Shown piece after piece: positions 1 through 64,000 of a DNA stretch of 64,000 bases. The position numbers and the translations under genes are program-made. The notes below the pieces were generated by a model. It saw nothing but the letters and a program-made list of their open reading frames with translations, ran no database searches and was not told the origin of the DNA. The first letter of the stretch is position 1, and the number at the start of each line of letters is the position of its first letter. Location of the stretch: positions 2,658,602 to 2,722,601 of the forward strand of contig NZ_CH724156.1 of NCBI RefSeq assembly GCF_000152625.1, given 5' to 3'. Source of the DNA: Roseovarius nubinhibens ISM (GTDB lineage: Bacteria; Pseudomonadota; Alphaproteobacteria; Rhodobacterales; Rhodobacteraceae).

Positions 1-83
1 ATCACTACGTCCTCCAACGACAGCTTAGGCCCGTTGCGTTTTGTTCCTTTGGTCTTGCATGTTTGTGAAATCACTTGTGGCAT
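1..83 (-). CDS. Possible start of a gene running off the left edge
   Basis: An open frame begins with ATG at 83 and stays open to base 1 (27 codons). Its product starts MPQVISQTCKTKGTKRNGPK and is basic. A GAGGA sequence lies about 10 bases upstream of the ATG and could be a ribosome binding site. No family can be named from this length. It sits in low-GC DNA beside broken mobile-element sequence, so it may itself be a remnant. Confidence 0.25.
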   Translation of the reverse strand, partial: MPQVISQTCKTKGTKRNGPKLSLEDVV

Positions 84-116
84 TTGTTAGTCATCCTCGT
101 TCGCACATACCTTAGT

Positions 117-224
117 TCAATCTGATGCCCATTCCTCACCTTCCGATTCTTGATGGGGTTGGACCAGCTTGGCCCAGTAGTGGCCTTTTCCCTTAATCGT
201 CGCCTGCGAGGGCCTATCAGCCTC
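117..224 (-). pseudogene. Truncated second copy of the small gene at 3538-3849
   Basis: Read on the minus strand, this stretch encodes GHYWAKLVQPHQESEGEEWA, closely matching the middle of the 103-aa protein encoded at 3538-3849 (GHYWAKLVHPHHEPEGEEWA). A TGA stop follows at 117-119, where the intact copy continues, and a TAG closes the frame upstream at 225-227. About 58 bases (128-185 against 3690-3747) are nearly identical at DNA level. It is therefore a partial duplicate that cannot make the full protein. Confidence 0.7.
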
Positions 225-394
225 CTAGTCGCCGTCTCAGAGCAAATTCATCTGCCGCGCGCCTGGGCGATTTTCCAAGACGTCTTCGACAAAAACGAGC
301 TGCAGCAAGCTGGACGTCGACAACGTTTGTTCTTCGCGTAAACGGCAGCGAATTGGGTCGTTGGCATTGAGAGCCACAAGTCCTTCCTAGACTT

Positions 395-592
395 TGTTTG
401 AAAATCAGCGTCTTCCAGTTCATGAAGATTCTTCATGCCCGTTGGCATAATCCTAGTGATCTTCTTCTTCCAGTTAAAGTGCGTCGCCTGGCTGATCCCA
501 GCCTTCCGACAAATCTCAGCAACAGATGCTCTTTCTTCGCCTTGCTTGATGATGAACGCTTTCTACGCGTCCGTGAAGTAGGATGCTTTAAT
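395..592 (-). pseudogene. Relic of an IS3-family transposase orfA
   Basis: The minus-strand translation carries the signature of the small first protein of IS3-type elements: ASYFTDA, then a stop, then KAFIIKQGEERASVAEICRK, then AGISQATHFNWKKK and finally LHELEDADF. Known members begin MKASRFTDAQKAFI. Here the expected ATG start reads ATT (590-592), and the conserved Gln codon has become TAG (563-565). The family match is lost after about 395, so the leucine-zipper tail and the whole orfB integrase are absent. It marks past mobile-element activity in this low-GC segment. Confidence 0.75.
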
Positions 593-709
593 CGCTATCC
601 GCTCCTCTCCCAGCCAAGGGCAACCTAGCGGAAAACTCTGTCCATAGACGGGGAAATTTTCAGGACGCACTGCAGTTAAACAACAGGCTAGCGTTAAATT
701 CCGAACATC

Positions 710-925
710 TCATGTAAGCAGGTCATATGCAATTGCACCGAAAACCATACAAAAAATGATCGCTAACAGGAACCAAACTATAGGACGTTTAAACCAAAGC
801 TTTTTTTGGGCCTCTTCAATCTTTCTGAGCGCTTCATTGCGTTTCATTTCAATACCCTGTGAAGCCGACCGGTGATGGAAGGGCTCCATCTCTCCACGCT
901 GAGTCGACGGCTTTGTACGTTTCAT
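710..925 (-). CDS. Small single-pass membrane protein (71 aa)
   Basis: The ATG at 925 is preceded by a strong AGGTGGA ribosome binding site six bases or so upstream, which favours this start over the internal Met at residue 27. The first half is charged; residues about 48-68 (IVWFLLAIIFCMVFGAIAYD) form one hydrophobic helix near the C-terminus. It lies about 100 bases downstream of the CHASE4 kinase gene on the same strand and could be co-transcribed with it. No family is recognised. A role as a small partner of the kinase is only a guess from position. Confidence 0.5.
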   Translation of the reverse strand: MKRTKPSTQRGEMEPFHHRSASQGIEMKRNEALRKIEEAQKKLWFKRPIVWFLLAIIFCMVFGAIAYDLLT

Positions 926-1027
926 GTTCCACCTACTCTTTCAGACGGTTCAAGTGAGGCATGCCGACGAAACTATTCCGGCTCGGCAAGTGGCGATTCT
1001 GCTCGATCAACAAGTCATCGAGCATCT

Positions 1028-2731
1028 TCATGCCTTTTCCAATGTAAGTGTGAAAGTACTGCCAACGCCTACCTCACTGCTAACAGTGATATCGCCGCCT
1101 TCTAAGTTAGCCAACTCTTTTGCAATTGACAGGCCTAGACCGACCCCTTCGACAGTACGCGAATAGGAAGAATCTGTTTGGTAGAATGCCTTGAAAACAC
1201 GCTCAAGATCTTTGTTCTCGATGCCAATGCCAGAATCCTGAATAACAATCTCAATTACGTCGACCTTCTCCTTTACTGATAGGGAGACTCCTCCAGTTTC
1301 TGTGAACTTTATTGCATTTCCCAGTAAGTTAATAACAATTTGCCGCGTGCGCACAACATCCGCATAAACCATTGCCGACTTTAGCTCGGTAGTTAGTTCA
1401 AGCCCCTTTTCTTCAGTAAGAACCCGCATTTGCTCAACCACGGGGGCCACCACATAAGTAATGTCACAAACTTCCGGTTCTATCTCCAGGCGACCTGTTT
1501 CGATCCTGGCGTAATCTAGCAATTGGTTTACTAAGAATAGTAAATGTTCACCTGATTTTTCAATTTTCACCATGCCGGAGACAGAAGATTCCATAATTTC
1601 GTCGGCAAGTTTTTTCACCTCATCAAGGCAAACGTTATCACTTTCAAGAGCTTGGGCTAATTTTCTCGCGGGCGGCATCTGCTTCAAATGCGCTCCAAGA
1701 CGCGCATAGCCGAGAATGACCGTTAACGGCGTTCTGAGCTCATGGCTTACAACACTTAGAAAATTAATCTTAGCTAAGTCGGCGACCTTTGCATCATCTT
1801 TGGCCTCCTCCAGCATTCTTATCGTTGATAGAGCTGTGGCCTCACTCATTTGCAACTTATCTGAAACCCTTATGAGATGAAACGTGACCCATGTAATCAG
1901 TGATATCAGCGCCGAAGCAGACAGCAGCAGAACAGGCAGAAGCTTATACGCTAAGTCTGTCCCGGGCAAATCGGGGGTCCAAGAAAGCCAAGTGATTACG
2001 TTGCCTGACCTGTCCGTCAACGGAACATGAGCCGCCATTAGAGACGAATCTAAGTCCTTGAAAGCTGCTTTTTCCAACTCAATTGGACTGCTAATCTCAT
2101 TCGCAAGCTCGTCATCTACATACCGCACTGCCACATGAAGGTTTTCAGCGACATAATTTTGAAATTCGTTCTCCGTGTCCGGAACAATGGGTACTACGCT
2201 GACAATAGCCAGTTTATCTTTTAAATCGAATACATCCCAGGCTTCTACTTCAGAAAGTATCGAGCTAATGTCCTCTTGTTTTGTTTTAGCTTGGAAAATG
2301 GCTTCCCGAATTTCTGCCACCAGAGGTCTGATGGTTTGAGCCCGAGCCTCATATATTTCAGTTGACCAAACTTCTCCAAAGGCTGAGGCGAAAATAGGTT
2401 TATTATCTTTGTCTAATACATAGTTCTCGTCATGTCCGAAGTACTCTTGCATCCACCCACCAAGGTTCGCATTCATCCAGACCTTGTCACGCTCCATAGT
2501 TTTGCGAACCGCATGATCCCAAACGGTCGCACTCCGCTGTTGCTCAGGAATTTTACTGACAGCCTGTTCAAGCTTGCGAGAAGCTATACGCTCCTGCTTG
2601 GCCACCGCGGCTTCGTCTACCAAGTTAACTGCGTTTAGTCCGATGAAGCTTAGGCTAAGCAGTCCCAAGCCAAACACCACAGCAAAAGATAGATATATCT
2701 GCGCCTTAAGTGTAATTCGATTGCCCCACAT
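1028..2731 (-). CDS. CHASE4-type membrane sensor histidine kinase
   Basis: A 567-aa hybrid-free sensor kinase. Residues 10-32 and 264-287 are membrane helices enclosing a periplasmic domain that looks like CHASE4 (WDHAV near residue 71, WMNANLGGWM, FGHDENYVLD). The cytoplasmic part has a HisKA dimerisation helix with the phospho-acceptor His330 in SHELRTPL, then an ATPase domain with an N-box (NLLGNAIKFTE), a G1 box (DSGIGI, 499-504) and a G2 box (GVGLGLSIAKEL). It would autophosphorylate in response to an external signal and pass phosphate to a response regulator. No response regulator gene is adjacent. Its base composition is far below that of the rest of the window. Confidence 0.9.
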   Translation of the reverse strand: MWGNRITLKAQIYLSFAVVFGLGLLSLSFIGLNAVNLVDEAAVAKQERIASRKLEQAVSKIPEQQRSATVWDHAVRKTMERDKVWMNANLGGWMQEYFGHDENYVLDKDNKPIFASAFGEVWSTEIYEARAQTIRPLVAEIREAIFQAKTKQEDISSILSEVEAWDVFDLKDKLAIVSVVPIVPDTENEFQNYVAENLHVAVRYVDDELANEISSPIELEKAAFKDLDSSLMAAHVPLTDRSGNVITWLSWTPDLPGTDLAYKLLPVLLLSASALISLITWVTFHLIRVSDKLQMSEATALSTIRMLEEAKDDAKVADLAKINFLSVVSHELRTPLTVILGYARLGAHLKQMPPARKLAQALESDNVCLDEVKKLADEIMESSVSGMVKIEKSGEHLLFLVNQLLDYARIETGRLEIEPEVCDITYVVAPVVEQMRVLTEEKGLELTTELKSAMVYADVVRTRQIVINLLGNAIKFTETGGVSLSVKEKVDVIEIVIQDSGIGIENKDLERVFKAFYQTDSSYSRTVEGVGLGLSIAKELANLEGGDITVSSEVGVGSTFTLTLEKA

Positions 2732-3092
2732 GTAGATATACTTTTCTTAGACTGCCTCTTAACGTGTCCTGCTTTCTGAATGCGGCCATTTTAAGGCACA
2801 TGAAAAATGTCGACGTCAACATGATCAGCAATGCAGGCCTTCCCTCTTCGAGAATGCTCCTCCATGCTTGATCGGCAGCTCTCGAGGATCTGAACCGCAA
2901 CGATTGGCAAAACGACTAATGTCGGCTCTGGGCCGCGAGCGATGCCTAGCTTAGAGGGCAAAGGGCTGTTGTTGCCGCTACGCCGCAGGACGGCTGCGAG
3001 CGCAGATCGGACAGGTTCGTAAAAAAGTGATATCATCGAGAAACGAGAGGCGTTCATACATTCAAGGACCGCACTTTAAGGAGGGCGAATGG
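2732..3092. other. Gene-free stretch between the kinase and the ABM-like gene
   Basis: These 361 bases separate two divergent genes and must hold both promoters. Short open frames on the minus strand here (2706-2900 and 2791-3057) lack ribosome binding sites and recognisable sequence. The AAGGAGGG ribosome binding site for the next gene lies near the right end (about 3077-3084). No clear operator or hairpin was seen. Confidence 0.4.
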
Positions 3093-3386
3093 ATGATCAT
3101 GCGCATTTTCCAGATCGTTACGCGGCCTGGCAAAGAGGAGGAGTTCAGCAATTTCTTTCATGAGATTGCAATCCCTTTGATGAGAGGCACGAAGGGTATC
3201 GTTCTAGTGTTCCCTGGGGCTGCCCGTGAAGACACACCACGAGAGTTCAGTTTTGTGATGTTGTGGGAAAGCCTAGAGGCGCTCAAGGCTTTTGTCGGCG
3301 AAGATTTTGAGAGCCCGCACATAGACCCGGCGGAGGCTGAGTTAGTGGAGTCGCGTTCGATAAAGCACTATGAATTTGTAGAATGA
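3093..3386 (+). CDS. Antibiotic biosynthesis monooxygenase-like (ABM-fold) protein
   Basis: The likely start is the ATG at 3093, just after AAGGAGGG, giving 97 aa; the open frame extends upstream but without a ribosome binding site. The sequence (MIMRIFQIVTRPGKEEEF, FHEIAIPLMRGTKGIVLVFP, FSFVMLWESLEALKAFVGED) has the alternating strand-helix pattern and the W-x-S-x-E-A-L-K-A-F segment typical of ABM-fold, dimeric alpha+beta barrel proteins. Members act as small cofactor-less oxygenases, haem degraders or binding proteins. The substrate cannot be inferred. It stands alone between unrelated genes in the low-GC region. Confidence 0.55.
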   Translation: MIMRIFQIVTRPGKEEEFSNFFHEIAIPLMRGTKGIVLVFPGAAREDTPREFSFVMLWESLEALKAFVGEDFESPHIDPAEAELVESRSIKHYEFVE

Positions 3387-3537
3387 TTTTAGGGGGTTGG
3401 ATGCAGCTCTTAAAGATTTATACAAATTCAATGAGCGGGCCACGGACGTCACTAGAACGCTTGAACGCCGCCCTCGCCTGACGGGTCAGCCGCCGATGCG
3501 TAACGGCGGCTTCGCCCCGCATAGAAGTCACCCGGGA

Positions 3538-3849
3538 TCAGCTGGACTGGTTGAAATCAGGGACCCGTGGTCCCCAGATGAAAGCGTCGATCAACTGGCC
3601 TGGCTCGATGCCGGGTACGTAAACGCGCCATTGATCCTCGCCGGTCCCATTGTTGTAATTAACCTGAACAACCTCCCAGTCATACGAAGCCCATTCCTCA
3701 CCTTCTGGTTCATGATGAGGGTGGACCAGTTTGGCCCAGTAGTGGCCTTCTGCGCTAGGCGTCGGATGTGCGGGCATTTCGTCCTCCGGGGACAACGGGA
3801 CTTCCTTTACGCGGATGATAATAGTCAACTTTGAGCCCTGAGGCGACAT
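3538..3849 (-). CDS. Small hypothetical protein (103 aa), intact copy of the relic at 117-224
   Basis: The 103-aa product has a beta-rich start (KLTIIIRVKEV), an acidic aromatic centre (GHYWAKLVHPHHEPEGEEWA, YDWEVVQVNY) and ends near PDFNQSS. No signal peptide or membrane helix is present. The ribosome binding site upstream of the ATG is poor. Support for it being real is the near-identical partial copy at 117-224, in which mostly conservative changes kept the reading frame. It is convergent with the ABM-like gene and divergent from the protease gene. Function unknown. Confidence 0.5.
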   Translation of the reverse strand: MSPQGSKLTIIIRVKEVPLSPEDEMPAHPTPSAEGHYWAKLVHPHHEPEGEEWASYDWEVVQVNYNNGTGEDQWRVYVPGIEPGQLIDAFIWGPRVPDFNQSS

Positions 3850-3898
3850 TCGTCCATGGATCTGTTATGCTATCCAGATCGCGGAAGGATAAATTGCC

Positions 3899-5446
3899 AT
3901 GTCCGCTGGCTATACCGTCATACTTGAACAACTTACTGGACCGCAGCGCGGATCAGAGACTCGTCTGTTCGACGACGAGATTTATGCATTTCTTGAAGCG
4001 GATCAAAACCTTCGGTTCACCGACCAGCAAGACCTTCAGGACGGTGAATCGCAGTTTGCCGTTCTAAATAGGTCTGAAACGGACTACATTATAACGGCAA
4101 CTGCGGATAACGAGTTCTGGATCAATAAGCGGTTGGTCAAGTCGGCAAGTCTCCGAGGCGGAGATATGATCGAATTCGGCGAGAACGGCCCGATGGTTCG
4201 ATATCACCGTTTCGACGGAATTTTGCCGCTTCGTTGGACCGTGTCCGAGATTGCCAGCGACTCTATTGCCTACCTCCGTTTCAGCCGCAAACCGTTCACG
4301 TATCGACTAAGGCATGCGGCGGCCCAGTTTGGGGGGCGATTGATCTGGCAAACAACAATCGCCTATCGGGTGACAGTCGTCGTGGCCATCTTGGCGCTCG
4401 CTGGTCTGGCATACAGTCAATATCAAGCAAGTCGGCTCTTGCAGGAAAGGATAGAAGCCGGTGCAGGCCAATTGGATTCTGTTGCGGCATCACTGGCAAA
4501 AGCGCGCGATGAGGCCCTAAAGCCGAGTGACCTGGTCGAACTTCGCAATGACTTGAGCAGCCAGGTCTCTTTGAATGCCGAGCGGCTTGCTGAACTCGAA
4601 CGCCACTCCGAGGCGGTAAAACGTGTCATCCGTAAATCAACCGAGGCCGTCGCATTTCTTCAACTGGAATACAGTCTTCGGGACATCGTTACCGGCAACG
4701 AATTAAGGCATGTTATAAACCGCGATGGCGTGCCGGTAATGTTGCCGCAAGGGCAGCCGCTTTTGTCGTTGGACGGGAATGGCCCGGTTGCAAAGGTTCA
4801 GCTAACCGGAACTGGCTTTTTACTTGGTGGCGGCCGCTATCTGGCAACCAACAGACATGTTGCCTTGCCATGGGAGCGTGGAAGATACTCTGGTCCAATC
4901 AGCGCTGACGTCTTAGAACCCGTCGTTTCCAAATTCGTCGCCTACTTTCCAAATCTCCAAATGCCAGTCGACGTTTCTCTGAAAACTGCAAGCGAAACCG
5001 CGGACCTTGCCATTCTCGCGATTGAGGCAGGATTACCGGAACTGGACGGGTTGCTTCTGGCCTCGGGGACGCCGAGCGTCGGCGAAGAGGTAATTTTGTT
5101 GGGCTATCCGACGGGACTTCGAAGTCTGCTTGCCCAGTCCGGCCACGAGTTCGTCCGGCAGTTGGAGGCGGATAAGGAACTCGATTTCTGGAACGTCTCA
5201 AGGCGTTTGTCCGATGCTGGCCTGATATTCCCCCTCGCGAGCCGCGGCATCACGGCCAGGGTTGCGTCTGAAGCGCTGGTCTATGACGCCGAAACGACCG
5301 TGGGTGGCAGTGGCGGACCTGTCCTGAACCTGCAAGGCGAGGTAATTGCAATAAACGCAGCCATTCTGCCCGAATTTGGCGGATCGAACCTTGGTGTGCC
5401 AGCTTCAAAGCTTGCGGCACTTATTTCCATTAAAACAAAGGAATGA
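3899..5446 (+). CDS. Membrane-anchored trypsin-like serine protease with FHA-like N-terminal domain
   Basis: A 515-aa protein in three parts. Residues about 1-105 resemble a forkhead-associated beta-sandwich (late FWINKRLV, LRGGDMIEFGENGPMVRYH), without the classical phosphothreonine-binding GR/SxxH pattern. A single helix at about 156-174 (RVTVVVAILALAGLAYSQY) is followed by a helical linker. The C-terminal half is a trypsin/DegP-type protease with His320 (TNRHVA), Asp369 (TADLAIL) and Ser471 (GGSGGPVLN). No PDZ domain is visible. Topology would put the FHA-like part in the cytoplasm and the protease in the periplasm. Start codon ATG; composition is lower in GC than the core genes. Confidence 0.8.
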   Translation: MSAGYTVILEQLTGPQRGSETRLFDDEIYAFLEADQNLRFTDQQDLQDGESQFAVLNRSETDYIITATADNEFWINKRLVKSASLRGGDMIEFGENGPMVRYHRFDGILPLRWTVSEIASDSIAYLRFSRKPFTYRLRHAAAQFGGRLIWQTTIAYRVTVVVAILALAGLAYSQYQASRLLQERIEAGAGQLDSVAASLAKARDEALKPSDLVELRNDLSSQVSLNAERLAELERHSEAVKRVIRKSTEAVAFLQLEYSLRDIVTGNELRHVINRDGVPVMLPQGQPLLSLDGNGPVAKVQLTGTGFLLGGGRYLATNRHVALPWERGRYSGPISADVLEPVVSKFVAYFPNLQMPVDVSLKTASETADLAILAIEAGLPELDGLLLASGTPSVGEEVILLGYPTGLRSLLAQSGHEFVRQLEADKELDFWNVSRRLSDAGLIFPLASRGITARVASEALVYDAETTVGGSGGPVLNLQGEVIAINAAILPEFGGSNLGVPASKLAALISIKTKE

Positions 5447-5952
5447 GATCGCGACCGAGATGTGAACTGAAGGCAGGCCATGCCAAGCTAAAATCGGAGA
5501 TGGTCAACACCTTTTGGTCTATCGTGAACGGCAGATTTGTTCGCTCAGCCCACCCTAATCCTTCGAGATTTCTGCGTCACGCTTGAATGGTCGATTTGGT
5601 GGATCTGCGCTGCAGCGCTCGACCAAGAATCGAACAGCAGGTAAGGGCCGTTAGCGGAATATGGTGAGATCGAAGAAGCTTAGCCCGGGCTTTTTACTTG
5701 AGATAGCCGTACTAAAGCCATGAAGATGTCGGGTTTAAAAATGATACGGTGACCAACAGAAATGGTCATTTGGGGGTGACTTGGCATGTTGAACGTACTG
5801 CTGTGCGGAGCTTTGTTTGTTATAGGTTTCTGTGTCGGTCGTGCTCGAGAGCGCGCTTCGTCAGTCCAAGAGTTGGTCAAGGATGATCTTATCTTGGAAC
5901 CAGGCCAACTCTGAGAAAATAGGCCGTTTCGAGTTCGTGTGCTGTTAGTGTG
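5447..5952. other. Intergenic stretch, mostly without recognisable content
   Basis: About 500 bases between two genes whose 3' ends face each other. The only candidate gene is the 42-codon frame listed at 5786-5914. A minus-strand frame at 5680-5880 has no ribosome binding site and no recognisable sequence. No strong terminator hairpin was seen. Confidence 0.4.
5786..5914 (+). CDS. Possible 42-aa membrane microprotein
   Basis: An ATG at 5786 follows a GGGGGTG ribosome binding site by about eight bases. The product starts MLNVLLCGALFVIGFCVGRA and continues with a charged tail (REREASS-like then VQELVKDDLILEPGQL). That is the layout of a small single-pass inner-membrane protein. It is too short for family assignment, and length alone cannot exclude chance. 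Confidence 0.3.
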   Translation: MLNVLLCGALFVIGFCVGRARERASSVQELVKDDLILEPGQL

Positions 5953-7476
5953 CTATACTTTCGAAAGAACTATCTTAAATTCTGTTCCAGGGCCATCAAC
6001 CGGTTCGATCGATAGCTCGCCTCCCATCTGCCTAATTACATGGCGAGACACACTGAGTCCGAATCCGATACTTTGGTGGGCACGCGCATCCGACGGATCC
6101 CTTTGCCAAAATGGCTCAAAGGCATGTTCGTGAAACTCTAAAGGGATGCCGATACCGTAATCTCTAACGCAGATTGCTAGGTTCGCCGCGTCTACGCTTG
6201 CAGTAATCACTATCTCACCATTCTTTGGTGAGTATTTGGCTGCATTTGAGATAAGGCTGATTAGCACTTTCTGCAACATGATTGGATCACAGTGCCATTC
6301 TATAACCTCATCAGATTGACTGAGGCTGATTTTGGCGCTCCGTTCGTCTAGGATTTTTGCAGAGCGGGCGATCGCGTGGTTGATGACATCAGTGATGTCG
6401 CAACGCACGATCGTGAGAGCCATGGTGCTCGCGGACACCCTGTCAAAATCCAAAAGGTCATCGAGAATGGATCGTAGTCGGTCGCTTCCTCGTTTGGCTA
6501 TTGAAAGGAGTTCCGCCAGCTTTTTGTCCGTGCCTTTCGAATAGAGCATGTGTGCGATATCAAGGGCGCCAGTGATAGTGGTGACCGGTGTGCGGATTTC
6601 GTGGCTGGCTAGATTGATAAAGTCACGCTTCATTTCTTCAAGACGGCGCTGAGCAGTGATGTCGATAATCTGGACCACATAGTGCTGCGGGTTTCCATCC
6701 ACGTCCCGAGCCAACACACAGCACACGTGCCCCCAGACAACATTACCGTCTTTTCGAATGTAGCGGCGCTCCATCTCGAAGGATGCCGCATGCCCATTCA
6801 ATAACAAGGCCACGTTGTCATTGTGAACTGGAAGGTCTTCCCAATGTATTAGTGTTTTGAAATTAAGCTTTGCAAACTCGTCCGCGGAGTAGCCTAGGTA
6901 CCTCCGAAGAGCCTTGTTGGATCGTATGCAGACGCCATCGAGGGCGACCAAGGCGCTCCCTATAGGTGTGTTGTCAACAAGTGAGCGTAGATCTTCTTCG
7001 CTTTGCTTAAGGGCTAGCTCCATCCGCTTTCGTTTGCTGATCTCCCACTGAGTGCCTACTAGATTGAGCGCCACACCTCCGGCATCCCATTCAGTGCATG
7101 AGGCATCGGTGCGGAACCAACGCCATTCCTCGGAGTTGAAGGGGCGAAGGCGATAGTCGATCGACACACGATTGGTGTGACCTGCTAGATGTTCTTCAAG
7201 AGCGGTTTCAAGGCGTGATAGGTCTTCCGGGTGAACTCGCTTACGCCATTCTGCCTGAAAATACGATATCTCTGTGTTTTCGACGCCCATCAGGCGGCGC
7301 CATGCTCCTGAAATGGTAGACGTGTTGGTCCTAAGGTCCAGGTGGAAAATCCCAACGTCAGCCGCTTCTACAGCAGTCTTAAGAATTTCCAGCTCTTGAA
7401 TGCGAGATTTTAGAATCTCAACATCAGACTGCTTAACTGGAGGCGGCGTGGTGTGTTTTGATTGCAAATTTTTCAT
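5953..7476 (-). CDS. Cytoplasmic PAS-PAS sensor histidine kinase
   Basis: A 507-aa kinase with no membrane helix. Two PAS/PAC modules lie at about residues 30-150 (ending near NLVGTQWEISKRK) and 160-280 (YLGYSADEF, ending with the PAC-like QIIDITAQRRLEEMK). A HisKA segment follows with phospho-acceptor His292 in LASHEIRTPVT, then an ATPase domain with an N-box (ISNAAKYSP), a G1 box (DYGIGIP) and a G2 box (SIGFGLSVSRHV). It would sense an internal redox, light or metabolite signal. It has no adjacent response regulator, like the kinase at 1028-2731. Confidence 0.9.
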   Translation of the reverse strand: MKNLQSKHTTPPPVKQSDVEILKSRIQELEILKTAVEAADVGIFHLDLRTNTSTISGAWRRLMGVENTEISYFQAEWRKRVHPEDLSRLETALEEHLAGHTNRVSIDYRLRPFNSEEWRWFRTDASCTEWDAGGVALNLVGTQWEISKRKRMELALKQSEEDLRSLVDNTPIGSALVALDGVCIRSNKALRRYLGYSADEFAKLNFKTLIHWEDLPVHNDNVALLLNGHAASFEMERRYIRKDGNVVWGHVCCVLARDVDGNPQHYVVQIIDITAQRRLEEMKRDFINLASHEIRTPVTTITGALDIAHMLYSKGTDKKLAELLSIAKRGSDRLRSILDDLLDFDRVSASTMALTIVRCDITDVINHAIARSAKILDERSAKISLSQSDEVIEWHCDPIMLQKVLISLISNAAKYSPKNGEIVITASVDAANLAICVRDYGIGIPLEFHEHAFEPFWQRDPSDARAHQSIGFGLSVSRHVIRQMGGELSIEPVDGPGTEFKIVLSKV

Positions 7477-7850
7477 CTGGTCAGTTCACGGCTGCAATCC
7501 TTCACAGTTAGCTGGCGCCAAAAGCGAGGAAGCATGAATGCGTGCCGAACTCAATCGAGACATGAAAATACTCATGCCATCTCAACTAGGGCGAGTGTGC
7601 GAAATGGCAAAGTTCCAAGTGTCACTAAGTGCGAAAGGGATAAGCGGCCTTTGGTGCGCTAGGAAACCAAACCTCTCATTTCGAGGATACGCAGCGTGTA
7701 ACTTACTCAGGATAGACGGACGGGGAACGGCGGCAGCGGAGGGGCTCTTTTGGTGGAAGGGTTGTTGGCACTAAGTGCACTAACCCATTGAAACTTATAG
7801 AGCCGGCAAATTGCCTGTTGGCACTGCAAGCCATTGATTTCAATGGATTT
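7477..7850. other. Gene-free junction between low-GC region and tRNA-Glu
   Basis: These 374 bases contain the promoter of the PAS kinase and the 3' flank of the tRNA. Visible structure: a 16-base inverted repeat CCATTGATTTCAATGG at 7831-7846, four bases from the tRNA 3' end, and a 10-base direct repeat TGTTGGCACT at 7763-7772 and 7816-7825. No coding frame here has a convincing start. Confidence 0.45.
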
Positions 7851-7925
7851 TGGCAGCCCGTAGGGGAATCGAACCCCTCTTTCCAGGTTGAAAACCTGGC
7901 GTCCTAACCGATAGACGAACGGGCC
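7851..7925 (-). tRNA. tRNA-Glu (anticodon TTC)
   Basis: On the minus strand the sequence folds as a complete tRNA: acceptor GGCCCGT pairing with ACGGGCT (one G-U), anticodon stem CCAGG/CCTGG around the loop TTTTCAA with anticodon TTC, T arm with GGTTCGATTCC, and an encoded CCA end at 7851-7853. It delivers glutamate at GAA/GAG codons. It lies exactly where base composition changes from the low-GC accessory region to the high-GC core, the usual position for an integration site, though no integrase gene is seen in the window. Confidence 0.95.
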
Positions 7926-8028
7926 AGCGCCGTGGCGTGTCGCGTAACTAGGCAAAACCGGGGACGGGTGCAAGAGGATTTTTGCAGCAAAATGCACTTC
8001 TTTCCGATTTTTTTTCGAGCCACCTATT

Positions 8029-9768
8029 TTAAGCCCGCGCCGCATCCTCCAAACGCAGCTGAACACTCTGCCGCCCACCCCAATGATTGATCTCAAGCCG
8101 CCCCGCGAGATGAAACCGCGCCCCGCCATGTTCGCTTAGCACGGGGCCCAGCGGGCCATCGAACGCCGCAAAGGAGATCGCCTCCAAGGACGCGCCCATG
8201 CCATCGCCAAACCGCAGTTTGAGGTGGCTCTCGCCGATCCGCTTGGCAAAGCTGATCTGCATGTCCGAGAACACATAGCGCGGTGCGGAGGCCCCGGCGC
8301 CAAAGGGACCGGCGCCGTCGATCTGATCAATCAACTCGGGCGTCGCGGCCCCGGGCATCAAGAGACCGTCGAGCCGCAGATCGGCGGCCCCGGCAGCCCC
8401 TGCGCCCTGTTTGTCGAGCAGTTCCGACAGGCGCGCCATCGCGGCATCAAGCTGATCGCGGGCCACGGTCAGCCCGGCGGCCATCTTATGCCCGCCGCCT
8501 TTGATCAACAGCCCTTCGGCGGCAAGCTTCTGGATCGAGGCCCCCAGATCGACGCCCGAGATCGAGCGGCCAGAGCCCTTGCCCTCGTCGCCATCGAAGC
8601 CAATGACGATGGCGGGGCGGTTGGCGGCCTCCTTGAGGCGGCTGGCGACGATTCCCACCACACCGGGGTGCCAGCCATCGCCCGCGGCCCAAACCAGCGG
8701 CGCATCGAGCCCGCGCGCCTCGGCCTGATCGAGGGCGGCGGCCCGCACCTGAGCCTCGACATCGCGGCGCTCGCGGTTGAGCTCTTCGAGACGGTCGGCA
8801 AGCGCCCGCGCCTCCGCAGGGTTGTCGGTGCTCAAAAGCCGCGCGCCCAGATCGGCCTGGCCGATCCGCCCGCCTGCATTGACCCGGGGGCCAAGCACGA
8901 AGCCGAGGTGATAGGCCGCAGGCGGCCGGTCGAGCCGGGCGGCATCCGCCAGCGCCACAAGCCCCGGCCGTTCGCGCCGCGCCATGACGCGCAACCCTTG
9001 CCGCACAAAGGCACGGTTGACGCCGATAAGCGGCGCGACATCGGCCACGGTCGCCAGCGCCACCAGATCGAGCATCGCCATGAGATCAGGGCCTTTTTGC
9101 CCGGCCTCGCGCAGCTGTCGCCCGGCCTCGACCAACATCAGAAACACCACCGCCGCCGCGCAGAGATGCGCCAGCGCCCCGTCCTCATCCTGTCGGTTGG
9201 GGTTCACCACCGCGACCGCCTCGGGCAGGGTCTCGCCGCCAAGGTGATGGTCGAGAATGACCACATCCGCGTCTTTGGCCGCGGCCACCGGCCCATGGCT
9301 CAGCGTGCCGCAATCGACGCAGATGATCAGATCGTGCGTGCTGGCAAGCTCGGCCATGGCGGCATCATTGGGGCCATAGCCCTCGTCAATGCGGTCAGGC
9401 ACATAGAGCGTGGCGGCCCGGCCCATCTGCCGCAGCCAGTCGATGAGAAGCGCCGCGGAACTGCCGCCATCCACATCGTAATCGGCAAAAATCGCGATTC
9501 TCTCGCCGCGTTGTACCGCCAGAAGAAACCGCTGTGCGGCCGCTTCCATATCCTTGAGACCACGGGGATCGGGCAACAGGTCACGGATCTGCGGGGTGAG
9601 AAAGCTCTCGGCCTCTTGCGGCTCGACCCCGCGCCGGGCCAGAATCTGGCACAGGGCGCGAGGCAAATCGGTGGTCTGGGCCATCGCCTCGGCGAGCCGG
9701 TCTATTTCGGTCGTGGGACCGATCCAGCGCCGTCCGGTCAGCGATTGCGCGATGCCCAGAAAGCTCAT
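8029..9768 (-). CDS. recJ: Single-stranded-DNA-specific exonuclease RecJ
   Basis: A 579-aa 5'-3' exonuclease acting on single-stranded DNA in recombination and mismatch repair. The DHH phosphoesterase core is complete: FADYDVDG (residues 94-101), VDCGT (151-155) and DHH (173-175), all metal ligands. The DHHA1 part carries RVNAGGRIG and KGGGHKMAAG, followed by an OB-fold tail. Length matches the family. It starts 19 bases after glpX ends and is the last gene of a hom-glpX-recJ run on the same strand. Confidence 0.97.
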   Translation of the reverse strand: MSFLGIAQSLTGRRWIGPTTEIDRLAEAMAQTTDLPRALCQILARRGVEPQEAESFLTPQIRDLLPDPRGLKDMEAAAQRFLLAVQRGERIAIFADYDVDGGSSAALLIDWLRQMGRAATLYVPDRIDEGYGPNDAAMAELASTHDLIICVDCGTLSHGPVAAAKDADVVILDHHLGGETLPEAVAVVNPNRQDEDGALAHLCAAAVVFLMLVEAGRQLREAGQKGPDLMAMLDLVALATVADVAPLIGVNRAFVRQGLRVMARRERPGLVALADAARLDRPPAAYHLGFVLGPRVNAGGRIGQADLGARLLSTDNPAEARALADRLEELNRERRDVEAQVRAAALDQAEARGLDAPLVWAAGDGWHPGVVGIVASRLKEAANRPAIVIGFDGDEGKGSGRSISGVDLGASIQKLAAEGLLIKGGGHKMAAGLTVARDQLDAAMARLSELLDKQGAGAAGAADLRLDGLLMPGAATPELIDQIDGAGPFGAGASAPRYVFSDMQISFAKRIGESHLKLRFGDGMGASLEAISFAAFDGPLGPVLSEHGGARFHLAGRLEINHWGGRQSVQLRLEDAARA

Positions 9769-9787
9769 GTGAGGGGCTCGCGCTGGC

Positions 9788-10753
9788 TCACACCGGCTTG
9801 CGATAGACCATGCGGCGCAGCGAGCCGGATTTCGAGCGCATCAGCACGGTTTCGGTTTCCACATAGCCGGGGCGCGATTTGATGCCTGAGGCGAGCGAAC
9901 CGTCGGTGACGCCTGTCGCGGCAAAGATTACATCGCCGGTGACCATTTCATCGCGCGAATAGACACGGTCGAAATCGGTGATCCCGGCCTTGGTCGCGCG
10001 GCCTTTTTCGTCGTCGTTGCGGAACAGCAGACGGCCCCAGATCTGACCGCCCATGCATTTGAGCGCCGAGGCTGCGAGCACGCCTTCGGGGGCGCCGCCG
10101 GTGCCCATATACATGTCGATGCCGGTCAGGCGGGCTTCGGCGCAGTGGATGACACCGGCCACATCCCCATCGGGGATGAGGAACACGGCCGCGCCGGTTT
10201 CGCGCACTTCGGCGATCATGTCTTCGTGGCGGGGGCGTTCGAGAATACAAACGGTGATCTCGGAGGGCTTGACGCCCTTGGCCTTGGCCAGCGCTTCGAC
10301 ACGCTCGCGCGGGCTCATCTCGAGGCTCACCACATCCTTGTCATAGCCCGGCCCGATGGCCAGTTTTTCCATATAGACGTCGGGCGCGTGCAGCAGGCTG
10401 CCGCGCGGTGCCATGGCGATCACGGTCAGCGCGTTGGGCATGGCCTTGGCGGTCAGCGTGGTGCCTTCGAGCGGGTCGAGCGCAATATCGACGCCCGGGC
10501 CTTCACCGGTGCCGACCTCTTCGCCGATATAGAGCATCGGCGCCTCGTCGCGTTCACCTTCGCCGATGACCACGACACCGGCGATGGCCAGCTTGCCAAG
10601 CTCTTCGCGCATGGCGTTGACGGCGGCCTGATCGGCGGCCTTTTCATCGCCGCGCCCGATCAGATGCGCGCAGGCAAGCGCCGCCTGTTCGGAAACGCGG
10701 GCAAGACCCAGCGACAGCATACGGTCGTCAAAATCGGTGGTGGCGGCGGACAT
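9788..10753 (-). CDS. glpX: Fructose-1,6-bisphosphatase class II (GlpX)
   Basis: Hydrolyses fructose 1,6-bisphosphate to fructose 6-phosphate in gluconeogenesis. The start is taken at the ATG at 10753 (MSAATTDFDDRMLSLGLARV), preceded by AAGGAAG; the frame is open further upstream but with no family match. The 321-aa protein shows the metal-binding signatures IGEGERDEAPMLYIGE and DIALDPLEGTT, and the GTGGAPEGVLAASAL segment of GlpX. Full length. It lies between hom and recJ, as in related genomes. Confidence 0.96.
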   Translation of the reverse strand: MSAATTDFDDRMLSLGLARVSEQAALACAHLIGRGDEKAADQAAVNAMREELGKLAIAGVVVIGEGERDEAPMLYIGEEVGTGEGPGVDIALDPLEGTTLTAKAMPNALTVIAMAPRGSLLHAPDVYMEKLAIGPGYDKDVVSLEMSPRERVEALAKAKGVKPSEITVCILERPRHEDMIAEVRETGAAVFLIPDGDVAGVIHCAEARLTGIDMYMGTGGAPEGVLAASALKCMGGQIWGRLLFRNDDEKGRATKAGITDFDRVYSRDEMVTGDVIFAATGVTDGSLASGIKSRPGYVETETVLMRSKSGSLRRMVYRKPV

Positions 10754-10849
10754 GGGCAATCTTCCTTGAAACTTTGGGTCGCAGACAGGTTTATCTTTGT
10801 GCCGCCCCGCGCACAAGTCGCGGGACATGCGCGCGGGCAGGCCGCGAGG

Positions 10850-12136
10850 TCAGACCTTTTCGATGCGCAGCGCCACCGGCGTCTCGGCAATGACATCGAG
10901 ACCGGCCATATGGGCCAGCGCCTCTTCGAGCGCGGCGCGGGTGGTTTTATGGGTGACGATGAGAACCGGCGCGGTGGCCTCGTCATGGCGGACCTGACGC
11001 ATGCGGTCGATGGAAACGCCCGCCTCGCCCAGCGCCTTGGCGACCTTGGCCAGCGCCCCGGGTTTGTCGTCGAGCGAAATGCGCAGGTAATAGGGGGCGG
11101 GGGTCACGGCCTGGGCCGGTTTGGCGGCGCTCAGCTCGGCTGCGGGCATGCCAAAGGTCGAGACCCGGAAGCCACGCGCGATATCCATCACATCGCCCAT
11201 CACGGCGCTGGCGGTCGGGCCTTCGCCCGCGCCGGGACCACGGAGCACGATCTGTTCGACCATATCGCCTTCGAGCACGCACATGTTCGTGCCGCCCTCG
11301 AGCTGGCCCAGTGGGCTCTCGGCCGGGACGAGACAGGGCGACATGCGCTGTTCGAGCCCGCGACCGGTCATCTGGCACACGCCCAGAAGTTTGATCCGGA
11401 AGCCGAGATCAGCGGCGTGGTGAATGTCCTGGATGGTGATCCGCTCGATCCCTTCCAGTTCGACCGCGCCGAAATCGACCTGTGTGCCAAAGGCGATGGA
11501 GGCCAGCAGCGACAGTTTGTGACCGGCGTCGATGCCGCCCACGTCGAGCGTCGGATCGGCCTCGAGATAGCCGAGCTGATTGGCCTCTTCAAAGACCACA
11601 TCATAGGGCAGGCCCGCCGATTGCATCCGGGTCAGGATATAGTTGCAGGTGCCGTTCATCACGCCCATGACGCGGGTGATTTCATTCCCGGCGAGACCTT
11701 CGGTCAGTGCCTTGATCACCGGGATGCCGCCCGCGACGGCAGCCTCGAACCGGATCACGCGGCCGGCCTCTTCGGCGCTGAGCGCGAGGGCCTGACCGTG
11801 ATGCGCCAAAAGCGCCTTGTTGGCGGTGACCACATCTTTGCCGGCGGCGATGGCGGCCTCGGTCGCGGCCTTGGCGGGGCCGTCGCTGCCGCCCATGAGC
11901 TCGACGAAGACATCGACATCGTCGCGCTGGGCGAGCACCACGGGATCATCTTCCCAGGCGTAATGGTTGATGTTGATGCCCCGGTCCTTGCTGCGCGAGC
12001 GGGCGGACACGGCGGTGATCTCGATGGGCCGACCGGCGCGCATCGACAGGAGATTGGCCTTTTGGCGGACAATCTTGACCACTCCGGTGCCGACGGTCCC
12101 CAGACCGGCAATCCCAAGGCGCAGAGGCTGGCTCAT
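10850..12136 (-). CDS. hom: Homoserine dehydrogenase with ACT domain
   Basis: Reduces aspartate semialdehyde to homoserine for threonine, isoleucine and methionine synthesis. The start is MSQPLRLG at 12136, after GGGAGAG; the longer frame from 12163 lacks support. Of 428 aa, the N-terminus is a Rossmann fold (GIAGLGTVGTGVV). The catalytic middle includes GGIPVIKAL and NGTCNYIL, and the C-terminal 80 residues are an ACT domain (LDDKPGALAKVAKALGE), which in this family gives feedback inhibition by threonine. First gene of the hom-glpX-recJ run. Confidence 0.97.
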   Translation of the reverse strand: MSQPLRLGIAGLGTVGTGVVKIVRQKANLLSMRAGRPIEITAVSARSRSKDRGININHYAWEDDPVVLAQRDDVDVFVELMGGSDGPAKAATEAAIAAGKDVVTANKALLAHHGQALALSAEEAGRVIRFEAAVAGGIPVIKALTEGLAGNEITRVMGVMNGTCNYILTRMQSAGLPYDVVFEEANQLGYLEADPTLDVGGIDAGHKLSLLASIAFGTQVDFGAVELEGIERITIQDIHHAADLGFRIKLLGVCQMTGRGLEQRMSPCLVPAESPLGQLEGGTNMCVLEGDMVEQIVLRGPGAGEGPTASAVMGDVMDIARGFRVSTFGMPAAELSAAKPAQAVTPAPYYLRISLDDKPGALAKVAKALGEAGVSIDRMRQVRHDEATAPVLIVTHKTTRAALEEALAHMAGLDVIAETPVALRIEKV

Positions 12137-12214
12137 CTCACTCTCCCGTTTCGCTAGGTTCAAGGCGATGTAACGGGTAAAGGTCAGGGGCGCAACGCGG
12201 CTTTTACCCCTTTT

Positions 12215-12535
12215 CTACCTAACTCCGCGCTCCATCCGGGCGCGGGTCTGGGCATCGACCGCTTCGCGCCGCTTGAGCGCGGCGGCGCGGGATCGGAGGG
12301 CGTCGGCGCGGGCGGCGACGGCGTCGGCGTTTTGCGGGGTGAGGCTAGGGCTGTCGATGCGCGCCCGCAACGTGTGGATCGGCACGAGATCGGGATAGGG
12401 CTTGTTGGCCATCTCGTCGCTCACAGAGGCGTTCACCTCAGGGAATTGCGTGCAGCCGGAGACACCGAATGCCAGCCCACCCAGGATCAGGGCAGGGGCC
12501 AGAGCCATCGAAAGGCGAGAGGCGCGGTGAGGCAT
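12215..12535 (-). CDS. Small putative lipoprotein
   Basis: Starting at the ATG at 12535, the 106-aa product has a signal sequence with a lipobox (LAFGVSGC), so the cysteine would be lipidated and the protein membrane anchored. The mature part (FPEVNASVSDEMANKPYPDL) is followed by a short alanine- and arginine-rich helical tail. No enzymatic motif is visible. It is divergent from the TetR gene, and both share the 73 bases holding the palindrome at 12609-12628, so it may be under that regulator. Confidence 0.7.
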   Translation of the reverse strand: MPHRASRLSMALAPALILGGLAFGVSGCTQFPEVNASVSDEMANKPYPDLVPIHTLRARIDSPSLTPQNADAVAARADALRSRAAALKRREAVDAQTRARMERGVR

Positions 12536-12608
12536 GATCAGGTCCGGTTCGCAACGATACGGAGACCCTAATGCCACTCTTTCGCCCGAGGTGGCAAGCA
12601 AGGGATTG

Positions 12609-12628
12609 ATCTGAACGCGCGTTCAGAT
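12609..12628. promoter_or_regulatory. 20-bp perfect palindrome, likely TetR operator
   Basis: ATCTGAACGCGCGTTCAGAT reads the same on both strands without a mismatch. It lies 13 bases upstream of the TetR-family start codon and between that gene and the divergent lipoprotein gene. TetR-family dimers bind palindromes of this size, usually next to their own gene. A regulator bound here would block initiation of its own transcript and could also affect the lipoprotein gene. Confidence 0.75.
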
Positions 12629-12640
12629 AAACCTCGGCCA

Positions 12641-13228
12641 ATGGCAAGAACCCAAGGCTCACACTCCGATATCACCGGCCCGCGCGTGCGAGAGGCAGCG
12701 CGGCGTCTGATTGCGCGGCATGGCTTTGCCGCCGTGTCGATGCGCAAGATCGCCGCCGAAGTCGGTGTGCAGGCCGGCGCGCTCTACAATTACATCCCGG
12801 ACAAGCAAACGCTTCTGTTCGAGATTATGCAGGCGCATATGGAGGAATTGTTAACGGCGCGCGCCGAACTGGACGCGCCCGCCGATCCGGTGCAGGCGCT
12901 CGAGCAATTCACCCGGTTTCACATCCGCTTTCACTCGAACCGGCCCGACGAGGTGTTCATCGCCTATATGGAGCTGCGCAATCTCACGCCCGAGAATTTC
13001 GCAGCCATCGAAGCGATGCGCCGCACCTATGAGGATCAGCTCACCGAGATTCTCGTCGCGGGCGTGGCGGCGGGGCATTTTCGGCTGGCCGAGCCTCGGG
13101 TGACGACCATGGCGCTCATCGCGATGCTGACCGGGGTCAACACATGGTTCCGCGAAGAGGGCCGGCTCAGCCTCGATGAGGTGGAGGGGATTTATCTCGA
13201 CATGGTGCGCCGGACGGTCGCCGCCTGA
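12641..13228 (+). CDS. TetR-family transcriptional regulator
   Basis: A 195-aa one-component repressor. The N-terminal helix-turn-helix is clear at about residues 16-62 (VREAARRLIARHGFAAVSMR, KIAAEVGVQAGALYNYIPDK). The C-terminal part (ELRNLTPENF, YEDQLTEILVAGVAAGHFRL) resembles regulators of acyl-CoA or fatty-acid metabolism, but the ligand cannot be read from sequence. It is convergent with the pirin gene and sits beside a perfect palindrome, suggesting autoregulation. Confidence 0.9.
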   Translation: MARTQGSHSDITGPRVREAARRLIARHGFAAVSMRKIAAEVGVQAGALYNYIPDKQTLLFEIMQAHMEELLTARAELDAPADPVQALEQFTRFHIRFHSNRPDEVFIAYMELRNLTPENFAAIEAMRRTYEDQLTEILVAGVAAGHFRLAEPRVTTMALIAMLTGVNTWFREEGRLSLDEVEGIYLDMVRRTVAA

Positions 13229-13242
13229 GGTGGGTGGGGCGT

Positions 13243-13262
13243 GGGGCGGCCCGTGCCGCCCC
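13243..13262. terminator. GC-rich hairpin between convergent genes
   Basis: GGGGCGGC-CCGT-GCCGCCCC forms a perfect 8-bp stem with a 4-base loop in the 39 bases between the ends of the TetR and pirin genes. There is no T-run on either side, so it may slow or terminate transcription only with help from Rho. Confidence 0.45.
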
Positions 13263-13267
13263 GGGTC

Positions 13268-14170
13268 TTACTTGATGAATGTGCCGTTGTTCAGCTCGCG
13301 GATGGCTTGCCGCAGCTCGGCCTCGGTGTTCATCACGATCGGGCCGTGCCAGGCGACAGGTTCGTCAATCGGCGCGCCGGAGATCAGCAGAAACCGCACG
13401 CCCTGTTCGCCTGCCTGAACGGTGATCTCGTCGCCCGTGCCAAAGCGGATCAAGGTCCGGTCGCCGGACATGTCGCGCAGATGCAACTCGCGGCCTTCGT
13501 ATTCTTTCTCGAGCAGCACGCCCTGCGGGGCGCTCGCGTCCGAGAAGGCGCCACTGCCCTCGAACACATAGGCAAAGCTCTTGCGGTAAGTGTCGACATG
13601 CAGGGTCTTTTTCACCCCGGCGGGCACATGCACATCGAGATATTGCGGATCGGCGGCGATGCCGTCGACCGGGCCACGCTTGCCCCAGAAATCGCCGGTG
13701 ATCACCCGCACGCTGGTGCCGTCATCATCGATCACCACGGGGATATCGGCCGCGCCGATGTCCTGATAGCGGGGGGCGGTCATCTTTTGATCTGACGGCA
13801 GGTTTGCCCAGAGCTGAAACCCGTGCATCTGGCCGCGCGCGTCACCTTTGGGCATTTCCTGATGCAAGATGCCCGACCCGGCCGTCATCCATTGCACATC
13901 GCCCGCGCCAAGCGCGCCGTGATTGCCGAGACTGTCGGCGTGATCGACGCTGCCTGCGAGCACATAGGTGATGGTTTCGATGCCGCGATGGGGGTGCCAG
14001 GGAAAGCCCTTGGCATAGGCGCGGGGATCGTCATTGCGAAAGTCGTCGAAGAGCAGGAACGGGTCGAGCTCGCTCGGGTCGCCAAAGCCGAAGGCGCGGT
14101 GAAGATGGACGCCCGCGCCCTCGATATGAGGCTGGGCCTGACGGGTTTCGATCACGGGTCTGAGGGACAT
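13268..14170 (-). CDS. Pirin family protein
   Basis: A 300-aa bicupin starting at the ATG at 14170, which has an AGAGGAGA ribosome binding site; the frame runs on upstream without homology. The single metal site of pirins is present: His59 and His61 in WHPHRGIET, His103 and Glu105 in LHQEMP. The second cupin half contains GDFWGKRGPV. Bacterial pirins bind iron; some show quercetin dioxygenase activity and some modulate enzymes or transcription. Which applies here cannot be told. It is divergent from the dehydrogenase at 14389. Confidence 0.9.
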   Translation of the reverse strand: MSLRPVIETRQAQPHIEGAGVHLHRAFGFGDPSELDPFLLFDDFRNDDPRAYAKGFPWHPHRGIETITYVLAGSVDHADSLGNHGALGAGDVQWMTAGSGILHQEMPKGDARGQMHGFQLWANLPSDQKMTAPRYQDIGAADIPVVIDDDGTSVRVITGDFWGKRGPVDGIAADPQYLDVHVPAGVKKTLHVDTYRKSFAYVFEGSGAFSDASAPQGVLLEKEYEGRELHLRDMSGDRTLIRFGTGDEITVQAGEQGVRFLLISGAPIDEPVAWHGPIVMNTEAELRQAIRELNNGTFIK

Positions 14171-14388
14171 ATCCGGTTCTCCTCTGGCGGGCCTCGCTGT
14201 GAAGCCCTTCTGTGGCAGAAGATAGGGGGGCGCGTGGGCTGCGCCCATATGCAGGGTCGCACGCATCCTGTGCGCAAAATGAGCGGAGATGAACATTCGC
14301 GCAGTTTTTTCACCGCGAGGTCGCGTTTTCAGTAGCGAGGTCGCAAACGGGCTGCCATCAAGGGCGAAACACAAGCAGGGAGAGTGCT

Positions 14389-15333
14389 TTGAAAATTGGA
14401 TTTATCGGCCTGGGCAATGTCGGGGGCAAACTGTCCGGCAGCCTGTTGCGCAATGGTGTCGAGCTCAGCGTTCATGATCTGAACCCTGATTTCGTTGCGA
14501 AATTCGAAGCCAAGGGCGCGCGTCCCGGGGGCAGCCCGGCGCAGATGATGCGCGATTGCGATGCGGTGATCACCTGTCTGCCGAGCCCGGCGGCAAGTGA
14601 TGCGGTGATGCAGGAGATGCTGCCCGAGGTGGGGCCCGGCAAGATCTGGATGGAGATGTCGACCACCGATGAGGCCGAGGTCAAACGGCTTGGCGCGTTG
14701 GTGATCGAGCGCGGCGGTGCGGCGGTGGATTGTCCGGTTTCGGGCGGCTGTCACCGGGCGGATACGGGCAATATCGCCATTTTCGCGGGCTGCGACCGGC
14801 CCACGTTTGAACGCATTCTGCCGCTTCTGACCATCATGGGGCGGCGGGTGCTGCACACGGGCGATCTGGGCTCGGCCAGTGTGCTCAAGGTGATCACCAA
14901 CTATCTCGCCACCGCCAACCTGGTGAGCTGTGCCGAGGCGCTGACCGTGGCCAAGGGGGCGGGGATGGATCTCAACACCGCGTTCGAGGCAATCCGCATC
15001 TCGTCGGGCAACAGTTTCGTGCATGAGACCGAAAGCCAGGTGATCCTCAACGGCAGCCGCGACATCAGCTTTACGATGGATCTGGTGGCCAAGGATATCG
15101 GGCTTTTCCAAGAGGTTGCGGACCGGGCGCAGGTGCCGCTCGAGCTCAACCCGCTGCTGATTTCGATCTTTCAGGATGGCATTTCGCGCTTTGGCCCGAG
15201 AGAGCTTTCTCCCAATATCATCAAGCGGTTGGAAGAGGCGACCGGGCTTGATGTCACGGCGCCGGGCTTTCCGCCCGAGATGGTCGATGACGAGCCCGAA
15301 GAGCCGGGGGCCGAAGTCTTTCCGCCGCGTTGA
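14389..15333 (+). CDS. NAD(P)-dependent beta-hydroxyacid dehydrogenase family protein
   Basis: Start is TTG at 14389, following CAGGGAGAG. The 314-aa product has the N-terminal dinucleotide fold (KIGFIGLGNVGGKL) and the family's substrate-binding segment DCPVSGG. The helix with the expected catalytic lysine is GSASVLKVITNYLATAN. This is the 3-hydroxyisobutyrate/tartronate semialdehyde/6-phosphogluconate dehydrogenase superfamily. Residues about 290-314 form an acidic, proline-rich tail (DDEPEEPGAEVFPPR) unusual for the family. The precise substrate is not readable. Confidence 0.85.
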   Translation: MKIGFIGLGNVGGKLSGSLLRNGVELSVHDLNPDFVAKFEAKGARPGGSPAQMMRDCDAVITCLPSPAASDAVMQEMLPEVGPGKIWMEMSTTDEAEVKRLGALVIERGGAAVDCPVSGGCHRADTGNIAIFAGCDRPTFERILPLLTIMGRRVLHTGDLGSASVLKVITNYLATANLVSCAEALTVAKGAGMDLNTAFEAIRISSGNSFVHETESQVILNGSRDISFTMDLVAKDIGLFQEVADRAQVPLELNPLLISIFQDGISRFGPRELSPNIIKRLEEATGLDVTAPGFPPEMVDDEPEEPGAEVFPPR

Positions 15334-15342
15334 GCGGCGCTC

Positions 15343-15395
15343 GCTTTACCCCTTGCGGCGTTCGCGATATGAGCGCGTAGCACAAGGGGTAAAGC
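15343..15395. promoter_or_regulatory. 13-bp inverted repeat hiding a ribosome binding site
   Basis: GCTTTACCCCTTG (15343-15355) and CAAGGGGTAAAGC (15383-15395) are exact inverted copies 27 bases apart. The right arm contains the AAGGGG ribosome binding site of the gene starting at 15397 and ends one base before its ATG. Folded in RNA, the site would be masked. It could also act as a terminator for the preceding dehydrogenase, although no T-run follows. Confidence 0.6.
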
Positions 15396-15396
15396 C

Positions 15397-15879
15397 ATGA
15401 CAGAACCGATGCAGATCACCATGCGCGCCTCGGCGCCAAGGCGCTATTTCGGGCTGGCCATGCTGGCCGGTCTGGGCGGCTTGCTGCTCTATCTCGCGCT
15501 GAATGGCGAGGGGCAAACCCTTGGTATCAAGGTGTTTTTGATCGCGCTCGGCGCGCTGGCGCTCTATGTCACGCAACGGATGTTCCGGGCGACGGAGCAG
15601 GCGATCATCCTCGATGAGACCGGGCTGCAAAGCGGCGATGGCGAGATGATCGCCGAGCTCGATCAGATTGACCGGGTGGACCGGGGGGCCTTTGCCTTCA
15701 AGCCCTCCAACGGGTTTATCGTGATCCTGAAAGAGGCCCAGAAACCGCGCTGGGAGCCCGGCATGTGGTGGCGTCTGGGACGGCGTGTGGGCATCGGCGG
15801 TGTCACCGGCGCGGCCGAGGCCAAGGCCATGGCCGAGGTGATTTCCGGGCAGATCCTGGCGCGGCAAAACAGCGAATAA
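15397..15879 (+). CDS. Two-helix membrane protein with PH-like domain
   Basis: A 160-aa protein: a short N-terminal strand, two membrane helices at about 18-34 and 42-60 (GLAMLAGLGGLLLYLAL, KVFLIALGALALYV). A soluble part follows (AIILDETGLQSGDGEMIAEL, GFIVILKE, WWRLGRRVGIGGVTGAAEAK) whose strand pattern resembles bacterial PH-like domains that face the cytoplasm. No catalytic motif. The start site lies in an inverted repeat, and a repeat element begins seven bases after the stop codon. Confidence 0.65.
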   Translation: MTEPMQITMRASAPRRYFGLAMLAGLGGLLLYLALNGEGQTLGIKVFLIALGALALYVTQRMFRATEQAIILDETGLQSGDGEMIAELDQIDRVDRGAFAFKPSNGFIVILKEAQKPRWEPGMWWRLGRRVGIGGVTGAAEAKAMAEVISGQILARQNSE

Positions 15880-15886
15880 TGGCGGG

Positions 15887-15928
15887 TCGGTAAGACATCG
15901 GTATTGCGTCGGCAAAGCGACAGTGCGG
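15887..15928 (+). repeat. Copy A of an 11-bp-period tandem element
   Basis: Four units of about 11 bases follow one another: TCGGTAAGACA, TCGGTATTGCG, TCGGCAAAGCG, ACAGTGCGG. The same four-unit order recurs at 41147-41190 and 41273-41315. All three copies lie in intergenic DNA downstream of plus-strand genes in the same orientation. This copy starts eight bases after a stop codon. Confidence 0.8.
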
Positions 15929-15995
15929 ATTTTGGCCCTCTGTGCCGCGCTCGGGCGGGTGAATTGCCGGCTGCGCACCCCTTGAAAAACCAAAA

Positions 15996-16021
15996 GGGAC
16001 ACGCCGAGCAGAGCGTGTCCC
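15996..16021 (-). terminator. Rho-independent terminator of the tad genes
   Basis: On the minus strand GGGACACGC pairs with GCGTGTCCC around an 8-base loop, followed directly by TTTTGGTTTTT. It lies 25 bases beyond the stop codon of the last tad gene, so it ends that operon. This is one of the clearest terminators in the window. Confidence 0.85.
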
Positions 16022-16045
16022 CAAGGTCTGATCATGTGAACCGGA

Positions 16046-16612
16046 TCAGCTGGCCCAGTCGATTTTCGGCACGAAACGGGGGCTGGTGATGACCCGCGTC
16101 TTGATCTCCATATCCTCGGAAAAACCCGCCGCGAACATCCGCTGATAGTCAGAGACGGATTCGATCAGCAGAATATGTTCACCATCCGACATCAACGGCA
16201 GGGTGGCGTGGCTCGTCGCGATATCCGAGGTTGTCAGGACCGACATTGGGCCGGTGCCGCGCACCTCAGACCAGTAGACCGCATAGCGGTCGGTGTCGAC
16301 GTCATAGCTGATGGCGGTGACGCGGAGCTGACTGCCGGCGTTGTCGTCGACGATGCTGTCGAAGAGGCTCTTGGTGTTGTCGATATAGGTCGTGTTCACC
16401 GTGCCCATTTCACGCGACAGCATGTCGGCCACTGTATAGCTCGCCTTGTCGCGGGCACTGTTGAAGCGGTGTACCTCGAAAAATTCGTAGATCACCATCG
16501 CCGCGAGAAACAGCAAGGGCAGGGCGATTACGGATTCGACCACGAACGACCCGTCGTCGCGCCGCCAGAAGCGGCGCAGACCGCGGCCGAGATATGTCCC
16601 AAAGCCAAACAT
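16046..16612 (-). CDS. TadE-like pseudopilin, second copy
   Basis: A 188-aa protein starting at the ATG at 16612, which overlaps the stop of the previous gene by one base (TGATG). Near the N-terminus (after about 18 residues) is the prepilin-like segment DDGSFVVESVIALPLLFLAA, with the glutamate expected five residues into the hydrophobic stretch. The rest is a periplasmic domain (TVADMLSREMGTVNTTYI, YAVYWSEV). It resembles the TadE/TadF minor pseudopilins of tight-adherence pili. Last gene of the TadG-TadE-TadE set. Confidence 0.8.
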   Translation of the reverse strand: MFGFGTYLGRGLRRFWRRDDGSFVVESVIALPLLFLAAMVIYEFFEVHRFNSARDKASYTVADMLSREMGTVNTTYIDNTKSLFDSIVDDNAGSQLRVTAISYDVDTDRYAVYWSEVRGTGPMSVLTTSDIATSHATLPLMSDGEHILLIESVSDYQRMFAAGFSEDMEIKTRVITSPRFVPKIDWAS

Positions 16613-17148
16613 CAGAGCGGCTCCTGTACAAAGGCGGTTTTGGAAACGATTGCCACCTGTCCGGCGCCATCCTTGTCCAGCGCCTGGGCCAGATCCATGC
16701 CGGGCAGAAGGGGGCTGTATTTCACGCAAGCGCGGAGCAGCATCAGCTCGTTTTGCTGGCCGTTTTGGAAGGTCCGCACCGGGGCGGCCTCTTCCGACTG
16801 ATCGACGCAGTTCACATCGTCGGGCAGCGATCCCAGGGTACGGATATTGGTGCGCACCATTTCAAGCCGCAGCGTGCTGTTGCAGCTGGCGATGATCATC
16901 GCGTTGTCGCAGATGATCTGCTTGATCTCATCATGCTGCGGCGCGCTGCCGGTGCCGAGCCGCAACTCGCGCACCGCGATGTCGAGGCCACGCTCGAGCA
17001 TCGTGTGCCGCAGAGTGATGATCGCCAGTTCGAGGGAGAACAGGAACAGGGTCAGGAAGACCGGGAAGACGATGACGAATTCCACGGTCGCATTGCCCGC
17101 CTGTCCGCGCCAGAACCGCGCCAGTTTGGAAGGAACGAGGCGCATCAT
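16612..17148 (-). CDS. tadE: TadE-family minor pseudopilin
   Basis: A 178-aa protein with the TadE segment GNATVEFVIVFPVFLTLFLF, a single N-terminal hydrophobic helix after a short positively charged leader, then a periplasmic domain containing four cysteines (two in DNAMIIASC and DDVNC contexts) that may form disulfides. It overlaps tadG upstream by four bases (ATGA) and the next gene by one, indicating translational coupling in a TadG-TadE-TadE unit. Confidence 0.85.
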   Translation of the reverse strand: MMRLVPSKLARFWRGQAGNATVEFVIVFPVFLTLFLFSLELAIITLRHTMLERGLDIAVRELRLGTGSAPQHDEIKQIICDNAMIIASCNSTLRLEMVRTNIRTLGSLPDDVNCVDQSEEAAPVRTFQNGQQNELMLLRACVKYSPLLPGMDLAQALDKDGAGQVAIVSKTAFVQEPL

Positions 17149-18911
17149 TGGGTCAGCCGCAGGTTCACAACGTTGGACGCGATGGCACTGAAGGCGTCAT
17201 TGATGTTGATGCCTTCGGCCCGGAAGTAGTGGTTTTCACTCGACGCGCAGTTCTTGAGCACCTGTTCAGCCGTCCCGCCCTGATCGATTTCGAAGCCGAT
17301 CGAGAAGACCACAACACCTTCATTCTTGGTGGCGGTGCAGGAGGCCTTCATCCTTGTGTCTTTTTCCGACCCGTCAAGGCGGTCATAATAGTAGTAGTCG
17401 TAATATGCGTTGGGGTCGCCGGTGACCTGGTAGTAGTAATAAGGCGACATGTAGCCCCAGGCCTCTTCCCAATCGAGGCGCCGCATGCTGACGAATTCAT
17501 CGCTATCTTGAAGATCATCCCAGTCACTGGAACTCAGGTATTCGCCTTCTTCGGTGTTGTAGTAGCGATTGTCGCCATAATTGTCGTGCAGGTAAAAGGC
17601 GCTTTCGATCTCTCCCGAGGATTCGTAAACGCATTCCCAAGAGTTGTTGCTACACTTGCTTTGATCGTAGCTGATCTTGTCCTTCTTGTTCTTGCGATAG
17701 GCGTATTTGAACACGCGTTTCTGAGACTTGACCTCGTAGAGGTCCGAGTTCTGGCCGCGCCATTGGCCGCCATTCGAGAAGAAATAAGAGGTGGTGTTCT
17801 GCCCATCGCCCATGACCACGGCGACCTTGAGCGTTTCCGCCGTGCCGTAATTGGACGGGATAGCGGCCTGCGACGAGGCAACCTCGCCCGCGGCGATCAG
17901 ATCGTCGGTGATCTGGCGGAAGCTCGGGTCGAGCAGCGCCGCGCCCCAGATCATGCCCTGGTTGCCCGAGGTATTGCCCGAGGCTTGAAGGCTGTCGATC
18001 TTGGCGTGCAACTCGGTTTCGCTAACCGAGAAGGGCAGGATTTCCATGTAATCATTGGCGTAGCAGGACCGATAGTCAGACGAGCTTTCGCTGCCGCTGA
18101 ATTCGTCGAAATTCCCGTAAAGCGCGGTGTAGATCATCTGGTCGAGCGGTTGACCGCTGGAAAAGCCCGAATTGCCGGTGGCCAGCGAGGCATGGCTGTG
18201 ATCGTTGGCCTTGAACCGGATACAGGTCGAAAATTCATGCTTGCGGTCAACGGCAAGGGCCTCGAACGTGGCGACCGACGGGCTCACCGACCAGCTAAAG
18301 GGCACGATAGAGATCACGGTATTGCCCGGCTCGGAGCCGTTCAGCAGCGAGGTCACAAATTCCTTGGCGGCTTTCTTGAGGTTCACCAGCTTGCTGTTGC
18401 TGCCCATCGAGCCCGACACGTCGAGGACCAGAACCACTTCGAGCTTCGGCACTTTGCGCACAGCGGTCGAGCCGCCGGTGGTGCGCAGCTCTTTGATGCC
18501 GCTGAGCTTCATGAGATAGGTGTCCATCGTCATATCGGCATTGGCGGTGACCGAGGCCGAGTTGACCGTAACCACGATCTCGCCTTCTTTTTCAGCGGCG
18601 AGATAGTCGGTCATATTCGCGACGCGAAAGTAATCCTCGATGATGGCACGGTGATCCGACCCGTAGGGCGCACCGGCCGAGGCCAGCACGGCGGAATCGA
18701 GCGTCGACTGGATCTGCGCGCGTTTCATTTCATAGCGCATCATATCGACTGCGATGCCGCCAGCGGCGATCATGATGAGAAAGAAAACCAGGGCCATGAT
18801 CGTCGCGCCACCGTTTTCGTCACGGCGGAACGCGCGGGTCGCGGCGGGCAGTGCGTGCCGGCCTTTTGCGACCGCGTGGCGGAGAGCCTGGAAAGAAATT
18901 CGCGTTGTCAT
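17145..18911 (-). CDS. tadG: TadG-like von Willebrand factor A protein with Tyr-rich insert
   Basis: A 588-aa protein beginning with a prepilin-type membrane segment (NGGATIMALVFFLIMIAAGG, residues 33-52). A von Willebrand A domain follows with an intact MIDAS motif DVSGSMGS at 164-171. Within it, around residues 450-520, is an acidic, tyrosine-rich stretch including SPYYYYQVTGDP and NAYYDYYYYDRLDG, eleven tyrosines within about 25 residues. The C-terminus returns to conserved sequence (CASSENHYFRAEGININDAF). Likely surface-exposed and involved in adhesion with Tad pili. The rest of a tad locus is not in this window. Confidence 0.85.
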   Translation of the reverse strand: MTTRISFQALRHAVAKGRHALPAATRAFRRDENGGATIMALVFFLIMIAAGGIAVDMMRYEMKRAQIQSTLDSAVLASAGAPYGSDHRAIIEDYFRVANMTDYLAAEKEGEIVVTVNSASVTANADMTMDTYLMKLSGIKELRTTGGSTAVRKVPKLEVVLVLDVSGSMGSNSKLVNLKKAAKEFVTSLLNGSEPGNTVISIVPFSWSVSPSVATFEALAVDRKHEFSTCIRFKANDHSHASLATGNSGFSSGQPLDQMIYTALYGNFDEFSGSESSSDYRSCYANDYMEILPFSVSETELHAKIDSLQASGNTSGNQGMIWGAALLDPSFRQITDDLIAAGEVASSQAAIPSNYGTAETLKVAVVMGDGQNTTSYFFSNGGQWRGQNSDLYEVKSQKRVFKYAYRKNKKDKISYDQSKCSNNSWECVYESSGEIESAFYLHDNYGDNRYYNTEEGEYLSSSDWDDLQDSDEFVSMRRLDWEEAWGYMSPYYYYQVTGDPNAYYDYYYYDRLDGSEKDTRMKASCTATKNEGVVVFSIGFEIDQGGTAEQVLKNCASSENHYFRAEGININDAFSAIASNVVNLRLTQ

Positions 18912-19233
18912 TTCATCACCTCATCGGGCCGGGGTGGCCAAAGCCGAGTCGGATTACGGCAACAGTTGTTTTGGCGGGGCAAAGTGGCGAAAATAGGGCC
19001 GAATTCGCTCAAAATTACCTTAAATTCAGGGGTTTAGTGGACGTTTCGGCGGGATTCGGAATATTGTCGCGCCACTGGCGACAATCCGAGGGTTGGCGTC
19101 CCTCGACCAAGGCAGAGCGAAATCATGGCTTCGGGCCATATGGCTGGACAAATACCTGTGGTGCTTTAACGATATTGACATGCTTTGCGCGATAGCAAGG
19201 CAGCAAGGCCCGCCACTAGTCTGGGAGGATGAT
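18912..19233. other. Divergent promoter region, tad genes and glutamate dehydrogenase
   Basis: These 322 bases serve two divergent transcripts. The left half is AT-richer (AAATTACCTTAAATTC near 19010-19027), suiting a promoter. It contains the inverted repeat listed at 19063-19085 and ends with a GGGAGGAT ribosome binding site before the ATG at 19234. The dehydrogenase frame could start as early as 19093, but there is no family match there. Confidence 0.5.
19063..19085. promoter_or_regulatory. Inverted repeat upstream of the dehydrogenase gene
   Basis: ATTGTCGC and GCGACAAT are exact inverted copies separated by GCCACTG, with partly matching flanks (TCGG and CCGA). The centre lies about 160 bases before the dehydrogenase start and 160 from tadG, so it could be an operator for either. 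The binding protein is unknown. Confidence 0.5.
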
Positions 19234-20664
19234 ATGAGTGCAGCCAAGGAACCGACGTTCCGCGAGAGTGTAGATTTGATGTTCAACCGCGCGGTCGCGC
19301 TGATGGATCTTCCCCCCGGTCTCGAAGAGAAAATCCGCGTCTGTAACGCCACCTATACGGTGCGGTTCGGCGTGCGGCTGCGGGGCCAGATCCACACGTT
19401 CACCGGCTATCGCAGCGTGCATTCGGAACATATGGAGCCTGTGAAGGGCGGCATCCGCTATGCGATGGGCGTCAACCAGGACGAGGTCGAGGCGCTGGCG
19501 GCGCTGATGACCTATAAATGTGCGCTGGTGGAGGCGCCGTTCGGCGGCTCCAAGGGCGGGCTGCGCATCGATCCGCGCGAATGGGACGAGGATGAGCTGG
19601 AACGGATCACCCGGCGCTTTGCCTATGAGCTGATCAAGCGCGACCTGATCAACCCGAGCCAGAACGTGCCGGCCCCCGACATGGGCACCGGCGAGCGCGA
19701 GATGGCCTGGATCGCGGATCAGTACAAGCGGATGAACACCACCGACATCAACGGCCGCGCCTGTGTCACCGGCAAGCCGATCAATGGCGGCGGTATCCAG
19801 GGCCGGACCGAAGCAACCGGGCGCGGCGTGCAATATGCGCTGCAGGAGTTCTTCCGCCATCCCGAGGACATGAAGGCCGCCGGTCTGAGCGGCACGCTCG
19901 ACGGCAAGAAGGTCATCGTGCAGGGGCTCGGCAACGTGGGCTATCACGCGGCCAAGTTCCTGTCGGAGGAGGACGGCTGTATCATCACCGGCATCATCGA
20001 ACGTGATGGGGCGCTGGTCTCTGAAGACGGGCTGCATGTGGAAGAGGTGCGCCACTGGATCGCCAAACATGGCGGGGTCAAGGGCTATCCGGATGCCGAA
20101 TATGTCGAGGATGGCAGCAAGGTTCTGGAAAACGCCTGTGACATCCTCGTGCCTGCAGCGCTCGAAGGGGTGATCCACATGGGCAACGCCGCCAATATTC
20201 AGGCGCCGCTCATCATCGAGGCGGCGAACGGGCCGGTGACGGCCGGGGCCGATGAGATCCTGCGCAAGAAGGGCGCGGTGATCATCCCCGACATGTATGC
20301 CAACGCGGGCGGTGTGACGGTGAGTTACTTCGAATGGGTCAAGAACCTCAGCCATATCCGCTTTGGCCGGATGGGCCGCCGTCAGGAAGAGGCGCGGCAT
20401 CAGCTCATCGTGGATGAGCTCGAACAGCTCAGCGCGGATCGCGGGCTGGGCTGGACCCTGACGCCGGGGTTCAAGCAGCAGTATCTGCGCGGCGCGGGCG
20501 AGCTCGAGCTGGTGCGCTCGGGGCTCGATGACACGATGCGCGCAGCCTATCAGTCGATGCGCGAAGTCTGGCACGGCCGGCAGGATGTGACCGACCTGCG
20601 CACCGCCGCCTATCTCGTGTCGATCGACAAGGTCGCGGCGAGCTACCGCGCGGCGGGTCTCTGA
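19234..20664 (+). CDS. Glu/Leu/Phe/Val dehydrogenase family (probable glutamate dehydrogenase)
   Basis: A 476-aa enzyme from the ATG at 19234, which has a GGGAGGAT ribosome binding site. Family signatures: PVKGGIRYAMGV, the catalytic lysine in TYKCALVEAPFGGSKGG, PAPDMGTGEREMAWI, and the NAD(P)-binding GLGNVGYHAAKFL. Near the end MYANAGGVTVSYFEW is typical of glutamate dehydrogenases. It would interconvert glutamate and 2-oxoglutarate plus ammonia. Coenzyme preference is not readable. Single-gene unit. Confidence 0.9.
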   Translation: MSAAKEPTFRESVDLMFNRAVALMDLPPGLEEKIRVCNATYTVRFGVRLRGQIHTFTGYRSVHSEHMEPVKGGIRYAMGVNQDEVEALAALMTYKCALVEAPFGGSKGGLRIDPREWDEDELERITRRFAYELIKRDLINPSQNVPAPDMGTGEREMAWIADQYKRMNTTDINGRACVTGKPINGGGIQGRTEATGRGVQYALQEFFRHPEDMKAAGLSGTLDGKKVIVQGLGNVGYHAAKFLSEEDGCIITGIIERDGALVSEDGLHVEEVRHWIAKHGGVKGYPDAEYVEDGSKVLENACDILVPAALEGVIHMGNAANIQAPLIIEAANGPVTAGADEILRKKGAVIIPDMYANAGGVTVSYFEWVKNLSHIRFGRMGRRQEEARHQLIVDELEQLSADRGLGWTLTPGFKQQYLRGAGELELVRSGLDDTMRAAYQSMREVWHGRQDVTDLRTAAYLVSIDKVAASYRAAGL

Positions 20665-20777
20665 CCGCCGAAACTTAGGATGAGGGGCGGGGCCGCGCGC
20701 GGCCCTGCCCAGCCTCTGTCAGGCGTGGTGAGGGCTGCGGGCCAAGAGGCCGGGCGCAAGGGCCATGCCCGTCATTT

Positions 20778-20830
20778 GGTGCGGAGTTGCCATGCGCTGC
20801 GGAGCTGCCATGCGGTGCGGAGGTCGAGGC
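20778..20830. repeat. 18-bp direct repeat, nearly three units
   Basis: GGTGCGGAGTTGCCATGC and GCTGCGGAGCTGCCATGC are adjacent 18-base units with three differences, followed by a third partial unit GGTGCGGAGG that then diverges. It lies 50 bases before the 16-bp array and may belong to the same repeat-generating process. Confidence 0.7.
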
Positions 20831-20880
20831 GGCGCAGACCTAAGGTCTATACGCCGGGGCGCAGGGCACCTGGTCGCGGG

Positions 20881-21071
20881 GCGATCACGCCAGTTTCAAG
20901 CGTTGTCCGTCTCGGAGGACGGCAATTTCGGAAGATGCCGGTTCCGGAGGATGGCAATTTCGAACGATGCCAGTTTTGGACGATGGCAGACTCAGACGAT
21001 CCCTTTGCGGATGATGGCAAGTTCCCAGAGTGACAGTCTCAGAGGCTGCCGGTTCCAGACGATGCGGTGAG
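20881..21071. repeat. Degenerate 16-bp tandem array, twelve units
   Basis: Successive units begin at 20881, 20897, 20913, 20929, 20945, 20961, 20977, 20993 (15 bases), 21008, 21024, 21040 and 21056. Examples: CGGAGGATGGCAATTT, CGAACGATGCCAGTTT, TGGACGATGGCAGACT, CGGATGATGGCAAGTT. The approximate consensus is CGGACGATGGCAGTTT, with a near-constant spacing. Sixteen is not a multiple of three, and stops occur in the frames, so it is not a protein repeat. Confidence 0.8.
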
Positions 21072-21256
21072 GCCGTCAGATATTTTGCCCGTTTCGCGGC
21101 GCGTTGATCTGCGCGCGCGGGGTTGAAAATTTCGAGATTGAGCGGGGGCAGGCGGGCGTCTCGCTGGGCTGAGTTATCGCGTCTCGGGGGCGACCAGAAA
21201 TCTGCGGGGGGTAATCATGGCCCGACCTGGCTGGGCATCTGCCCGAGCTCGGACGT

Positions 21257-21940
21257 TCAGACATCCTTCATCGGGTAATGCTTGGGCATTTTGAGACCCG
21301 CGTCGTGGATACGGGCAGCGAGCCTGTCTGAGAGGAGAAACCAAGGGGAGTGCAGATATTTCTCGCGCCAGAGATGGTGCGACCCGATGGCCGCGCGCGA
21401 CATGGCGACGCCTTTCAGGTCGGCCCTCGATTTGCCTCTGATGCTATACCGAATATGATCCCCGATGCTTTTGTCCTCGGCGTGGCCCGGGTCGCACTCT
21501 TCGAGCCGAAAACAATTGAGGTGGCTGTGAACCACCATGCCGAAATAGGGCACCGGGTAGGGCTTATCCCTTGGCTGGATCAGTTCAATGGGCCAGAATT
21601 GATGTACCCCCGGCTCTAACTCTTCGATGATCTCTTTCAGCCGTATATCGACAGCGGCAAGCCGGTTTTCCAAAGAGATTAATGAGCAAAGCTCTTTATA
21701 GGTTTTTTGCAACCGAAACCGTTTTGGCCGCTCATGATCGGCGAGCCAGCCCATATCCTTTACAAATTTATCGCTGAACTTGGTCCAAGGGACGCCACCC
21801 ATCCCGGAATTCAATTCATTCTGTTCGTCCTCGGTCAGGACCGAATAGAAATAATTCTCGATGGCTTCATCATATCCAATTGTGTCCGCATCAGGCGAGG
21901 CTGCCCCAAATGTGCTCGAACTCAACACTCCCCAGGTCAT
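21257..21940 (-). CDS. Imm11 (DUF1629)-like protein
   Basis: A 227-aa protein, start taken at the ATG at 21940 after TGAGGTG. The C-terminal half has the layout of the Imm11/DUF1629 family: EPGVHQFWPIELI, then a strand-rich middle (PYFGMVVHSHLNCFRLEECD), and the end HLWREKYLHSP, LLSDRLAARIHDAGLKMP. Imm11 members are predicted immunity proteins against polymorphic toxins, but many occur alone. No toxin gene is adjacent. One sampled line within the gene is about 40% GC against about 65% in the core, indicating acquisition by transfer. Confidence 0.6.
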   Translation of the reverse strand: MTWGVLSSSTFGAASPDADTIGYDEAIENYFYSVLTEDEQNELNSGMGGVPWTKFSDKFVKDMGWLADHERPKRFRLQKTYKELCSLISLENRLAAVDIRLKEIIEELEPGVHQFWPIELIQPRDKPYPVPYFGMVVHSHLNCFRLEECDPGHAEDKSIGDHIRYSIRGKSRADLKGVAMSRAAIGSHHLWREKYLHSPWFLLSDRLAARIHDAGLKMPKHYPMKDV

Positions 21941-22262
21941 ACACACCTCACAACTGACACCACACACGCGCCCGGAACCGCCCGGCCGCCGGGGCAGTCT
22001 AGCGGATTTTGGGTGTGACGAAAGCCGGTACGGGGTGTCACGCTGCCGGCCGGGCGATGATGGGGCGGTGGTGTTGAGCGGAGGTTTGGGGCGGGGGCGG
22101 CGCGTTGGTGACGCCTCCTGCCGGGCAGATCAGTATCTGCCGGCCCCATGGTCGCACCCATGTCGGCGCGGGTCGGAATTTGTGCCGGTGGGGGTGGCCC
22201 CCATTGCTATATCCGGCGCATGTTGATTGATTGACGCAACATCGGGAATCGGGGGTAAGAGC
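21941..22262. other. Intergenic region upstream of soxB
   Basis: These 322 bases hold the promoters of the Imm11-like gene and the divergent sox operon. Composition changes from AT-richer on the left to very GC-rich on the right. An AT-rich patch TTGATTGATTGACGCAAC lies near 22220-22240, about 30 bases before soxB. No palindrome stands out. Confidence 0.4.
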
Positions 22263-23516
22263 ATGGGCTTTTCGGGGTGGCGTGTCCTGAAGGAGGGGCT
22301 GACCGGCAACAAGGGCTGGCAGCCGCATTGGCGTGATGCGACGCCGAAATCCGAATATGATGTGGTGATCATCGGCGGCGGCGGGCATGGTCTTTCGACC
22401 GCCTATTACCTCGCCAAGAATCACGGGATCACCAATGTGGCGGTGCTCGAGAAGGGTTATCTCGGCGGTGGCAATGTGGGCCGCAACACCACCATCGTGC
22501 GGGCCAATTACTTCCTGCCGGGCAATTCCGAGTTCTATTCCCATTCGCTCAAGCTTTGGGAAAATCTCGAACAGGATCTGAATTACAACGTGATGCTGTC
22601 GCAGCGCGGCCAGATCATGCTCTTTCATTCCGACGGGCAGCGCGACGCCATGGCGCGGCGCGGCAATGCGATCCGCAATCAGGGCGATGATGCCGAGATC
22701 CTGTCGGTCGGGGCGCTCAAGCGGATGCTGCCCTATCTCGATTATGAACAGACGCGGTTCCCGATCTATGGCGGGCTGATGCAGCGCCGGGCGGGCACGG
22801 CGCGGCATGACGCGGTGGCCTGGGGCTATGCACGGGGCGCGAGCGAGCGCGGCGTCGATCTCATCCAGAATTGCGAAGTGACCGGCATCGACCGCGAGGG
22901 CGGCCGGGTCACCGGGGTGCAGACCACCCGTGGCGCGATCCGGGCCAAGAAGGTCGCGATCATCGTGGCCGGTCGGTCGAGCCAGGTGGCGGCGATGGCG
23001 GGGATGCGCCTGCCCATCGAGAGCCATGTGCTTCAGGCCTTTGTGACCGAGGGGCTCAAGCCGGTGATCGACCATGTGGTCAGTTTCGGCATGGGGCATT
23101 TCTATATCAGCCAGTCGGACAAGGGCGGGCTCGTCTTTGGCGGCGATCTCGACATGTATGCCTCTTATGCGCAGCGCGGCAACCTGCCCATCGTGGAACA
23201 TGTGATGGAGGCGGGGATGACCCTGATGCCGATGATCGGCAAGGCCAAGCTGTTGCGCAGCTGGGGCGGCATCATGGATATGAGCCCTGATGGCAGCCCG
23301 ATCATCGACAAGACCGATACCGAGGGGCTCTTTCTCAATTGCGGCTGGTGTTATGGCGGGTTCAAGGCGGTGCCGGGCTCGGGCTATTCCACCGCGCATC
23401 TGATCGCGACCGAGACCCATCACGCCCCCGCCGCGCGCTATCGGCTCGACCGGTTCCGCACCGGGCGCGGGCTGATGGATGAAGAGGGCACCGGGTCGCA
23501 GCACAACCTGCATTGA
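22263..23516 (+). CDS. soxB: Sarcosine oxidase beta subunit
   Basis: A 417-aa flavoprotein subunit of heterotetrameric sarcosine oxidase. The start is MGFSGWRVLKEGLTGNKGW at 22263, the conserved family N-terminus, after GGGGGTAAG. The FAD-binding Rossmann motif is VVIIGGGGHGLSTAYYLAKN. The histidine in TARHDAVAWGYARGA is at the position where the covalent FMN is attached in studied members. The C-terminus includes LFLNCGWCYGGFKAVPGSG. It oxidises the methyl group of sarcosine, the last demethylation in glycine betaine breakdown. First gene of soxBDAG. Confidence 0.96.
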   Translation: MGFSGWRVLKEGLTGNKGWQPHWRDATPKSEYDVVIIGGGGHGLSTAYYLAKNHGITNVAVLEKGYLGGGNVGRNTTIVRANYFLPGNSEFYSHSLKLWENLEQDLNYNVMLSQRGQIMLFHSDGQRDAMARRGNAIRNQGDDAEILSVGALKRMLPYLDYEQTRFPIYGGLMQRRAGTARHDAVAWGYARGASERGVDLIQNCEVTGIDREGGRVTGVQTTRGAIRAKKVAIIVAGRSSQVAAMAGMRLPIESHVLQAFVTEGLKPVIDHVVSFGMGHFYISQSDKGGLVFGGDLDMYASYAQRGNLPIVEHVMEAGMTLMPMIGKAKLLRSWGGIMDMSPDGSPIIDKTDTEGLFLNCGWCYGGFKAVPGSGYSTAHLIATETHHAPAARYRLDRFRTGRGLMDEEGTGSQHNLH

Positions 23517-23576
23517 TCTGCGGGGCAGAGGTTTGGACATGAGCATGAAGAGCATGATGACAGCGAGGGGCGCAGC

Positions 23577-23849
23577 ATGAGGATCACCTGTCCGCTATGT
23601 GGCGCGCGCGACCGGCGCGAGTTTTACTATTCCGGGGCGGCGGTGGCGCTCGACCGGCCGGCGCCCGAGGCCGGGGCCGAGGTCTGGGATGACTACCTGC
23701 ACAACCGCGACAACCCGGCCGGGGTGACGCGGGACATGTGGTATCACGAGTTGGGCTGTGGCTCTTGGGTGGTGGTGACGCGCAACACGGTGAGCCATGA
23801 GGTGATCGGCACCGCGCTCGCCCGCGATGAAAAGGGGCGGGGCGCATGA
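23577..23849 (+). CDS. soxD: Sarcosine oxidase delta subunit
   Basis: A 90-aa zinc-binding structural subunit. The zinc ligands expected from studied family members are present: Cys5 and Cys8 (CPLCG), His57 and Cys61 (YHELGCGSW). It overlaps soxA by four bases (ATGA). Length is normal. Confidence 0.96.
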   Translation: MRITCPLCGARDRREFYYSGAAVALDRPAPEAGAEVWDDYLHNRDNPAGVTRDMWYHELGCGSWVVVTRNTVSHEVIGTALARDEKGRGA

Positions 23850-26770
23850 GGATTGACGGCAAGGGATTGATCGACCGCAGGAAGCCGATCAGCTTTCGCT
23901 TTGACGGGCAGCGCTATGACGGGTTTGCCGGCGATACGCTGGCCTCGGCGCTTTTGGCCAATGACATCCGGCTCATGGGGCGGTCGTTCAAATATCACCG
24001 TCCGCGCGGGGTGCTCACGGCGGGGAGCGAAGAGCCCAATGCGCTGGTGACCACGGGGCTTGGCCCGGCGCAGGAGCCCAATGTGCGGGCCACCACGCTT
24101 GAGCTCTACGAAGGGTTGATGGCGCGGAGCCAGAACCGCTGGCCGTCGCTGGGCTTTGACCTGATGGCGGTCAATGATCTCGCCGCGCCCTTTCTCGGGG
24201 CGGGGTTCTATTACAAGACCTTCATGTGGCCCAAGGCGTTTTGGGAAAAGATCTATGAGCCGGTCATTCGCAATGCCGCCGGTCTCGGCGCGCTGTCGGG
24301 CGAGGCCAATAGCGACAAATACGAGAAGGCCTTTGCCCATTGTGACCTGCTGGTGATCGGGGCGGGGCCTGCGGGGCTCTGGGCCGCCATGGAGGGCGCG
24401 CGGGCGGGGCTCGATGTGATCCTGTGCGACGAGGACACGCAGCCCGGCGGGCGGCTCAATGCCGAGACCGAGACTGTCGGCGGCATGGCGGGGGCCGAGT
24501 GGGCCGCGTCGGTGGTGGCAGAGCTGCGGGCCATGGGCAATGTGCGGATCATGACGCGCACGGCGGTGATCGGGGCCTATGACGGCGGCACCTATGGTGC
24601 GCTCGAGCGTCTGGCGCCGGAGGTGGCACAGCGCCCGGGCGCGGCGCGCGAATGTTTCTGGCGCATCACCGCGGGGCAGGCGGTGCTGGCCGCGGGCGCA
24701 ATCGAGCGTCCGGTGGCGTTTCGCAACAATGACCGGCCCGGCATCATGACGGCGGGGGCGGTGCGCGCCTATCTCAACCGCTGGAACGTGACGGCGGGGC
24801 GCAATATCGCGGTCTATGGCAACACCGATGAGGCGCATCGCTCGGTGCGCGACCTGCAGGCGGCGGGGCTGCATGTGAGTGCGCTCATCGATGCGCGGCC
24901 GCATGCGACCTGTGATCTCGACGTGCCGTTCTTCGCCGGTGCCGAGGTCAGCAATGCCGAGGGGCGTCAAGCGCTCGAGGCGGTGGAGATCCGCACCGCC
25001 AAGGGGGTCGAGAAGATCCGCGCCGAATGTCTGGCCATGTCTGGCGGCTGGAACCCGAATGTGCATCTCACCTGCCATATGGGCGGGCGGCCGGTCTGGG
25101 ACCGCGACATCGCGGCCTTTGTGCCGCAGCCGGGCGCGGTGCCGGGGCTGCATGTGGCGGGCGCGGCGCGCGGTGTCTTTGACACGGCTGGCTGCCTCGC
25201 CGATGGCCGTCGCGCGGCGCGCGCAGCCCTCGAGGCGCTGGGGCGCAAAGCGGCGGAGGTCGATCTGCCCGAGGCGGAGACCGCGCGTTATGACATCTGG
25301 CCGGTCTGGGCGGTGCCGGGCAAGGGCCGTGCCTGGCTCGATTTTCAGAACGATGTGACGGTCAAGGATGTGCGGCAGGCGGCGGTGGAGAACTTCCGCT
25401 CGGTCGAGCATATGAAGCGCTACACCACCCAAGGCATGGCGACCGATCAGGGCAAGAACTCGAACGTGGCGGCGCTGGCGGTGCTGGCGGATGCGACGGG
25501 GCGGGGCATTCCCGAGACCGGCACCACCACCTTCCGCCCGCCGTTCGTGCCGGTGAGCATCGCGGCGCTGGGGGCGGGCGCGCAGGGCAAGGGCTTTGCG
25601 CCGCAGCGTTTCACCACCTCGCATGACGCGAGCGTGGCGCGGGGCGCGCCGATGATCGAGGCGGGGCTCTGGTATCGGCCGAGCTATTTTCCTCAAGCGG
25701 GCGAGACCCATTGGCGGCAGAGTTGTGACCGCGAGGTGCAGATGGTGCGCCGCGCGGTGGGTGTCTCGGATGTGAGCACGCTCGGCAAGATCGACATTCA
25801 GGGGCCGGATGCCGGTGCCTTTCTCGACATGGTCTATACCGGCATGTTCTCGACCCTCAAAGAGGGCCGGGTGCGCTATGGGCTGATGCTGCGCGAAGAT
25901 GGCTATGTCATGGATGACGGCACCACGGCGCGGATGGGCGCGGATCACTATGTGATGACCACCACCACCGCCGCGGCGGGGCAGGTGATGCGGCATCTCG
26001 ATTTCGTGCATCAATGCCTCTGCCCGCAGATGGATGTGCGGTTCATCTCGGTGACCGAGCAATGGGCGCAGTTTGCCGTGGCAGGCCCCAAGGCGCGGGA
26101 TCTGCTGACCGAGCTTTTGGGCGCGGATCAGGTCGATCTGCCCTTCATGGGCTGTGGCGCGGTGCGGATCGACGAGATTGACGCGCGGCTCTTCCGGATC
26201 TCGTTTTCGGGCGAGGCGGGCTATGAGATCGCGGTGCCGGCGCGCTATGGCGCGGCGCTCTTCGAGCGGCTCTGCGAGATGGCCGAGGCGCGCGACGGTG
26301 GCCCCTATGGGATGGAAGCGCTCAATGTGCTGCGCATCGAGAAAGGCTTCATCACCCATGCGGAGATCCATGGCCGGGTGACCGCCAAGGATATCGGCAT
26401 GGGCGGCATGGTCAGCGCCAAGAAGGATTGCGTCGGCAAACCCATGGCGGCGCGTCCGGGCCTATCGGAAGATCTCCGCGAAGAGCTCGTGGGGCTGCGG
26501 CCTCTGGGCGAGATCAAGGAGCTTCCCGCCGGGGCGCATCTCTTTGACGAGGGGGCCGAGGCAATGGCCGAGAACGATCAGGGCTATGTCACCAGCAGCT
26601 GCTATTCGCCGAGCTGCGAGAGCGTGCTGGCGCTGGGCTTTTTGAAAAATGGCCGGGCGCGCCATGGCGAGCGGGTCAGGCTGGTCGATCATCTGCGCGG
26701 GGTCGACACGATCTGCGAGGTGCAGGACCCGGTGCAGTTCGATGCGGATGGAGGGCGGATGCGTGACTGA
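23846..26770 (+). CDS. soxA: Sarcosine oxidase alpha subunit
   Basis: A 974-aa subunit. The N-terminal part contains a ferredoxin-like segment (FDGQRYDGFAGDTLASALLA, GRSFKYHRPRG). A pyridine-nucleotide-binding fold follows (CDLLVIGAGPAGLWAAMEGA). The C-terminal third is an aminomethyltransferase-like, folate-binding domain (VSDVSTLGKIDIQGPDAGAF, FRISFSGEAGYEIAVP, LRIEKGFITH). It takes formaldehyde equivalents onto tetrahydrofolate. The 3' end overlaps soxG by eight bases. Confidence 0.97.
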   Translation: MRIDGKGLIDRRKPISFRFDGQRYDGFAGDTLASALLANDIRLMGRSFKYHRPRGVLTAGSEEPNALVTTGLGPAQEPNVRATTLELYEGLMARSQNRWPSLGFDLMAVNDLAAPFLGAGFYYKTFMWPKAFWEKIYEPVIRNAAGLGALSGEANSDKYEKAFAHCDLLVIGAGPAGLWAAMEGARAGLDVILCDEDTQPGGRLNAETETVGGMAGAEWAASVVAELRAMGNVRIMTRTAVIGAYDGGTYGALERLAPEVAQRPGAARECFWRITAGQAVLAAGAIERPVAFRNNDRPGIMTAGAVRAYLNRWNVTAGRNIAVYGNTDEAHRSVRDLQAAGLHVSALIDARPHATCDLDVPFFAGAEVSNAEGRQALEAVEIRTAKGVEKIRAECLAMSGGWNPNVHLTCHMGGRPVWDRDIAAFVPQPGAVPGLHVAGAARGVFDTAGCLADGRRAARAALEALGRKAAEVDLPEAETARYDIWPVWAVPGKGRAWLDFQNDVTVKDVRQAAVENFRSVEHMKRYTTQGMATDQGKNSNVAALAVLADATGRGIPETGTTTFRPPFVPVSIAALGAGAQGKGFAPQRFTTSHDASVARGAPMIEAGLWYRPSYFPQAGETHWRQSCDREVQMVRRAVGVSDVSTLGKIDIQGPDAGAFLDMVYTGMFSTLKEGRVRYGLMLREDGYVMDDGTTARMGADHYVMTTTTAAAGQVMRHLDFVHQCLCPQMDVRFISVTEQWAQFAVAGPKARDLLTELLGADQVDLPFMGCGAVRIDEIDARLFRISFSGEAGYEIAVPARYGAALFERLCEMAEARDGGPYGMEALNVLRIEKGFITHAEIHGRVTAKDIGMGGMVSAKKDCVGKPMAARPGLSEDLREELVGLRPLGEIKELPAGAHLFDEGAEAMAENDQGYVTSSCYSPSCESVLALGFLKNGRARHGERVRLVDHLRGVDTICEVQDPVQFDADGGRMRD

Positions 26771-27314
26771 GTTGACAGCCAAGACGCCGGGGGCGGGGAT
26801 TTTCCCGTTCGAGATCGGCGGGATCACCGCCCGCGAAGAGACGCCCGAGGCGATGACCGCCATCGCGCCCTACAAGGGCCGCGAGGCCGAGGCCAGCGCG
26901 GCGCTTGAGGCGGCGCATGGCATGGCGCTGCCCGCGCCAGGACGCAGCACTGGCAAGGCCGGCGCGCGCGCCCTGTGGTTTGGCCGGGATACGGCGCTCT
27001 TGATCGGGCCGCGGGTGGATGCGTCGCTCGGCCGTCATGCCGCGCTCACCGATCAGTCGGATGCCTGGATCGTGGTGCGGCTCGAAGGCGCGGGGGCGCG
27101 CGACGTGCTGGCCCGGCTGACGCCGCTCGATCTGCGCGAGGGCGTGTTCAAGCGCGGCCATACGGCGCGCAGCGAGCTGGCCCATATGGCGGGTTCGATC
27201 ACGCGGGTTGGGCCGGAGGCCTGGCAGATCATGGTCTTTCGCAGCTTTGCGCGGACCCTTGCCCATGATCTCGACAGCGCCATGCGCGGGGTTGCGGCGC
27301 GGGCGGGCGCGTGA
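26763..27314 (+). CDS. soxG: Sarcosine oxidase gamma subunit
   Basis: A 183-aa subunit. The frame is open well upstream inside soxA, but the best start is GTG at 26763, seven bases after GGAGGG. It gives VTELTAKTPGAGIFPFEIGG and overlaps soxA by eight bases. Conserved segments: WIVVRLEGAGARDVLARLTP, LDLREGVFKRGHTARSELAH and VFRSFARTLAHDL. It packs against the other subunits. Last gene of soxBDAG. Confidence 0.9.
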   Translation: MTELTAKTPGAGIFPFEIGGITAREETPEAMTAIAPYKGREAEASAALEAAHGMALPAPGRSTGKAGARALWFGRDTALLIGPRVDASLGRHAALTDQSDAWIVVRLEGAGARDVLARLTPLDLREGVFKRGHTARSELAHMAGSITRVGPEAWQIMVFRSFARTLAHDLDSAMRGVAARAGA

Positions 27315-27349
27315 TGAATGGGCTGACCTTTCCAAAGGAGTGTTTGCAG

Positions 27350-27688
27350 ATGATGATCCGATACGCCCGAGTGGCTGTCCCTGTGGTTGCCTTAGTTGCG
27401 GCGACGAGCCTGAGCGCCGTGCCGGCCTGGGCCGTGAGCGAGGCCGACAAGGCCGCCAATTGCGCCGCCACCGCCGATATCGTGCGCGAGGCCGTGGCCC
27501 AGCGCGTGGCGGGGCAATCCTCGGAACAGGCGCAGGGGTTTCTCACGTCTGACGAGGCAGGGGTCGATGACAAGTTCGACAGCGCCATCCCGATGCTGGT
27601 CGACTGGGTCTATACGCTCGACGAGGCGCATCTCACCGAGGATGCGGCCAAGGCGATGGAAACCCAGTGCCTGGAGTTCAAATCCTGA
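27350..27688 (+). CDS. Small exported protein
   Basis: A 112-aa product from the ATG at 27350, nine bases after AAGGAG. Residues 1-28 form a signal peptide (VALVAATSLSAVPAWA). The mature part is about 85 residues, acidic and helical, with two cysteines at its ends (KAANCAATADIVREAVAQRV, METQCLEFKS) that could pair. No known domain. It follows soxG by 35 bases and may be part of that transcript, which would put a periplasmic partner near sarcosine oxidation; that is inference. Confidence 0.65.
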   Translation: MMIRYARVAVPVVALVAATSLSAVPAWAVSEADKAANCAATADIVREAVAQRVAGQSSEQAQGFLTSDEAGVDDKFDSAIPMLVDWVYTLDEAHLTEDAAKAMETQCLEFKS

Positions 27689-27732
27689 GCGCGACACGCT
27701 GACCCTTCGGCCCCGGGCTGGCGTCGGTCCGG

Positions 27733-27756
27733 GGGTATTTGTCACCAGAAAGAGGC
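27733..27756 (+). repeat. Dispersed 24-bp intergenic motif, copy 1
   Basis: The sequence GGGTATTTGTCACCAGAAAG, followed by AGGC, recurs at 32005-32028 with one base changed. This copy lies in the 133 bases between the exported protein and dnaG, the other between rpoD and yjbQ, in the same orientation. Confidence 0.65.
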
Positions 27757-27821
27757 ACAGGCCGGGCCCCAGAGTGATGGTGGCTCTTGGCGTTGGGGCC
27801 TTGATGCTCATATAGAAGAGT

Positions 27822-29768
27822 ATGAGTCTGCCACCCGGTTTCCTTGACGAATTGCGCAACCGCACCTCGATCGCTCAGGTCGTGGGGCGCAAGGTCATGT
27901 GGGACAAGCGAAAATCGAACCCGGGCAAGGGCGATCTCTGGGCGCCATGCCCGTTCCACCACGAAAAGACCGCCAGTTTTCACGTCGATGACCGCAAGGG
28001 CTATTACTATTGCTTTGGCTGTCATGCGAAGGGCGATGCCATCGGCTTTGTCCGTGAGACCGAGAATGTCGAATTCATGGAGGCGGTGCGCATTCTCGCG
28101 CAGGAGGCGGGGATGACCCTGCCGGAGCGCGACCCGCAGGCGCAGGCCAAGGCGGATCGGATCACGCTTCTGGCCGAGGTGATGGAGCAGGCGGTGCGCT
28201 ATTTCCGCATGCAGCTTCATGCCGGGGCGGGGGCGGCGGCGCGGGAATATCTGGCGCGGCGCGGGCTCAGCGCCGAGACGCAGGAGCGGTTCGAGATCGG
28301 CTTTGTCCCCGAGGGCTGGCAGGGGCTGTGGGATACGCTCAGCGGGCAGGGGGTCGAGGCGCAGATGATCCTCGACTGTGGGCTCGCGCGCGAAAGCAGC
28401 AAGGGCAAGCAGCCCTATGACGTGTTCCGCAACCGTATCATGTTCCCGATCCGCGACGCGCGGGGGCGGTGCATCGCCTTTGGCGGCCGGGCGATGGACC
28501 CGAATGACAACGCCAAATACCTCAACTCGCCGGAGACGGTGCTGTTTGACAAGTCGCGCAATCTTTTCAACCTCGGGCCGGCGCGGGAGGCGGCGGGCAA
28601 GGGCCTGCCTCTGGTGGTGGCTGAGGGCTATATGGATGTGATTGCGCTGGCGCAGGCCGGCCATGAGGCGGCGGTGGCGCCGCTCGGGACGGCGGTGACC
28701 GAGACCCAGCTCGCGATGCTCTGGCGGGTGGCGGATGAGCCGGTGATGGCGCTCGATGGCGATCGGGCGGGGGTGCAGGCGGCTTACCGCGTGATCGATC
28801 TGGCGCTGCCGCTTCTGGAGGCGGGCAAGAGCCTGCGGTTCGCGCTCATGCCCGAGGGCAAGGACCCGGATGATCTGATCCGCGAGGGCGGCATCGAGGC
28901 GCTGCGCGAGAAGGTCGAGGGCGCGCTGCCGATGGTGGAGCTGTTGTGGCGGCGCGAGACCGAGGGGCGCAGTTTCGACAGCCCCGAGCGCAAGGCGGCG
29001 CTCGACAAGGTGCTGCGCGAGGTGATCAAGCGCATCGCCGATCCGTCGATCCGGGGCCATTACGGGCAGGCGATCAAGGATCTGCGCTGGCAGCTTTTCT
29101 CGCCGCAGCGCAAGCCGCGGCAGGACCGCGGCAAATGGACCCCGCGCGGCCAGATGGAGATGGCGCCGAAGCCGAGCACCAAGGCCTCGGCGCTCTTGGC
29201 GGCGGATGTGGCGGCGCAGGAGCGGCTGCGCGAGGCGGCGATCCTTGCGGTGCTTCTGGCGACGCCGGAAGTGGCCATCGAATTCGAGGCGCAGCTCGAG
29301 CGGTTGGAGTGTCGTGATTCCGATCTGGGCCTCTTGCGCGATGTGATCTTGCGCCACTGCGACAAGGGCCGCGAGGCGGTGGTCGAGGCGGCGGAAAATG
29401 CGCTCGGCGGGGTGGGGCTTGAAAACCTCACGAGCCTGCCCCATGTGGCATTGGTGCCCGCCGTGCGGCGCCCCGGCGACGTGGATCTGGCGCGGGTGAC
29501 GGTGGCAGAGGAGCTGGCCAAGATCGCCGCGACGCGGGGCATCGCGGTCGAGATTTCCGAAGCGATGGAAGACCTTGCCGGGGTTGCCGATGAGGCGGTG
29601 ACCTGGCGATTGGGGCAGGCGGCGGAGGCCCGCAACCGGGCGCTGCGCAGCCAGCAGGAAGACAAGACCGAATATGATACGGCGGCCAACGGCGCCCGTG
29701 TCAGCCGGGATGAGCGTGACGCATTCGATGCGCTGTTGGACAGAATCGGCTTTTCCAAGAAGCAATGA
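27822..29768 (+). CDS. dnaG: DNA primase
   Basis: A 648-aa primase that lays RNA primers at replication forks. The N-terminal zinc finger is intact (Cys43, His46, Cys64, Cys67 in CPFHHEKTASFHV and YYYCFGCHAKGD). The RNA polymerase core has YLARRGLSAET and GGRAMDPNDNAKYLNSPET, and the TOPRIM metal site lies around residue 265 (VVAEGYMDVIALAQAG, ALDGDRAG). The C-terminal helicase-binding region follows. It sits next to rpoD, as in the macromolecular synthesis operon, but no rpsU gene lies upstream. Confidence 0.97.
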   Translation: MSLPPGFLDELRNRTSIAQVVGRKVMWDKRKSNPGKGDLWAPCPFHHEKTASFHVDDRKGYYYCFGCHAKGDAIGFVRETENVEFMEAVRILAQEAGMTLPERDPQAQAKADRITLLAEVMEQAVRYFRMQLHAGAGAAAREYLARRGLSAETQERFEIGFVPEGWQGLWDTLSGQGVEAQMILDCGLARESSKGKQPYDVFRNRIMFPIRDARGRCIAFGGRAMDPNDNAKYLNSPETVLFDKSRNLFNLGPAREAAGKGLPLVVAEGYMDVIALAQAGHEAAVAPLGTAVTETQLAMLWRVADEPVMALDGDRAGVQAAYRVIDLALPLLEAGKSLRFALMPEGKDPDDLIREGGIEALREKVEGALPMVELLWRRETEGRSFDSPERKAALDKVLREVIKRIADPSIRGHYGQAIKDLRWQLFSPQRKPRQDRGKWTPRGQMEMAPKPSTKASALLAADVAAQERLREAAILAVLLATPEVAIEFEAQLERLECRDSDLGLLRDVILRHCDKGREAVVEAAENALGGVGLENLTSLPHVALVPAVRRPGDVDLARVTVAEELAKIAATRGIAVEISEAMEDLAGVADEAVTWRLGQAAEARNRALRSQQEDKTEYDTAANGARVSRDERDAFDALLDRIGFSKKQ

Positions 29769-29898
29769 ACGTGGGCCTCTGGTCGCTTTGCTGAGGAAAA
29801 GGTAAAGGAATCAGGGTAAACGGGTTGCGAATCACCGCTCATCGCGGATGATTCGTAGGAAGCGAATCACCCGTCGCGCCCCAGCTGAGGAGCATTTC

Positions 29899-31881
29899 AT
29901 GGCCGCCAAGGACAACGATGATCAAAAACCCGATGATCAGGATGCCGAGATTTCGCTGGATCTGAGCCAGACGGCGATCAAGAAGATGATCGCCGAGGCG
30001 CGCGAGAAGGGCTACATCACCTATGACCAGCTGAACCAGGCGCTGCCGCCCGATCAGGTGTCGTCGGAACAGATCGAAGATGTCATGTCGATGCTCAGCG
30101 AGATGGGCATCAACATCATCGAGGCCGAGGATGTCGAGGAAGAAGAGCAGCGGGTGACGGCGCTCGCCGAGGTGGGCAAGCGCGGCGAGGTCACGCTCGG
30201 GTCCGGCAAGGAAGAAAAGCTCGACCGGACGGATGACCCGGTGCGCATGTATCTGCGCGAGATGGGCTCGGTCGAGCTGCTCAGCCGCGAGGGCGAGATC
30301 GCCATTGCCAAGCGCATCGAGGCGGGCCGCAACACGATGATCCTCGGGCTCTGCGAAAGCCCGCTGACCTTTCAGGCGATCACCATCTGGCGCGACGAAC
30401 TTCTGACCGAAGACATTCTGCTGCGCGATGTGATCGATCTCGAGGCGACCTTTGGCAATCAGCTCGGTGATGACGAGGATGAGGAGGCCCCCGTGGTCGC
30501 CGCCAATGTGGGCGAGGCGCCGGGCAAGAAATCCGAGACCACCCAAGAGCTCGATGCCGATGGCAACCCGATCTCGTCGGATGATGACGAGGACGAGGAT
30601 GATCAGGCCAATATGAGCCTCGCGGCGATGGAGGCCGCGCTCAAGCCGCGGGTGCTCGAGACGCTGGACCGGATCGCCAATGATTATGAAAAGCTGTCGG
30701 AGATGCAGGACAGCCGGATTTCGGCGACGCTCAATGAGGATGGTTCGTTCTCGGCCAAGCAGGAAGCGACCTATCAGAAGCTGCGCTCGGAGATTGTCGA
30801 GCTGGTGAATGAGCTGCACCTGCACAACAACCGGATCGAAGCGCTGATCGACCAGCTCTATGGGATCAACCAGCGCATCATGTCCATCGACAGCGCGATG
30901 GTGAAGCTCGCCGATCAGGCGCGCATCAACCGCCGCGAATTCATCGATGCCTATCGCGGTCGCGAGCTCGACCCCAATTGGCTCGACGATATGGCGTCGA
31001 AATCGGGCCGGGGCTGGCAGATGTTCATGGAACGCTCGCCCGAGAAAGTGGCCGAGCTGCGCGCCGATATGGCCCAGGTCGGGCAATATGTCGGTCTCGA
31101 CATCAGCGAATTCCGCCGCATCGTGGGACAGGTTCAGAAGGGCGAGCAAGAGGCGCGTCAGGCCAAGAAGGAAATGGTCGAGGCGAACCTGCGTCTGGTG
31201 ATCTCGATTGCCAAGAAATACACCAACCGCGGTCTGCAATTCCTCGATCTCATTCAGGAAGGCAACATCGGCCTGATGAAGGCGGTGGACAAGTTCGAAT
31301 ACCGTCGCGGCTATAAATTCTCGACCTATGCGACCTGGTGGATCCGGCAAGCGATCACCCGTTCGATTGCCGATCAGGCGCGCACCATCCGTATCCCGGT
31401 GCATATGATCGAGACGATCAACAAGCTGGTCCGTACGGGCCGTCAGATGCTGCATGAGATCGGCCGCGAGCCGACGCCGGAAGAGCTCGCCGAGAAGCTG
31501 CAGATGCCGCTCGAGAAGGTCCGCAAGGTGATGAAGATCGCCAAGGAGCCGATTTCGCTCGAGACGCCGATTGGCGATGAGGAAGACAGCCAGCTTGGCG
31601 ATTTCATCGAGGACAAGAACGCGGTACTGCCCCTCGACAGCGCCATTCAGGACAATCTCAAGGAAACCACGACGCGGGTTCTGTCGTCGCTCACCCCGCG
31701 TGAAGAGCGGGTTCTGCGGATGCGGTTCGGCATTGGCATGAACACCGATCACACGCTGGAAGAAGTCGGCCAGCAGTTCAGCGTGACCCGCGAACGGATC
31801 CGTCAGATCGAAGCCAAAGCGCTGCGCAAGCTCAAACATCCGAGCCGGTCGCGCAAGCTGCGCAGTTTCCTCGACCAGTAA
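29899..31881 (+). CDS. rpoD: RNA polymerase sigma factor RpoD (sigma-70)
   Basis: The housekeeping sigma factor, 660 aa from the ATG at 29899 after GAGGAG. Region 1.1 is at the N-terminus, region 1.2 at [17 protein letters not shown], with the long acidic non-conserved insert between. Region 2 reads [20 protein letters not shown] and [20 protein letters not shown]. Region 4 ends with [20 protein letters not shown]. Upstream a 10-base direct repeat GCGAATCACC lies at 29827-29836 and 29862-29871. A strong terminator follows. Confidence 0.98.
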
Positions 31882-31905
31882 ACGGTCGGGCGCAAGCAAA
31901 ACGAG

Positions 31906-31938
31906 AGGGCGTGCCAGTTTGGCGCGCCCTTTGGTTTT
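31906..31938 (+). terminator. Rho-independent terminator after rpoD
   Basis: AGGGCGTGCC and GGCGCGCCCT form a 10-bp stem with one G-U pair around AGTTT, followed by TTGGTTTT. It lies 25 bases beyond the rpoD stop codon. Confidence 0.85.
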
Positions 31939-32004
31939 CGGGGGCTTTGGTGGGTTTTGGTGGGGGCCGACGATAGGCCAGCCTCTGGCGGCGCGGGTGG
32001 ATTT

Positions 32005-32028
32005 GGGTATTTCTCACCAGAAAGAGGC
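32005..32028 (+). repeat. Dispersed 24-bp intergenic motif, copy 2
   Basis: GGGTATTTCTCACCAGAAAG followed by AGGC, one base different from the copy at 27733-27756. It lies after the rpoD terminator and about 40 bases before yjbQ. Confidence 0.65.
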
Positions 32029-32069
32029 CCGTGCTTGCCAAATCACCGGGGCTGCGTCACGGATAGGGC

Positions 32070-32492
32070 ATGCAGCAGGTTTTCACGATCACGACGCGCG
32101 GTCCGGGGCTCTATGAGATCACCCGCGAGCTGTCTGCCTGGGTGCGCGGGCAAGGGATCGAGACGGGTCTTTTGACCCTGTTCATTCGCCACACCTCGGC
32201 GAGCCTCACCATTCAGGAAAATGCCGATCCCGAGGTGCGGACCGATCTGCGCAATTTCTTTGCCCGGCTGGTGCCGCCGAGCAGCGACCCGTCGATGCGC
32301 TATCTCACCCATACCTATGAGGGGCCGGATGATATGCCGGCGCATATCAAGGCGGCGCTTTTGCCAGTGAGTCTCGGCATTCCGGTGATGGATGGCGCGC
32401 TGTGTCTTGGCACCTGGCAGGGCGTTTATGTGTTTGAGCATCGGGAGGCTGCGCATCGCCGCGAGGTGGTGGCGCATCTGACGGGAGGGTGA
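32070..32492 (+). CDS. yjbQ: YjbQ/UPF0047 family protein
   Basis: A 140-aa protein with the family pattern: IRHTSASLTIQENADPEVRT, YEGPDDMPAHIKAALL, and LGIPVMDGALCLGTWQGVYV. Members are small trimeric enzymes with weak thiamine-phosphate synthase activity in some tests; the cellular role is unsettled. The ATG of the next gene follows the stop codon by one base, with its GGAGGG ribosome binding site inside this gene, so the two are coupled. Confidence 0.9.
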   Translation: MQQVFTITTRGPGLYEITRELSAWVRGQGIETGLLTLFIRHTSASLTIQENADPEVRTDLRNFFARLVPPSSDPSMRYLTHTYEGPDDMPAHIKAALLPVSLGIPVMDGALCLGTWQGVYVFEHREAAHRREVVAHLTGG

Positions 32493-32493
32493 C

Positions 32494-34047
32494 ATGGGAT
32501 CAGCGGTAGAGACGGCAGAGGGCTGGATCGCGGAACATCGGGGCGATTTGTCGACGGGCTGTCGCGAGATTTTCGAGTTTGGCGAACCGGCGTGGCGCGA
32601 ATACCGCTCGGCCGACTGGTATGTGGCGCGGCTGCGGGCGGAGGGGTTTTCCGTCGAGGCGGGCTCGGCCGGGATGCCCACGGCGTTTTGTGCCAATTGG
32701 TCGAACGGGGCGGGGCCGGTCATTGGCATGTATGCCGAATATGACGCGGTGCCCGGCAATTGTCAGGCGGCAGGGGCGCAGGAGGCGCCGCGCGAGGGTT
32801 TGGGATTTCTGGCGGCGGGGCATACCGATCCGCATTCCGGGCTGGGTCTGGCGGGGCTTGGCGGGCTCTTGGCGACCAAGGCGGCGATGGAGCGGCACGG
32901 CATTCCCGGCGGTTTGCGCTTTACCGGCGAGCCGGCGGAGAAGGTGCGGGGCTCGAAGCCCATTCATGCGGCGGCGGGATATTATGACGGGCTGGCGGCG
33001 ATGCTGTCCTTTCATCCGTTCTACATGCTGCCGCTGTGCAACACGGTGCGCTGGGACACGCAATGCGGTGCAGCCTATTCCATGGTCTATCGTTTCCGCT
33101 GTTTGCGGCCCGAGACATGGGGCGCGCGCGATGGCACGCCGATCCCGCAATCGCATTCGGACATTCGCGCGCCGGGGGCCAATGATGCGCTGGTGACCAT
33201 GTATCAGATGGCGCGGCAGCAGCGCGAGGCGATGCTGCCCCATCGCGGCGGCTGGTCGATTTCCGAGGCGATCCTTGGGGCGGGGCAGGCGACGGCGGAC
33301 AATCTGCCGGCGCGGCAGGCCGATCTGCAATATATGATCCGGGTGGCCGATCTGCAGATGGCCGAGCAGGTGAGCGGCCATCTCGACCGGATTGCCGAGG
33401 CGGCGGCGACGCTCAATGGCTGTGAGGTCGAGAAGATCTGGGTCAGCAAATCGCGCCCGGGGCTGACCAATCATGCGATGGCGACGTTGGTCTGGAACGA
33501 GATGGCGCAGGTTGGCGCGCCCTATTGGGATGCCGCGGCGCGGGAGATCCTGCGCGAGGTGCAGAGGAATTGTGGGGTGACGCCGGAGGATGACCCACTG
33601 CTCGAGGCCTGTGAGCAACTCATCGCGCCGCAGGAGGCCGAAGCGATCCTGCGCCAGGCCCTGCCGCCCGAGCAGATGAACGCGACTTCGGATGATTATA
33701 CCGACATGAGCTGGCACGCGCCGCTGGCGCGGTTCTATGTGGCGCGGCCGGCGCTGCGTGGCGGGCCCTATCCGGCCTGGGCGATGAATGCGCTGGGCGG
33801 TATCCCCGAGACCATCGATCCGATGGTGACCACGGCGGCGCGCATTCTTGCGCGGTCGGCGCTGCGGCTCTTGCAGGATGCGGGGGCGCGGGCGGCGGCC
33901 TGGGCCGAGTTCGAGGCGCGCACCGGTGGCGGTGTGGGCGGCGAGCGCTGGATCGCGCCGCTTTGCGATTATGCGCCGCCCGTCGATCTGGCCTGGCCCG
34001 AATATGTCGAGACGCGGCGCGGGCGGCATTGGCATTTGCCCGGATAG
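32494..34047 (+). CDS. M20-family amidohydrolase-like protein with altered metal motifs
   Basis: A 517-aa protein of the M20/AbgB-type amidohydrolase family. The fold signatures GMYAEYDAVPGNC, LAAGHTDPHSGLGLAG, LRFTGEPAEK and MLSFHPFYML are recognisable. Two usual metal-site motifs are changed. The expected HACGH-type segment reads HTDPHSG, and the expected PAEE pair reads PAEK, so the second acidic ligand is a lysine. The later histidine and the dimerisation domain are present (DLQYMIRVADLQMAEQVSGH). The substrate could be an N-acyl or peptide-like amide. It follows yjbQ by one base. Confidence 0.75.
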   Translation: MGSAVETAEGWIAEHRGDLSTGCREIFEFGEPAWREYRSADWYVARLRAEGFSVEAGSAGMPTAFCANWSNGAGPVIGMYAEYDAVPGNCQAAGAQEAPREGLGFLAAGHTDPHSGLGLAGLGGLLATKAAMERHGIPGGLRFTGEPAEKVRGSKPIHAAAGYYDGLAAMLSFHPFYMLPLCNTVRWDTQCGAAYSMVYRFRCLRPETWGARDGTPIPQSHSDIRAPGANDALVTMYQMARQQREAMLPHRGGWSISEAILGAGQATADNLPARQADLQYMIRVADLQMAEQVSGHLDRIAEAAATLNGCEVEKIWVSKSRPGLTNHAMATLVWNEMAQVGAPYWDAAAREILREVQRNCGVTPEDDPLLEACEQLIAPQEAEAILRQALPPEQMNATSDDYTDMSWHAPLARFYVARPALRGGPYPAWAMNALGGIPETIDPMVTTAARILARSALRLLQDAGARAAAWAEFEARTGGGVGGERWIAPLCDYAPPVDLAWPEYVETRRGRHWHLPG

Positions 34048-34194
34048 AGTCCCAGAAGCCACGGTTTCGCGCGGCATCATCTAGCGGCGCAAAATCCCCT
34101 CTACCCAAAACCTTGCGGCCCACCTATAGTGGCTGTGGATAACTGGGCATCAGACCCATGGCGGTTGAGGCAGAGAAGAAGAGGGGGCAAGCCC

Positions 34195-34677
34195 ATGCGC
34201 TGTCCGTTTTGTGGAAATATCGAAACTCAGGTCAAGGACTCGCGTCCGGCGGAAGAGCATGTCTCGATCCGCAGGCGGCGGTTTTGCCCGGCCTGTGGGG
34301 GCCGTTTCACCACCTATGAACGCGTGCAGCTGCGCGATCTGGTGGTGGTGAAATCGAACGGCAGGCGCGAGGATTTCGACCGTGACAAGCTCGAACGGTC
34401 GATCCGGATTGCCCTTCAGAAACGGCCCGTAGAGCCCGAGCGCGTCGAGCAGATGATCTCTGGCATCGTGCGGCGGCTCGAGAGCATGGGCGAGACGGAT
34501 ATCGCGTCGAAAACCGTGGGCGAGATCGTCATGGAGAGCCTCGCGCGGATCGACACCGTGGCCTATGTGCGCTTTGCCAGCGTTTACAAGAATTTCCAGG
34601 CGGCGGATGATTTCGACAAATTCGTGAGCGAACTGCGCCCCGGCGATGCGGTGACGGACGACAAGACCGAGGCGTGA
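34195..34677 (+). CDS. nrdR: Transcriptional repressor NrdR
   Basis: A 160-aa repressor of ribonucleotide reductase genes. The start is MRCPFCG at 34195, after GAGGGGGCAAGCCC; the frame upstream from 34129 has no homology. The zinc ribbon uses two CxxC pairs (CPFCGN and CPACGG), and the ATP-cone follows ([39 protein letters not shown]). It senses ATP/dATP and controls dNTP supply. Overlaps ribD by four bases (GTGA). Confidence 0.97.
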
Positions 34678-35768
34678 GCGAGCAAGACATCCACCACATG
34701 CGCGAGGCGCTGCGCCTCGGGCGCAGCGCGATGGGATCGGCCTGGCCGAACCCGGCGGTGGGCTGTGTCATCGTGGCGGGCGATCAGATCGTCGGGCGCG
34801 GCGCCACGGCCCCCGGCGGTCGCCCCCATGCCGAGCCGCAAGCGCTGGCCGAGGCGGGCGCGGCGGCGCGGGGCGCGACCGCCTATGTCACGTTGGAGCC
34901 TTGCGCCCATCACGGCAAGACGCCGCCCTGCGCCGAGGTGCTGATCAAGGCGGGTGTGGCGCGGGTTGTGGTGGCCGTGGGCGACAGTGATCCACGGGTT
35001 TCGGGGCGCGGCATCGAGATGCTGCGCAAGGCCGGGATCGAGGTCGTGCAAGGCGTTCTCGAGGATGAGGCGCGCACGGATTTGGCCGGGTTTTTCCTCC
35101 GGATCGAGGAGGGGCGGCCTTGGGTCACGCTCAAGCTCGCCAGCAGTTTCGATGGCCGGATTGCCACCGCCAGCGGTCATAGCCAATGGATCACCGGGCC
35201 CGAGGCGCGGCAGCGCGTGCATGAGTTTCGCGCCCGTCACGATGCGGTCATGGTCGGGGCGGGAACGGCGCGGGCCGACAATCCCATGCTCACCGTGCGG
35301 GGCCTCGATGTCCCGCGTCAGCCGGTGCGGGTGGTTGTGTCACGGCGTCTCGATGTGCCGCTGATGTCGGAACTGGCGCGCACCGCGGGCGAGGTGCCGG
35401 TCTGGATGTGCCACGGGCCGGATGCTGACAAATCGCTGCGCGAGGCGTGGCAGGGGCTTGGGGCCGAGCTGGTCGAATGTCGGCTGCATGGCCGGCAGCT
35501 CGAGATCGGATCGGTGCTGCAGGCGTTGGGCGAACGGGGGCTGACGCGGGTTTTCTGCGAAGGCGGTGGGGCGCTGGCCGCGTCGCTTTTGTCGGCGGGG
35601 CTGGTGGATGAGCTGATCGGCTTTACCGCTGGCGTCGTCATCGGGGCCGAAGGGCTTCCCGGCGTGGGCGCGATGGGTCTGGCGCGGCTCGAAGAGGCGC
35701 CGCGTTTTCGTCTGATCGAAGCGGCGGCCGTGGGCGGTGACATCATGCACCGCTGGCACCGCGCCTGA
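34674..35768 (+). CDS. ribD: Bifunctional riboflavin biosynthesis protein RibD
   Basis: A 364-aa enzyme starting with GTG at 34674. The N-terminal deaminase carries the zinc motif HAEPQAL and [11 protein letters not shown]. The C-terminal reductase has [35 protein letters not shown] and the closing [12 protein letters not shown]. It catalyses two consecutive steps of riboflavin synthesis, deamination then side-chain reduction. Coupled to nrdR. The following rib gene, ribE, is 4.7 kb away beyond a capsule locus on the other strand. Confidence 0.97.
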
Positions 35769-35782
35769 GGGCGTAGCCCCGG

Positions 35783-37810
35783 CTAGCGCCGCCAGAGACC
35801 GGCGTAAGAGGCAAACACCCCCTGTAGCTTGCTCAGCACCCGCAAGGCCGGGCGACGGCCGAGACCCTCGCCTGTGGCAAGCCGTTCGACCACCACTTCG
35901 ACCGGGCAGGGCAGGCCGGTCACCGGATCGCAGTAGCGCGGGTAATCGATGAGCGCCGCATGTACCAACCCGTCGAGCGTCGGGCGGGCGACGCGGCGAT
36001 CGGGCACCGGCCCCAGATCGGTAGTAAGCCCCCAGCCCGCATAGAAGGGCGCGCCAAGGCAGGTGACGGGCAGCCCGCGCAGCAGCGCCTCGAACCCCAT
36101 GAGCGAGGTCATCGTCCAGACCGCATCGACCTGACCGAGCAGGGCGGCGGGATCGGCATTGACCAGCACCGCATCGGCCAAGCCGGTGAGCGCCTCGGCC
36201 TCGATCTTGCCGGGGCGCAGCCCTGCCTCCACATCGGGATGCGGCTTGTAGAGGATCACCGCCTCGGGATGGGCAGCGCGGGCGGCCTCCAAGAGACCGA
36301 GATTGGTATGCACCTCGCCCGCGCCAAGGCGGATAGAGGCATCGTCTTCGACCTGACCGGGGACAAGGATGCGCGGCCCCGGGGGCAGATCCTCGGGCAG
36401 CGCCGGGGCCTCGCCTTGATTGTATTTCGACAGGCCCAGATCGATCAGACGGCGGCGCAGATCCTCGGCGCGGCGGGCCTGATCCCGGCGCAGGTCCGAG
36501 CGCCGCGCGATCCAGCGTTCGAGCCGCGAGGGGCGCGACGGGTCGTAATAGATGCCGAGATCGTCGAGCGCCAAGGACAGCGGCGGGGTCAGCGCCGCGC
36601 CGAGCCCGCGCGAGCGCAGGAACCCGTCTTCGAGCCGCAGCGCGGTGTCGGGGGCGCGGTCGCTCTTGCCCGCCCAGACCATATCGCGGCGATCCGGCGC
36701 GCTCCGGTCAAAGATCACCCGGCGTTCGCGGCCAAAGAACCCCTGCAGCGCGGGCCGTTTCCAGAGCCGCATACCATGGGCGCACCAGCCCCGGCGATCC
36801 TCGCGCCAGGCGCGGGTCCGTGCCTCGAGCGTGGCGAGCGTCTCCTCGAAACTGCACAGCCGGTCGTGGCAGGGGTCATACCAATGCGGATAGAGCAGCA
36901 TGGCCCCGGCAAAGAGCTGTGCCCGAGTGAGGTTGCGGCCCCGGCGCGGCAACGACAGCGGATGGCGGTCCTCGGTGAGCCCCCAGCCGGCATAGAAGGG
37001 CTGGCCAAAGACGCGGGGGCGGTGACCGGCGAGAATGGCCTCAAAGCCGAGCTGCGAGGTGACCACATAGACGCCGATGGCCCCTTCGAGCAGATGCCAG
37101 GGGCTCACCTCCTCGGAAAAGAGCGAAATCCGGTCGCTTTCATCCTCGGGGCCGAAATAGCCGGGCCGGTGGCCGGCGGCGGTCTCGGGATGGGTCTTGA
37201 TCAGGATGCGCGCGCCGGGGTGGTCCTCTTGGGCATAGTAGAGCGCCTCGCGAAAGCTGTTGGCATCGGACTTGCCATGGGTGACGGAGGCGTCGCCCCG
37301 GGTCTGGTCGATGACCAGCACATAGCCCGGATCGGGGCAGGGGGCGTCGGGGTCAAATCCCGAGTATTTGCTCAGATGCGCCTCGGTCATCCGGGCGATC
37401 CCGGCGCGGGCCCGGTCGAGCAGCGCCGTGTCGTCGAGCGGATGCTCGCGCAGTAGGGTTTCAAGGTCGGACGCGCTGTCGCTGTCGAAATAGATGCCGT
37501 TTTCGTCGATCACCAGACCGAGCGGCGGCTCGCCCGCGCGGCCGGGAAAGAGCGAACGCAGGAACGCATCCTCGACCCGCAACAGCCCTGCGCCGGTTTT
37601 GGCCGACACCGCCTCGCCCCGTGCGGCATAGGGCGAGCGACCCCAGACCGCGATGCGATCCTCAGGCCCAGCGCGTCCCAGCGAGAGCGGATAGCCCGCC
37701 AGCGCCATGATCCGACGCAGGCGCTTTTGCCGCAAAAAGCCGCCGTTAAAATAGCGAACCCGCCGCCCCCCGGAGGGAACGGCGGGTTCAGCCGTTGGGT
37801 CTGTGATCAT
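35783..37810 (-). CDS. kpsC: Capsule Kdo-linker transferase KpsC (LipA-like)
   Basis: A 675-aa protein built of two homologous halves. Matching elements in each: RVEDAFLRS and RLEDGFLRS, ENGIYFDSDS and DLGIYYDPSR, LIKTHPE and LYKPHPD, TSQLGFEAIL and TSLMGFEALL, QPFYAGWGLTED and APFYAGWGLTTD. In this family the two domains add alternating beta-linked Kdo residues to the lipid anchor of group 2 capsules, with KpsS adding the first. The gene is translationally coupled (ATGA overlap) to the export protein upstream. Cytoplasmic or peripheral to the inner membrane. Confidence 0.93.
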   Translation of the reverse strand: MITDPTAEPAVPSGGRRVRYFNGGFLRQKRLRRIMALAGYPLSLGRAGPEDRIAVWGRSPYAARGEAVSAKTGAGLLRVEDAFLRSLFPGRAGEPPLGLVIDENGIYFDSDSASDLETLLREHPLDDTALLDRARAGIARMTEAHLSKYSGFDPDAPCPDPGYVLVIDQTRGDASVTHGKSDANSFREALYYAQEDHPGARILIKTHPETAAGHRPGYFGPEDESDRISLFSEEVSPWHLLEGAIGVYVVTSQLGFEAILAGHRPRVFGQPFYAGWGLTEDRHPLSLPRRGRNLTRAQLFAGAMLLYPHWYDPCHDRLCSFEETLATLEARTRAWREDRRGWCAHGMRLWKRPALQGFFGRERRVIFDRSAPDRRDMVWAGKSDRAPDTALRLEDGFLRSRGLGAALTPPLSLALDDLGIYYDPSRPSRLERWIARRSDLRRDQARRAEDLRRRLIDLGLSKYNQGEAPALPEDLPPGPRILVPGQVEDDASIRLGAGEVHTNLGLLEAARAAHPEAVILYKPHPDVEAGLRPGKIEAEALTGLADAVLVNADPAALLGQVDAVWTMTSLMGFEALLRGLPVTCLGAPFYAGWGLTTDLGPVPDRRVARPTLDGLVHAALIDYPRYCDPVTGLPCPVEVVVERLATGEGLGRRPALRVLSKLQGVFASYAGLWRR

Positions 37811-38952
37811 ATACCGCTAAGCGTGTCGCCGGCCGTCGAGACCGACCCGACCGCGCCCAGCGTGCCGGTCATCGCGGCAATCACCTTGGTCCATTGGGCA
37901 AACGGCGCCTCGGTCACATAGAGCGTGTCATCGTCGCGGATCGAGAAATCGCGCGCCATGAACATGCCGTTGGGCCGCGTCAGGTCGAGCACATAGACCA
38001 TGCGCTGTGCCCCCACGAGATCGTCGCGGCCGAGCACCTGATTGGCGATCTCGGCAGGTTCGTTGCGCATCACGAAAACCCCGGTGGGATCGGCGCTGAC
38101 GGTGCTGAGGCCGCCGACCTGCGCAATCGCCTCGACGGCGCTGAGCGTCTGGGTTTCAAAGGCGACGCGCGCCTGCCCGTTGGTCGCGCCGAGCGCGGTG
38201 AAGGAGCGGGTGTCCTGTTCCACGAGGATTCGGTCGCCACCACGCAGGGCGATGTCATATTCGGGATGCTCATAGAGGTCCTGGAACCAGATTTTCGAGC
38301 GCTGGTTGCCACGCAGAATGGTGATCTGGGCCACTTCGGGCGAAATGGCGATGCCGCCCGCCGCCGCCAGCATGGCCGAGAGCGTGCGGGTGGGCCGTTC
38401 GATCGGATAGACGCCTTGGCCGCCAACAGCCCCCGAGAGCGTCACGGTCGAGCCATCACCCGCCACGCGTGCCACCTGCACCTGCGGGTCAGGGGTCTGC
38501 TCTTCGAGCTTGCGGGTGATGATGCGGCGAATGGATTCGGGCGTGTTGCCTGCGGCCTTGATGCGGCCGGCATAGGGCACGAAAATATGGCCAGAACCGT
38601 CGACCTGCACCTCTTCGAGCCGCGTCTGGCTGGTGCCTTCGCTGGCGAGAAGCCCGTCATCGACGTTTTCCCAGATCGACAGGCTGAGCGTGTCGCCCGG
38701 CTGGATCGTGTCCGACCCGAGCTTGCCCGCGCTGCGGAAGGCTTCGGTAAAGCCGAGGCTGGGCTGCACGGCGGTGGCGCGGGTCACACGGTCGTTGACC
38801 GCCACGACAAAGGCATCGCCGGACCGTTGCACCGACCCTGCATAAATCTCACGTTTGTTGGGGCCAACGCGCGGAAGGCCACAGGACGAAACGACCGCCA
38901 CCATGGCCAAAAGGGCGACGGATCGCGCCCATCGGGTTGTCTTGATTTTCAC
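37807..38952 (-). CDS. Polysaccharide export outer-membrane lipoprotein (Wza/KpsD type)
   Basis: A 381-aa lipoprotein with signal sequence and lipobox (MVAVVSSC). The poly-export domain begins at DTIQPGDTLSLSIWENVDD and contains VQVDGSGHIFVPYAGRIKA. Two SLBB-like modules follow (VTLSGAVGGQGVYPIERPTR, with RILVEQDTRSFTALGATNGQ). It would form the outer-membrane channel for the capsule made with KpsC and KpsS. The inner-membrane ABC transporter genes (kpsE, kpsM, kpsT) are not in this window. Four CCAACC-type boxes lie just upstream. Confidence 0.88.
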   Translation of the reverse strand: MKIKTTRWARSVALLAMVAVVSSCGLPRVGPNKREIYAGSVQRSGDAFVVAVNDRVTRATAVQPSLGFTEAFRSAGKLGSDTIQPGDTLSLSIWENVDDGLLASEGTSQTRLEEVQVDGSGHIFVPYAGRIKAAGNTPESIRRIITRKLEEQTPDPQVQVARVAGDGSTVTLSGAVGGQGVYPIERPTRTLSAMLAAAGGIAISPEVAQITILRGNQRSKIWFQDLYEHPEYDIALRGGDRILVEQDTRSFTALGATNGQARVAFETQTLSAVEAIAQVGGLSTVSADPTGVFVMRNEPAEIANQVLGRDDLVGAQRMVYVLDLTRPNGMFMARDFSIRDDDTLYVTEAPFAQWTKVIAAMTGTLGAVGSVSTAGDTLSGI

Positions 38953-38997
38953 TGCCCGGTCTCCTCGACCTGATTAATTCTGCCTCAGTAGTTTTAT

Positions 38998-39071
38998 CCA
39001 ACCCATAGGAATAGGTTTGGTTTTTTGTCCAACCTACCGAAATAGGATCGGAAAATCCAGCGCTAGGTTGG
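38998..39071. promoter_or_regulatory. Four alternating CCAACC boxes upstream of the export lipoprotein
   Basis: The 126-base gap between the two capsule transcripts has a box CCAACCCAT at 38998, its reverse form TAGGTTTGG at 39012-39020, CCAACCTAC at 39029, and TAGGTTGG at 39064-39071. The outer pair of the second set (CCAACCTA and TAGGTTGG) is an exact inverted repeat. Box one with box two is a near-exact inverted repeat. They lie 46-120 bases before the lipoprotein start, where a repressor or activator would act. Confidence 0.55.
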
Positions 39072-39078
39072 GGGGCGG

Positions 39079-40371
39079 TCAGGTGATCGCGCGCAACTGT
39101 TGCCTCGGGGCCGCGCTTCCACTGTGCAACCCGTCATAGGGATCGTCGGGGCTCAGCATCATGTCGACGGTCTGACGCAGCACCTGACGGCGGCCGCGCG
39201 ACGAATAGAACCCGCCCGCCACCTGGCTCGTTTCGAGAAGATAGCGGCGATAATCGGCATAGGCCTTGCGGTCGGGGCGTTCGGCCCCGGCAAAGAAATC
39301 GACGAGCGGTTTGGTCGAGACGAATTCCGGTTTGGCATAGACCGCCGCGCCGAAGGTCTTGAGCGGGATGCCACGCCAGAGCACCTGTTGCGCGGCGGTG
39401 GAATTCACCGTGACGGCGCTGCGGGCCTCGTCCAGAAGGGCTGCAAGTTTGCCGCCGCGAACATAGTGCACACGGTCCTTGATGCCGTATTTACGGGCCA
39501 GGGCGCGGAGGTCGCGGCGGACGGGGGTGCGGCCGTCTTCGAGGGGGTGGGCCTTGACCACGAGGTGGTGGTGCAGGGGGGCGCCTTGGGCAAAGCCGGA
39601 GACCACCGTGTCGAGAAATTCGGTCATGGTGGAGAAGGGCGAATGCATCTGGAAGCTGCTGTCATGTTCGAGCTGCAGAAGCGCCAGATGATAGGGAAAG
39701 CCGCCGTGCCGGATGCGCCATGTGGCGATGCGCCGGTCGATGGCCTGAAAGGGCATCAGGGCCAAGCGTTTGAGATACAACCCGAATTCGGCGCTGACGC
39801 TGAGCGTGCGATGAGGCCGGAAGCCGCGATAGCCCCGGTTCCAGAACAGCACGAACCAATGATAAAGGGCGCCGTAGAAGATGTGGTGGCGCATGTCGCC
39901 CCAGCTGGCGGGGGGCAGGGCGCTGTCCATATCGGACAATTCGAGGTCGCGGCGCATCTGGGCGACGCTCATCTCCATCAGCCGCGAATTGCCATTGCTG
40001 CCGCCGCGCTCATAGGTGACCCAATAGGGGCGCAGATAGCCCTCTTCAAAGACATGGATGGTGATCCCGGCGGCGCGGGCCTGGGCCACGGCTTCGGCAT
40101 GGATCGGGCGGGTGTCGCCATAGAGCACGATGTCGGTGACGCCCTTCTCGGCGATGATCTCGCGCAGCCGGTCGGACCAGGCTTCGGGCGTGTCGGCATA
40201 GGGGATATAGCTCGCCGATTGCGGCCAGAACACCCGGTCGCCCATGTTGAACCCCACGCGCCAGACCTCGGCGCCGGCGCGTGTCAGCATTTTGCCCAGC
40301 CGTGCGAAAAACGGGCCATGCGGCCCTTGCAGGAACAGGAAAACGTGTTTTTTGCCAGCGGAATAGGCCAT
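39079..40371 (-). CDS. kpsS: Capsule Kdo transferase KpsS (LipB-like)
   Basis: A 430-aa single-domain relative of KpsC, starting at the ATG at 40371 (MAYSAGKKHVFLFLQGPHGP). Typical segments: LQGPHGPFFARLGKML, DTRPIHAEAVAQARAAGITI, HVFEEGYLRPYWVTYERGG, VVKAHPLEDGRTP, and VNSTAAQQVLWRGIPLKTFG. KpsS adds the first Kdo to the phosphatidylglycerol anchor of capsule. It is divergent from ribE. It reads toward kpsD and kpsC, with 126 bases separating it from the former. Confidence 0.92.
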   Translation of the reverse strand: MAYSAGKKHVFLFLQGPHGPFFARLGKMLTRAGAEVWRVGFNMGDRVFWPQSASYIPYADTPEAWSDRLREIIAEKGVTDIVLYGDTRPIHAEAVAQARAAGITIHVFEEGYLRPYWVTYERGGSNGNSRLMEMSVAQMRRDLELSDMDSALPPASWGDMRHHIFYGALYHWFVLFWNRGYRGFRPHRTLSVSAEFGLYLKRLALMPFQAIDRRIATWRIRHGGFPYHLALLQLEHDSSFQMHSPFSTMTEFLDTVVSGFAQGAPLHHHLVVKAHPLEDGRTPVRRDLRALARKYGIKDRVHYVRGGKLAALLDEARSAVTVNSTAAQQVLWRGIPLKTFGAAVYAKPEFVSTKPLVDFFAGAERPDRKAYADYRRYLLETSQVAGGFYSSRGRRQVLRQTVDMMLSPDDPYDGLHSGSAAPRQQLRAIT

Positions 40372-40519
40372 TGTCTGAAGGTGCGTCCGATCAGGTAGGG
40401 TCAAATCTCTGGGGGCAAAGCTAGATCGAAATTTAGGCAAAATTAAGGTGAAAACGCCTCGCTTCTTGTCATGGCGCGGCGGGGCGGATAGGTCAGGGAA
40501 AAGCCTGAGGGAGCGAGAG

Positions 40520-41107
40520 ATGTTCACTGGTATTATCACGGATCAGGGCGAGATCAGAGATCTGGAGCAGCGCGGCGATCTGCGGGCGCGGATCGGCTGT
40601 CACTATGACATGGATGGCGTCGATATGGGCGCGTCGATTGCCTGTGACGGGGTCTGTCTGACGGTGGTCGCCATGGGGGCGGATTGGTTCGATGTGGATG
40701 TCTCGGCAGAGACCGTGTCGAAGACCAATCTCGACACCTGGGCCAAGGGCCGGACGGTCAATCTCGAACGGGCGCTCAAGGTCGGGGACGAGCTTGGCGG
40801 GCATATCGTGTCGGGCCATGTCGATGGCGTGGCCGAGGTGATTTCCGTGAAAGATGAAGGGGATAGCACCCGTGTGACCCTGCGCGCGCCAAAGGCTCTG
40901 GCGCGGTTCATCGCGCCCAAGGGATCGGTTGCGCTCAACGGTACGTCGCTCACGGTGAACGAGGTTGAGGGCTGTGATTTCGGGATCAATTTCATCCCGC
41001 ACACCAAGGAAGTGACCACCTGGGGCCGGGTCGCCGTGGGGGACCGGGTCAACCTCGAGATCGACACGCTGGCGCGCTATGTGGCGCGGCTGCACGAGGC
41101 GGATTAA
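40520..41107 (+). CDS. ribE: Riboflavin synthase (alpha subunit)
   Basis: A 195-aa enzyme that dismutates two lumazine molecules into riboflavin. The start is MFTGIITDQGEI at 40520, after GAGGGAGCGAGAG. Two homologous lumazine-binding domains: GASIACDGVCLTVV in the first, PKGSVALNGTSLTVNEVEG in the second, with FGINFIPHTKEVTTWG near the end. ribB and ribH, which often follow, are not seen here. Confidence 0.96.
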   Translation: MFTGIITDQGEIRDLEQRGDLRARIGCHYDMDGVDMGASIACDGVCLTVVAMGADWFDVDVSAETVSKTNLDTWAKGRTVNLERALKVGDELGGHIVSGHVDGVAEVISVKDEGDSTRVTLRAPKALARFIAPKGSVALNGTSLTVNEVEGCDFGINFIPHTKEVTTWGRVAVGDRVNLEIDTLARYVARLHEAD

Positions 41108-41146
41108 CCTTTTACAAAACTCAACTTAAGCCGGAAAAATGCCCTG

Positions 41147-41190
41147 TCGGTGAGACGTCGGTATAACGACGGTAAAGCGACGGTAGGGGA
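41147..41190 (+). repeat. Copy B of the 11-bp-period tandem element
   Basis: Units TCGGTGAGACG, TCGGTATAACG, ACGGTAAAGCG and ACGGTAGGGGA, the last more degenerate. It starts 40 bases after the ribE stop codon, in the same orientation as the gene. Copy C follows 83 bases later. Confidence 0.75.
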
Positions 41191-41272
41191 TCTGACCCCG
41201 CGCCGCGCGGGGCGCGGGCGTTAACCTATTTGCGAGATTTCTCCCGGGGCCAAACCCGCCGAAAACGGTGGG

Positions 41273-41315
41273 TCGGTGACAGGTCGGTATTGCGTCGGTA
41301 AAGCGACAGTGCGGG
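41273..41315 (+). repeat. Copy C of the 11-bp-period tandem element
   Basis: Units TCGGTGACAGG, TCGGTATTGCG, TCGGTAAAGCG and ACAGTGCGGG. The third and fourth units agree almost exactly with copy A at 15887, 25 kb away. It lies between ribE and the end of the convergent DUF3726 gene. Confidence 0.8.
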
Positions 41316-41373
41316 TTTTGACGGAATGCCAGCCGAAATCCCGCCGAAACCCAGCCCAAACTCAGGCGAAAAA

Positions 41374-42021
41374 TCAGTCGTTATCGGTGAGCCCCGCGCC
41401 CGCCCCGGCGAGGCGGCTCGCCTCGGTGTCGGGGGCATAGGTGCGATGCGCCATCGCGCCGAGCCGCGCCGCATCGCCCGGCTCGATATGGCCGCGCCAG
41501 GCGCGGCGGACGGGCAGACCGCGCGGCGCGCTGTCCGCGCGCGCGACCTCGGCCAGCGCCGCCAAGGGCCGGCGCGGATCGGCGGCGGAGAGGTAGGAGC
41601 ACCGCTCGAACCGGGTGATGGTCACGCCCTCATAGGAGAGCCGCAGCCCGGTGCCGGTCATCTCGGCGGCGGCGGCCACGAAAGGGTAGAGCAGGAGCGG
41701 CTCGATCACGTCCTCAAGCGTGATGACCTCGCCCGCCGCCAGCGTTTCGGCCAGATCGCAGAGCGTCGCCCCGGCGCTGATCGGGCAGAGCCGCCCACCG
41801 GGGGCGGCCCAGGGCGCGGCGAGCCGGGCGGGGCGGATCATCGACGGCTCGGCCCGGTCGCAGGCGGCGAGCACCTGCGCCAGCGCCGCCGCCCCGTCGA
41901 GCCCCATGGCGCAGAGCCAGCGGGTGGCGCGGCCCGCCTCTTCGGCGAGGCCCCAGCTATAGCCCGCGCCGCGCGTCGCCTTCTTGGCCAGCCCTTCGAT
42001 TTCGCCCAGCGACCAGCTCAT
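41374..42021 (-). CDS. DUF3726-like protein
   Basis: A 215-aa protein from the ATG at 42021, overlapping the stop of the previous gene by four bases (ATGA). The frame is open for another 1.1 kb upstream, but that part is only a shadow of the 580-aa gene. The product starts MSWSLGEIEGLAKKATRGAG, then YSWGLAEEAGRATRWLCAMG, the pattern I associate with DUF3726. No catalytic motif is evident. Last gene of an operon with a 580-aa unknown protein, an M19-like protein and an aldehyde dehydrogenase. Confidence 0.7.
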   Translation of the reverse strand: MSWSLGEIEGLAKKATRGAGYSWGLAEEAGRATRWLCAMGLDGAAALAQVLAACDRAEPSMIRPARLAAPWAAPGGRLCPISAGATLCDLAETLAAGEVITLEDVIEPLLLYPFVAAAAEMTGTGLRLSYEGVTITRFERCSYLSAADPRRPLAALAEVARADSAPRGLPVRRAWRGHIEPGDAARLGAMAHRTYAPDTEASRLAGAGAGLTDND

Positions 42022-43760
42022 GCCATATCCTCTGCGTCGGTGGCCCCGTCGACGGTGCTGCCGTCGAGCATCGGATAGGTCCAGTCGTCGGCATTGCCCT
42101 CGGAGAGCTCTTCGGGGAAGGGGGCGTGTTGGAACATGGTGATGCGCAGCCAGCGGTCGGAGCGCGGATCGAAATGGCAGGCGCCGAAAAAGCTCAGCTT
42201 GGCGCGCAGCATGTCGATGGGCATCATCCCGGCGTCGATCGTGTTGTCGCGGATTTCGGCATAGGGGTGATCGCCGGTGATCTGCACCCGGCGGATGATG
42301 TGGCGGTGCTGCGGATGGGTGAGCAGGAACTCGGCCACGGTTGCGGCATCGCTGCGCAAGAGATCGGCATGGAGCCGGGCCGCGTCGCGCCCGGGGCAGA
42401 GCGGCTGTTCGTAGTCGTCGAGATCCTCGTCGAAACGCTGGCCGAGCCGGGGCTCGAGCTTGGCCTCGGAGACATACCAGACGCGGGCGCGGGGGTCTTG
42501 CGCTCGCCAGTCGATGGCGAGTGCCCAATCGTAGATGTCCTCGGTCAGCGCGCGCAATTGGGCGAGCGGCATCGCGCCCTGAATACGCATGCAGTCTTGT
42601 TCCTCGCAGGACATGGTGGAGGTCAGTTCGTCCACCAAGAGCCCGTAGGGTTCGAGCAGCAGCGAGGCGATCTGTTCCTGACCTTCGAGTGAACAGCTCT
42701 CTTCGGCCCAGCGAAACACCCGGTCCCAGGGGCGGTCGTGGATCAGATCGGCCTCGGGCAGCCAGTCGCAGAGCCGGTCGAGATCGGCGCGCAGCTCGGC
42801 CAGTTTCGCCAGTTGCACGGGATGCTCGGATGTCCAGTCCTGCGCATGGCGGCGGGCACGATAGGCATAGTCGCGAAAGGCCGCGGCCTCGGCCGGGGCG
42901 GCGGCGGGCAGCGAGCGGATGCGCGCCAGCGCGGTTTCGCGGGCATTGATCCATTGATGGATGAGCACCGGGTGATGGATGAGAAAGGGCGCCATGCCAA
43001 GCCCGGTGGAATTGCCGATGCCAAAGCTGCGGCGCAGCGCCGGGGCCAGCGGCACGGCGGTGTCCGGCGACCGGGTCCGCGCCATATGTTCGACCAGATC
43101 CATGATGAAGGCGCGGGTCAGATAGACCGAGAGCATCTCGACTTGAAACGGTCCACGGCATTCGTCGCGTGCAGCACTTTGTTCGCGGTCGGCGGCGCCG
43201 AATTTGCCCGAGCCATAGACCGCGGTGGTGCGCATCAGATAGCCCACCTCATGGATGCGGGCGGGATCGGGCTGCGTGCCTTGGGCGAGGCAATCGACCA
43301 CGTAATCCCACAGCCGCACCGAGCGGTTGGCCCGGCTCAGCGACAATTCGCGGTCCGAGATGCGGCCCGCCTCTTGTTTCGGGACATTGCGGGCGAGGCG
43401 GATGATGTCGGCCTCGGTGGGGATGCCGTCGAAGAGGGTAAAGGTCGCGTCCCAAGCGGTGGCGATCACCCGGTCCGAGCGCAGATGCGCGGGCAGGTCA
43501 TGGGCGAAGGCCACAAGGGAATAGGAATGGGTCGGGCCATGGGCGGTATAGATGGCATGGCCGGTGCCGCGCGCGTCGATCTCGAAGGCGCGGGTCTCGA
43601 ACCGCCAGTTTTCCGCCCGGAGCCGCCGCAGCAGCGTGCGCATGAAGGACAGGCGCGATTGATGGAAGGACCCGAGCCGGGCGAGACGCATGACATCGCG
43701 CGGGGCGCGCTTGGGCACCTGGGTGGCCTCGGCTGTCGCTGTCATGGTCTGGCCCGTCAT
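42018..43760 (-). CDS. Uncharacterised 580-aa protein in a catabolic-type operon
   Basis: The product is soluble, with no signal peptide or membrane helix. It is tryptophan-, histidine- and acid-rich: SFHQSRLSFMRTLLRRLRAE, HGPTHSYSLVAFAHDLPAHL, GMAPFLIHHPVLIHQWINAR, and a cysteine cluster STMSCEEQDCMRIQGAM. I do not recognise a family. A ribosome binding site (AGGA) precedes the ATG at 43760, and it begins 25 bases after the M19-like gene. The tight coupling to the DUF3726 gene suggests the two proteins act together. Confidence 0.75.
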   Translation of the reverse strand: MTGQTMTATAEATQVPKRAPRDVMRLARLGSFHQSRLSFMRTLLRRLRAENWRFETRAFEIDARGTGHAIYTAHGPTHSYSLVAFAHDLPAHLRSDRVIATAWDATFTLFDGIPTEADIIRLARNVPKQEAGRISDRELSLSRANRSVRLWDYVVDCLAQGTQPDPARIHEVGYLMRTTAVYGSGKFGAADREQSAARDECRGPFQVEMLSVYLTRAFIMDLVEHMARTRSPDTAVPLAPALRRSFGIGNSTGLGMAPFLIHHPVLIHQWINARETALARIRSLPAAAPAEAAAFRDYAYRARRHAQDWTSEHPVQLAKLAELRADLDRLCDWLPEADLIHDRPWDRVFRWAEESCSLEGQEQIASLLLEPYGLLVDELTSTMSCEEQDCMRIQGAMPLAQLRALTEDIYDWALAIDWRAQDPRARVWYVSEAKLEPRLGQRFDEDLDDYEQPLCPGRDAARLHADLLRSDAATVAEFLLTHPQHRHIIRRVQITGDHPYAEIRDNTIDAGMMPIDMLRAKLSFFGACHFDPRSDRWLRITMFQHAPFPEELSEGNADDWTYPMLDGSTVDGATDAEDMA

Positions 43761-43785
43761 CTGGCGATCCTGTCCCTATGTCCCG

Positions 43786-44772
43786 TTACGCTGCCTTGGC
43801 GGGGGTGAAGTTGGTGTCGAAGAAACGATACCAATTGCCGCCCATCAGCCCGGCCACCTCGTCGGGGGCAAAGCCGATCTGGCGCAGCCCGTCCTCGATC
43901 TTGCCAAAGTCGCGGTTGTCGCGGAACCAATGCGGCTGATCCGGGAAGCCGGGGGCGGCGGCGGAGCCTTCGCCATAGTCGATCTCCTTGGACCAGCGGC
44001 CGACGCGCATCCATTCGACGACGCTGTCGGGGTGATCTTGGCACAGATCCGAGCCGATGCCGAAATGTTCGACGCCAAAGCGGTCGGCGGCGGTGGCGAT
44101 CATGGCGCAGAACTCCTCGAGCGTGCAGTCGGTTTTGCCCTTGAGGTGGTGGGGATACATGGAAAAGCCCATCATGCCGCCGTTTTGGGTCACCGCGCGC
44201 ACCACATCGTCGCGCTTGTTGCGCAGGGCGGGTTGCCAGCTGTGGAGATTGGCGTGGGTGATGGTGATCGGACGTTCCGAGTGATCCGCCGCCTCGATGG
44301 TCGAGCGGTCGGCTGAATGGCTCATGTCGACGACGAGGCCCACGCGGTTCATTTCGCGGATGACCTGTTTGCCCATGCGGGTGAGGCCGGGGTCCTCGGC
44401 CTCGTAGCAGCCGGTGGCGAGCAGCGACTGGTTGTTGTAGCTCAGCTGCATGAAGCGGCCGCCGAGCTCGTGCAGGATCTCGACGAGGCCGATGTCATCC
44501 TCGATGGGCGAGGCGTTCTGGAAGCTCAGGAAAATGGCGGTGCGGCCGGTGTCGCGAGCAAGTTTCACATCGCTGGCCCAGCGGCCCTTGAAGATCAGAT
44601 CGGGGTAGGTTTCGAACCAGCGGTTCCACTGCGCCATGTTCTGCACGGTTTCGCGGAAATTCTCGTGATAGCAGATCGTTGCGTTGACCGCATCGACGCC
44701 GCCTTCGCGCATCTGGCGAAAGATTTTCTCGGACCAATTGGCATATTGCACGCAGTCGATGCGATAGGTCAT
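43786..44772 (-). CDS. M19 (membrane dipeptidase) family protein lacking the first metal motif
   Basis: A 328-aa TIM-barrel protein of the M19 amidohydrolase family. Recognised parts: GGVDAVNATICYHENF, VDMSHSADRSTIEAA, ITITHANLHSWQPALRNKRD, GIGSDLCQDHPD. In ordinary members the N-terminus has D-G-H-N-D, in which the His and Asp bind zinc. Here the same place reads IDCVQYANW, so both ligands are missing. The bridging glutamate of the usual IEG motif seems replaced by Gln in SFQNAS. It may bind one metal or act on an unusual substrate. It overlaps the aldehyde dehydrogenase gene by four bases. Confidence 0.8.
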   Translation of the reverse strand: MTYRIDCVQYANWSEKIFRQMREGGVDAVNATICYHENFRETVQNMAQWNRWFETYPDLIFKGRWASDVKLARDTGRTAIFLSFQNASPIEDDIGLVEILHELGGRFMQLSYNNQSLLATGCYEAEDPGLTRMGKQVIREMNRVGLVVDMSHSADRSTIEAADHSERPITITHANLHSWQPALRNKRDDVVRAVTQNGGMMGFSMYPHHLKGKTDCTLEEFCAMIATAADRFGVEHFGIGSDLCQDHPDSVVEWMRVGRWSKEIDYGEGSAAAPGFPDQPHWFRDNRDFGKIEDGLRQIGFAPDEVAGLMGGNWYRFFDTNFTPAKAA

Positions 44773-46220
44773 GCGGGCTCTCCAGCGGCGATATAGGCGG
44801 TTTTGACCACGGTGTAGAAGTCGCGGGCGTGCACGCCCTGTTCGCGCGGACCAAAGGAGCTGTCGCCGCGCCCGCCGAAGGGGACGTGGTAATCGGTGCC
44901 GGCGGTGGGCAGGTTGACGGTCACCACGCCGGTGCGGACGTTGCGGCGGAAATGGGTGGCGCGGGCGAGGCTTTGGGTCACGATCCCGGCGGTGAGGCCG
45001 AAATTGGTGTCGTTGACGGTGGCCAGAGCCTCGTCATAGCTGTCGACGCGGATCACGCTGGTCAGCGGCGCGAACATTTCCTCGCGGTTGATGCGCATGT
45101 CGTTACGGGTGTTGAGGAAGACGCCGGGCGACATGAAATAGCCCTCGGTCTCGCGCTCGAGCCGCAGACCGCCGCAGGCCAGCTCGGCCCCTTCAGAGCG
45201 GCCAAGCTCGACATAGGCGAGGTTCTCGTCGAGCTGCTGCTGGCTCACCACCGGGCCCATCTGGGTGCCCTCGGCCAGCGCATGGCCGACTTTCATCGCC
45301 TCGGCCCCGGCGATGAGTTTCTCGACAAAGGCGTCATGAATGCCCGCGTGCACGACGAGCCGCGAGGAGGCGGTGCATTTCTGGCCGGTGCCGCCGAAGG
45401 CGCCTCCGAGCGCCAGGCTCACCGCCAGATCGAGATTGGCGTCATCCATCACGGCAAGCGCGTTTTTCGAGCCCATTTCCATCTGTACGCGGGTGAAATT
45501 GCCCACCGCCGCCGAGGCGATGCCCCGGCCCACCGGCACCGAGCCGGTGAAGGAGATGGCGTCGACGCGGGGGCTTTCGACCAGACGCTGGCCGACATCG
45601 CGGCCCGCGCCCATCACCAGGTTGAAGAGACCGGCGGGGATGTCCTGACGGGCGATGATTTCGGTGAGCGCCACGGCGGAGGCCGGGGTGATATTGGCGG
45701 GTTTCCAGATCACCGCATTGCCATAGGCGAGCGCCGGGGCGATTTTCCAGCTGGCGGTGGCGGTGGGGAAGTTCCACGGGCTGATCACCGCGACGGTGCC
45801 GACCGGTTCGCGGCGCACATCGACCTCGACCCCGGGGCGGACGCTGTCGGCGTTCTCGCCGATCTGGCGCAGGATTTCATGGGCGTAATAGGTAAAGAAC
45901 TGACCGGCGCGATAGACCTCGCCACGGCCCTCGGCGAGCGGCTTGCCCTCTTCGCGGCTCAAGAGCGTGCCGAGCTCTTCGGCGCGTTGCATCATCTCGG
46001 TGCCGATGGCCATGAGCACCGCCTGTTTGCGCTCGAGCCCGTAACCGGCCCATTCCGCCTGCGCCTTGGCGGCGGCGTCGAGGGCTGCGTCGAGCTGATC
46101 GGCGCTGGCCTGTGCATAGGTGCCGACGAGGTCCGACAGATCGGAAGGGTTGCGATTCTCGACCGCGTCCTGGCCCGCGACCCATTGGCCCGCAATATAG
46201 TTTTTCTGAAGCTCGGTCAT
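44769..46220 (-). CDS. NAD(P)-dependent aldehyde dehydrogenase
   Basis: A 483-aa enzyme starting at the ATG at 46220 (MTELQKNYIAGQWV). Complete family signatures: SPWNFPTATASWKIAPALAY, FTGSVPVGRGIA, the general-base glutamate in MEMGSKNALAVMD, the catalytic cysteine in GGTGQKCTASSRLV, and EEMFAPLTSVIRVD. Substrate unknown. It is the first gene of a four-gene operon and lies 120 bases from the LysR gene transcribed in the same direction, which probably controls it. Confidence 0.92.
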   Translation of the reverse strand: MTELQKNYIAGQWVAGQDAVENRNPSDLSDLVGTYAQASADQLDAALDAAAKAQAEWAGYGLERKQAVLMAIGTEMMQRAEELGTLLSREEGKPLAEGRGEVYRAGQFFTYYAHEILRQIGENADSVRPGVEVDVRREPVGTVAVISPWNFPTATASWKIAPALAYGNAVIWKPANITPASAVALTEIIARQDIPAGLFNLVMGAGRDVGQRLVESPRVDAISFTGSVPVGRGIASAAVGNFTRVQMEMGSKNALAVMDDANLDLAVSLALGGAFGGTGQKCTASSRLVVHAGIHDAFVEKLIAGAEAMKVGHALAEGTQMGPVVSQQQLDENLAYVELGRSEGAELACGGLRLERETEGYFMSPGVFLNTRNDMRINREEMFAPLTSVIRVDSYDEALATVNDTNFGLTAGIVTQSLARATHFRRNVRTGVVTVNLPTAGTDYHVPFGGRGDSSFGPREQGVHARDFYTVVKTAYIAAGEPA

Positions 46221-46339
46221 GACATCACCCGCGATATGAAAGGAAAGACGCCCCAAGGGGGCGGTTGCCCACATCAAGACCGGAAAGACCCGTTAAGGCA
46301 AATGCAAAAAACTTGAAAAATATTCAGTTAATTTGAATT

Positions 46340-47284
46340 TTAGTCTTGGCGTGTGTCAGGGCCGTCGGCGGGGCGCGGTGACATGCTGCGCGGGCGCACG
46401 GGTTTGAGCGTCGCACGGTCGAGATCGGCGGCGCGCAGGGCGGCGACCAGCGCCCGTGTGGCCGGGGTCTGCATCATCTGCGGCGGGGTGAGCATCCAGA
46501 CCTCGCGCCGGGTCTCGCATTGTTGCAGCGGCAGAAATTCGAGGTCGAGAAATTCCGGCAGGATCGACAGTTCCGGCAGGATCGAAATGCCCGCCCCGGC
46601 GCGCACCATGCTCAGGATCGAGGCGGTGTTGCGCACAAAGAGGGTCGAGCCGTCGAGGATCGGCTGAAACCCCGGGTCGGGGATATGCTGGCAGAGCCCA
46701 TTGGCGATAAAGCGGTGATCGGCGAGATCGGCCCAGTCGAGCCGCGACCAGTTCTGTGCCAGCGGGTGATCGACGGGGCAGACCACGCCAAAGGCATCGG
46801 TCAGCACCAGTTCGCGGTCAAACCCCTGCATCGGGCCGATGGAGGCGAGCGCGATATCGGCGCGCCCGGCGGCAAGATCGCGCTGGATCGTGGCGCTATC
46901 TGTGTCGCTGATCTCGACCCGGACGCCGGGAAAATCCTGCATGAAGGATTTGAGCAGCGGCGGCAGGATCACCTGCGCCACCGAGGGCGTGGCCGAGAGG
47001 CGCACATTGCCATGTTCGGCGCGCGACAGGCTCTCGATGCTGCGCACGGTGCGTTCAAAATGATCAAGCTCGCGCTCGGCCTCGGCGCGGATCAACTCGC
47101 CCAGGGGGGTGAGCCGCGATTTGCGGGCGGATTCGAACAGCGGCGCGCCGATGTGATCCTCGAACTGGCGCAACATCATCGAGACCGCCGAGGGCGTGCG
47201 CCCCAGCATATCGGCCGCGTCCGCAAGGCTGCCGTGATCGGCAACCGCCCGGAAACAGCGCAGCATCTCGATCTTGATCGCCAT
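46340..47284 (-). CDS. LysR-family transcriptional regulator
   Basis: A 314-aa regulator from the ATG at 47284, after AAGGAGAA. The long frame upstream from 47560 has no homology. The N-terminal winged helix is clear (MLRCFRAVADHGSLADAADM, LGRTPSAVSMMLRQFEDHIG, APLFESARKSRLTPLGELI), followed by a periplasmic-binding-type effector domain. Position suggests control of the aldehyde dehydrogenase operon downstream. Confidence 0.9.
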   Translation of the reverse strand: MAIKIEMLRCFRAVADHGSLADAADMLGRTPSAVSMMLRQFEDHIGAPLFESARKSRLTPLGELIRAEAERELDHFERTVRSIESLSRAEHGNVRLSATPSVAQVILPPLLKSFMQDFPGVRVEISDTDSATIQRDLAAGRADIALASIGPMQGFDRELVLTDAFGVVCPVDHPLAQNWSRLDWADLADHRFIANGLCQHIPDPGFQPILDGSTLFVRNTASILSMVRAGAGISILPELSILPEFLDLEFLPLQQCETRREVWMLTPPQMMQTPATRALVAALRAADLDRATLKPVRPRSMSPRPADGPDTRQD

Positions 47285-47315
47285 CGCGTTCTCCTTGGAT
47301 GGGCGGCATGTGCCA

Positions 47316-47371
47316 GGGCAGGCTAGGGGCAGGCCTCTGGGCAGGTTTCTGGGCAGGCTAAGGGCATTTCC
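47316..47371. repeat. 11-12-bp GGGCAGG tandem repeat upstream of the LysR gene
   Basis: Units GGGCAGGCTAG, GGGCAGGCCTCT, GGGCAGGTTTCT, GGGCAGGCTAA and a last GGGCATTTCC run consecutively. They begin 32 bases before the LysR start codon and therefore lie in its leader or promoter. Spacing of 11-12 bases would put each unit on one face of the helix. Confidence 0.65.
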
Positions 47372-47498
47372 TTTACTTTGCCATAAGCCGTGTTGGAAAA
47401 GAACTGCGCCGGGGGTCTGGGCCGGGTCAGTGCGGGATTTCGCATCTTGCCCGTGGCCGGGGAATTTGAAATAACCGGACTGGATCAAGGAGTATGCC

Positions 47499-47810
47499 AT
47501 GTCTGCACGTATTTTCCGCCCGGCCCGCACTGCGATGTCGTCGGGCACGGCCAAGACCAAACATTGGGTTCTGGAATATGTGGCGGATCAGGCGCGGGCG
47601 GTGGATCCGCTCATGGGCTGGACCTCTTCGGCGGACACGCAGGCTCAGGTGCGGATCAATTTCCCCACCAAGGAGGCCGCGCTCGACTATGCCCAGGAGC
47701 ATGGGATCGACGCCGTGGTGCAAGAGCCCAAGACGCGCAAGCCCAACATCCGCCCCGGCGGCTATGGGGAAAATTTCGCCACCAACCGGCGTGGCGTCTG
47801 GACCCATTAA
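47499..47810 (+). CDS. NDUFS4-like NADH dehydrogenase (complex I) accessory subunit
   Basis: A 103-aa protein with the ETC_C1_NDUFS4 pattern: [60 protein letters not shown], and [21 protein letters not shown]. In alphaproteobacteria and mitochondria it stabilises the matrix arm of complex I. Encoded alone, divergent from the LysR gene. Two hairpins follow the stop codon. Confidence 0.92.
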
Positions 47811-47830
47811 CCCCCGGTAACCGGCCCACC

Positions 47831-47874
47831 GCAGTCTTGAAAAGACTGCGAATGGAAATCTTTTCAAGATTTCC
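47831..47874. terminator. Pair of adjacent hairpins, mutually complementary
   Basis: Hairpin one is GCAGTCTT-GAA-AAGACTGC at 47831-47849, hairpin two GGAAATCTT-TTC-AAGATTTCC at 47854-47874, both perfect. The segment TCTTGAAAAGA of the first is the exact reverse complement of TCTTTTCAAGA in the second, so the two can also pair with each other. No T-run follows. They lie between the NDUFS4-like and MYG1 genes. Confidence 0.65.
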
Positions 47875-47945
47875 CTCTCAGAGCCGCAGGCATTGGCGGG
47901 ACCGATGCCACACCCTGCGGTCCCCTGTCTCGAAAGGCCTGCGCC

Positions 47946-48863
47946 ATGCAGATCACCCATCTCGTCACCCATTCCGGCGGGTTTCATGCCGATGAGCTCT
48001 TGTCCTCGGTGGTGCTCAGCCGGCTCTATCCCGAGGCCACGATCGTTCGGTCGCGCGAGGCCGAGTGGATCACGCCGGGGGCGGGGCGGATCATCTATGA
48101 CGTGGGGCGGGGCTATGACGCCGCGGCGCGGCTCTTTGATCATCATCAGCGGCCCAACCCGCTGCGCGAGGATGGCCAGCCCTATAGCTCTTTCGGGCTG
48201 ATCTGGCATCACTACGGGCGCGATTATCTGAGGGCGCTGGCGGTGCCGGAGGCGGATATCGAAGAGGTCCATGCCGCCTTTGATCGCGGCTTTGTGCTAC
48301 CCGTCGATCTTTTGGACAATGGCGCGATTGATCCTTCGGAGGCCGGGGCGCTGGCGGGGATGACCCTGCCTGAGCTCTTGGAGACGCTGAAGCCGGTGTT
48401 TGACGACCGGGGCGAGGCGGCGGATGACCGGGCCTTTGCCGAGGCGCTGCCGGTGGCGCGGGCCTTTGTCGAGGCGGGGGTGCGGGCGCGTGCGGCCAAG
48501 CGCCGGGCCGAGGCGATGGTCAGCGAAGCGATCGTCGCGGCGGGGGCGTCGCGGGTGCTCGAGCTGCCGATGGGGATGCCGTTCCGCTCGGCGGTCGAGA
48601 AGGCGGGGGCGGATCATCTGCTGTTCGTGGTGCATCCGCGCGGCGAGGATTGGGCGCTCACCACCATCCGCAAATCGGGCGGCAGTTTCGAGAACCGGGC
48701 CGATCTGCCCGAGGCTTGGGCCGGGCTCACCGATGTGGCGCTGGAAGAGGCGAGCGGAGTCGCGGGCGCGAAATTCTGTCACAACGGGCGATTCATTGCC
48801 GTGGCGGCGACGCGCGAGGCGGTGATGGCGCTGGCCGATCTGGCGGTGGCCGAGGCGGGCTAG
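47946..48863 (+). CDS. MYG1/GAMM1 family protein (predicted DHH-like exonuclease)
   Basis: A 305-aa protein with the family's metal-binding signatures: VTHSGGFHADELLSS near residue 10, VYDVG-like IIYDVG at 49-54, and LFDHHQRPN with Asp65-His66-His67. The C-terminal part has WALTTIRKSGGSFENR and AKFCHNGRFIAVAATREA. The eukaryotic homologue is a 3'-5' RNA exonuclease in nucleus and mitochondria; the bacterial role is not established. Single gene, preceded by the double hairpin. Confidence 0.9.
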   Translation: MQITHLVTHSGGFHADELLSSVVLSRLYPEATIVRSREAEWITPGAGRIIYDVGRGYDAAARLFDHHQRPNPLREDGQPYSSFGLIWHHYGRDYLRALAVPEADIEEVHAAFDRGFVLPVDLLDNGAIDPSEAGALAGMTLPELLETLKPVFDDRGEAADDRAFAEALPVARAFVEAGVRARAAKRRAEAMVSEAIVAAGASRVLELPMGMPFRSAVEKAGADHLLFVVHPRGEDWALTTIRKSGGSFENRADLPEAWAGLTDVALEEASGVAGAKFCHNGRFIAVAATREAVMALADLAVAEAG

Positions 48864-48891
48864 GCTCGCGCGCGGCGGATGAGCGTCGCGC

Positions 48892-49010
48892 TGTAACCTG
48901 TTACATAGCGGGATTTTTTGCCTATTGGGCCTGCGCCGCGGGATAGCGGTGCGGGGGCGGTGCATTTTGCTGTTTGGCGGGTGATCGGATATTGCGATCA
49001 TAATTGATCG
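48892..49010. promoter_or_regulatory. AT-rich promoter region with two palindromes ahead of the TRAP operon
   Basis: TGTAAC-CT-GTTACA lies at 48892-48905, and CGATCA-TAAT-TGATCG at 48995-49010, 64 bases before the first gene of the operon. A further GATCG at 48983-48987 gives three related half-sites in 30 bases. The patch is much richer in A+T than its surroundings. These are candidate operators, perhaps for the LysR protein encoded at 53543-54421. Confidence 0.5.
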
Positions 49011-49073
49011 AAAAATACAGTTTTATCTTATACCAGAAATTCGGCATGCTTCGGGACCTATCAGGAGGCCCGA

Positions 49074-49913
49074 ATGGAATCGCCGATCACTCTGCCCAAG
49101 CTGCGCCATGCCGATCTTGCGCCACTGTCTCTGACCCAGGTGCGCCGCGCGATGCGCGAGAACCGCTATGCGGGGCCAACGGCGGGGCTCTGTGACGGGC
49201 GGTTGCAGTGCAATATGGTGATCCTGCCCGCCGCTTATGGCGCGGAGTTTCAGACGTTTTGCGAAGAGAACCCGGTGTTCTGCCCGCTCTTGGGCGTGTC
49301 GGAGCCGGGGCAGCCGCATCTGCCCGCCTTGGGCGCCGAGATCGACCTGCGCCATGATCTGCCGCTGTTCTTCGTCTATCGCCCCGGTCAGACGGTCGAG
49401 CGGCGCCAAGATATTTCGGCGCTCTGGCGCGACGATTTTCAGGCCTTTGCCATCGGCTGTTCCTTTACCTTTGAACATGCGCTGATGCGCGAGGGGATTG
49501 GCATGCGCCATATCGAGGAAGATGTGACCGTGCCGATGTATCGCACCGATATCGCCACCGTGCCGTCGGGGGTGTTTTCCGGCCCGGCGGTGGTCAGCAT
49601 GCGGCCGGTGCGCGAGGATCAGGTCGACCGGGTGGCCGAGATCTGCCGCCAGTTCCCCCATGCCCATGGCGCGCCCATTCATGCGGGCGATCCGGCCACC
49701 ATCGGCATCCAGGATGTGATGCGGCCCGATTGGGGCGATGCGGTCAGTCTCAAGCCCGGCGAGGTGCCGGTGTTCTGGGGCTGTGGCGTCACCTCGCAAA
49801 TGGCAGTGACCCAGGCCGCGCCGGAGATCGCCATCACCCATGCGCCCGGTGCGATGCTGATCACCGATGCCGATGAGATTGCGCCGCCGGGCTGGGGCCG
49901 GGCGGCACAGTGA
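49074..49913 (+). CDS. DUF1445 / D-glutamate cyclase-like hydro-lyase family protein
   Basis: A 279-aa protein with the DUF1445 pattern: QVRRAMRENRYAGPTAGLCD, LQCNMVILPAAYGAEFQTFC, GCSFTFEHALMREGIGMRHI, VVSMRPVREDQVDRV, and late VFWGCGVTSQMAV with ITHAPGAMLITD. The mammalian relative hydrates 5-oxo-D-proline to D-glutamate. The start has an AGGAGG ribosome binding site. First gene of an operon continuing with a TRAP transporter, DUF2848 and an amidase, which suggests opening of a cyclic amide. Confidence 0.88.
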   Translation: MESPITLPKLRHADLAPLSLTQVRRAMRENRYAGPTAGLCDGRLQCNMVILPAAYGAEFQTFCEENPVFCPLLGVSEPGQPHLPALGAEIDLRHDLPLFFVYRPGQTVERRQDISALWRDDFQAFAIGCSFTFEHALMREGIGMRHIEEDVTVPMYRTDIATVPSGVFSGPAVVSMRPVREDQVDRVAEICRQFPHAHGAPIHAGDPATIGIQDVMRPDWGDAVSLKPGEVPVFWGCGVTSQMAVTQAAPEIAITHAPGAMLITDADEIAPPGWGRAAQ

Positions 49914-49980
49914 CCATGCGTGCGAGTGCGAAGACGGTTCAACACGACGCTTTACCACGGGTTCAACAAGGAGAAACGAG

Positions 49981-51018
49981 ATGAAAAAGACACTGGGCCT
50001 CATGGCCGCAACCCTCGCCGTCACCGGCGGCACCGCCATGGCCGAAGAATTTTCGGTGGTCGGCAGCTGGAGCGGCCTGCCGCTGCACAAGCAATATGAA
50101 CAGCCCTTCTGGACCGAGAAACTGCCCGCGATGAGCGATGGCCGGATGAGCGCCAACCTGACCACCCATGACCAGATGGGCATCAAGGGCGGCGACGTCT
50201 ACCGGATGCTCGGCGAAGGCGTGTTCGATGTCGGCATGACCGTGGCCGATTACGCGGTGGCCGACACCCCGGCGCTCGAAGGGCTCGATGTGCCGCTGAT
50301 CGCCGCCGATGCCAAAGCGGCGCAGGCGATGGTCGAAGCGGCGCGTCCGATGATCGACGACATCTATGCCGATGTGTTCAACGCCAAGGTTCTGGGCGTC
50401 GCGCCCTATCCGCCGCAGGTGGTGTTCTGCAACGCCGAGATCGGCTCGCTCGAGGACCTCAAGGGCAAGAAAATCCGCGCCTCGGGCCGGATGACCGGCA
50501 AGCTTCTGGAGGCGCTGGGCGCCGAGGCGGTGAGCGTGGGCTTTGGCGAGGTGCCGGGCGCGCTGCAAAAAGGCGTGGTCGATTGTGCCGTGACCGGCGC
50601 CGGGTCGGGCTATAGCGCCGGCTGGTGGGAAGTGTCGACCCATCTGATGCCGATCCCGCTCGGCGGCTGGGACCCGGTGGTCACCGCGATGAACATGGAC
50701 CGCTGGAATTCGCTCAGCGATGAGGACAAGGCGCTGGTGCAAAAGGCCGTCACCGAAGAGCTCGAGGCCCCCGCATGGGCCAGCGCGCAAGATGCGCTTG
50801 CCACCGATGTGGCCTGCCTCACCGGGCAGGGCGACTGCCCGACCGAGGCGCGTGACATGATCCTCGTCGAGGCCTCCGCGGCCGATGCCGAGACCGCGCG
50901 CAACATCCTCGTGACCGAAGTGCTGCCCGACTGGGCCGAGCGCGCCGGTGGCGATTGGGGTCAACGCTGGAACGACACCGTGGGCAAGAGCGCCGGCGTC
51001 GAAATCCCGCTCAACTAA
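49981..51018 (+). CDS. dctP: TRAP transporter substrate-binding protein (DctP family)
   Basis: A 345-aa periplasmic protein from the ATG at 49981 after AAGGAG. A signal peptide ends at GGTAMA. The family's conserved carboxylate-binding region is GKKIRASGRMTGKLLEALGA, then EVPGALQKGVVDCAVTG. It would bind an organic acid and deliver it to the DctQM membrane proteins encoded next. Two cysteines (VACLTGQGDC) may form a disulfide. Confidence 0.93.
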   Translation: MKKTLGLMAATLAVTGGTAMAEEFSVVGSWSGLPLHKQYEQPFWTEKLPAMSDGRMSANLTTHDQMGIKGGDVYRMLGEGVFDVGMTVADYAVADTPALEGLDVPLIAADAKAAQAMVEAARPMIDDIYADVFNAKVLGVAPYPPQVVFCNAEIGSLEDLKGKKIRASGRMTGKLLEALGAEAVSVGFGEVPGALQKGVVDCAVTGAGSGYSAGWWEVSTHLMPIPLGGWDPVVTAMNMDRWNSLSDEDKALVQKAVTEELEAPAWASAQDALATDVACLTGQGDCPTEARDMILVEASAADAETARNILVTEVLPDWAERAGGDWGQRWNDTVGKSAGVEIPLN

Positions 51019-51033
51019 GCGGCGGGTCTGGCG

Positions 51034-51567
51034 ATGACACAGCTTCTCATCCTGCTCGGGCGGGTGAATGAACGGCTGGCGCTGGCGGCGGGTCTGCTGC
51101 TGTTGCTGAGCGTTTCGGTCACCCTGTTTGATGTCGTCGCCAGGCCTCTCGGCCTGTCGCTTGGCGGGACCGACGAATTGTCGGGCTATGCCATGGCCAT
51201 CGCGACCAGTTGGGGCATGAGCTATGCCCTGACCAACCTCACGCATGTGCGTATCGACCTCGTTCGCGCCCGCGGCTCGGCCCCGGTGCGGGCCTGGTTC
51301 GACGCGGTGTCGATCCTGTCGCTGGCGGCGGTGGCGGTGACCATCGGCTATCGCGGCTGGCCGGTGCTGGCCAAGTCGATCAAGAACGGCTCGACCGCCA
51401 ACACCACGCTGGAGACGCCGCTGTGGATTCCACAGTCGCTCTGGATGGCGGGCTGGCTCTGGTTTGCGCTCTCGGGCGTGGTGCTGGCCGTGGTGGTCTG
51501 TGTGTTTCTGGCAGGCGGCAAACATGCGGAAATTGATGAATTCGCCGGAACGCGAGGTGAGATATGA
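51034..51567 (+). CDS. dctQ: TRAP transporter small membrane subunit (DctQ family)
   Basis: A 177-aa protein with four membrane helices: LAAGLLLLLSVSVTLFDVVA, a second over AMAIATSWGMSYAL, a third over SILSLAAVAVTIGY, and a last over WLWFALSGVVLAVVVCVFLA. It follows dctP by 15 bases and overlaps dctM by four (ATGA). Confidence 0.93.
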   Translation: MTQLLILLGRVNERLALAAGLLLLLSVSVTLFDVVARPLGLSLGGTDELSGYAMAIATSWGMSYALTNLTHVRIDLVRARGSAPVRAWFDAVSILSLAAVAVTIGYRGWPVLAKSIKNGSTANTTLETPLWIPQSLWMAGWLWFALSGVVLAVVVCVFLAGGKHAEIDEFAGTRGEI

Positions 51568-52844
51568 TCCTGTTTACATCCGGGGGACTGTTTGCCCTGC
51601 TGGCCATGTCGATCCCGGTCGGCATCGTTCTCTTTCTGCTCGCCTTCGGCATTGATGCATTTTTCAGCCCCTTTCCCCTGATGCGGGGTCTCGGGCAGGT
51701 GGTCTGGTCGTCGTCCAACAGCGCGACGCTCATCGCCATTCCCTTCTTTGTGCTTTTGGGCGAGATCCTCGTCCGCAGCGGCGTGGCGCGGCGCACCTAT
51801 GCGGCGCTCGAGGCCTGGGTGTCCTGGCTTCCCGGCGGGCTGATTCATGCCAATATCGCCACCGCGACGCTGTTTTCGGCGACCTCGGGGTCCTCTGTCG
51901 CGACCGCCGCGACGGTGGCCTCGGTGGCGACACCGCAGGCCGACAAGCTCGGCTATGATCCCAAGCTATTCTCGGGCGCGATTGCGGCGGGCGGCACGCT
52001 CGGCATCATGATCCCGCCCTCGATCAACCTCATCGTCTATGGCTTTCTGACCGAGACCTCGATCCCCAAGCTGTTTCTGGCGGGGCTGGTGCCGGGGCTG
52101 ATGCTGGCGCTGCTGTTCATGGTGGTGACGGTGATTTTCTGCGTCATCAAACCGTCGCTCGGCGGGCCGGGCATCTCGGCCACCTGGGGCAAGCGGATGG
52201 CGGTGCTCGTCGATCTCGTGCCGCTCCTGGGCCTGTTTGGCACCATCGTCGGGGTGATCTATGCCGGCTGGGCCACGCCCACCGAAGCCGCCGCCATCGG
52301 CGTCGCCATGGCCTTTGCCATTGCCGCGACCCAGACGCGGATCACCTGGGAGATGGTGCGCGAGAGCCTGTTGGGCACGGTGCGCACCACCGCGATGATC
52401 ATGCTGGTGGTGATCGGGGCCTATGTGCTCAACTTCGTGCTGACCGCCGCCGGGGTGAGCCGGGCCTTGCAGGATTTCCTCGGCAATCTCGGGATGGGCG
52501 CGCTCGCCACGCTGTTGGTGATCGTGGTGATCTATATCGTGCTCGGCTTCTTCATCGAGACGCTGTCGCTCATGGTGGCGACGATCCCGATCGTGGTGCC
52601 GATCGTCGAGCAGCTTGGCTATGACAAGCTCTGGTTCGGCATTCTGATGATCATCCTTGTCGAAATGGCGCTGATCACGCCGCCGGTGGGGCTCAACCTC
52701 TATGTGGTGCAAGGTTCGCGCGAAAAGGGCCCGCTCACCGATGTGATGCTGGGCGTCATCCCCTATGCGCTGGCGATGCTGGCGATGGTGGGGCTGTTGA
52801 TCCTCTTCCCGGCGATTGCGCTGTTTCTTCCCAACACTCTTTGA
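51564..52844 (+). CDS. dctM: TRAP transporter large membrane subunit (DctM family)
   Basis: A 426-aa permease with about twelve hydrophobic segments. Signatures include FFVLLGEILVRSGVARRTY, ATLFSATSGSSVATAATVAS, GTLGIMIPPSINLIVYGFLT and LITPPVGLNLYVVQGS. It couples sodium entry to import of the substrate bound by DctP. Confidence 0.95.
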   Translation: MILFTSGGLFALLAMSIPVGIVLFLLAFGIDAFFSPFPLMRGLGQVVWSSSNSATLIAIPFFVLLGEILVRSGVARRTYAALEAWVSWLPGGLIHANIATATLFSATSGSSVATAATVASVATPQADKLGYDPKLFSGAIAAGGTLGIMIPPSINLIVYGFLTETSIPKLFLAGLVPGLMLALLFMVVTVIFCVIKPSLGGPGISATWGKRMAVLVDLVPLLGLFGTIVGVIYAGWATPTEAAAIGVAMAFAIAATQTRITWEMVRESLLGTVRTTAMIMLVVIGAYVLNFVLTAAGVSRALQDFLGNLGMGALATLLVIVVIYIVLGFFIETLSLMVATIPIVVPIVEQLGYDKLWFGILMIILVEMALITPPVGLNLYVVQGSREKGPLTDVMLGVIPYALAMLAMVGLLILFPAIALFLPNTL

Positions 52845-52865
52845 GACCAGATTAGGACCGAACGA

Positions 52866-53519
52866 ATGAAAGTTACCCATGCAGGCCAGCCCGTCACGCT
52901 GACGGTCGATCACCTCTATGTCGCGGGCTGGACCGGGCGCGATGCGGCGGCGGTGCAGCATCACATTGACGAGCTGGCCGCGCTCGGTGTGGCGCCGCCG
53001 TCGCAGGTGCCGCTCTATTACCGGGTGTCGAACGGGCTCTTGACGCAATCCGATCTGATCGAAGTGCAGGGCGAGGGCAGTTCCGGCGAGGTCGAGCCGC
53101 TGCTCATCCAGCAAGATGGCACGCTCTGGCTTGGGCTGGCGTCGGACCATACCGACCGCGATCTCGAGGTCTATTCTGTGGCTGCCTCGAAACAGGCCTG
53201 TGCCAAGCCGATGGCGCGCGAGGTCTGGGCCTTTGACGCGGTGAAAGACCGGCTCGACGAGCTGCAGCTGCTTTGCGAGATCGAAGAGGGTGGCGAATGG
53301 GTCACCTATCAGGAAGGCACGCTGGCCGCGATCCGGCCATTGGCAGAGCTCTTGAGCGGCTCGGGGCTTGGCGGCAATGCCGCGATGCTCTGTGGTACGC
53401 TCGGGGCGCGCGGCGGGGTGCGTCCGGCGGCGCGCTATCGCATGTCGCTCAGCGATCCGAAGACCGGTGAGGCGATCCGCCTTGACTATGCGGTGCGGGT
53501 GCTGCCAATCGTCGCCTGA
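52866..53519 (+). CDS. DUF2848 family protein
   Basis: A 217-aa protein. Conserved features: NGLLTQSDLIEVQGEGSSGE, LWLGLASDHTDRDLEVYSVA, ASKQACAKPMAREVWAFDAV and MLCGTLGARGGVRPAARYRM. The pattern resembles the fumarylacetoacetate-hydrolase-like fold, and the two acidic-histidine clusters could bind a metal, but activity is unknown. It lies directly after dctM, as in other TRAP operons of this type. Confidence 0.85.
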   Translation: MKVTHAGQPVTLTVDHLYVAGWTGRDAAAVQHHIDELAALGVAPPSQVPLYYRVSNGLLTQSDLIEVQGEGSSGEVEPLLIQQDGTLWLGLASDHTDRDLEVYSVAASKQACAKPMAREVWAFDAVKDRLDELQLLCEIEEGGEWVTYQEGTLAAIRPLAELLSGSGLGGNAAMLCGTLGARGGVRPAARYRMSLSDPKTGEAIRLDYAVRVLPIVA

Positions 53520-53542
53520 CCCCAAAAGAGGAGCACCGCGCC

Positions 53543-54421
53543 ATGACGCTCGACCAGTTGATCACCTTTCTATGGGTGTCGCGGCTTGGCGGGGTGCGCC
53601 GGGCGGCGCAGGAGATGAACATTTCGCAACCGGCGGTGTCAGGGCGGATTGCCGCGCTCGAACAATCGCTGGGGCTGCAGCTCTTTGAGAGGGCGCAGCG
53701 CGGCGTGACCCTGACGAAAAAGGGCGTGCTGCTGCGCGATTACGTGGAAAAGATCGTCGACCTCGTCGAAGGGATCAAGGCCGATGTGGTGCCGCCCGAG
53801 GCCGAGGACAGCCTGCTGCGCATCGGGGTGGCAGAGACCATCGTGCAGCTCTGGCTGCCCAAGTTCCTGTCGGCGCTCTATGAGGCCTATCCGCGCATCC
53901 GGGTCGAGATCGTCGTCGATGTCTCGGTCAACCTGCGCCAGCAGCTGATGGAGCGGTCGCTCGATCTGGCGCTGATGATGGGGCCGATTTCCGATCACAC
54001 GGTCGACAATGTCGATCTGCCGCCTGTGGCGCTCACATGGTTCCGGCCCGCGAACCGGCCCGAGCCGGATCTGCGCAGCACGCCGGTGGTGAGCTATAAC
54101 CGCAATTCGCGCCCCTATCGCGACCTGCGCCGTCAGCTGATCGACCGCTATGGCCATTCGACCCAGATGTTCCCCACCAGTTCGATCCATGCCGGGCTTG
54201 AAATGGTGGCCTCGGGCATCGGCGTCGGGCTTTTCCCGCATCAGTTTGCCGAACAGCTTGTGCGGCAGGGGCGAATCCTGCCCTTTGATCCGGGCTGGAA
54301 GCTCGACGATCTGCATTTTACCGCCTCGTTTCTGGGCGATCCCCGGAGCGAGCTTTGCGCCCGTGCCGCCGATATCGCGGTGGCCAGCGCCTCCAATTAT
54401 CTCAGCGAGAAGACACTATGA
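53543..54421 (+). CDS. LysR-family transcriptional regulator
   Basis: A 292-aa regulator with a typical N-terminal winged helix (LGGVRRAAQEMNISQPAVSG, RIAALEQSLGLQLFERAQRG) and an effector-binding domain. It is embedded in the TRAP/amidase operon, overlapping the amidase gene by four bases (ATGA). It probably responds to the transported substrate and controls the operon from the region near 48892-49010. Confidence 0.92.
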   Translation: MTLDQLITFLWVSRLGGVRRAAQEMNISQPAVSGRIAALEQSLGLQLFERAQRGVTLTKKGVLLRDYVEKIVDLVEGIKADVVPPEAEDSLLRIGVAETIVQLWLPKFLSALYEAYPRIRVEIVVDVSVNLRQQLMERSLDLALMMGPISDHTVDNVDLPPVALTWFRPANRPEPDLRSTPVVSYNRNSRPYRDLRRQLIDRYGHSTQMFPTSSIHAGLEMVASGIGVGLFPHQFAEQLVRQGRILPFDPGWKLDDLHFTASFLGDPRSELCARAADIAVASASNYLSEKTL

Positions 54422-55722
54422 GCCAAGATAACCCCTGGTCGCCCGCCACGGCGCTGTCCCGTCTTGATGCCGCGCTGGCGCGGGTGGAAGAGGGCGGGCC
54501 GGACGCCCGCCATGTCTTTACCCAGACCTTTGCCGAAGACGCCCGCGACGCGGCGCGCGCGGCGGCGCAGGCCTCCGGGCCGCTGGCCGGTACGCTGACC
54601 GGGCCTCTGGCCGGGGCGCTGGTGTCGATCAAGGATCTCTTTGACGTGGCGGGCCATGTGACCCGCGCCGGCACCCGGTTCATGGCCGAAAACGCCCCCG
54701 CCAAAGAGGATGCCGAGGCGGTGGCGCGGCTGCGTCGGGCCGGGGCGGTGATCATGGGCCATACCAACATGACCGAGCTCGCCTATTCCGGGCTTGGCCT
54801 CAACCCGCATTACGGCACGCCGGAAAACGCGCGCTATCCCGGAGCGATCCCCGGCGGGTCGAGCTCGGGCGGCGCGGTGAGCGTGGCGCAGGGCCTGTGC
54901 GACATTGCCATTGGCACCGATACCGGCGGCTCGCTGCGCATTCCGGCGGCGTTCAACGGCATCGTCGGGTTCAAACCGACGCAAGCGAGCGTGTCGCGGC
55001 GCGGCTGTCTCGCCCTGTCGCGCAGTCTCGACAGTGTCGGGCCGATGGCGCGGAGCGTGGCCCATGTGCGGCTGGGCTATGAGGCGCTGAAACAGCCGAC
55101 GAAATGCACGCCCAATGCGCTCGTCCGTGAATTTGTCATCCCCGAGAATTTCGGCATGGAGGATCTGGAGCCTGCGGTGGCGACAGGCTTTGCTGCCGCC
55201 GTGGCACGGATCGAGGCGGCGGGGCATAAGGTCAGCCGTGCCAGCCTCGCATCGCTTGAAGCGATGAAATCGCTGGCGGTCTGGCAGTTTTCGGCGGTGG
55301 AATGCCGGGGCGAATATGAGGACGCCTATCAGAGCCAGCGCGATCTGTTCGATCCGCGCGTGGCGAGCCGGATGGCGCGGGCCGAAGAGACGAGCGCGGT
55401 GGGCTATCGGCAGACGCTCAACCAGCGGGCGGCGCTGATCGAGGCCTTTGAGGCCGAGCTTGCCGGTCGGGTTCTTTTGATGCCGACGGTGCCGATCCTG
55501 CCGCCGAGCTTCGCCGCGATGGAAGATGACGAGAGTTATGGCCGCGTCAATCTGCAGGCGCTGCGCAACCCGACCATCGCCAATGTGATGGACGGCTGTG
55601 CGATCTCGCTGCCCTATGCCCATGGCGGCGATTGGATCGGCGTGATGATGATCGCAGGCCATGGCCGCGATACCGCGCTGCTCGATCTGGCCGAAGCTTG
55701 CGAGGCGGTGCTGGCGGGCTGA
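54418..55722 (+). CDS. Amidase signature family hydrolase
   Basis: A 434-aa enzyme from the ATG at 54418. The Ser-cisSer-Lys triad is intact: Lys72 in VSIKDLFDVAG, Ser148 in GGSSSGGAVSV, and nucleophile Ser172 in GTDTGGSLRIPA. It hydrolyses amide bonds of small substrates, releasing ammonia. Position in this operon suggests it acts on the product or precursor of the DUF1445 protein. Last gene, followed by a terminator. Confidence 0.93.
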   Translation: MSQDNPWSPATALSRLDAALARVEEGGPDARHVFTQTFAEDARDAARAAAQASGPLAGTLTGPLAGALVSIKDLFDVAGHVTRAGTRFMAENAPAKEDAEAVARLRRAGAVIMGHTNMTELAYSGLGLNPHYGTPENARYPGAIPGGSSSGGAVSVAQGLCDIAIGTDTGGSLRIPAAFNGIVGFKPTQASVSRRGCLALSRSLDSVGPMARSVAHVRLGYEALKQPTKCTPNALVREFVIPENFGMEDLEPAVATGFAAAVARIEAAGHKVSRASLASLEAMKSLAVWQFSAVECRGEYEDAYQSQRDLFDPRVASRMARAEETSAVGYRQTLNQRAALIEAFEAELAGRVLLMPTVPILPPSFAAMEDDESYGRVNLQALRNPTIANVMDGCAISLPYAHGGDWIGVMMIAGHGRDTALLDLAEACEAVLAG

Positions 55723-56053
55723 GGCCTGGCCTGTGAGAGGCCTAAAGCCTGTCTGTGACCGCAAGACCCGTGCCGCCCAAAATTTGTGCGGCCGGGTCTT
55801 TACTTTGAAATATGTCTGGCCTTAACTGCGCCTCGTATCCGGGCCGCCTGGCAGATCACCTGCGCCGCCCCAAGGAGACCCTTGGGAAAGCGCAGCTCTC
55901 ATCTGCAGACTATCAGCGCCAGCCAGATCATTTCCCCCCGTCCGATGGCCCGCCATTGGCGGGTCTTTCATTTTGTAACACCCCGCGCCCGAGATTGAGG
56001 GCCGGGCACAGACGCGCGGGCGCGCGCCCCATTTGGGCCGGACGGAGCAGGAT
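55723..56053. other. Gene-free region between amidase and MATE genes
   Basis: These 331 bases contain the terminator at 55763-55805 and a second hairpin CCCAAGG-AGAC-CCTTGGG at 55869-55886. Frames here lack ribosome binding sites. The GGAGCAGG ribosome binding site of the MATE gene is at the right end. Confidence 0.5.
55763..55805 (+). terminator. Terminator of the TRAP/amidase operon
   Basis: AAGACCCG pairs with CGGGTCTT, and the inner GCCGC with GCGGC, giving a long stem around CCAAAATTTGT, followed by TACTTT. It lies 40 bases after the amidase stop codon. Confidence 0.75.
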
Positions 56054-57415
56054 ATGAGCCAGATCGAGACGCTGAGCGACCGCGACCACGCGGCACAGGT
56101 GCTGCGGCTGGGGCTGCCTCTGGTGGGCAGTCATCTGGCGCAGATCGCCATTCACCTCACCGATTCCGTGATGCTTGGCCGCTATAGCGTCGAGGCGCTG
56201 GCGGGGCAGGCGCTCGGTAGCACGATGTTCTTTGTGATCTTTATCGTGGGCTCGGGCTTTGCGCTGGCGGTGATGCCGATGGTGGCCCGCGCCCATGCCA
56301 GTCACGAGCCCCTGCAAGTGCGCCGGGTGACGCGGATGGGCCTATGGATTTCAATGGCTTATGCGGCGGTGTTGATTCCCGTTCTCTACATGTCAGAGAG
56401 CATCCTGCGCGCCATCGGCCAGACCGATGCGGTGGCCAGCGTCGCCGGGGCCTATCTGCGCCTCGCGGGCTGGGGGCTGATCCCGGCGCTTTTGGTGATG
56501 GTGATCAAGAGCTATCTCTCGGCGCTGGAACGGACGCAGATCGTGCTCTGGGTGACGCTGGCGGCGGTGGCGCTCAATATCGCGATCAACTGGCTGCTGA
56601 TCTTTGGCAATCTCGGCTTTCCCGAGCTGGGGGTGCGCGGCGCGGCGGTGGCCTCGGTGATGGTGGCGGCGGCCTCGGCGCTGGCGCTCATGCTCTTTGC
56701 GGCGGGGATGCAGGCGGGGCATGATCTCTTTGGCCGGTTCTGGCGGCCCGATTGGGCGGCGCTGCGCGATGTGGCGCGGATCGGCGCGCCGATCGGCCTT
56801 ACCAACCTGATGGAATCGGGGCTGTTTGCCGCCGCGACGGTGATGATGGGCTGGCTCGGCACCGTGCAGCTCGCGGCGCATGGCATCGTGCTGCAGATCT
56901 CGGCGGTGACCTTCATGGTGCATGTGGGCCTCAGCAATGCGGCGACGATCCGTGCGGGGCAGGCGCTTGGCCGGCGGGACGGGCCGGGGCTGCGGCGCGG
57001 CGGGCTTGTGGCGCTTGTGCTGTCGGGGGTGGCGGCGCTGGGCGCGGTAGCGCTGTTTCTGAGCCTGCCGCAACAGCTCGTCGGGCTCTTCCTCGGCTCG
57101 GATGTGCCGGACCGCGGCGCGGTGCTGGCGGCTGGCGTGGTGCTCATGTTCGGGGCGGCGCTGTTTCAGGTGGTGGACGGCGCGCAGATCATGGCGCTCG
57201 GCCTCCTGCGCGGGGTGCAGGACACGGTGGTGCCGCTGGTGCTCGCGGTCATCTGCTACTGGGGGGTGGGGATCAGCGCGAGCTATGTGCTGGGCTTTGT
57301 CTTTGACTTTGGCGGCTTGGGTGTCTGGCTTGGGCTGGCGCTGGGCCTCTTGCTGGCGGCCTGTTTCCTGCTCTTGCGCTTTTTCCTCTATTCCGGGCGC
57401 GGCGTCAGCGCCTGA
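56054..57415 (+). CDS. MATE-family multidrug/sodium antiporter (NorM type)
   Basis: A 453-aa inner-membrane protein with about twelve helices in two halves. MATE signatures: GLPLVGSHLAQIAIHLTDSV, VMLGRYSVEALAGQALG, NLGFPELGVRGAAVASVM, and in the second half GLTNLMESGLFAAATVMMGW. It would export drugs or metabolites using a sodium or proton gradient. Start at the ATG at 56054 after GGAGCAGG. Stands alone. Confidence 0.93.
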   Translation: MSQIETLSDRDHAAQVLRLGLPLVGSHLAQIAIHLTDSVMLGRYSVEALAGQALGSTMFFVIFIVGSGFALAVMPMVARAHASHEPLQVRRVTRMGLWISMAYAAVLIPVLYMSESILRAIGQTDAVASVAGAYLRLAGWGLIPALLVMVIKSYLSALERTQIVLWVTLAAVALNIAINWLLIFGNLGFPELGVRGAAVASVMVAAASALALMLFAAGMQAGHDLFGRFWRPDWAALRDVARIGAPIGLTNLMESGLFAAATVMMGWLGTVQLAAHGIVLQISAVTFMVHVGLSNAATIRAGQALGRRDGPGLRRGGLVALVLSGVAALGAVALFLSLPQQLVGLFLGSDVPDRGAVLAAGVVLMFGAALFQVVDGAQIMALGLLRGVQDTVVPLVLAVICYWGVGISASYVLGFVFDFGGLGVWLGLALGLLLAACFLLLRFFLYSGRGVSA

Positions 57416-57444
57416 GCGCCTGAGCGCCGGGGCAGGGGTCGGCG

Positions 57445-57876
57445 TTAGTCTTCGTCGTCATCCTCTGCGGTGCCGGTTTCCGCCAAGAGCCGATCGGCCT
57501 TTTTGCGCACCAGAACCGCGCGCAGATCATGCATCGCCAGCAAAAGCGCGTCAGTCACCGCCTCGAGCTGTTCGTCATTGGCCTTGGACTGCGCCCAATG
57601 GGTCGTCAGGTTGAGGTAATCCACCGCGCGGTGAATGTCGTCGATCTCGCGCCAGGCGAGCACCTCTGTGCGCTCTTCTATCCAATCGGAGATCGCCGCC
57701 ATATCCGCATCCGACAGCTCGCGGTCGCCATGCGGCTTGACCTGGCCGTTGCGGATATTGACCACGGCGATCTGATCCATGTCGATGCGGCGCTGCCGGT
57801 TGGCGGTGTCGATGCGATAGACAAAGGCACCGTTTTCGCGCACGCGAAAGTAATACTCGGGGAGATCACCGCTCAT
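57445..57876 (-). CDS. Conserved hypothetical protein (143 aa)
   Basis: A soluble, acidic protein: MSGDLPEYYFRVRENGAFVY, QRRIDMDQIAVVNIRNGQVK, then a helical half (DADMAAISDWIEERTEVLAW, LNLTTHWAQSKANDEQLEAV) ending in DDDED. No domain recognised. It is convergent with the MATE gene and in the same orientation as the aminotransferase gene 133 bases upstream. Confidence 0.75.
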   Translation of the reverse strand: MSGDLPEYYFRVRENGAFVYRIDTANRQRRIDMDQIAVVNIRNGQVKPHGDRELSDADMAAISDWIEERTEVLAWREIDDIHRAVDYLNLTTHWAQSKANDEQLEAVTDALLLAMHDLRAVLVRKKADRLLAETGTAEDDDED

Positions 57877-58009
57877 GTGATGTTGCCTCTTGACGGGTCA
57901 TCGTTTGTCCAGCCGCGCCGAGGCCGGTGCGGTAACTGTAGCAGTTTGCATCTGAAAAACAAATTAACCCCGCGTCAAAAACGCGTGACCCTGTCTCGCC
58001 GATCGGGGC

Positions 58010-59245
<1,236 letters not shown>

Positions 59246-59297
59246 TCATAGGTTTGCGCCTATGATTGATCAAGCCAGAACGAAAGATGAGGATTTC

Positions 59298-59693
59298 ATG
59301 ACCGAGACGGATAGCGAACAGACCTGGTATGACCCCGATGCCACCACATTCGGGGATCGCCTGGCAGGGGCGCGCGAGGCCTCGGGGATGACCCAGACGC
59401 AATTGGCGCGGCGTCTTGGCGTCAAGGAAAAGACCATCGAGAAATGGGAAAATGACCTCTCCGAGCCGCGCGCCAACCGGCTGTCGATGCTGGCGGGGCT
59501 GCTCAATGTCTCGATCCTGTGGCTGATTTCCGGCGATGGCGATGCGCCCGAAGCGCCGGGCGAAAGTGCCGCCTCCGAGGCGACGCTCGATGATCTGTTG
59601 CGCGAGCTGCGCCAGGTGCAGGCGGTGCTCACCCGCAGCGCGGCGCGGATCGAGCGGCTCGAGACCCAGATTTCGGCGGTGCTCGGCGCATGA
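59298..59693 (+). CDS. XRE-family helix-turn-helix regulator
   Basis: A 131-aa protein from the ATG at 59298, with GAGG six bases upstream. A typical XRE domain is at residues about 14-70 (FGDRLAGAREASGMTQTQLA, RRLGVKEKTIEKWENDLSEP), followed by a short coiled-coil tail (DDLLRELRQVQAVLTRSAAR). Overlaps sdhE by four bases (ATGA), so both are made together. Target unknown. Confidence 0.88.
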   Translation: MTETDSEQTWYDPDATTFGDRLAGAREASGMTQTQLARRLGVKEKTIEKWENDLSEPRANRLSMLAGLLNVSILWLISGDGDAPEAPGESAASEATLDDLLRELRQVQAVLTRSAARIERLETQISAVLGA

Positions 59694-59956
59694 GCGAGCC
59701 GCGCGATATCCGGCTCAAGCGGCTGACCATGCGGTCGATGCGGCGCGGGATCAAGGAGATGGACATTCTCCTGACCCGCTTTGCCGAGGCGGAACTGGCG
59801 TCGATGCCGCAAGAGGGGCTCGATCTCTATGATCGGCTGCTCGAAGAAAACGATCAGGATCTCTATGCTTGGGTGACGGGCCAGACCCCCGCGCCAGAGC
59901 CCTTTGCCGGGCTGATCGCGCAGATCGCCGCCCCGTCAGAGGCGGCGAAATCCTGA
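59690..59956 (+). CDS. sdhE: Succinate dehydrogenase assembly factor SdhE
   Basis: An 88-aa protein of the SdhE/SDHAF2 family. The hallmark R-G-x-x-E sequence is in MRRGIKEMDILLTRFAEAEL, followed by the helical bundle (LYDRLLEENDQDLYAWVTGQ). It promotes attachment of FAD to the SdhA subunit. Coupled to the XRE regulator upstream. The stop codon lies in a hairpin. Confidence 0.92.
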   Translation: MSEPRDIRLKRLTMRSMRRGIKEMDILLTRFAEAELASMPQEGLDLYDRLLEENDQDLYAWVTGQTPAPEPFAGLIAQIAAPSEAAKS

Positions 59957-59994
59957 CAGGATTTCGGAGGGCTTTCTTTGCAAGAAAGCCTTCC
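59948..59994. terminator. Two hairpins after sdhE
   Basis: AAATCCTG-A-CAGGATTT spans the sdhE stop codon (59948-59964), followed by GGAGGGCTTTCTT-TGC-AAGAAAGCCTTCC (59966-59994), with one G-U pair. Neither has a long T-run, but together they resemble the double hairpin at 47831-47874. Confidence 0.6.
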
Positions 59995-60110
59995 GCACCC
60001 GCTGCGGTGATAAAATAGCTCGCATTTTACAAGCTATTGGGTGGGTTTAACCGATTATTCGGCAATCTCGCGCAGTCTTGCCCCCCGAGCAGGATCGCAT
60101 GGAGATTGAT

Positions 60111-60611
60111 ATGAGTTTGCACACCCCCCTGAGCCCGCCCGCCTCGGACCAGGGCTTCATGTCCGCCTATCTGGACGCGTTGTCATTGGTCGAACGGCTT
60201 CACCGGCTGCTGCTGGATGTCATCAAGGATGAGTTCGAACGCGTCGGCGTGATCGAGATCAACGCCGTTCAGGCGCTGCTCTTGTTCAACATCGGCGACA
60301 ATGAAGTCACCGCCGGAGAGCTTAAGACGCGCGGCTATTACCAAGGCAGCAACGTGAGCTACAACCTCAAGAAGCTCGTCGATATGGGCTATATGCACCA
60401 TCAGCGCTGCGAGATTGACCGCCGCTCGGTGCGGGTGCGCCTGACGCCGAAGGGCAAGGAAATCCGCGATGTGGTGGCGGGGCTTTTCGCGCGCCATGCC
60501 GAGGGGCTGCGCGGCAAGGGCGTGCTGGGCGCCGATGGCATCGATCAGATCGCCGCCGCGCTGCGCCGGGTCGAACGCTACTGGTCGGATCAGATCCGCT
60601 ATATCTACTGA
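60111..60611 (+). CDS. MarR-type regulator resembling LdtR
   Basis: A 166-aa winged-helix regulator from the ATG at 60111, seven bases after GGAG; an ATG at 60099 is also possible. Helix pattern: FERVGVIEINAVQALLLFNI, DNEVTAGELKTRGYYQGSNV, SYNLKKLVDMGYMHHQRCEI, DRRSVRVRLTPKGKEIRD. The SNVSYNLKKL and RCEIDRRS segments match LdtR of Rhizobiales and Rhodobacterales as I recall it, a regulator of cell-wall L,D-transpeptidases and stress genes. It ends seven bases into the convergent VWA gene. Confidence 0.8.
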   Translation: MSLHTPLSPPASDQGFMSAYLDALSLVERLHRLLLDVIKDEFERVGVIEINAVQALLLFNIGDNEVTAGELKTRGYYQGSNVSYNLKKLVDMGYMHHQRCEIDRRSVRVRLTPKGKEIRDVVAGLFARHAEGLRGKGVLGADGIDQIAAALRRVERYWSDQIRYIY

Positions 60612-61399
60612 AGATGCGGGTTGGCGCGGTGGTCCCGCGCCATGGCCAGCGCCAGTTGGCGCGGTTCGGGTCTGCTGAGCCCGCCCACCATGGTGTCATT
60701 GATCTCGCGATAGAGCTTGCGGGTCATGGCCGCCTCGAACCCGGCGAAATCGCTGGTCTGGATCAAGAAGGCGGCCGGCCCAAAGAGAACATTGCGCCGG
60801 TAATAGGCCTCCAGCTCGGGATCGGGGCCGATCACTAGCCCGTTCACCGTCACCTCGCGCAGCGGGAAATTGCGATAGGCCGCCCCCGGCCCATAGCCGT
60901 GATTATGCACCCCGTCGCCCGACAGATCGAGCACCCGGCGCGCACAATCGGGGCTGCGCGCCAAGAGCGCCCCGCCATAGCCGAGCGCCTGACCGATGGC
61001 GGTGGGAAAATCATCATGGCCGCGTTCCATGCCCGCCAGCGCGGCGCGCGCCCGGTCGATATCGGCATGGCTGCGCAACCAGGTCCAGTCGAGATGCAGG
61101 GTCTGCTGGAAGAACCCGCTCCATTCGAAAACCGCCAGCGCCACATCGCCCGGCGCGCCCGACAGGATCGCGTGACGCACATCCGGCGCATCGAGCGCGG
61201 CGGCGAGGCCGAGACGCTGCAGCTCATATTCATCGGCATCGACCGAGGCCGAGACATCGAGCCCGAGCGCCAGCGCCAGCCGGCAGTCGGCCAGGGCCGC
61301 CCGCGGCAGGGCCGCAAGCGCCAGCGCGAGGGCCGCGGGCAGAACCCGCCCGGCCAGCCCGCGCCGCAAGGCGCGCCCTATGACGCGCCACGCCCTCAC
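60605..61399 (-). CDS. DUF1194 exported protein with von Willebrand A-type domain
   Basis: A 264-aa exported protein. A GTG at 61399 overlapping the previous gene by four bases (GTGA) is the likeliest start; an ATG at 61429 is the alternative. The signal peptide includes LPAALALALAALPRAALA. The MIDAS-type motif is LGLDVSASVDADEY, then FFQQTLHLDWTWL, VLDLSGDGVHNHGYGPG and VTVNGLVIG. Family members are periplasmic with unknown function. Coupled to the glyoxalase gene. Confidence 0.82.
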   Translation of the reverse strand: MRAWRVIGRALRRGLAGRVLPAALALALAALPRAALADCRLALALGLDVSASVDADEYELQRLGLAAALDAPDVRHAILSGAPGDVALAVFEWSGFFQQTLHLDWTWLRSHADIDRARAALAGMERGHDDFPTAIGQALGYGGALLARSPDCARRVLDLSGDGVHNHGYGPGAAYRNFPLREVTVNGLVIGPDPELEAYYRRNVLFGPAAFLIQTSDFAGFEAAMTRKLYREINDTMVGGLSRPEPRQLALAMARDHRANPHLQ

Positions 61400-61824
61400 C
61401 AATGTCCGGTGTTCTCCATCGCCGACCACGGCGCCTCGGCGGGCAGCGGATCGCCCGCCTGCAACAGCTCGACCGAGATATTGTCGGGGCTGCGCACAAA
61501 GGCCATCCGCCCATCGCGCGGCGGCCGGTTGATCACCACCCCATTGTCGAGCAGATACTGGCAGGTGGCATAGATGTTTTCGACCTCGTAGGCGAGATGG
61601 CCAAAATGGCGACTGTCCGAGGGCAGCGCGTCATCGCCATCCCAATTATAGGTGAGCTCGACCGGGCAGTCCTCCTGTCCCGGCGGCGCCATGAAGATGA
61701 GCGAGAACCGGCCCTCTTCGCTGTCATAGCGGCGGGTCTCGCGCAGCCCGAGCAATTCGTAAAAGCGCATCGACGCCTCGAGATCCTTCACGCGGACCAT
61801 CGTGTGCAGATATTTCACCGGCAA
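61396..61824 (-). CDS. gloA: Lactoylglutathione lyase (glyoxalase I)
   Basis: A 142-aa metalloenzyme removing methylglyoxal as the glutathione adduct. It starts with TTG at 61824 (no in-frame ATG upstream): PVKYLHTMVRVKDLEASMRF, then YELLGLRETRRYDSEEGRFS, CPVELTYNW, FGHLAYEVENIYATCQYLL and VRSPDNISVELLQ. His7 and the later glutamates are the usual metal ligands. Overlaps the DUF1194 gene by four bases. Confidence 0.88.
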   Translation of the reverse strand: MPVKYLHTMVRVKDLEASMRFYELLGLRETRRYDSEEGRFSLIFMAPPGQEDCPVELTYNWDGDDALPSDSRHFGHLAYEVENIYATCQYLLDNGVVINRPPRDGRMAFVRSPDNISVELLQAGDPLPAEAPWSAMENTGHW

Positions 61825-61974
61825 AGCCTCTTTTCTATTCCTGATGTTCTCTTAAAGGATAGCGGGCGCATCGCGCCTGTCGAGGGGCGATTTTGCCGTC
61901 ATATGGCGAAAACTATCCCATCCGACCGCAAGATGTAGTAGATAGCGATTCATGCCCCAGAGAAAGGATGCCCC

Positions 61975-62883
61975 ATGCCCCTGAGCCCCGAACAGCAATC
62001 CGAAATCGACGCGCAACGTGCGGAGACACGGCCCACCCGCCGGGTCGTCTCGGAGGGGATGGAGGGGCATCTCTACACCGCCTATCCGGTGCTCGACCAC
62101 GGGTTCGTGCGGGTGGTGGATTATATGGGCGACGATGCCGCCATCACCCAGGCGGCGCGGGTCAGCTATGGCAAGGGCACCAAGAGCGTCCAGAATGACG
62201 AGGGGCTGATCCGCTATCTGATGCGGCACTGGCATTCGACCCCGTTCGAGATGTGCGAAGTGAAGCTGCATGTGAAACTGCCGGTCTTCGTGGCGCGGCA
62301 ATGGATCCGCCACCGCACCGCCAATGTGAACGAATATTCCGCCCGCTATTCGATCCTTGATCGGGAATTCTACATCCCCGCGCCCGAACATCTCGCGGCG
62401 CAATCGGTGGTCAACAATCAGGGCCGGGGCGAGGCGCTCGAGGGCGAAGAAGCCGAACGCGTGCTGCGCTATCTGCGCGATGACGCGATGCGCGCCTATG
62501 ACCATTACGAGGAAATGATCGGCCAAGACGGCCAGCAGGGGCTCGCCCGCGAATTGGCGCGGATGAACCTGCCCGCCAATATCTATACGCAATGGTATTG
62601 GAAGGTCGATCTGCACAATCTGCTGCATTTCCTGCGGCTGCGGGCCGATGCCCATGCGCAATATGAAATCCGCGTCTATGCGGAAGAGCTGTGCAAGATC
62701 GTCGCCGACTGGGTGCCCTTTGCCTATAAGGCCTTCGAGGATTACCGCATGGGCGGCGCGACTCTGTCGTCAGGCGCGCTCGACTGTGTGCGCCGGATGA
62801 TCAAGGGCGAAGAGGTCACGCAGGAAAACTCGGGCATGTCCAAGGGCGAATGGCGCGAGTTCGAGGCGGCGCTTAAGGGCTAA
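61975..62883 (+). CDS. thyX: Flavin-dependent thymidylate synthase ThyX
   Basis: A 302-aa enzyme making dTMP from dUMP with FAD and methylene-tetrahydrofolate. The defining motif is [17 protein letters not shown] (about 110-126). Other segments: [40 protein letters not shown] and [17 protein letters not shown]. The start has an AAAGGA ribosome binding site. No thyA is in the window. Confidence 0.96.
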
Positions 62884-62920
62884 GCGGCCGACGGGCAGAC
62901 GGCCAGAGAGCAAACGGGCA

Positions 62921-62936
62921 GGGGGGCTAGCCCCCC
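62921..62936. terminator. 16-bp perfect palindrome over the ispE stop codon
   Basis: GGGGGGCTAGCCCCCC is self-complementary and contains the TAG stop of ispE (62927-62929). It lies in the 43 bases between the convergent thyX and ispE genes, so it could affect both. No T-run is present. Confidence 0.5.
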
Positions 62937-63751
62937 AGCACCACCGCTTTCGACCACCAGCCGGGCTGGCTCTGGCGCAGGCGGCCTTGGGCGGCGTGGG
63001 CGGTTTCCGCATCCATATAGAGGCCGAAACATGTGCCGCCCGACCCCGACATGCGGGTGAGCTGACAGCCGGGCGTCACCTCAAGCGTCTGAAAAACCTG
63101 TGCAATCACCGGCTCGGCGGCGATGGCCGCGGCTTCGAGATCATTGCGCTGACGGGCGAGCCAGGCGACCATCCCGGCCCGGTCGAGCCCTTGCGGGATC
63201 TCTTCGGGCATCGGCGGATTGTCGGTCTTGGTGAGCCGTTTGAACACCTCGGCGGTGAGCACCGGCAGGTTCGGATTGACCAAAAGCGCATGCAGCCGCG
63301 GCAGGCCGGGCAGGGGGCTGAGTTCTTCGCCGACGCCGCGCATCCGGGCCGACACGCCCGACAGGCACACCGGCACATCGGCGCCGAGCGTCTCGGGCGC
63401 CTCCGGCAGGGGCCGCCCGGTGAGCACCGACAGCGCCCGCAGCGTCGCCGCCGCATCCGCCGAGCCACCGCCAAGCCCCGCCGCATGGGGCAGGTGTTTG
63501 TCGAGGGTGAAATGCCCGGTCGCGCCCATGGTGGTGGCGGCCTGCAGCACCAGATTGCGTTCGTCCACCGGCACGCCGCGCGCCATCGGCCCGGTCACGG
63601 TGAGCTTGCTCTCTTCGGCCTCGCGGACGCGGATACGGTCGCCCATATCGGCAAACATCACCAGACTGTCGAGCAGATGATAGCCATCGGCGCGGCGGCC
63701 GGTGACATGCAGGGTCAGGTTCACCTTGGCCGGGGCAAGAACCTCAACCAT
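62927..63751 (-). CDS. ispE: 4-diphosphocytidyl-2-C-methyl-D-erythritol kinase
   Basis: A 275-aa GHMP-type kinase of the MEP isoprenoid pathway. The start is MVEVLAPAKVNLTLHVTGR at 63751; a TTG at 63811 is in frame but has no homology. Other motifs: RRADGYHLLDSLVMFADMGD, the phosphate loop HAAGLGGGSADAAATLRAL, and TRMSGSGGTCFGLYMD. It overlaps the TPR gene upstream by eight bases. Confidence 0.95.
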   Translation of the reverse strand: MVEVLAPAKVNLTLHVTGRRADGYHLLDSLVMFADMGDRIRVREAEESKLTVTGPMARGVPVDERNLVLQAATTMGATGHFTLDKHLPHAAGLGGGSADAAATLRALSVLTGRPLPEAPETLGADVPVCLSGVSARMRGVGEELSPLPGLPRLHALLVNPNLPVLTAEVFKRLTKTDNPPMPEEIPQGLDRAGMVAWLARQRNDLEAAAIAAEPVIAQVFQTLEVTPGCQLTRMSGSGGTCFGLYMDAETAHAAQGRLRQSQPGWWSKAVVLGG

Positions 63752-64000
63752 CTTCCTTGGCCACCTTGAGCGGTGGTGCGCCTTCTTCATCGAGAACCAC
63801 GTCGAGTCCAACCTCGAGCTTGCGCCGGATGCGGTCGCCGCTGATGTCCTGCTCGGGCGTGTCCTCGGTGATGAAGCTCAGCGCGCGTTTCCATTGAAAC
63901 CGCGCCTCGGTCTTGCGTCCAACCGCCCAGAGCACATCGCCCAGATGGTCATTGACCACCGGATCGACCGCCATGAGCGAGGCCGCGCGTTCCATATGCT
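63744..64000 (-). CDS. C-terminal end of a TPR-repeat protein, cut by the window edge
   Basis: The frame is open to base 64000 and ends at 63744. The visible part contains one tetratricopeptide-like unit (MAVDPVVNDHLGDVLWAVGR, KTEARFQWKRALSF), then a short tail ending APPLKVAKEDG. In related genomes the gene before ispE encodes a large TPR protein; the rest lies beyond this window. Translation is coupled to ispE by an eight-base overlap. Confidence 0.8.
   Translation of the reverse strand, partial: HMERAASLMAVDPVVNDHLGDVLWAVGRKTEARFQWKRALSFITEDTPEQDISGDRIRRKLEVGLDVVLDEEGAPPLKVAKEDG

Follow-up and report, generated by a model that had tools for sequence, protein, structure and literature searches.

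A dispersed array of 11-bp units oriented from origin to terminus along the main chromosome of Roseovarius nubinhibens

The 64,000-nucleotide stretch of Roseovarius nubinhibens ISM DNA analyzed here (the window) contains three short arrays of 11-bp units standing between genes and reading in the same direction, which raises the question of what such an array is and what sets its direction. The preliminary description of this DNA had placed the three copies outside genes, on one strand and, for two of them, close behind plus-strand stop codons; coordinates, intergenic position and common strand (+) held for all three, and so did the closeness to the two stop codons. Copy 1 (15,887–15,925, + strand) reads TCGGTAAGACA TCGGTATTGCG TCGGCAAAGCG ACAGTG, that is, three 11-bp units followed by 6 bp, and matches the 22-base core of the array with 1 mismatch. 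The gene upstream of it (15,409–15,879, + strand) has its stop codon at 15,877–15,879, 7 bases before the array, and on its right flank is an ATTTT tract (15,929–15,933, + strand) at a place, +42 to +46, that is conserved genome-wide. Copies 2 and 3 both lie downstream of a riboflavin synthase-like gene (40,520–41,107, + strand), which, from its sequence, we take to be ribE; its stop codon (41,105–41,107) is 39 bases before copy 2. Copy 2 (41,147–41,185, + strand) reads TCGGTGAGACG TCGGTATAACG ACGGTAAAGCG ACGGTA and has 3 core mismatches, while copy 3 (41,273–41,311, + strand), TCGGTGACAGG TCGGTATTGCG TCGGTAAAGCG ACAGTG, has the exact core. On the left of copy 2 is the A-tract GAAAAATG (41,134–41,141, + strand), and a GTTAAC (41,220–41,225, no strand assigned), 73 bases from the start of this copy, falls within the zone of GTTAAC enrichment around the elements. 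Copy 3 is flanked by the A-tract GAAAA on the left (41,261–41,265, + strand) and by TTTT on the right (41,316–41,319, + strand). In units 2–4, copy 2 has diverged from the consensus that all three had been said to share. All three are enclosed by convergent gene pairs. Allowing up to 3 mismatches, the core matched the window at exactly these three places, and at none in 100 dinucleotide shuffles of it.

Further copies, predicted from the first reading, were abundant. With up to 3 mismatches the core gave 97 matches in the whole genome (47 forward, 50 reverse), all on the 3.58-Mb contig C2 and amounting to 94 elements after merging, and the reversed core gave none; a looser pattern gave 90 matches genome-wide and 0 in its control. 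The union of the two pattern searches comprises at least 123 chromosomal copies. Together with the comparison of copies, this upholds the earlier view of a dispersed element as opposed to local slippage. The array consists of 3 × 11 bp + 6 bp (39 bp) within a conserved block of ~60 bp, with the consensus TCGGTAnCACG TCGGTATTGCG TCGGTAAAGCG ACAGTG, and is flanked by AAAAT on the left, by ATTTT on the right and, at some copies, by GTTAAC, found upstream of 14 copies and downstream of 9 (0.8 expected on either side). These two motif pairs, AAAAT/ATTTT and GTTAAC, are the only mirrored parts around the array in this genome. The most similar pair of copies had an identity of 0.886 over 70 bp, with unrelated flanks. 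Pairs at an identity of 0.75 or more numbered 189, against 15 in column-shuffled copies, an excess of moderately similar pairs that shows the existence of sub-classes.

The direction of the copies follows the chromosome arms. One hundred of the 123 (81%) are oriented from the origin, as marked by parS, to the terminus, as are 75 of the 94 best-defined elements (P = 2e-9), so that about one-fifth of the copies run against the rule. A two-cut scan left free of any prior position placed one switch of orientation at 1.38–1.39 Mb, coinciding with the parS sites at 1.380–1.383 Mb, and the other at about 3.14–3.24 Mb. Independent support for this assignment of replichores came from the canonical KOPS word GGGNAGGG, polarized 108:6 in the same genome. 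Genes in the stretches that carry arrays are on the leading strand in 192 of 384 cases (50%). The common direction of the three window copies is that of the chromosome arm, not that of genes. Nor is it an artifact of base skew as far as TCGGTA and TCGGT are concerned: outside the elements the former is unpolarized (28:32) and the latter stands at 528:492. Among other words of the array, a mild leading bias was seen there for TCGGTG (278:184) and CGTCGG (215:167), and none for CGGTAT (39:63). An increase of polarity toward the terminus (29 of 31 copies, against 71 of 92 elsewhere; Fisher P = 0.06) is only suggestive. Among relatives, orientation from origin to terminus was significant in G007 (34 of 47, scored on its contig C1 only, P = 0.0015; 35 of 80 genes leading) and in G068 (16 of 20, P = 0.006; 45 of 92 genes leading), and not in G069 (12 of 17, P = 0.07) or, among the matches listed and counting copies with 0 mismatches to a two-unit pattern, in G016 (20 of 34, P = 0.2). 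Strand totals were uneven in G056 (13/35), G057 (35/12), G058 (24/43) and G059 (43/22), whose copies could not be assigned to arms.

The gene context, for which a retrained gene caller was used throughout, bears on the readings that involve RNA. Once the 10 of 94 copies overlapping a called gene were excluded, 72 of the 84 gene-free copies faced a gene 3' end, 55 of them within 60 bp. Between tandem genes, 25 intergenic copies were antisense and 15 sense, and over all sets the antisense excess was 70:34 (P = 5e-4, a rough value since the sets share genomes). One of the context counts used 112 matches, with context for 86, and another 110, the rest lying near locus ends or having no called neighbor. 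A bias of orientation relative to genes is therefore present, but it is weak and opposite to that of an RNA element, and a sense or 3'-UTR signal was rejected because the tandem copies are not sense. The suggestion of a processed RNA was not borne out either, since direction is independent of transcription, the array had no Rfam match (at the gathering threshold the window yielded one tRNA only) and it folded no better than shuffles, with z values for copies 1–3 of −0.43, −1.59 and −0.73 on the plus strand and 1.41, −1.43 and 0.48 on the minus strand. On the Rfam and folding results an RNA element was rejected. An element acting on RNA or RNA polymerase, such as a polar terminator, a roadblock or a reverse-read Rho-loading (rut-like) site, would account for the closeness to gene 3' ends and for the antisense excess between tandem genes, yet we find it very unlikely: besides the missing RNA structure and family, neither orientation relative to genes is rare, 11 intergenic copies stand between divergent genes, where there is no incoming transcript, and in transcription-neutral contexts (convergent and divergent pairs) polarity is still 34 of 42.

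The array could instead be bound head-to-tail by a nucleoid-associated protein or global regulator, with no directional role and with polarity as a by-product. Winged helices of the OmpR/PhoB type use 11-bp direct repeats, the period seen here, and the A/T tracts on both sides and the enrichment of GTTAAC suggest an architectural nucleoprotein complex. Such a regulator, however, would have no reason to track the replichore when genes do not, and the preference for gene 3' ends is not one for promoters; we hold this explanation to be rather unlikely.

Along the chromosome the copies are spaced more evenly than by chance (CV 0.77, against 0.99 for random placement, P = 0.002; after joining neighbors within 2 kb, 0.74 against 0.92, P = 0.004), while in the stricter set of 97 matches alone even spacing is a trend only (P = 0.064). 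Each eighth of the chromosome holds 12–21 arrays in a set of 128 that includes further matches of this genome outside the 123. No match was found on its plasmid-like contig C1, and two dialect queries of 72,556 plasmids returned only three short matches (37–40% query coverage, E ~4); as a comparison, 8 kb of contig C1 found 257 records, many of them from roseobacters. For G007 a restriction to the chromosome is unproven, because matches also occur on its contig C2, which is either chromosome or an extrachromosomal replicon. The polarity and the failure to find plasmid copies would both suit an array that simply serves this lineage as its KOPS, with FtsK gamma as the reader. We regard this as highly improbable, and the identity was rejected on three grounds: GGGNAGGG is separately present with its own polarity; FtsK gamma occurs in 82 of 84 genomes, array or not (as one match over the family cut-off in 81 and in two pieces in the draft G078); and the FtsK gamma ends are near-identical in 30 genomes, in contrast to the differing array dialects.

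The array is found across many Rhodobacteraceae genera, culturable roseobacters such as Pseudooceanicola atlanticus and Silicimonas algicola among its bearers, in dialects that differ between genomes and are genome-wide within each. Gene sides orthologous to those carrying a copy in a relative adjoin an element of the R. nubinhibens genome in 23 of 33 cases, against a background of 167 of 860 (19%; P = 5e-10), and orientation is retained at 8 of the 9 elements concerned; the relatives' dialects at these sites were in part dictated by the patterns used to search for them. Downstream of ribE, three genomes (G012, G047 and G069) had an element of another dialect, and G068 had one that has diverged. 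Inspection by eye of the 260 bases past the ribE stop codon in 30 relatives found an array in one, which showed turnover of sites and not an ancestral site. The strict pattern had no match in 46 of 84 genomes of the genus, a count that does not equal absence, as at least G085, one of those without a strict match, has another dialect. Some single strict matches among the 38 positive genomes (L126, L133, L149 and L150) were, judged by eye, coincidences in coding sequence. No related array was seen within the 400 kb of G076 that were examined, and an exact 28-base pattern had no match in named genomes. In an FtsK tree of 29 genomes, with 9 of 26 inner branches well supported, element-positive species appear in several places. 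Since the array is apparently absent from some congeners, its function is dispensable or replaceable. Dialects that differ while orthologous sites persist with their orientation suggest recognition by a putative multi-module DNA-binding protein that co-evolves with them.

Much of this would also fit a short mobile element whose insertion is oriented by the replication fork, polarity then being a record of insertion and dialects a record of master copies. IS200/IS605-type single-strand transposons have a preferred insertion orientation relative to the replication fork. The many copies, their patchy occurrence among species, the turnover of sites and the excess of similar pairs all point this way, as does a longer, better-conserved composite of ~190 bp in G007, whose copies are more alike than those of R. 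nubinhibens. We nevertheless consider it unlikely. The Y1/RAYT transposase family PF01797 had 0 matches in the R. nubinhibens genome and occurs in 14 of the 84 genomes, 13 of which have at most one strict array match and one (G063) has 8. Several sites are orthologous between species with their orientation kept, spacing is more regular than random, and plasmid copies were not found. With no pair above 0.89 identity over 70 bp and with unrelated flanks, recent transposition in this genome was rejected; MITEs, by comparison, are marked by copies that are almost identical and by long terminal inverted repeats, and in this genome the array shows neither. A viral origin was also rejected, the sole IMG/VR match sitting in bacterial-looking DNA beside genes that, from their translations, we take to be carB-like and acyl-CoA dehydrogenase-like.

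We tentatively propose, with a probability of about 0.48, that the array serves the main chromosome as a directional landmark at the level of DNA, with a logic like that of KOPS in another sequence and probably with another reader. The evidence agrees with its putative reading as a protein-binding array. In this view a dedicated protein would have about four recognition modules, each taking up one 11-bp helical turn, and would be bound on one face of the DNA between the two A/T tracts, and unit-specific dialects might arise because each module would be free to drift. The asymmetric complex could impose a direction on whatever moves along the arms of the chromosome or organizes them: it might load or orient a DNA-tracking motor, or the array might be passable one way only. 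In a more specific form, which we think doubtful, a four-module protein every 25–30 kb along each arm would make up a polar boundary system, at which a complex that extrudes loops or translocates, be it SMC/ParB-loaded or some other motor, would pass or load in one direction only; this would be a counterpart of CTCF sites, confined to the main chromosome, with a protein co-evolving with its sites in Rhodobacteraceae. If the landmark reading is true, KOPS would be joined by a second direction code, long, evenly spaced and with a putative co-evolving reader. To our knowledge, bacterial signals of arm direction are few, and KOPS, AIMS, Chi and Ter are short single sites; a literature search found no description of the array. 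The organization or guarding of chromosome arms thereby becomes testable in culturable marine bacteria, in which the array lends itself to inversion, removal and use as bait for its putative protein.

Several known systems resemble the array in part. The CTCF sites of animals are polar and are recognized by a protein of several modules, to which a polar array with a putative multi-module reader would be a possible analogy; a literature search for a bacterial counterpart of CTCF found none. With the Pho box of OmpR/PhoB regulators the array shares head-to-tail direct repeats at 11 bp, and it differs in that its units are not interchangeable and its copies lie mostly at gene 3' ends and follow the replichore. 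REP/BIME elements, as described in PMC2817692, are palindromic, associated with RAYT transposases and dispersed in intergenic copies with species-specific variants. The array likewise has about a hundred dispersed intergenic copies and species-specific variants, but it is made of ordered 11-bp direct units and no palindrome, folded no better than shuffles in the three window copies, is polar along the chromosome and stands in a genome without a RAYT/Y1 transposase; given the absence of PF01797, a RAYT/REP identity was rejected. AIMS, in the account of PMC5993296, are 8-bp words with a strand bias along the arms and an abundance rising toward the terminus. The array is also strand-biased along the arms, with the hint of a stronger bias near the terminus given above, but it is 39 bp long and its abundance hardly rises. 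Finally, KOPS is described as a chromosomal 8-bp word that is read by FtsK gamma and points from origin to terminus on each arm (PMC2680272). The array, too, is chromosomal and points from origin to terminus on both arms; unlike KOPS, it is 39 bp in a ~60-bp block, has dialects and far fewer copies, and occurs beside a normally polar GGGNAGGG.

Three copies of one array, built of three 11-bp units and a fourth unit of 6 bp, were read in the window, at 15887, 41147 and 41273. A 22-base core of the array, with up to three mismatches allowed, gave three matches in the window against none in 100 shuffles, and 97 matches genome-wide against none in the reversed control. United with the matches of a looser pattern, these amount to 123 distinct elements, all on the 3.58 Mb contig C2, of which the window covers bases 2,658,602-2,722,601. 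Aligning 94 copies revealed conservation between -11 and +50, in the order AAAAT, TCGGTAnCACG, TCGGTATTGCG, (T/A)CGGTAAAGCG, AC(A/G/T)GTG and ATTTT. On either side of the array, the hexamer GTTAAC exceeds its expected frequency (14 copies upstream and 9 downstream, against 0.8 in each case), chiefly around -40 to -30 and +60 to +80 relative to the first array base, although most of the 94 copies lack it; the related TTAAC/GTTAA show a like enrichment in the relatives G007 and G068 and in named relatives. In one array of another relative, G072 (stretch L146), the first units are spaced 12 bp apart (TCGGTATCCACG TCGGTATCCATG TCGGTATCGCG), which suggests some latitude in the 11-bp period. Identification of the array as a REP/RAYT element, as a young transposon in this genome, or as a known or structured RNA was rejected.

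The strict pattern matched in 38 of the 84 genomes of the genus, a few of these through chance matches in coding sequence only, and the strict three-unit pattern was found in at least 119 stretches of named genomes. Among the 80 matches listed, all were titled Rhodobacteraceae except two named Alphaproteobacteria only; the genera listed include Silicimonas, Boseongicola, Pseudooceanicola, Roseovarius, Shimia, Sulfitobacter, Salinihabitans and Sedimentitalea, among others. No related array was found in 400 kb of G076. In G007 (stretches L396-L415, read from -60 to +90 of the array), the array lies within a composite of about 190 bp, ordered GAATC, GGTTAAC, GAAAACCCC, array, TATTTTTT, TTAACAGGGCGYGCGGTG and finally GTACG repeats, placed +52, +61 and +74 from the last unit. 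Of 20 copies, 11 have the full set of three repeats (with a one-base shift in three copies), and another has the first two. Within the composite, sequences like TTTCGTACGAAA resemble parS/Noc-type palindromes.

The units vary genome by genome, each genome as a whole having its own dialect. TCGGTA in two successive units matched 140 times in the window's genome versus one to four times in G012, G047, G068 and G069, while a third unit of the form GTnGCATCGCG matched 16–20 times in those four, seven times in G006 and once here. The fourth unit here mostly begins with AC, position 33 being A in 0.83 of the aligned copies, and in the 74 copies in register 0 the core pattern ends before that unit; in other relatives, the fourth unit is TCGGTG or TCGGTA in the majority of copies read. 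Since one unit can change without the others doing so, we infer that the putative reader of the array has non-identical modules.

No plasmid copies were found among 72,556 plasmids with queries of two dialects (the G068 type left out), a search in which BLAST may overlook strongly diverged copies and which returned only three short matches (E ~4). The comparison query, 8 kb of the plasmid-like contig of the same genome, matched 257 plasmid records, including 46 of Pseudosulfitobacter, 46 of Phaeobacter, 28 of Sulfitobacter and 13 of Roseovarius. Over about 7 kb, that contig (G000:C1, 96.7 kb; stretch L393) shares 99.4% identity with plasmids of Alisedimentitalea and Pseudosulfitobacter, and in the matching plasmid records this part is annotated with genes for type IV secretion and a CBASS phospholipase. 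Array matches in G007 also lie on a second contig, which may belong either to the chromosome or to an extrachromosomal replicon. At the window's start, the codon model calls no gene in 1-8028, where long frames have low third-position GC; with a tRNA at 7854-7925 (minus strand), this segment may be an acquired island adjoining the tRNA.

Of the 94 copies, 84 lie outside called genes; 72 of these have the 3' end of a neighbouring gene facing them, in 55 cases at a distance of no more than 60 bp. Copies between tandem genes tilt antisense, 70:34 over all sets, with 25:15 as this genome's share. The elements are spaced more regularly than chance (gap CV 0.77 versus 0.99 for random, p 0.002; median gap 25.7 kb), and the 97-match set alone gave a like trend (p 0.064). 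The longest element-free gap, 170 kb at about 1,545,706-1,715,958 of the chromosome, is possibly an acquired region.

Where genes flanking relatives' copies have orthologs in the element stretches of this genome, 23 of 33 adjoin an element here, against a background of 167 of 860 (p 5e-10), or 15 of 21 by locus. These cases comprise nine elements in eight intergenic regions. Both flanks support the regions at 20743, 167680, 2307076 and the ribE site, and one flank only those at 268956, 608859, 1254530 and 2013139; orientation relative to the gene is kept at eight of the nine, with 608859 the exception. The fourth unit begins with AC in eight of these nine elements and with TC at 13 of 15 relatives' loci, a contrast partly built in, as many of the latter were found by patterns requiring TCGGTG. 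The site downstream of ribE, a riboflavin synthase-like gene (40520..41107, plus strand), is common to G012, G047 and G069, with a diverged form in G068, and the 260 bases after ribE hold no copy in the other 29 of the 30 genomes surveyed. Thus, sites turn over, but the position and orientation of the surviving ones are mostly conserved. In G016, four further repeats of the ribE 3' end follow the gene at a 220-bp period (G016:C1:3624551-3626009).

On the chromosome, parS sites (up to two mismatches) occur only at 1.380–1.383 Mb, and with the origin placed there, 100 of the 123 copies read from origin to terminus. The element strand flips at this region and again near 3.14–3.24 Mb, and a two-cut free scan, given no prior position, places the switch at 1.38–1.39 Mb. 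In four successive steps from origin to terminus, polarity is 21/31, 33/42, 18/24 and 28/30 in the 128-element set; in the set of 123, it is 29/31 near the terminus versus 71/92 elsewhere (p 0.06). The KOPS signal is clear in this genome: in 412 kb sampled, GGGNAGGG has a polarity of 108:6, validating the arm assignment, and GGGCAGGG one of 77:3. That the array is itself KOPS is very unlikely, as KOPS coexists with it and FtsK gamma occurs in 82 of 84 genomes irrespective of the array. Nor does gene direction explain the polarity, since 192 of 384 genes in the same stretches are leading-strand; it is 34/42 between convergent or divergent genes, a setting that favours neither direction of transcription. 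Outside the elements, TCGGTA (28:32) and TCGGT (528:492) are unbiased, TCGGTG (278:184) and CGTCGG (215:167) have a mild leading bias and CGGTAT (39:63) has none, so that base skew does not explain 100:23 either. Scored from each genome's own parS, polarity was 34/47 in G007 (contig C1) and 16/20 in G068, with 35/80 and 45/92 leading-strand genes and GGGNAGGG at 22:2 and 14:4, respectively (20 stretches each); G069 (12/17) and G016 (20/34) were not significant.

Taken together, the orientation along the replichores, the even spacing, the location on the chromosome, the dialects and the orthologous sites that persist suggest, with a probability slightly under one half (about 0.48), that the array is a directional landmark of the chromosome for a putative reader protein. 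Counting against this reading are the absence of the array from some congeners, the weak polarity in G016 and the case of G056-G059, which were scored by strand total alone, with unequal totals. Such a landmark may act as a polar boundary, as a motor-orienting signal like KOPS (PMC2680272), or as an architectural signal like AIMS (PMC5993296).

Follow-up and report, generated by a model that had tools for sequence, protein, structure and literature searches.

A conserved LysR-linked operon pairing an unannotated 580-aa protein with a DUF3726 protein, probably for breakdown of a nitrogen-containing osmolyte

Which pathway is served by four tightly packed genes that encode an aldehyde dehydrogenase (ALDH), an M19-like protein, a 580-aa protein of an unannotated family, and a DUF3726 protein? 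The genes are all located on the (-) strand of the window, a 64,000-nucleotide stretch of the Roseovarius nubinhibens ISM genome. The ALDH gene (483 aa, 44769..46220; Pfam Aldedh, E 1.8e-153) overlaps by 4 bases with the gene for the M19-like protein (328 aa, 43786..44772; Pfam Peptidase_M19, E 7.3e-70), which is followed after a 25-base gap by the gene for the 580-aa protein (42018..43760), and the latter overlaps, again by 4 bases, with the gene for the DUF3726 protein (215 aa, 41374..42021; PF12525, E 4.6e-19). Mechanical ORF calling gave a 595-aa ORF (41374-43161) in the DUF3726 frame, the last 215 codons of which are the real DUF3726 gene. A 119-base gap (46221..46339, same strand), a probable promoter region, separates the operon from a LysR-family gene (314 aa, 46340..47284, also on the (-) strand; Pfam LysR_substrate 5.6e-39 and HTH_1 1.1e-17), whose product is the probable regulator of the operon. 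Coordinates, overlaps, gap, and Pfam matches all agree with the original prediction of a tight four-gene operon behind a LysR gene.

The order ALDH, M19-like, 580-aa, and DUF3726 is kept in Alpha-, Beta-, and Gammaproteobacteria, and a distant version of the block is present on an archaeal plasmid. Among 39 ALDH-linked loci, the M19 gene was present in every one, DUF3726 was detectable by BLAST in 34, and a LysR gene adjoined 33. In a control set of 20 loci around soxB-like genes, M19 matches were found in only two (L174 and L177), both of which overlap an operon locus, and the gene order is thus far above chance. Lack of a conserved order elsewhere had been named as a possible refutation; the neighborhood comparison found the order conserved, and the claim stands. 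Because the operon is conserved across loci, the proposal that its genes serve a single pathway is also upheld. Of the 295 genomes sampled within its family, 133 (~45%) have the 580-aa gene, and it is also present in small genomes (1.2 to 1.6 Mb) of low GC content. More than a hundred homologues were found in total. Viral contigs contained no relatives. The 580-aa/DUF3726/M19 trio was furthermore found without ALDH, with M19 in 33 of 44 such loci. Judging from gene content and neighborhoods, this widespread and well conserved operon probably breaks down a nitrogen-containing osmolyte.

The 580-aa protein is probably the main subunit of the key enzyme. It had been left unplaced, and a match to a known family was sought as a refutation; none was found in Pfam, NCBIfam, or PDB, 56 homologues gave no consistent match in the same databases, and profile searches of the family against PDB returned noise only. 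No oxygenase signature was recognised in the protein and no sequence link from its family to LDH2 was found. The family has 31 invariant positions across 57 diverse members, many of which are Arg. Structure prediction of the protein alone, as had been suggested, was carried out with AlphaFold on a 10-sequence alignment (mean pLDDT 56.7), and Foldseek gave no useful match with this model.

More could be learned from the DUF3726 protein, whose PF12525 match scores 68.5 bits against a curated cut-off of 22.1. A DUF3726 match at E up to 1 was obtained for 38 of 40 aligned partner genes. The C-terminus of the window's protein carries TYAPDTEASRLAGAGAGLTDND, and a conserved C-terminal tail, SR..GAGAGL.DND, is found in 58 of 72 partner genes. 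The AlphaFold model has a mean pLDDT of 50.7, with the first 56 residues better and pointing to LDH2. All of the 11 best structural alignments of this model were to LDH2 enzymes, the family of delta1-piperideine-2-carboxylate reductase (DpkA), at Z 3.9 to 7.7, whereas unrelated rows scored Z 2.4 or less; the Foldseek E-values were not significant, so that the structural evidence supports the link but falls short of proof. The archaeal partner protein forms a bridge of a kind, matching LDH2 (PF02615) at E 4.8e-9 with 36.2 bits, just under the cut-off of 38.8, and DUF3726 in hhalign at E 2.9e-4 with a probability of 40%, while a direct DUF3726-LDH2 comparison gave E 0.0014 with a probability of only 18%. 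Unlike the LDH2 enzymes, DUF3726 proteins have no active-site Ser-His-Gly in the aligned region, lack much of the catalytic domain, and end in the tail of their own. DUF3726 seems to be related to LDH2 in truncated form, and the protein is probably an LDH2-derived partner subunit. No literature was found on DUF3726 or PA5396.

That the 580-aa and DUF3726 proteins could form one enzyme had been proposed from the window, and this idea gains support because the two genes are adjacent almost constantly elsewhere, mostly overlapping, and because one genome carries a natural fusion, an 868-aa protein (L127) made up of the 580-aa protein and a DUF3726-like domain. Database entries of the two proteins are WP_014881773.1 (580-aa) and WP_014881772.1 (DUF3726). 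We tentatively suggest that the pair represents an enzyme of a new type, which would open rings or cleave C-N bonds, would share no sequence kinship with known oxygenases and hydrolases, would have the conserved GAGAGLTDND tail in its active site, and would serve several N-heterocyclic or quaternary-amine pathways across Proteobacteria and haloarchaea; we rate this at rather less than an even prospect. The apparent descent of DUF3726 from LDH2, together with the fusion, makes the enzyme-complex hypothesis directly testable.

The M19-like protein had been taken to imply an amide or related bond, and a true amidase or peptidase would make the operon a system for degrading a peptide or amide. The Peptidase_M19 match is strong, public records annotate the protein as 'membrane dipeptidase', and the later metal-binding His residues (H152 and H173) and the catalytic Asp (D242) are conserved. 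However, the PF01244 match begins only at profile position 34, and the HxD near the N-terminus is absent, with IDCVQYANW in its place. HxD is missing also from the corresponding region of the nearest PDB entry, 2i5g ('amidohydrolase'), which we take to be the Pseudomonas pepD-like M19 protein of the dgcAB cluster. The metal-bridging Glu is absent as well: IEG of GliJ aligns with FQN in the window's protein, and among 37 members compared, at least 97% have this residue (Gln85) conserved. Because HxD and the Glu, which bind metal in M19 dipeptidases, have both been lost, the protein is probably not a peptidase, and hydrolysis cannot be read from its family as had been assumed. Since the recurrent neighbors of the operon are moreover betaine transporters rather than peptide transporters, we consider degradation of a peptide or amide improbable.

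These neighbors suggest what the substrate might be. Betaine transporters occur in 24 of the 39 ALDH-linked loci (BCCT in 19 and ProXWV in 5), for example in Phaeobacter inhibens pPGA1_262, Ruegeria TM1040, Aminobacter pAA01, and Roseateles XES5, and the substrate is for this reason very probably a betaine of some kind. An LDH2-family gene adjoins 16 of the 39 loci; the best PDB match of its product is delta1-piperideine-2-carboxylate reductase (1wtj/2cwh; 184 bits vs 136 for the next), and DpkA has been termed an imine reductase and used for making N-alkyl amino acids (PMC6775277). RidA is present in nine loci, and on some replicons the block is linked directly to a cluster of the heterotetrameric sarcosine-oxidase/N-methylglutamate-dehydrogenase type, and once also to purU-folD. 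The betaine transporters, the imine-reductase-like LDH2 neighbor, and the apparent LDH2 ancestry of DUF3726 were all absent from the original prediction. The window's ALDH contains both the Cys motif (GQKCTASS) and the Glu motif (EMGSKN), and its nearest curated models are 2,5-dioxovalerate and alpha-ketoglutarate semialdehyde dehydrogenases, both below their cut-offs (494 bits vs 750 for NCBIfam NF052305). For two loci, the ALDH came closest to 2,5-dioxovalerate dehydrogenase, and for a third to alpha-ketoglutarate semialdehyde dehydrogenase.

From these gene contents, we favor, at a little under even confidence, a LysR-controlled catabolic pathway that opens the ring of an N-methyl heterocyclic betaine and leads towards N-methylglutamate, with homarine (N-methylpicolinate) as the most likely substrate; homarine specifically is a candidate of nearly balanced probability, leaning to the doubtful side. 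In this scheme, the 580-aa and DUF3726 proteins would act together as a single enzyme to open or cleave the N-methyl ring, and ALDH would oxidize the semialdehyde so formed, an analogue of 2,5-dioxovalerate with five carbons and an N substituent at position 2. The M19-like protein might catalyze a C-N or N-formyl step or serve as a third subunit. LDH2 would then reduce the N-methyl-imino acid to N-methylglutamate, unless RidA hydrolyzes the imine, and Sox/Mgd would remove the methyl group as a C1 unit; Mgd is reported to take part in homarine catabolism (PMC13390433). Several observations count against this reading, among them the occurrence of the trio without ALDH, the weak co-occurrence with sox-type genes at the genome level, and the lack of a recognised oxygenase signature in the 580-aa protein. 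In the genome that contains the window, the LDH2 (41%) and BCCT (32%) homologues are distant ones and do not lie near the operon. Ruegeria pomeroyi, which may or may not carry the operon, grew more poorly on homarine than on trigonelline (PMC8269262).

An operon of the same type could instead act on another betaine such as stachydrine, hydroxyproline betaine, carnitine, gamma-butyrobetaine, or trigonelline, with the 580-aa/DUF3726 pair cleaving a C-N bond, ALDH oxidizing a semialdehyde, and LDH2 functioning as a hydroxyacid or imine dehydrogenase. BCCT and ProXWV type transporters carry many betaines and the LDH2 and ALDH families are broad. In addition, variant loci of Sinorhizobium and Aminobacter contain IclR, a PotD-type ABC transporter, and RidA, and that of Sinorhizobium also has an aminotransferase and a succinate-semialdehyde-dehydrogenase-like gene, which suggests other substrates of the core. 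Rieske demethylases, CoA ligases, and two-component flavin oxygenases belong to the known stachydrine, carnitine, and trigonelline routes, but Pfam scans of the operon genes revealed none of these. Trigonelline is also an unlikely substrate of the S. meliloti locus, since growth on this compound is lost without pSymA (PMC4207669), whereas the distant locus sits on pSymB. We regard another betaine as a genuine possibility, at rather less than an even chance. Because the trio occurs without ALDH and with different neighbors in Sinorhizobium and Aminobacter, the core is not specific to one substrate. The trio might also be a scaffold or regulatory complex in which only ALDH and LDH2 are catalytic, as the resemblance of both the M19-like and DUF3726 proteins to degenerate enzyme relatives would allow, but the strong conservation of the 580-aa family, with its invariant Arg-rich positions, and the occurrence of the trio without the other enzymes make this quite unlikely.

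The favored homarine route resembles that of trigonelline, in which an N-methylpyridinium carboxylate undergoes ring opening, an aldehyde dehydrogenase step, and later hydrolysis, reportedly by TgnABCDE as described by Perchat et al. in 2018. The proposed route would likewise involve an N-methylpyridinium carboxylate, ring opening, an aldehyde dehydrogenase, and later hydrolysis. TgnA/TgnB carry out the ring opening of trigonelline (PMC8269262), whereas no flavin reductase or luciferase-type family was found among the scanned operon genes, and the 580-aa/DUF3726 pair would occupy the place of the ring-opening enzyme here. In the Pseudomonas and Vibrio dgcAB (dimethylglycine) cluster, a pepD-like predicted dipeptidase and a hypothetical protein adjoin methylated-amine catabolism (PMC12093977); the pairing of an M19-type protein with an uncharacterized protein is common to both systems, but no dgcAB was seen in the window's operon.

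Marine organic nitrogen includes large pools of betaines, homarine among them. Ferrer-Gonzalez et al. (Nat Microbiol 11:1531; doi 10.1038/s41564-026-02313-7) are said to have described in 2026 a conserved homarine catabolism pathway in environmental bacteria, whose operon is reportedly named homABCDER; this name would fit five enzyme genes and one regulator. That paper may already cover this operon, so the original description of the system as undescribed is uncertain. What is new here is the linkage to betaine transporters, the LDH2 neighbor, the apparent kinship of DUF3726 with LDH2 and its tail, the fusion, and the loss of M19 ligands. One study put homarine at as much as 3% of particulate carbon (PMC8269262), but its concentrations were overstated according to a later author correction (PMC10134881). 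If the 580-aa protein opens such rings, the genes behind a large flux would be named, and DUF3726 and an unnamed family of ~570 aa would gain a function.

Genome-wide co-occurrence with sox/mgd-type genes was dropped as evidence because it was not discriminating: 28 of the 30 genomes with the operon had clade-S soxB, as did 14 of the 20 without it, a weak association. The tree did not separate sarcosine oxidase from N-methylglutamate dehydrogenase. In one genome (G323), mgsABC-like genes lie beside clade-S soxB.

The operon lies on the minus strand of the window, where Pfam matches identify a LysR gene (46340-47284), the aldehyde dehydrogenase (ALDH) gene (44769-46220), the M19-like gene (43786-44772) and the DUF3726 gene (41374-42021); the 580-aa protein is encoded at 42018-43760. 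ALDH and the M19-like gene share a 4-base overlap, a 25-base gap precedes the 580-aa gene, and the latter overlaps the DUF3726 gene by 4 bases, and thus the tightly packed operon of the original prediction was confirmed by coordinates, overlaps and Pfam matches. The 580-aa protein had been described as unplaceable, and indeed no known family was found for it in Pfam, NCBIfam or PDB; its homologues likewise lacked any consistent family match. Downstream of DUF3726, the intergenic stretch 41130-41320 contains two copies of a GTCGCTTTACCG...CACCGAC-type sequence, followed by a probable riboflavin synthase gene and a probable capsule/polysaccharide export block (35783-41107), whose order beside the operon is kept in Roseovarius and same-genus genome loci (L002, L003, L011 and L044). 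Beyond the LysR side, a D-glutamate cyclase gene (PF07286) adjoins the gene for a TRAP-type DctP transporter and the genes that probably belong with it (49074-52844, plus strand); this looks like a separate unit.

The operon is a conserved catabolic one with an unannotated central enzyme family. Among sampled genomes, the 580-aa protein was found in 133 of 295 from the window's family, 53 of 385 from its class and 29 of 398 from its phylum. Matches include genomes of 1.2-1.6 Mb, with loci of 28-36% GC, and are plasmid-borne in Phaeobacter, Ruegeria, Aminobacter, Shinella, Caballeronia, Vibrio, Sinorhizobium and the archaeon Natrinema. Gene order proved to be conserved elsewhere: among 83 mutually related loci picked by a 580-aa match (39 ALDH-linked, 44 without ALDH), whose counts describe linkage and not independent events, the ALDH-linked loci contained M19 (39/39), DUF3726 (34/39 by BLAST), LysR (33/39), a betaine transporter (24/39; BCCT 19, ProXWV 5), LDH2 (16/39) and RidA (9/39), and those without ALDH kept the core (M19 33/44, DUF3726 34/44). 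Twenty control loci around soxB-like genes had almost none of these genes, except two overlapping 580-aa loci. The 580-aa/DUF3726/M19 trio also occurs in other contexts; the S. meliloti locus comprises IclR, 580-like, partner and M19 genes, a PotD-type ABC transporter, an aminotransferase, a succinate-semialdehyde-dehydrogenase-like gene and RidA. In three marine Rhodobacteraceae single-cell genomes and MAGs (L007, L009 and L012), the 580-aa/DUF3726 pair is kept with no M19 gene nearby, and in L007 thiolase- and AMP-binding-type genes lie next to it.

That the 580-aa and DUF3726 proteins may constitute one enzyme is supported by an 868-aa protein at locus L127, in which a 580-type region is joined to a C-terminal region without a significant Pfam match, labeled DUF3726-like by position and alignment. 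Three lines of evidence point to derivation of DUF3726 from LDH2. An archaeal partner protein matched Ldh_2 (4.8e-9) and bridges to DUF3726; Foldseek matches of the low-confidence DUF3726 model were mostly LDH2 enzymes, every single E-value being non-significant; and VIA-align of this model gave Z 3.9-7.7 for 11 LDH2 structures and at most 2.4 for all others. Direct comparison of the DUF3726 and LDH2 profiles was weak. If every gene with GAG close to its end is included, 58 of 72 partner genes encode the tail SR..GAGAGL.DND at the extreme C-terminus, and we infer that this tail inserts into an active site or an interface. The five ALDH-linked loci without a BLAST-found DUF3726 (L204-L207 and L210) all belong to another class of the phylum, and in three (L205, L206 and L207) a partner gene nonetheless encodes this tail. 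The M19-like protein matches the M19 family, with 2i5g as its closest structure, and retains H152, H173 and D242. Judging from its sequence, it should not be named 'dipeptidase', because HxD is absent and the bridging Glu is replaced by Gln85.

The operon substrate is very probably a betaine, because betaine transporters are linked to operon loci, and homarine is a plausible, still tentative, candidate. N-Methylglutamate contains one carbon atom fewer than homarine. An operon for homarine catabolism is reportedly named homABCDER, which offers no more than a lead. The ALDH is closest to 2,5-dioxovalerate/alpha-ketoglutarate semialdehyde dehydrogenase and the LDH2 neighbour to delta1-piperideine-2-carboxylate reductase. 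Ring opening of homarine would yield an N-formyl-N-methyl semialdehyde, which would be oxidized and deformylated, and reduction of the imine would give N-methylglutamate. Such a route would fit the operon's neighbour genes. N-Methylglutamate dehydrogenase (Mgd) is reported to act in homarine catabolism (PMC13390433), and a sarcosine-oxidase/Mgd-type cluster adjoins the operon in several replicons. Phaeobacter inhibens DSM 17395 has sarcosine-oxidase-type genes, LysR, ALDH, 'membrane dipeptidase', a BCCT transporter, a hypothetical protein (WP_014881773.1) and DUF3726; Ruegeria TM1040 has this set plus an Ldh-family oxidoreductase. Aminobacter pAA01 combines a glycine-betaine ABC transporter with ALDH, M19, 580-aa, DUF3726 and Ldh genes, a set shared by Roseateles sp. 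XES5, where purU, folD and sarcosine-oxidase-type genes are close by. In the window, neither a betaine transporter nor LDH2 lies close to the operon. At the genome level, sox-type genes were weakly associated with the operon (28/30 with it versus 14/20 without). In P. inhibens, an LDH2 gene behind DUF3726 is apparently split into two ORFs (L133 14333-15400).

About 15-20 kb from the operon, the window contains a sarcosine-oxidase-type cluster of soxB-, soxD- and soxA-like genes and a probable soxG (22227-27314, plus strand), behind which are genes whose protein starts resemble dnaG and rpoD; a soxB-like gene at locus L175 has a similar setting. Another genome, of 1.4 Mb, has a soxBDAG-like operon at L179 (1560-10845); behind it, on the same strand, lie probable mgsABC genes (N-methylglutamate synthase type) and a gene for an FAD oxidoreductase.
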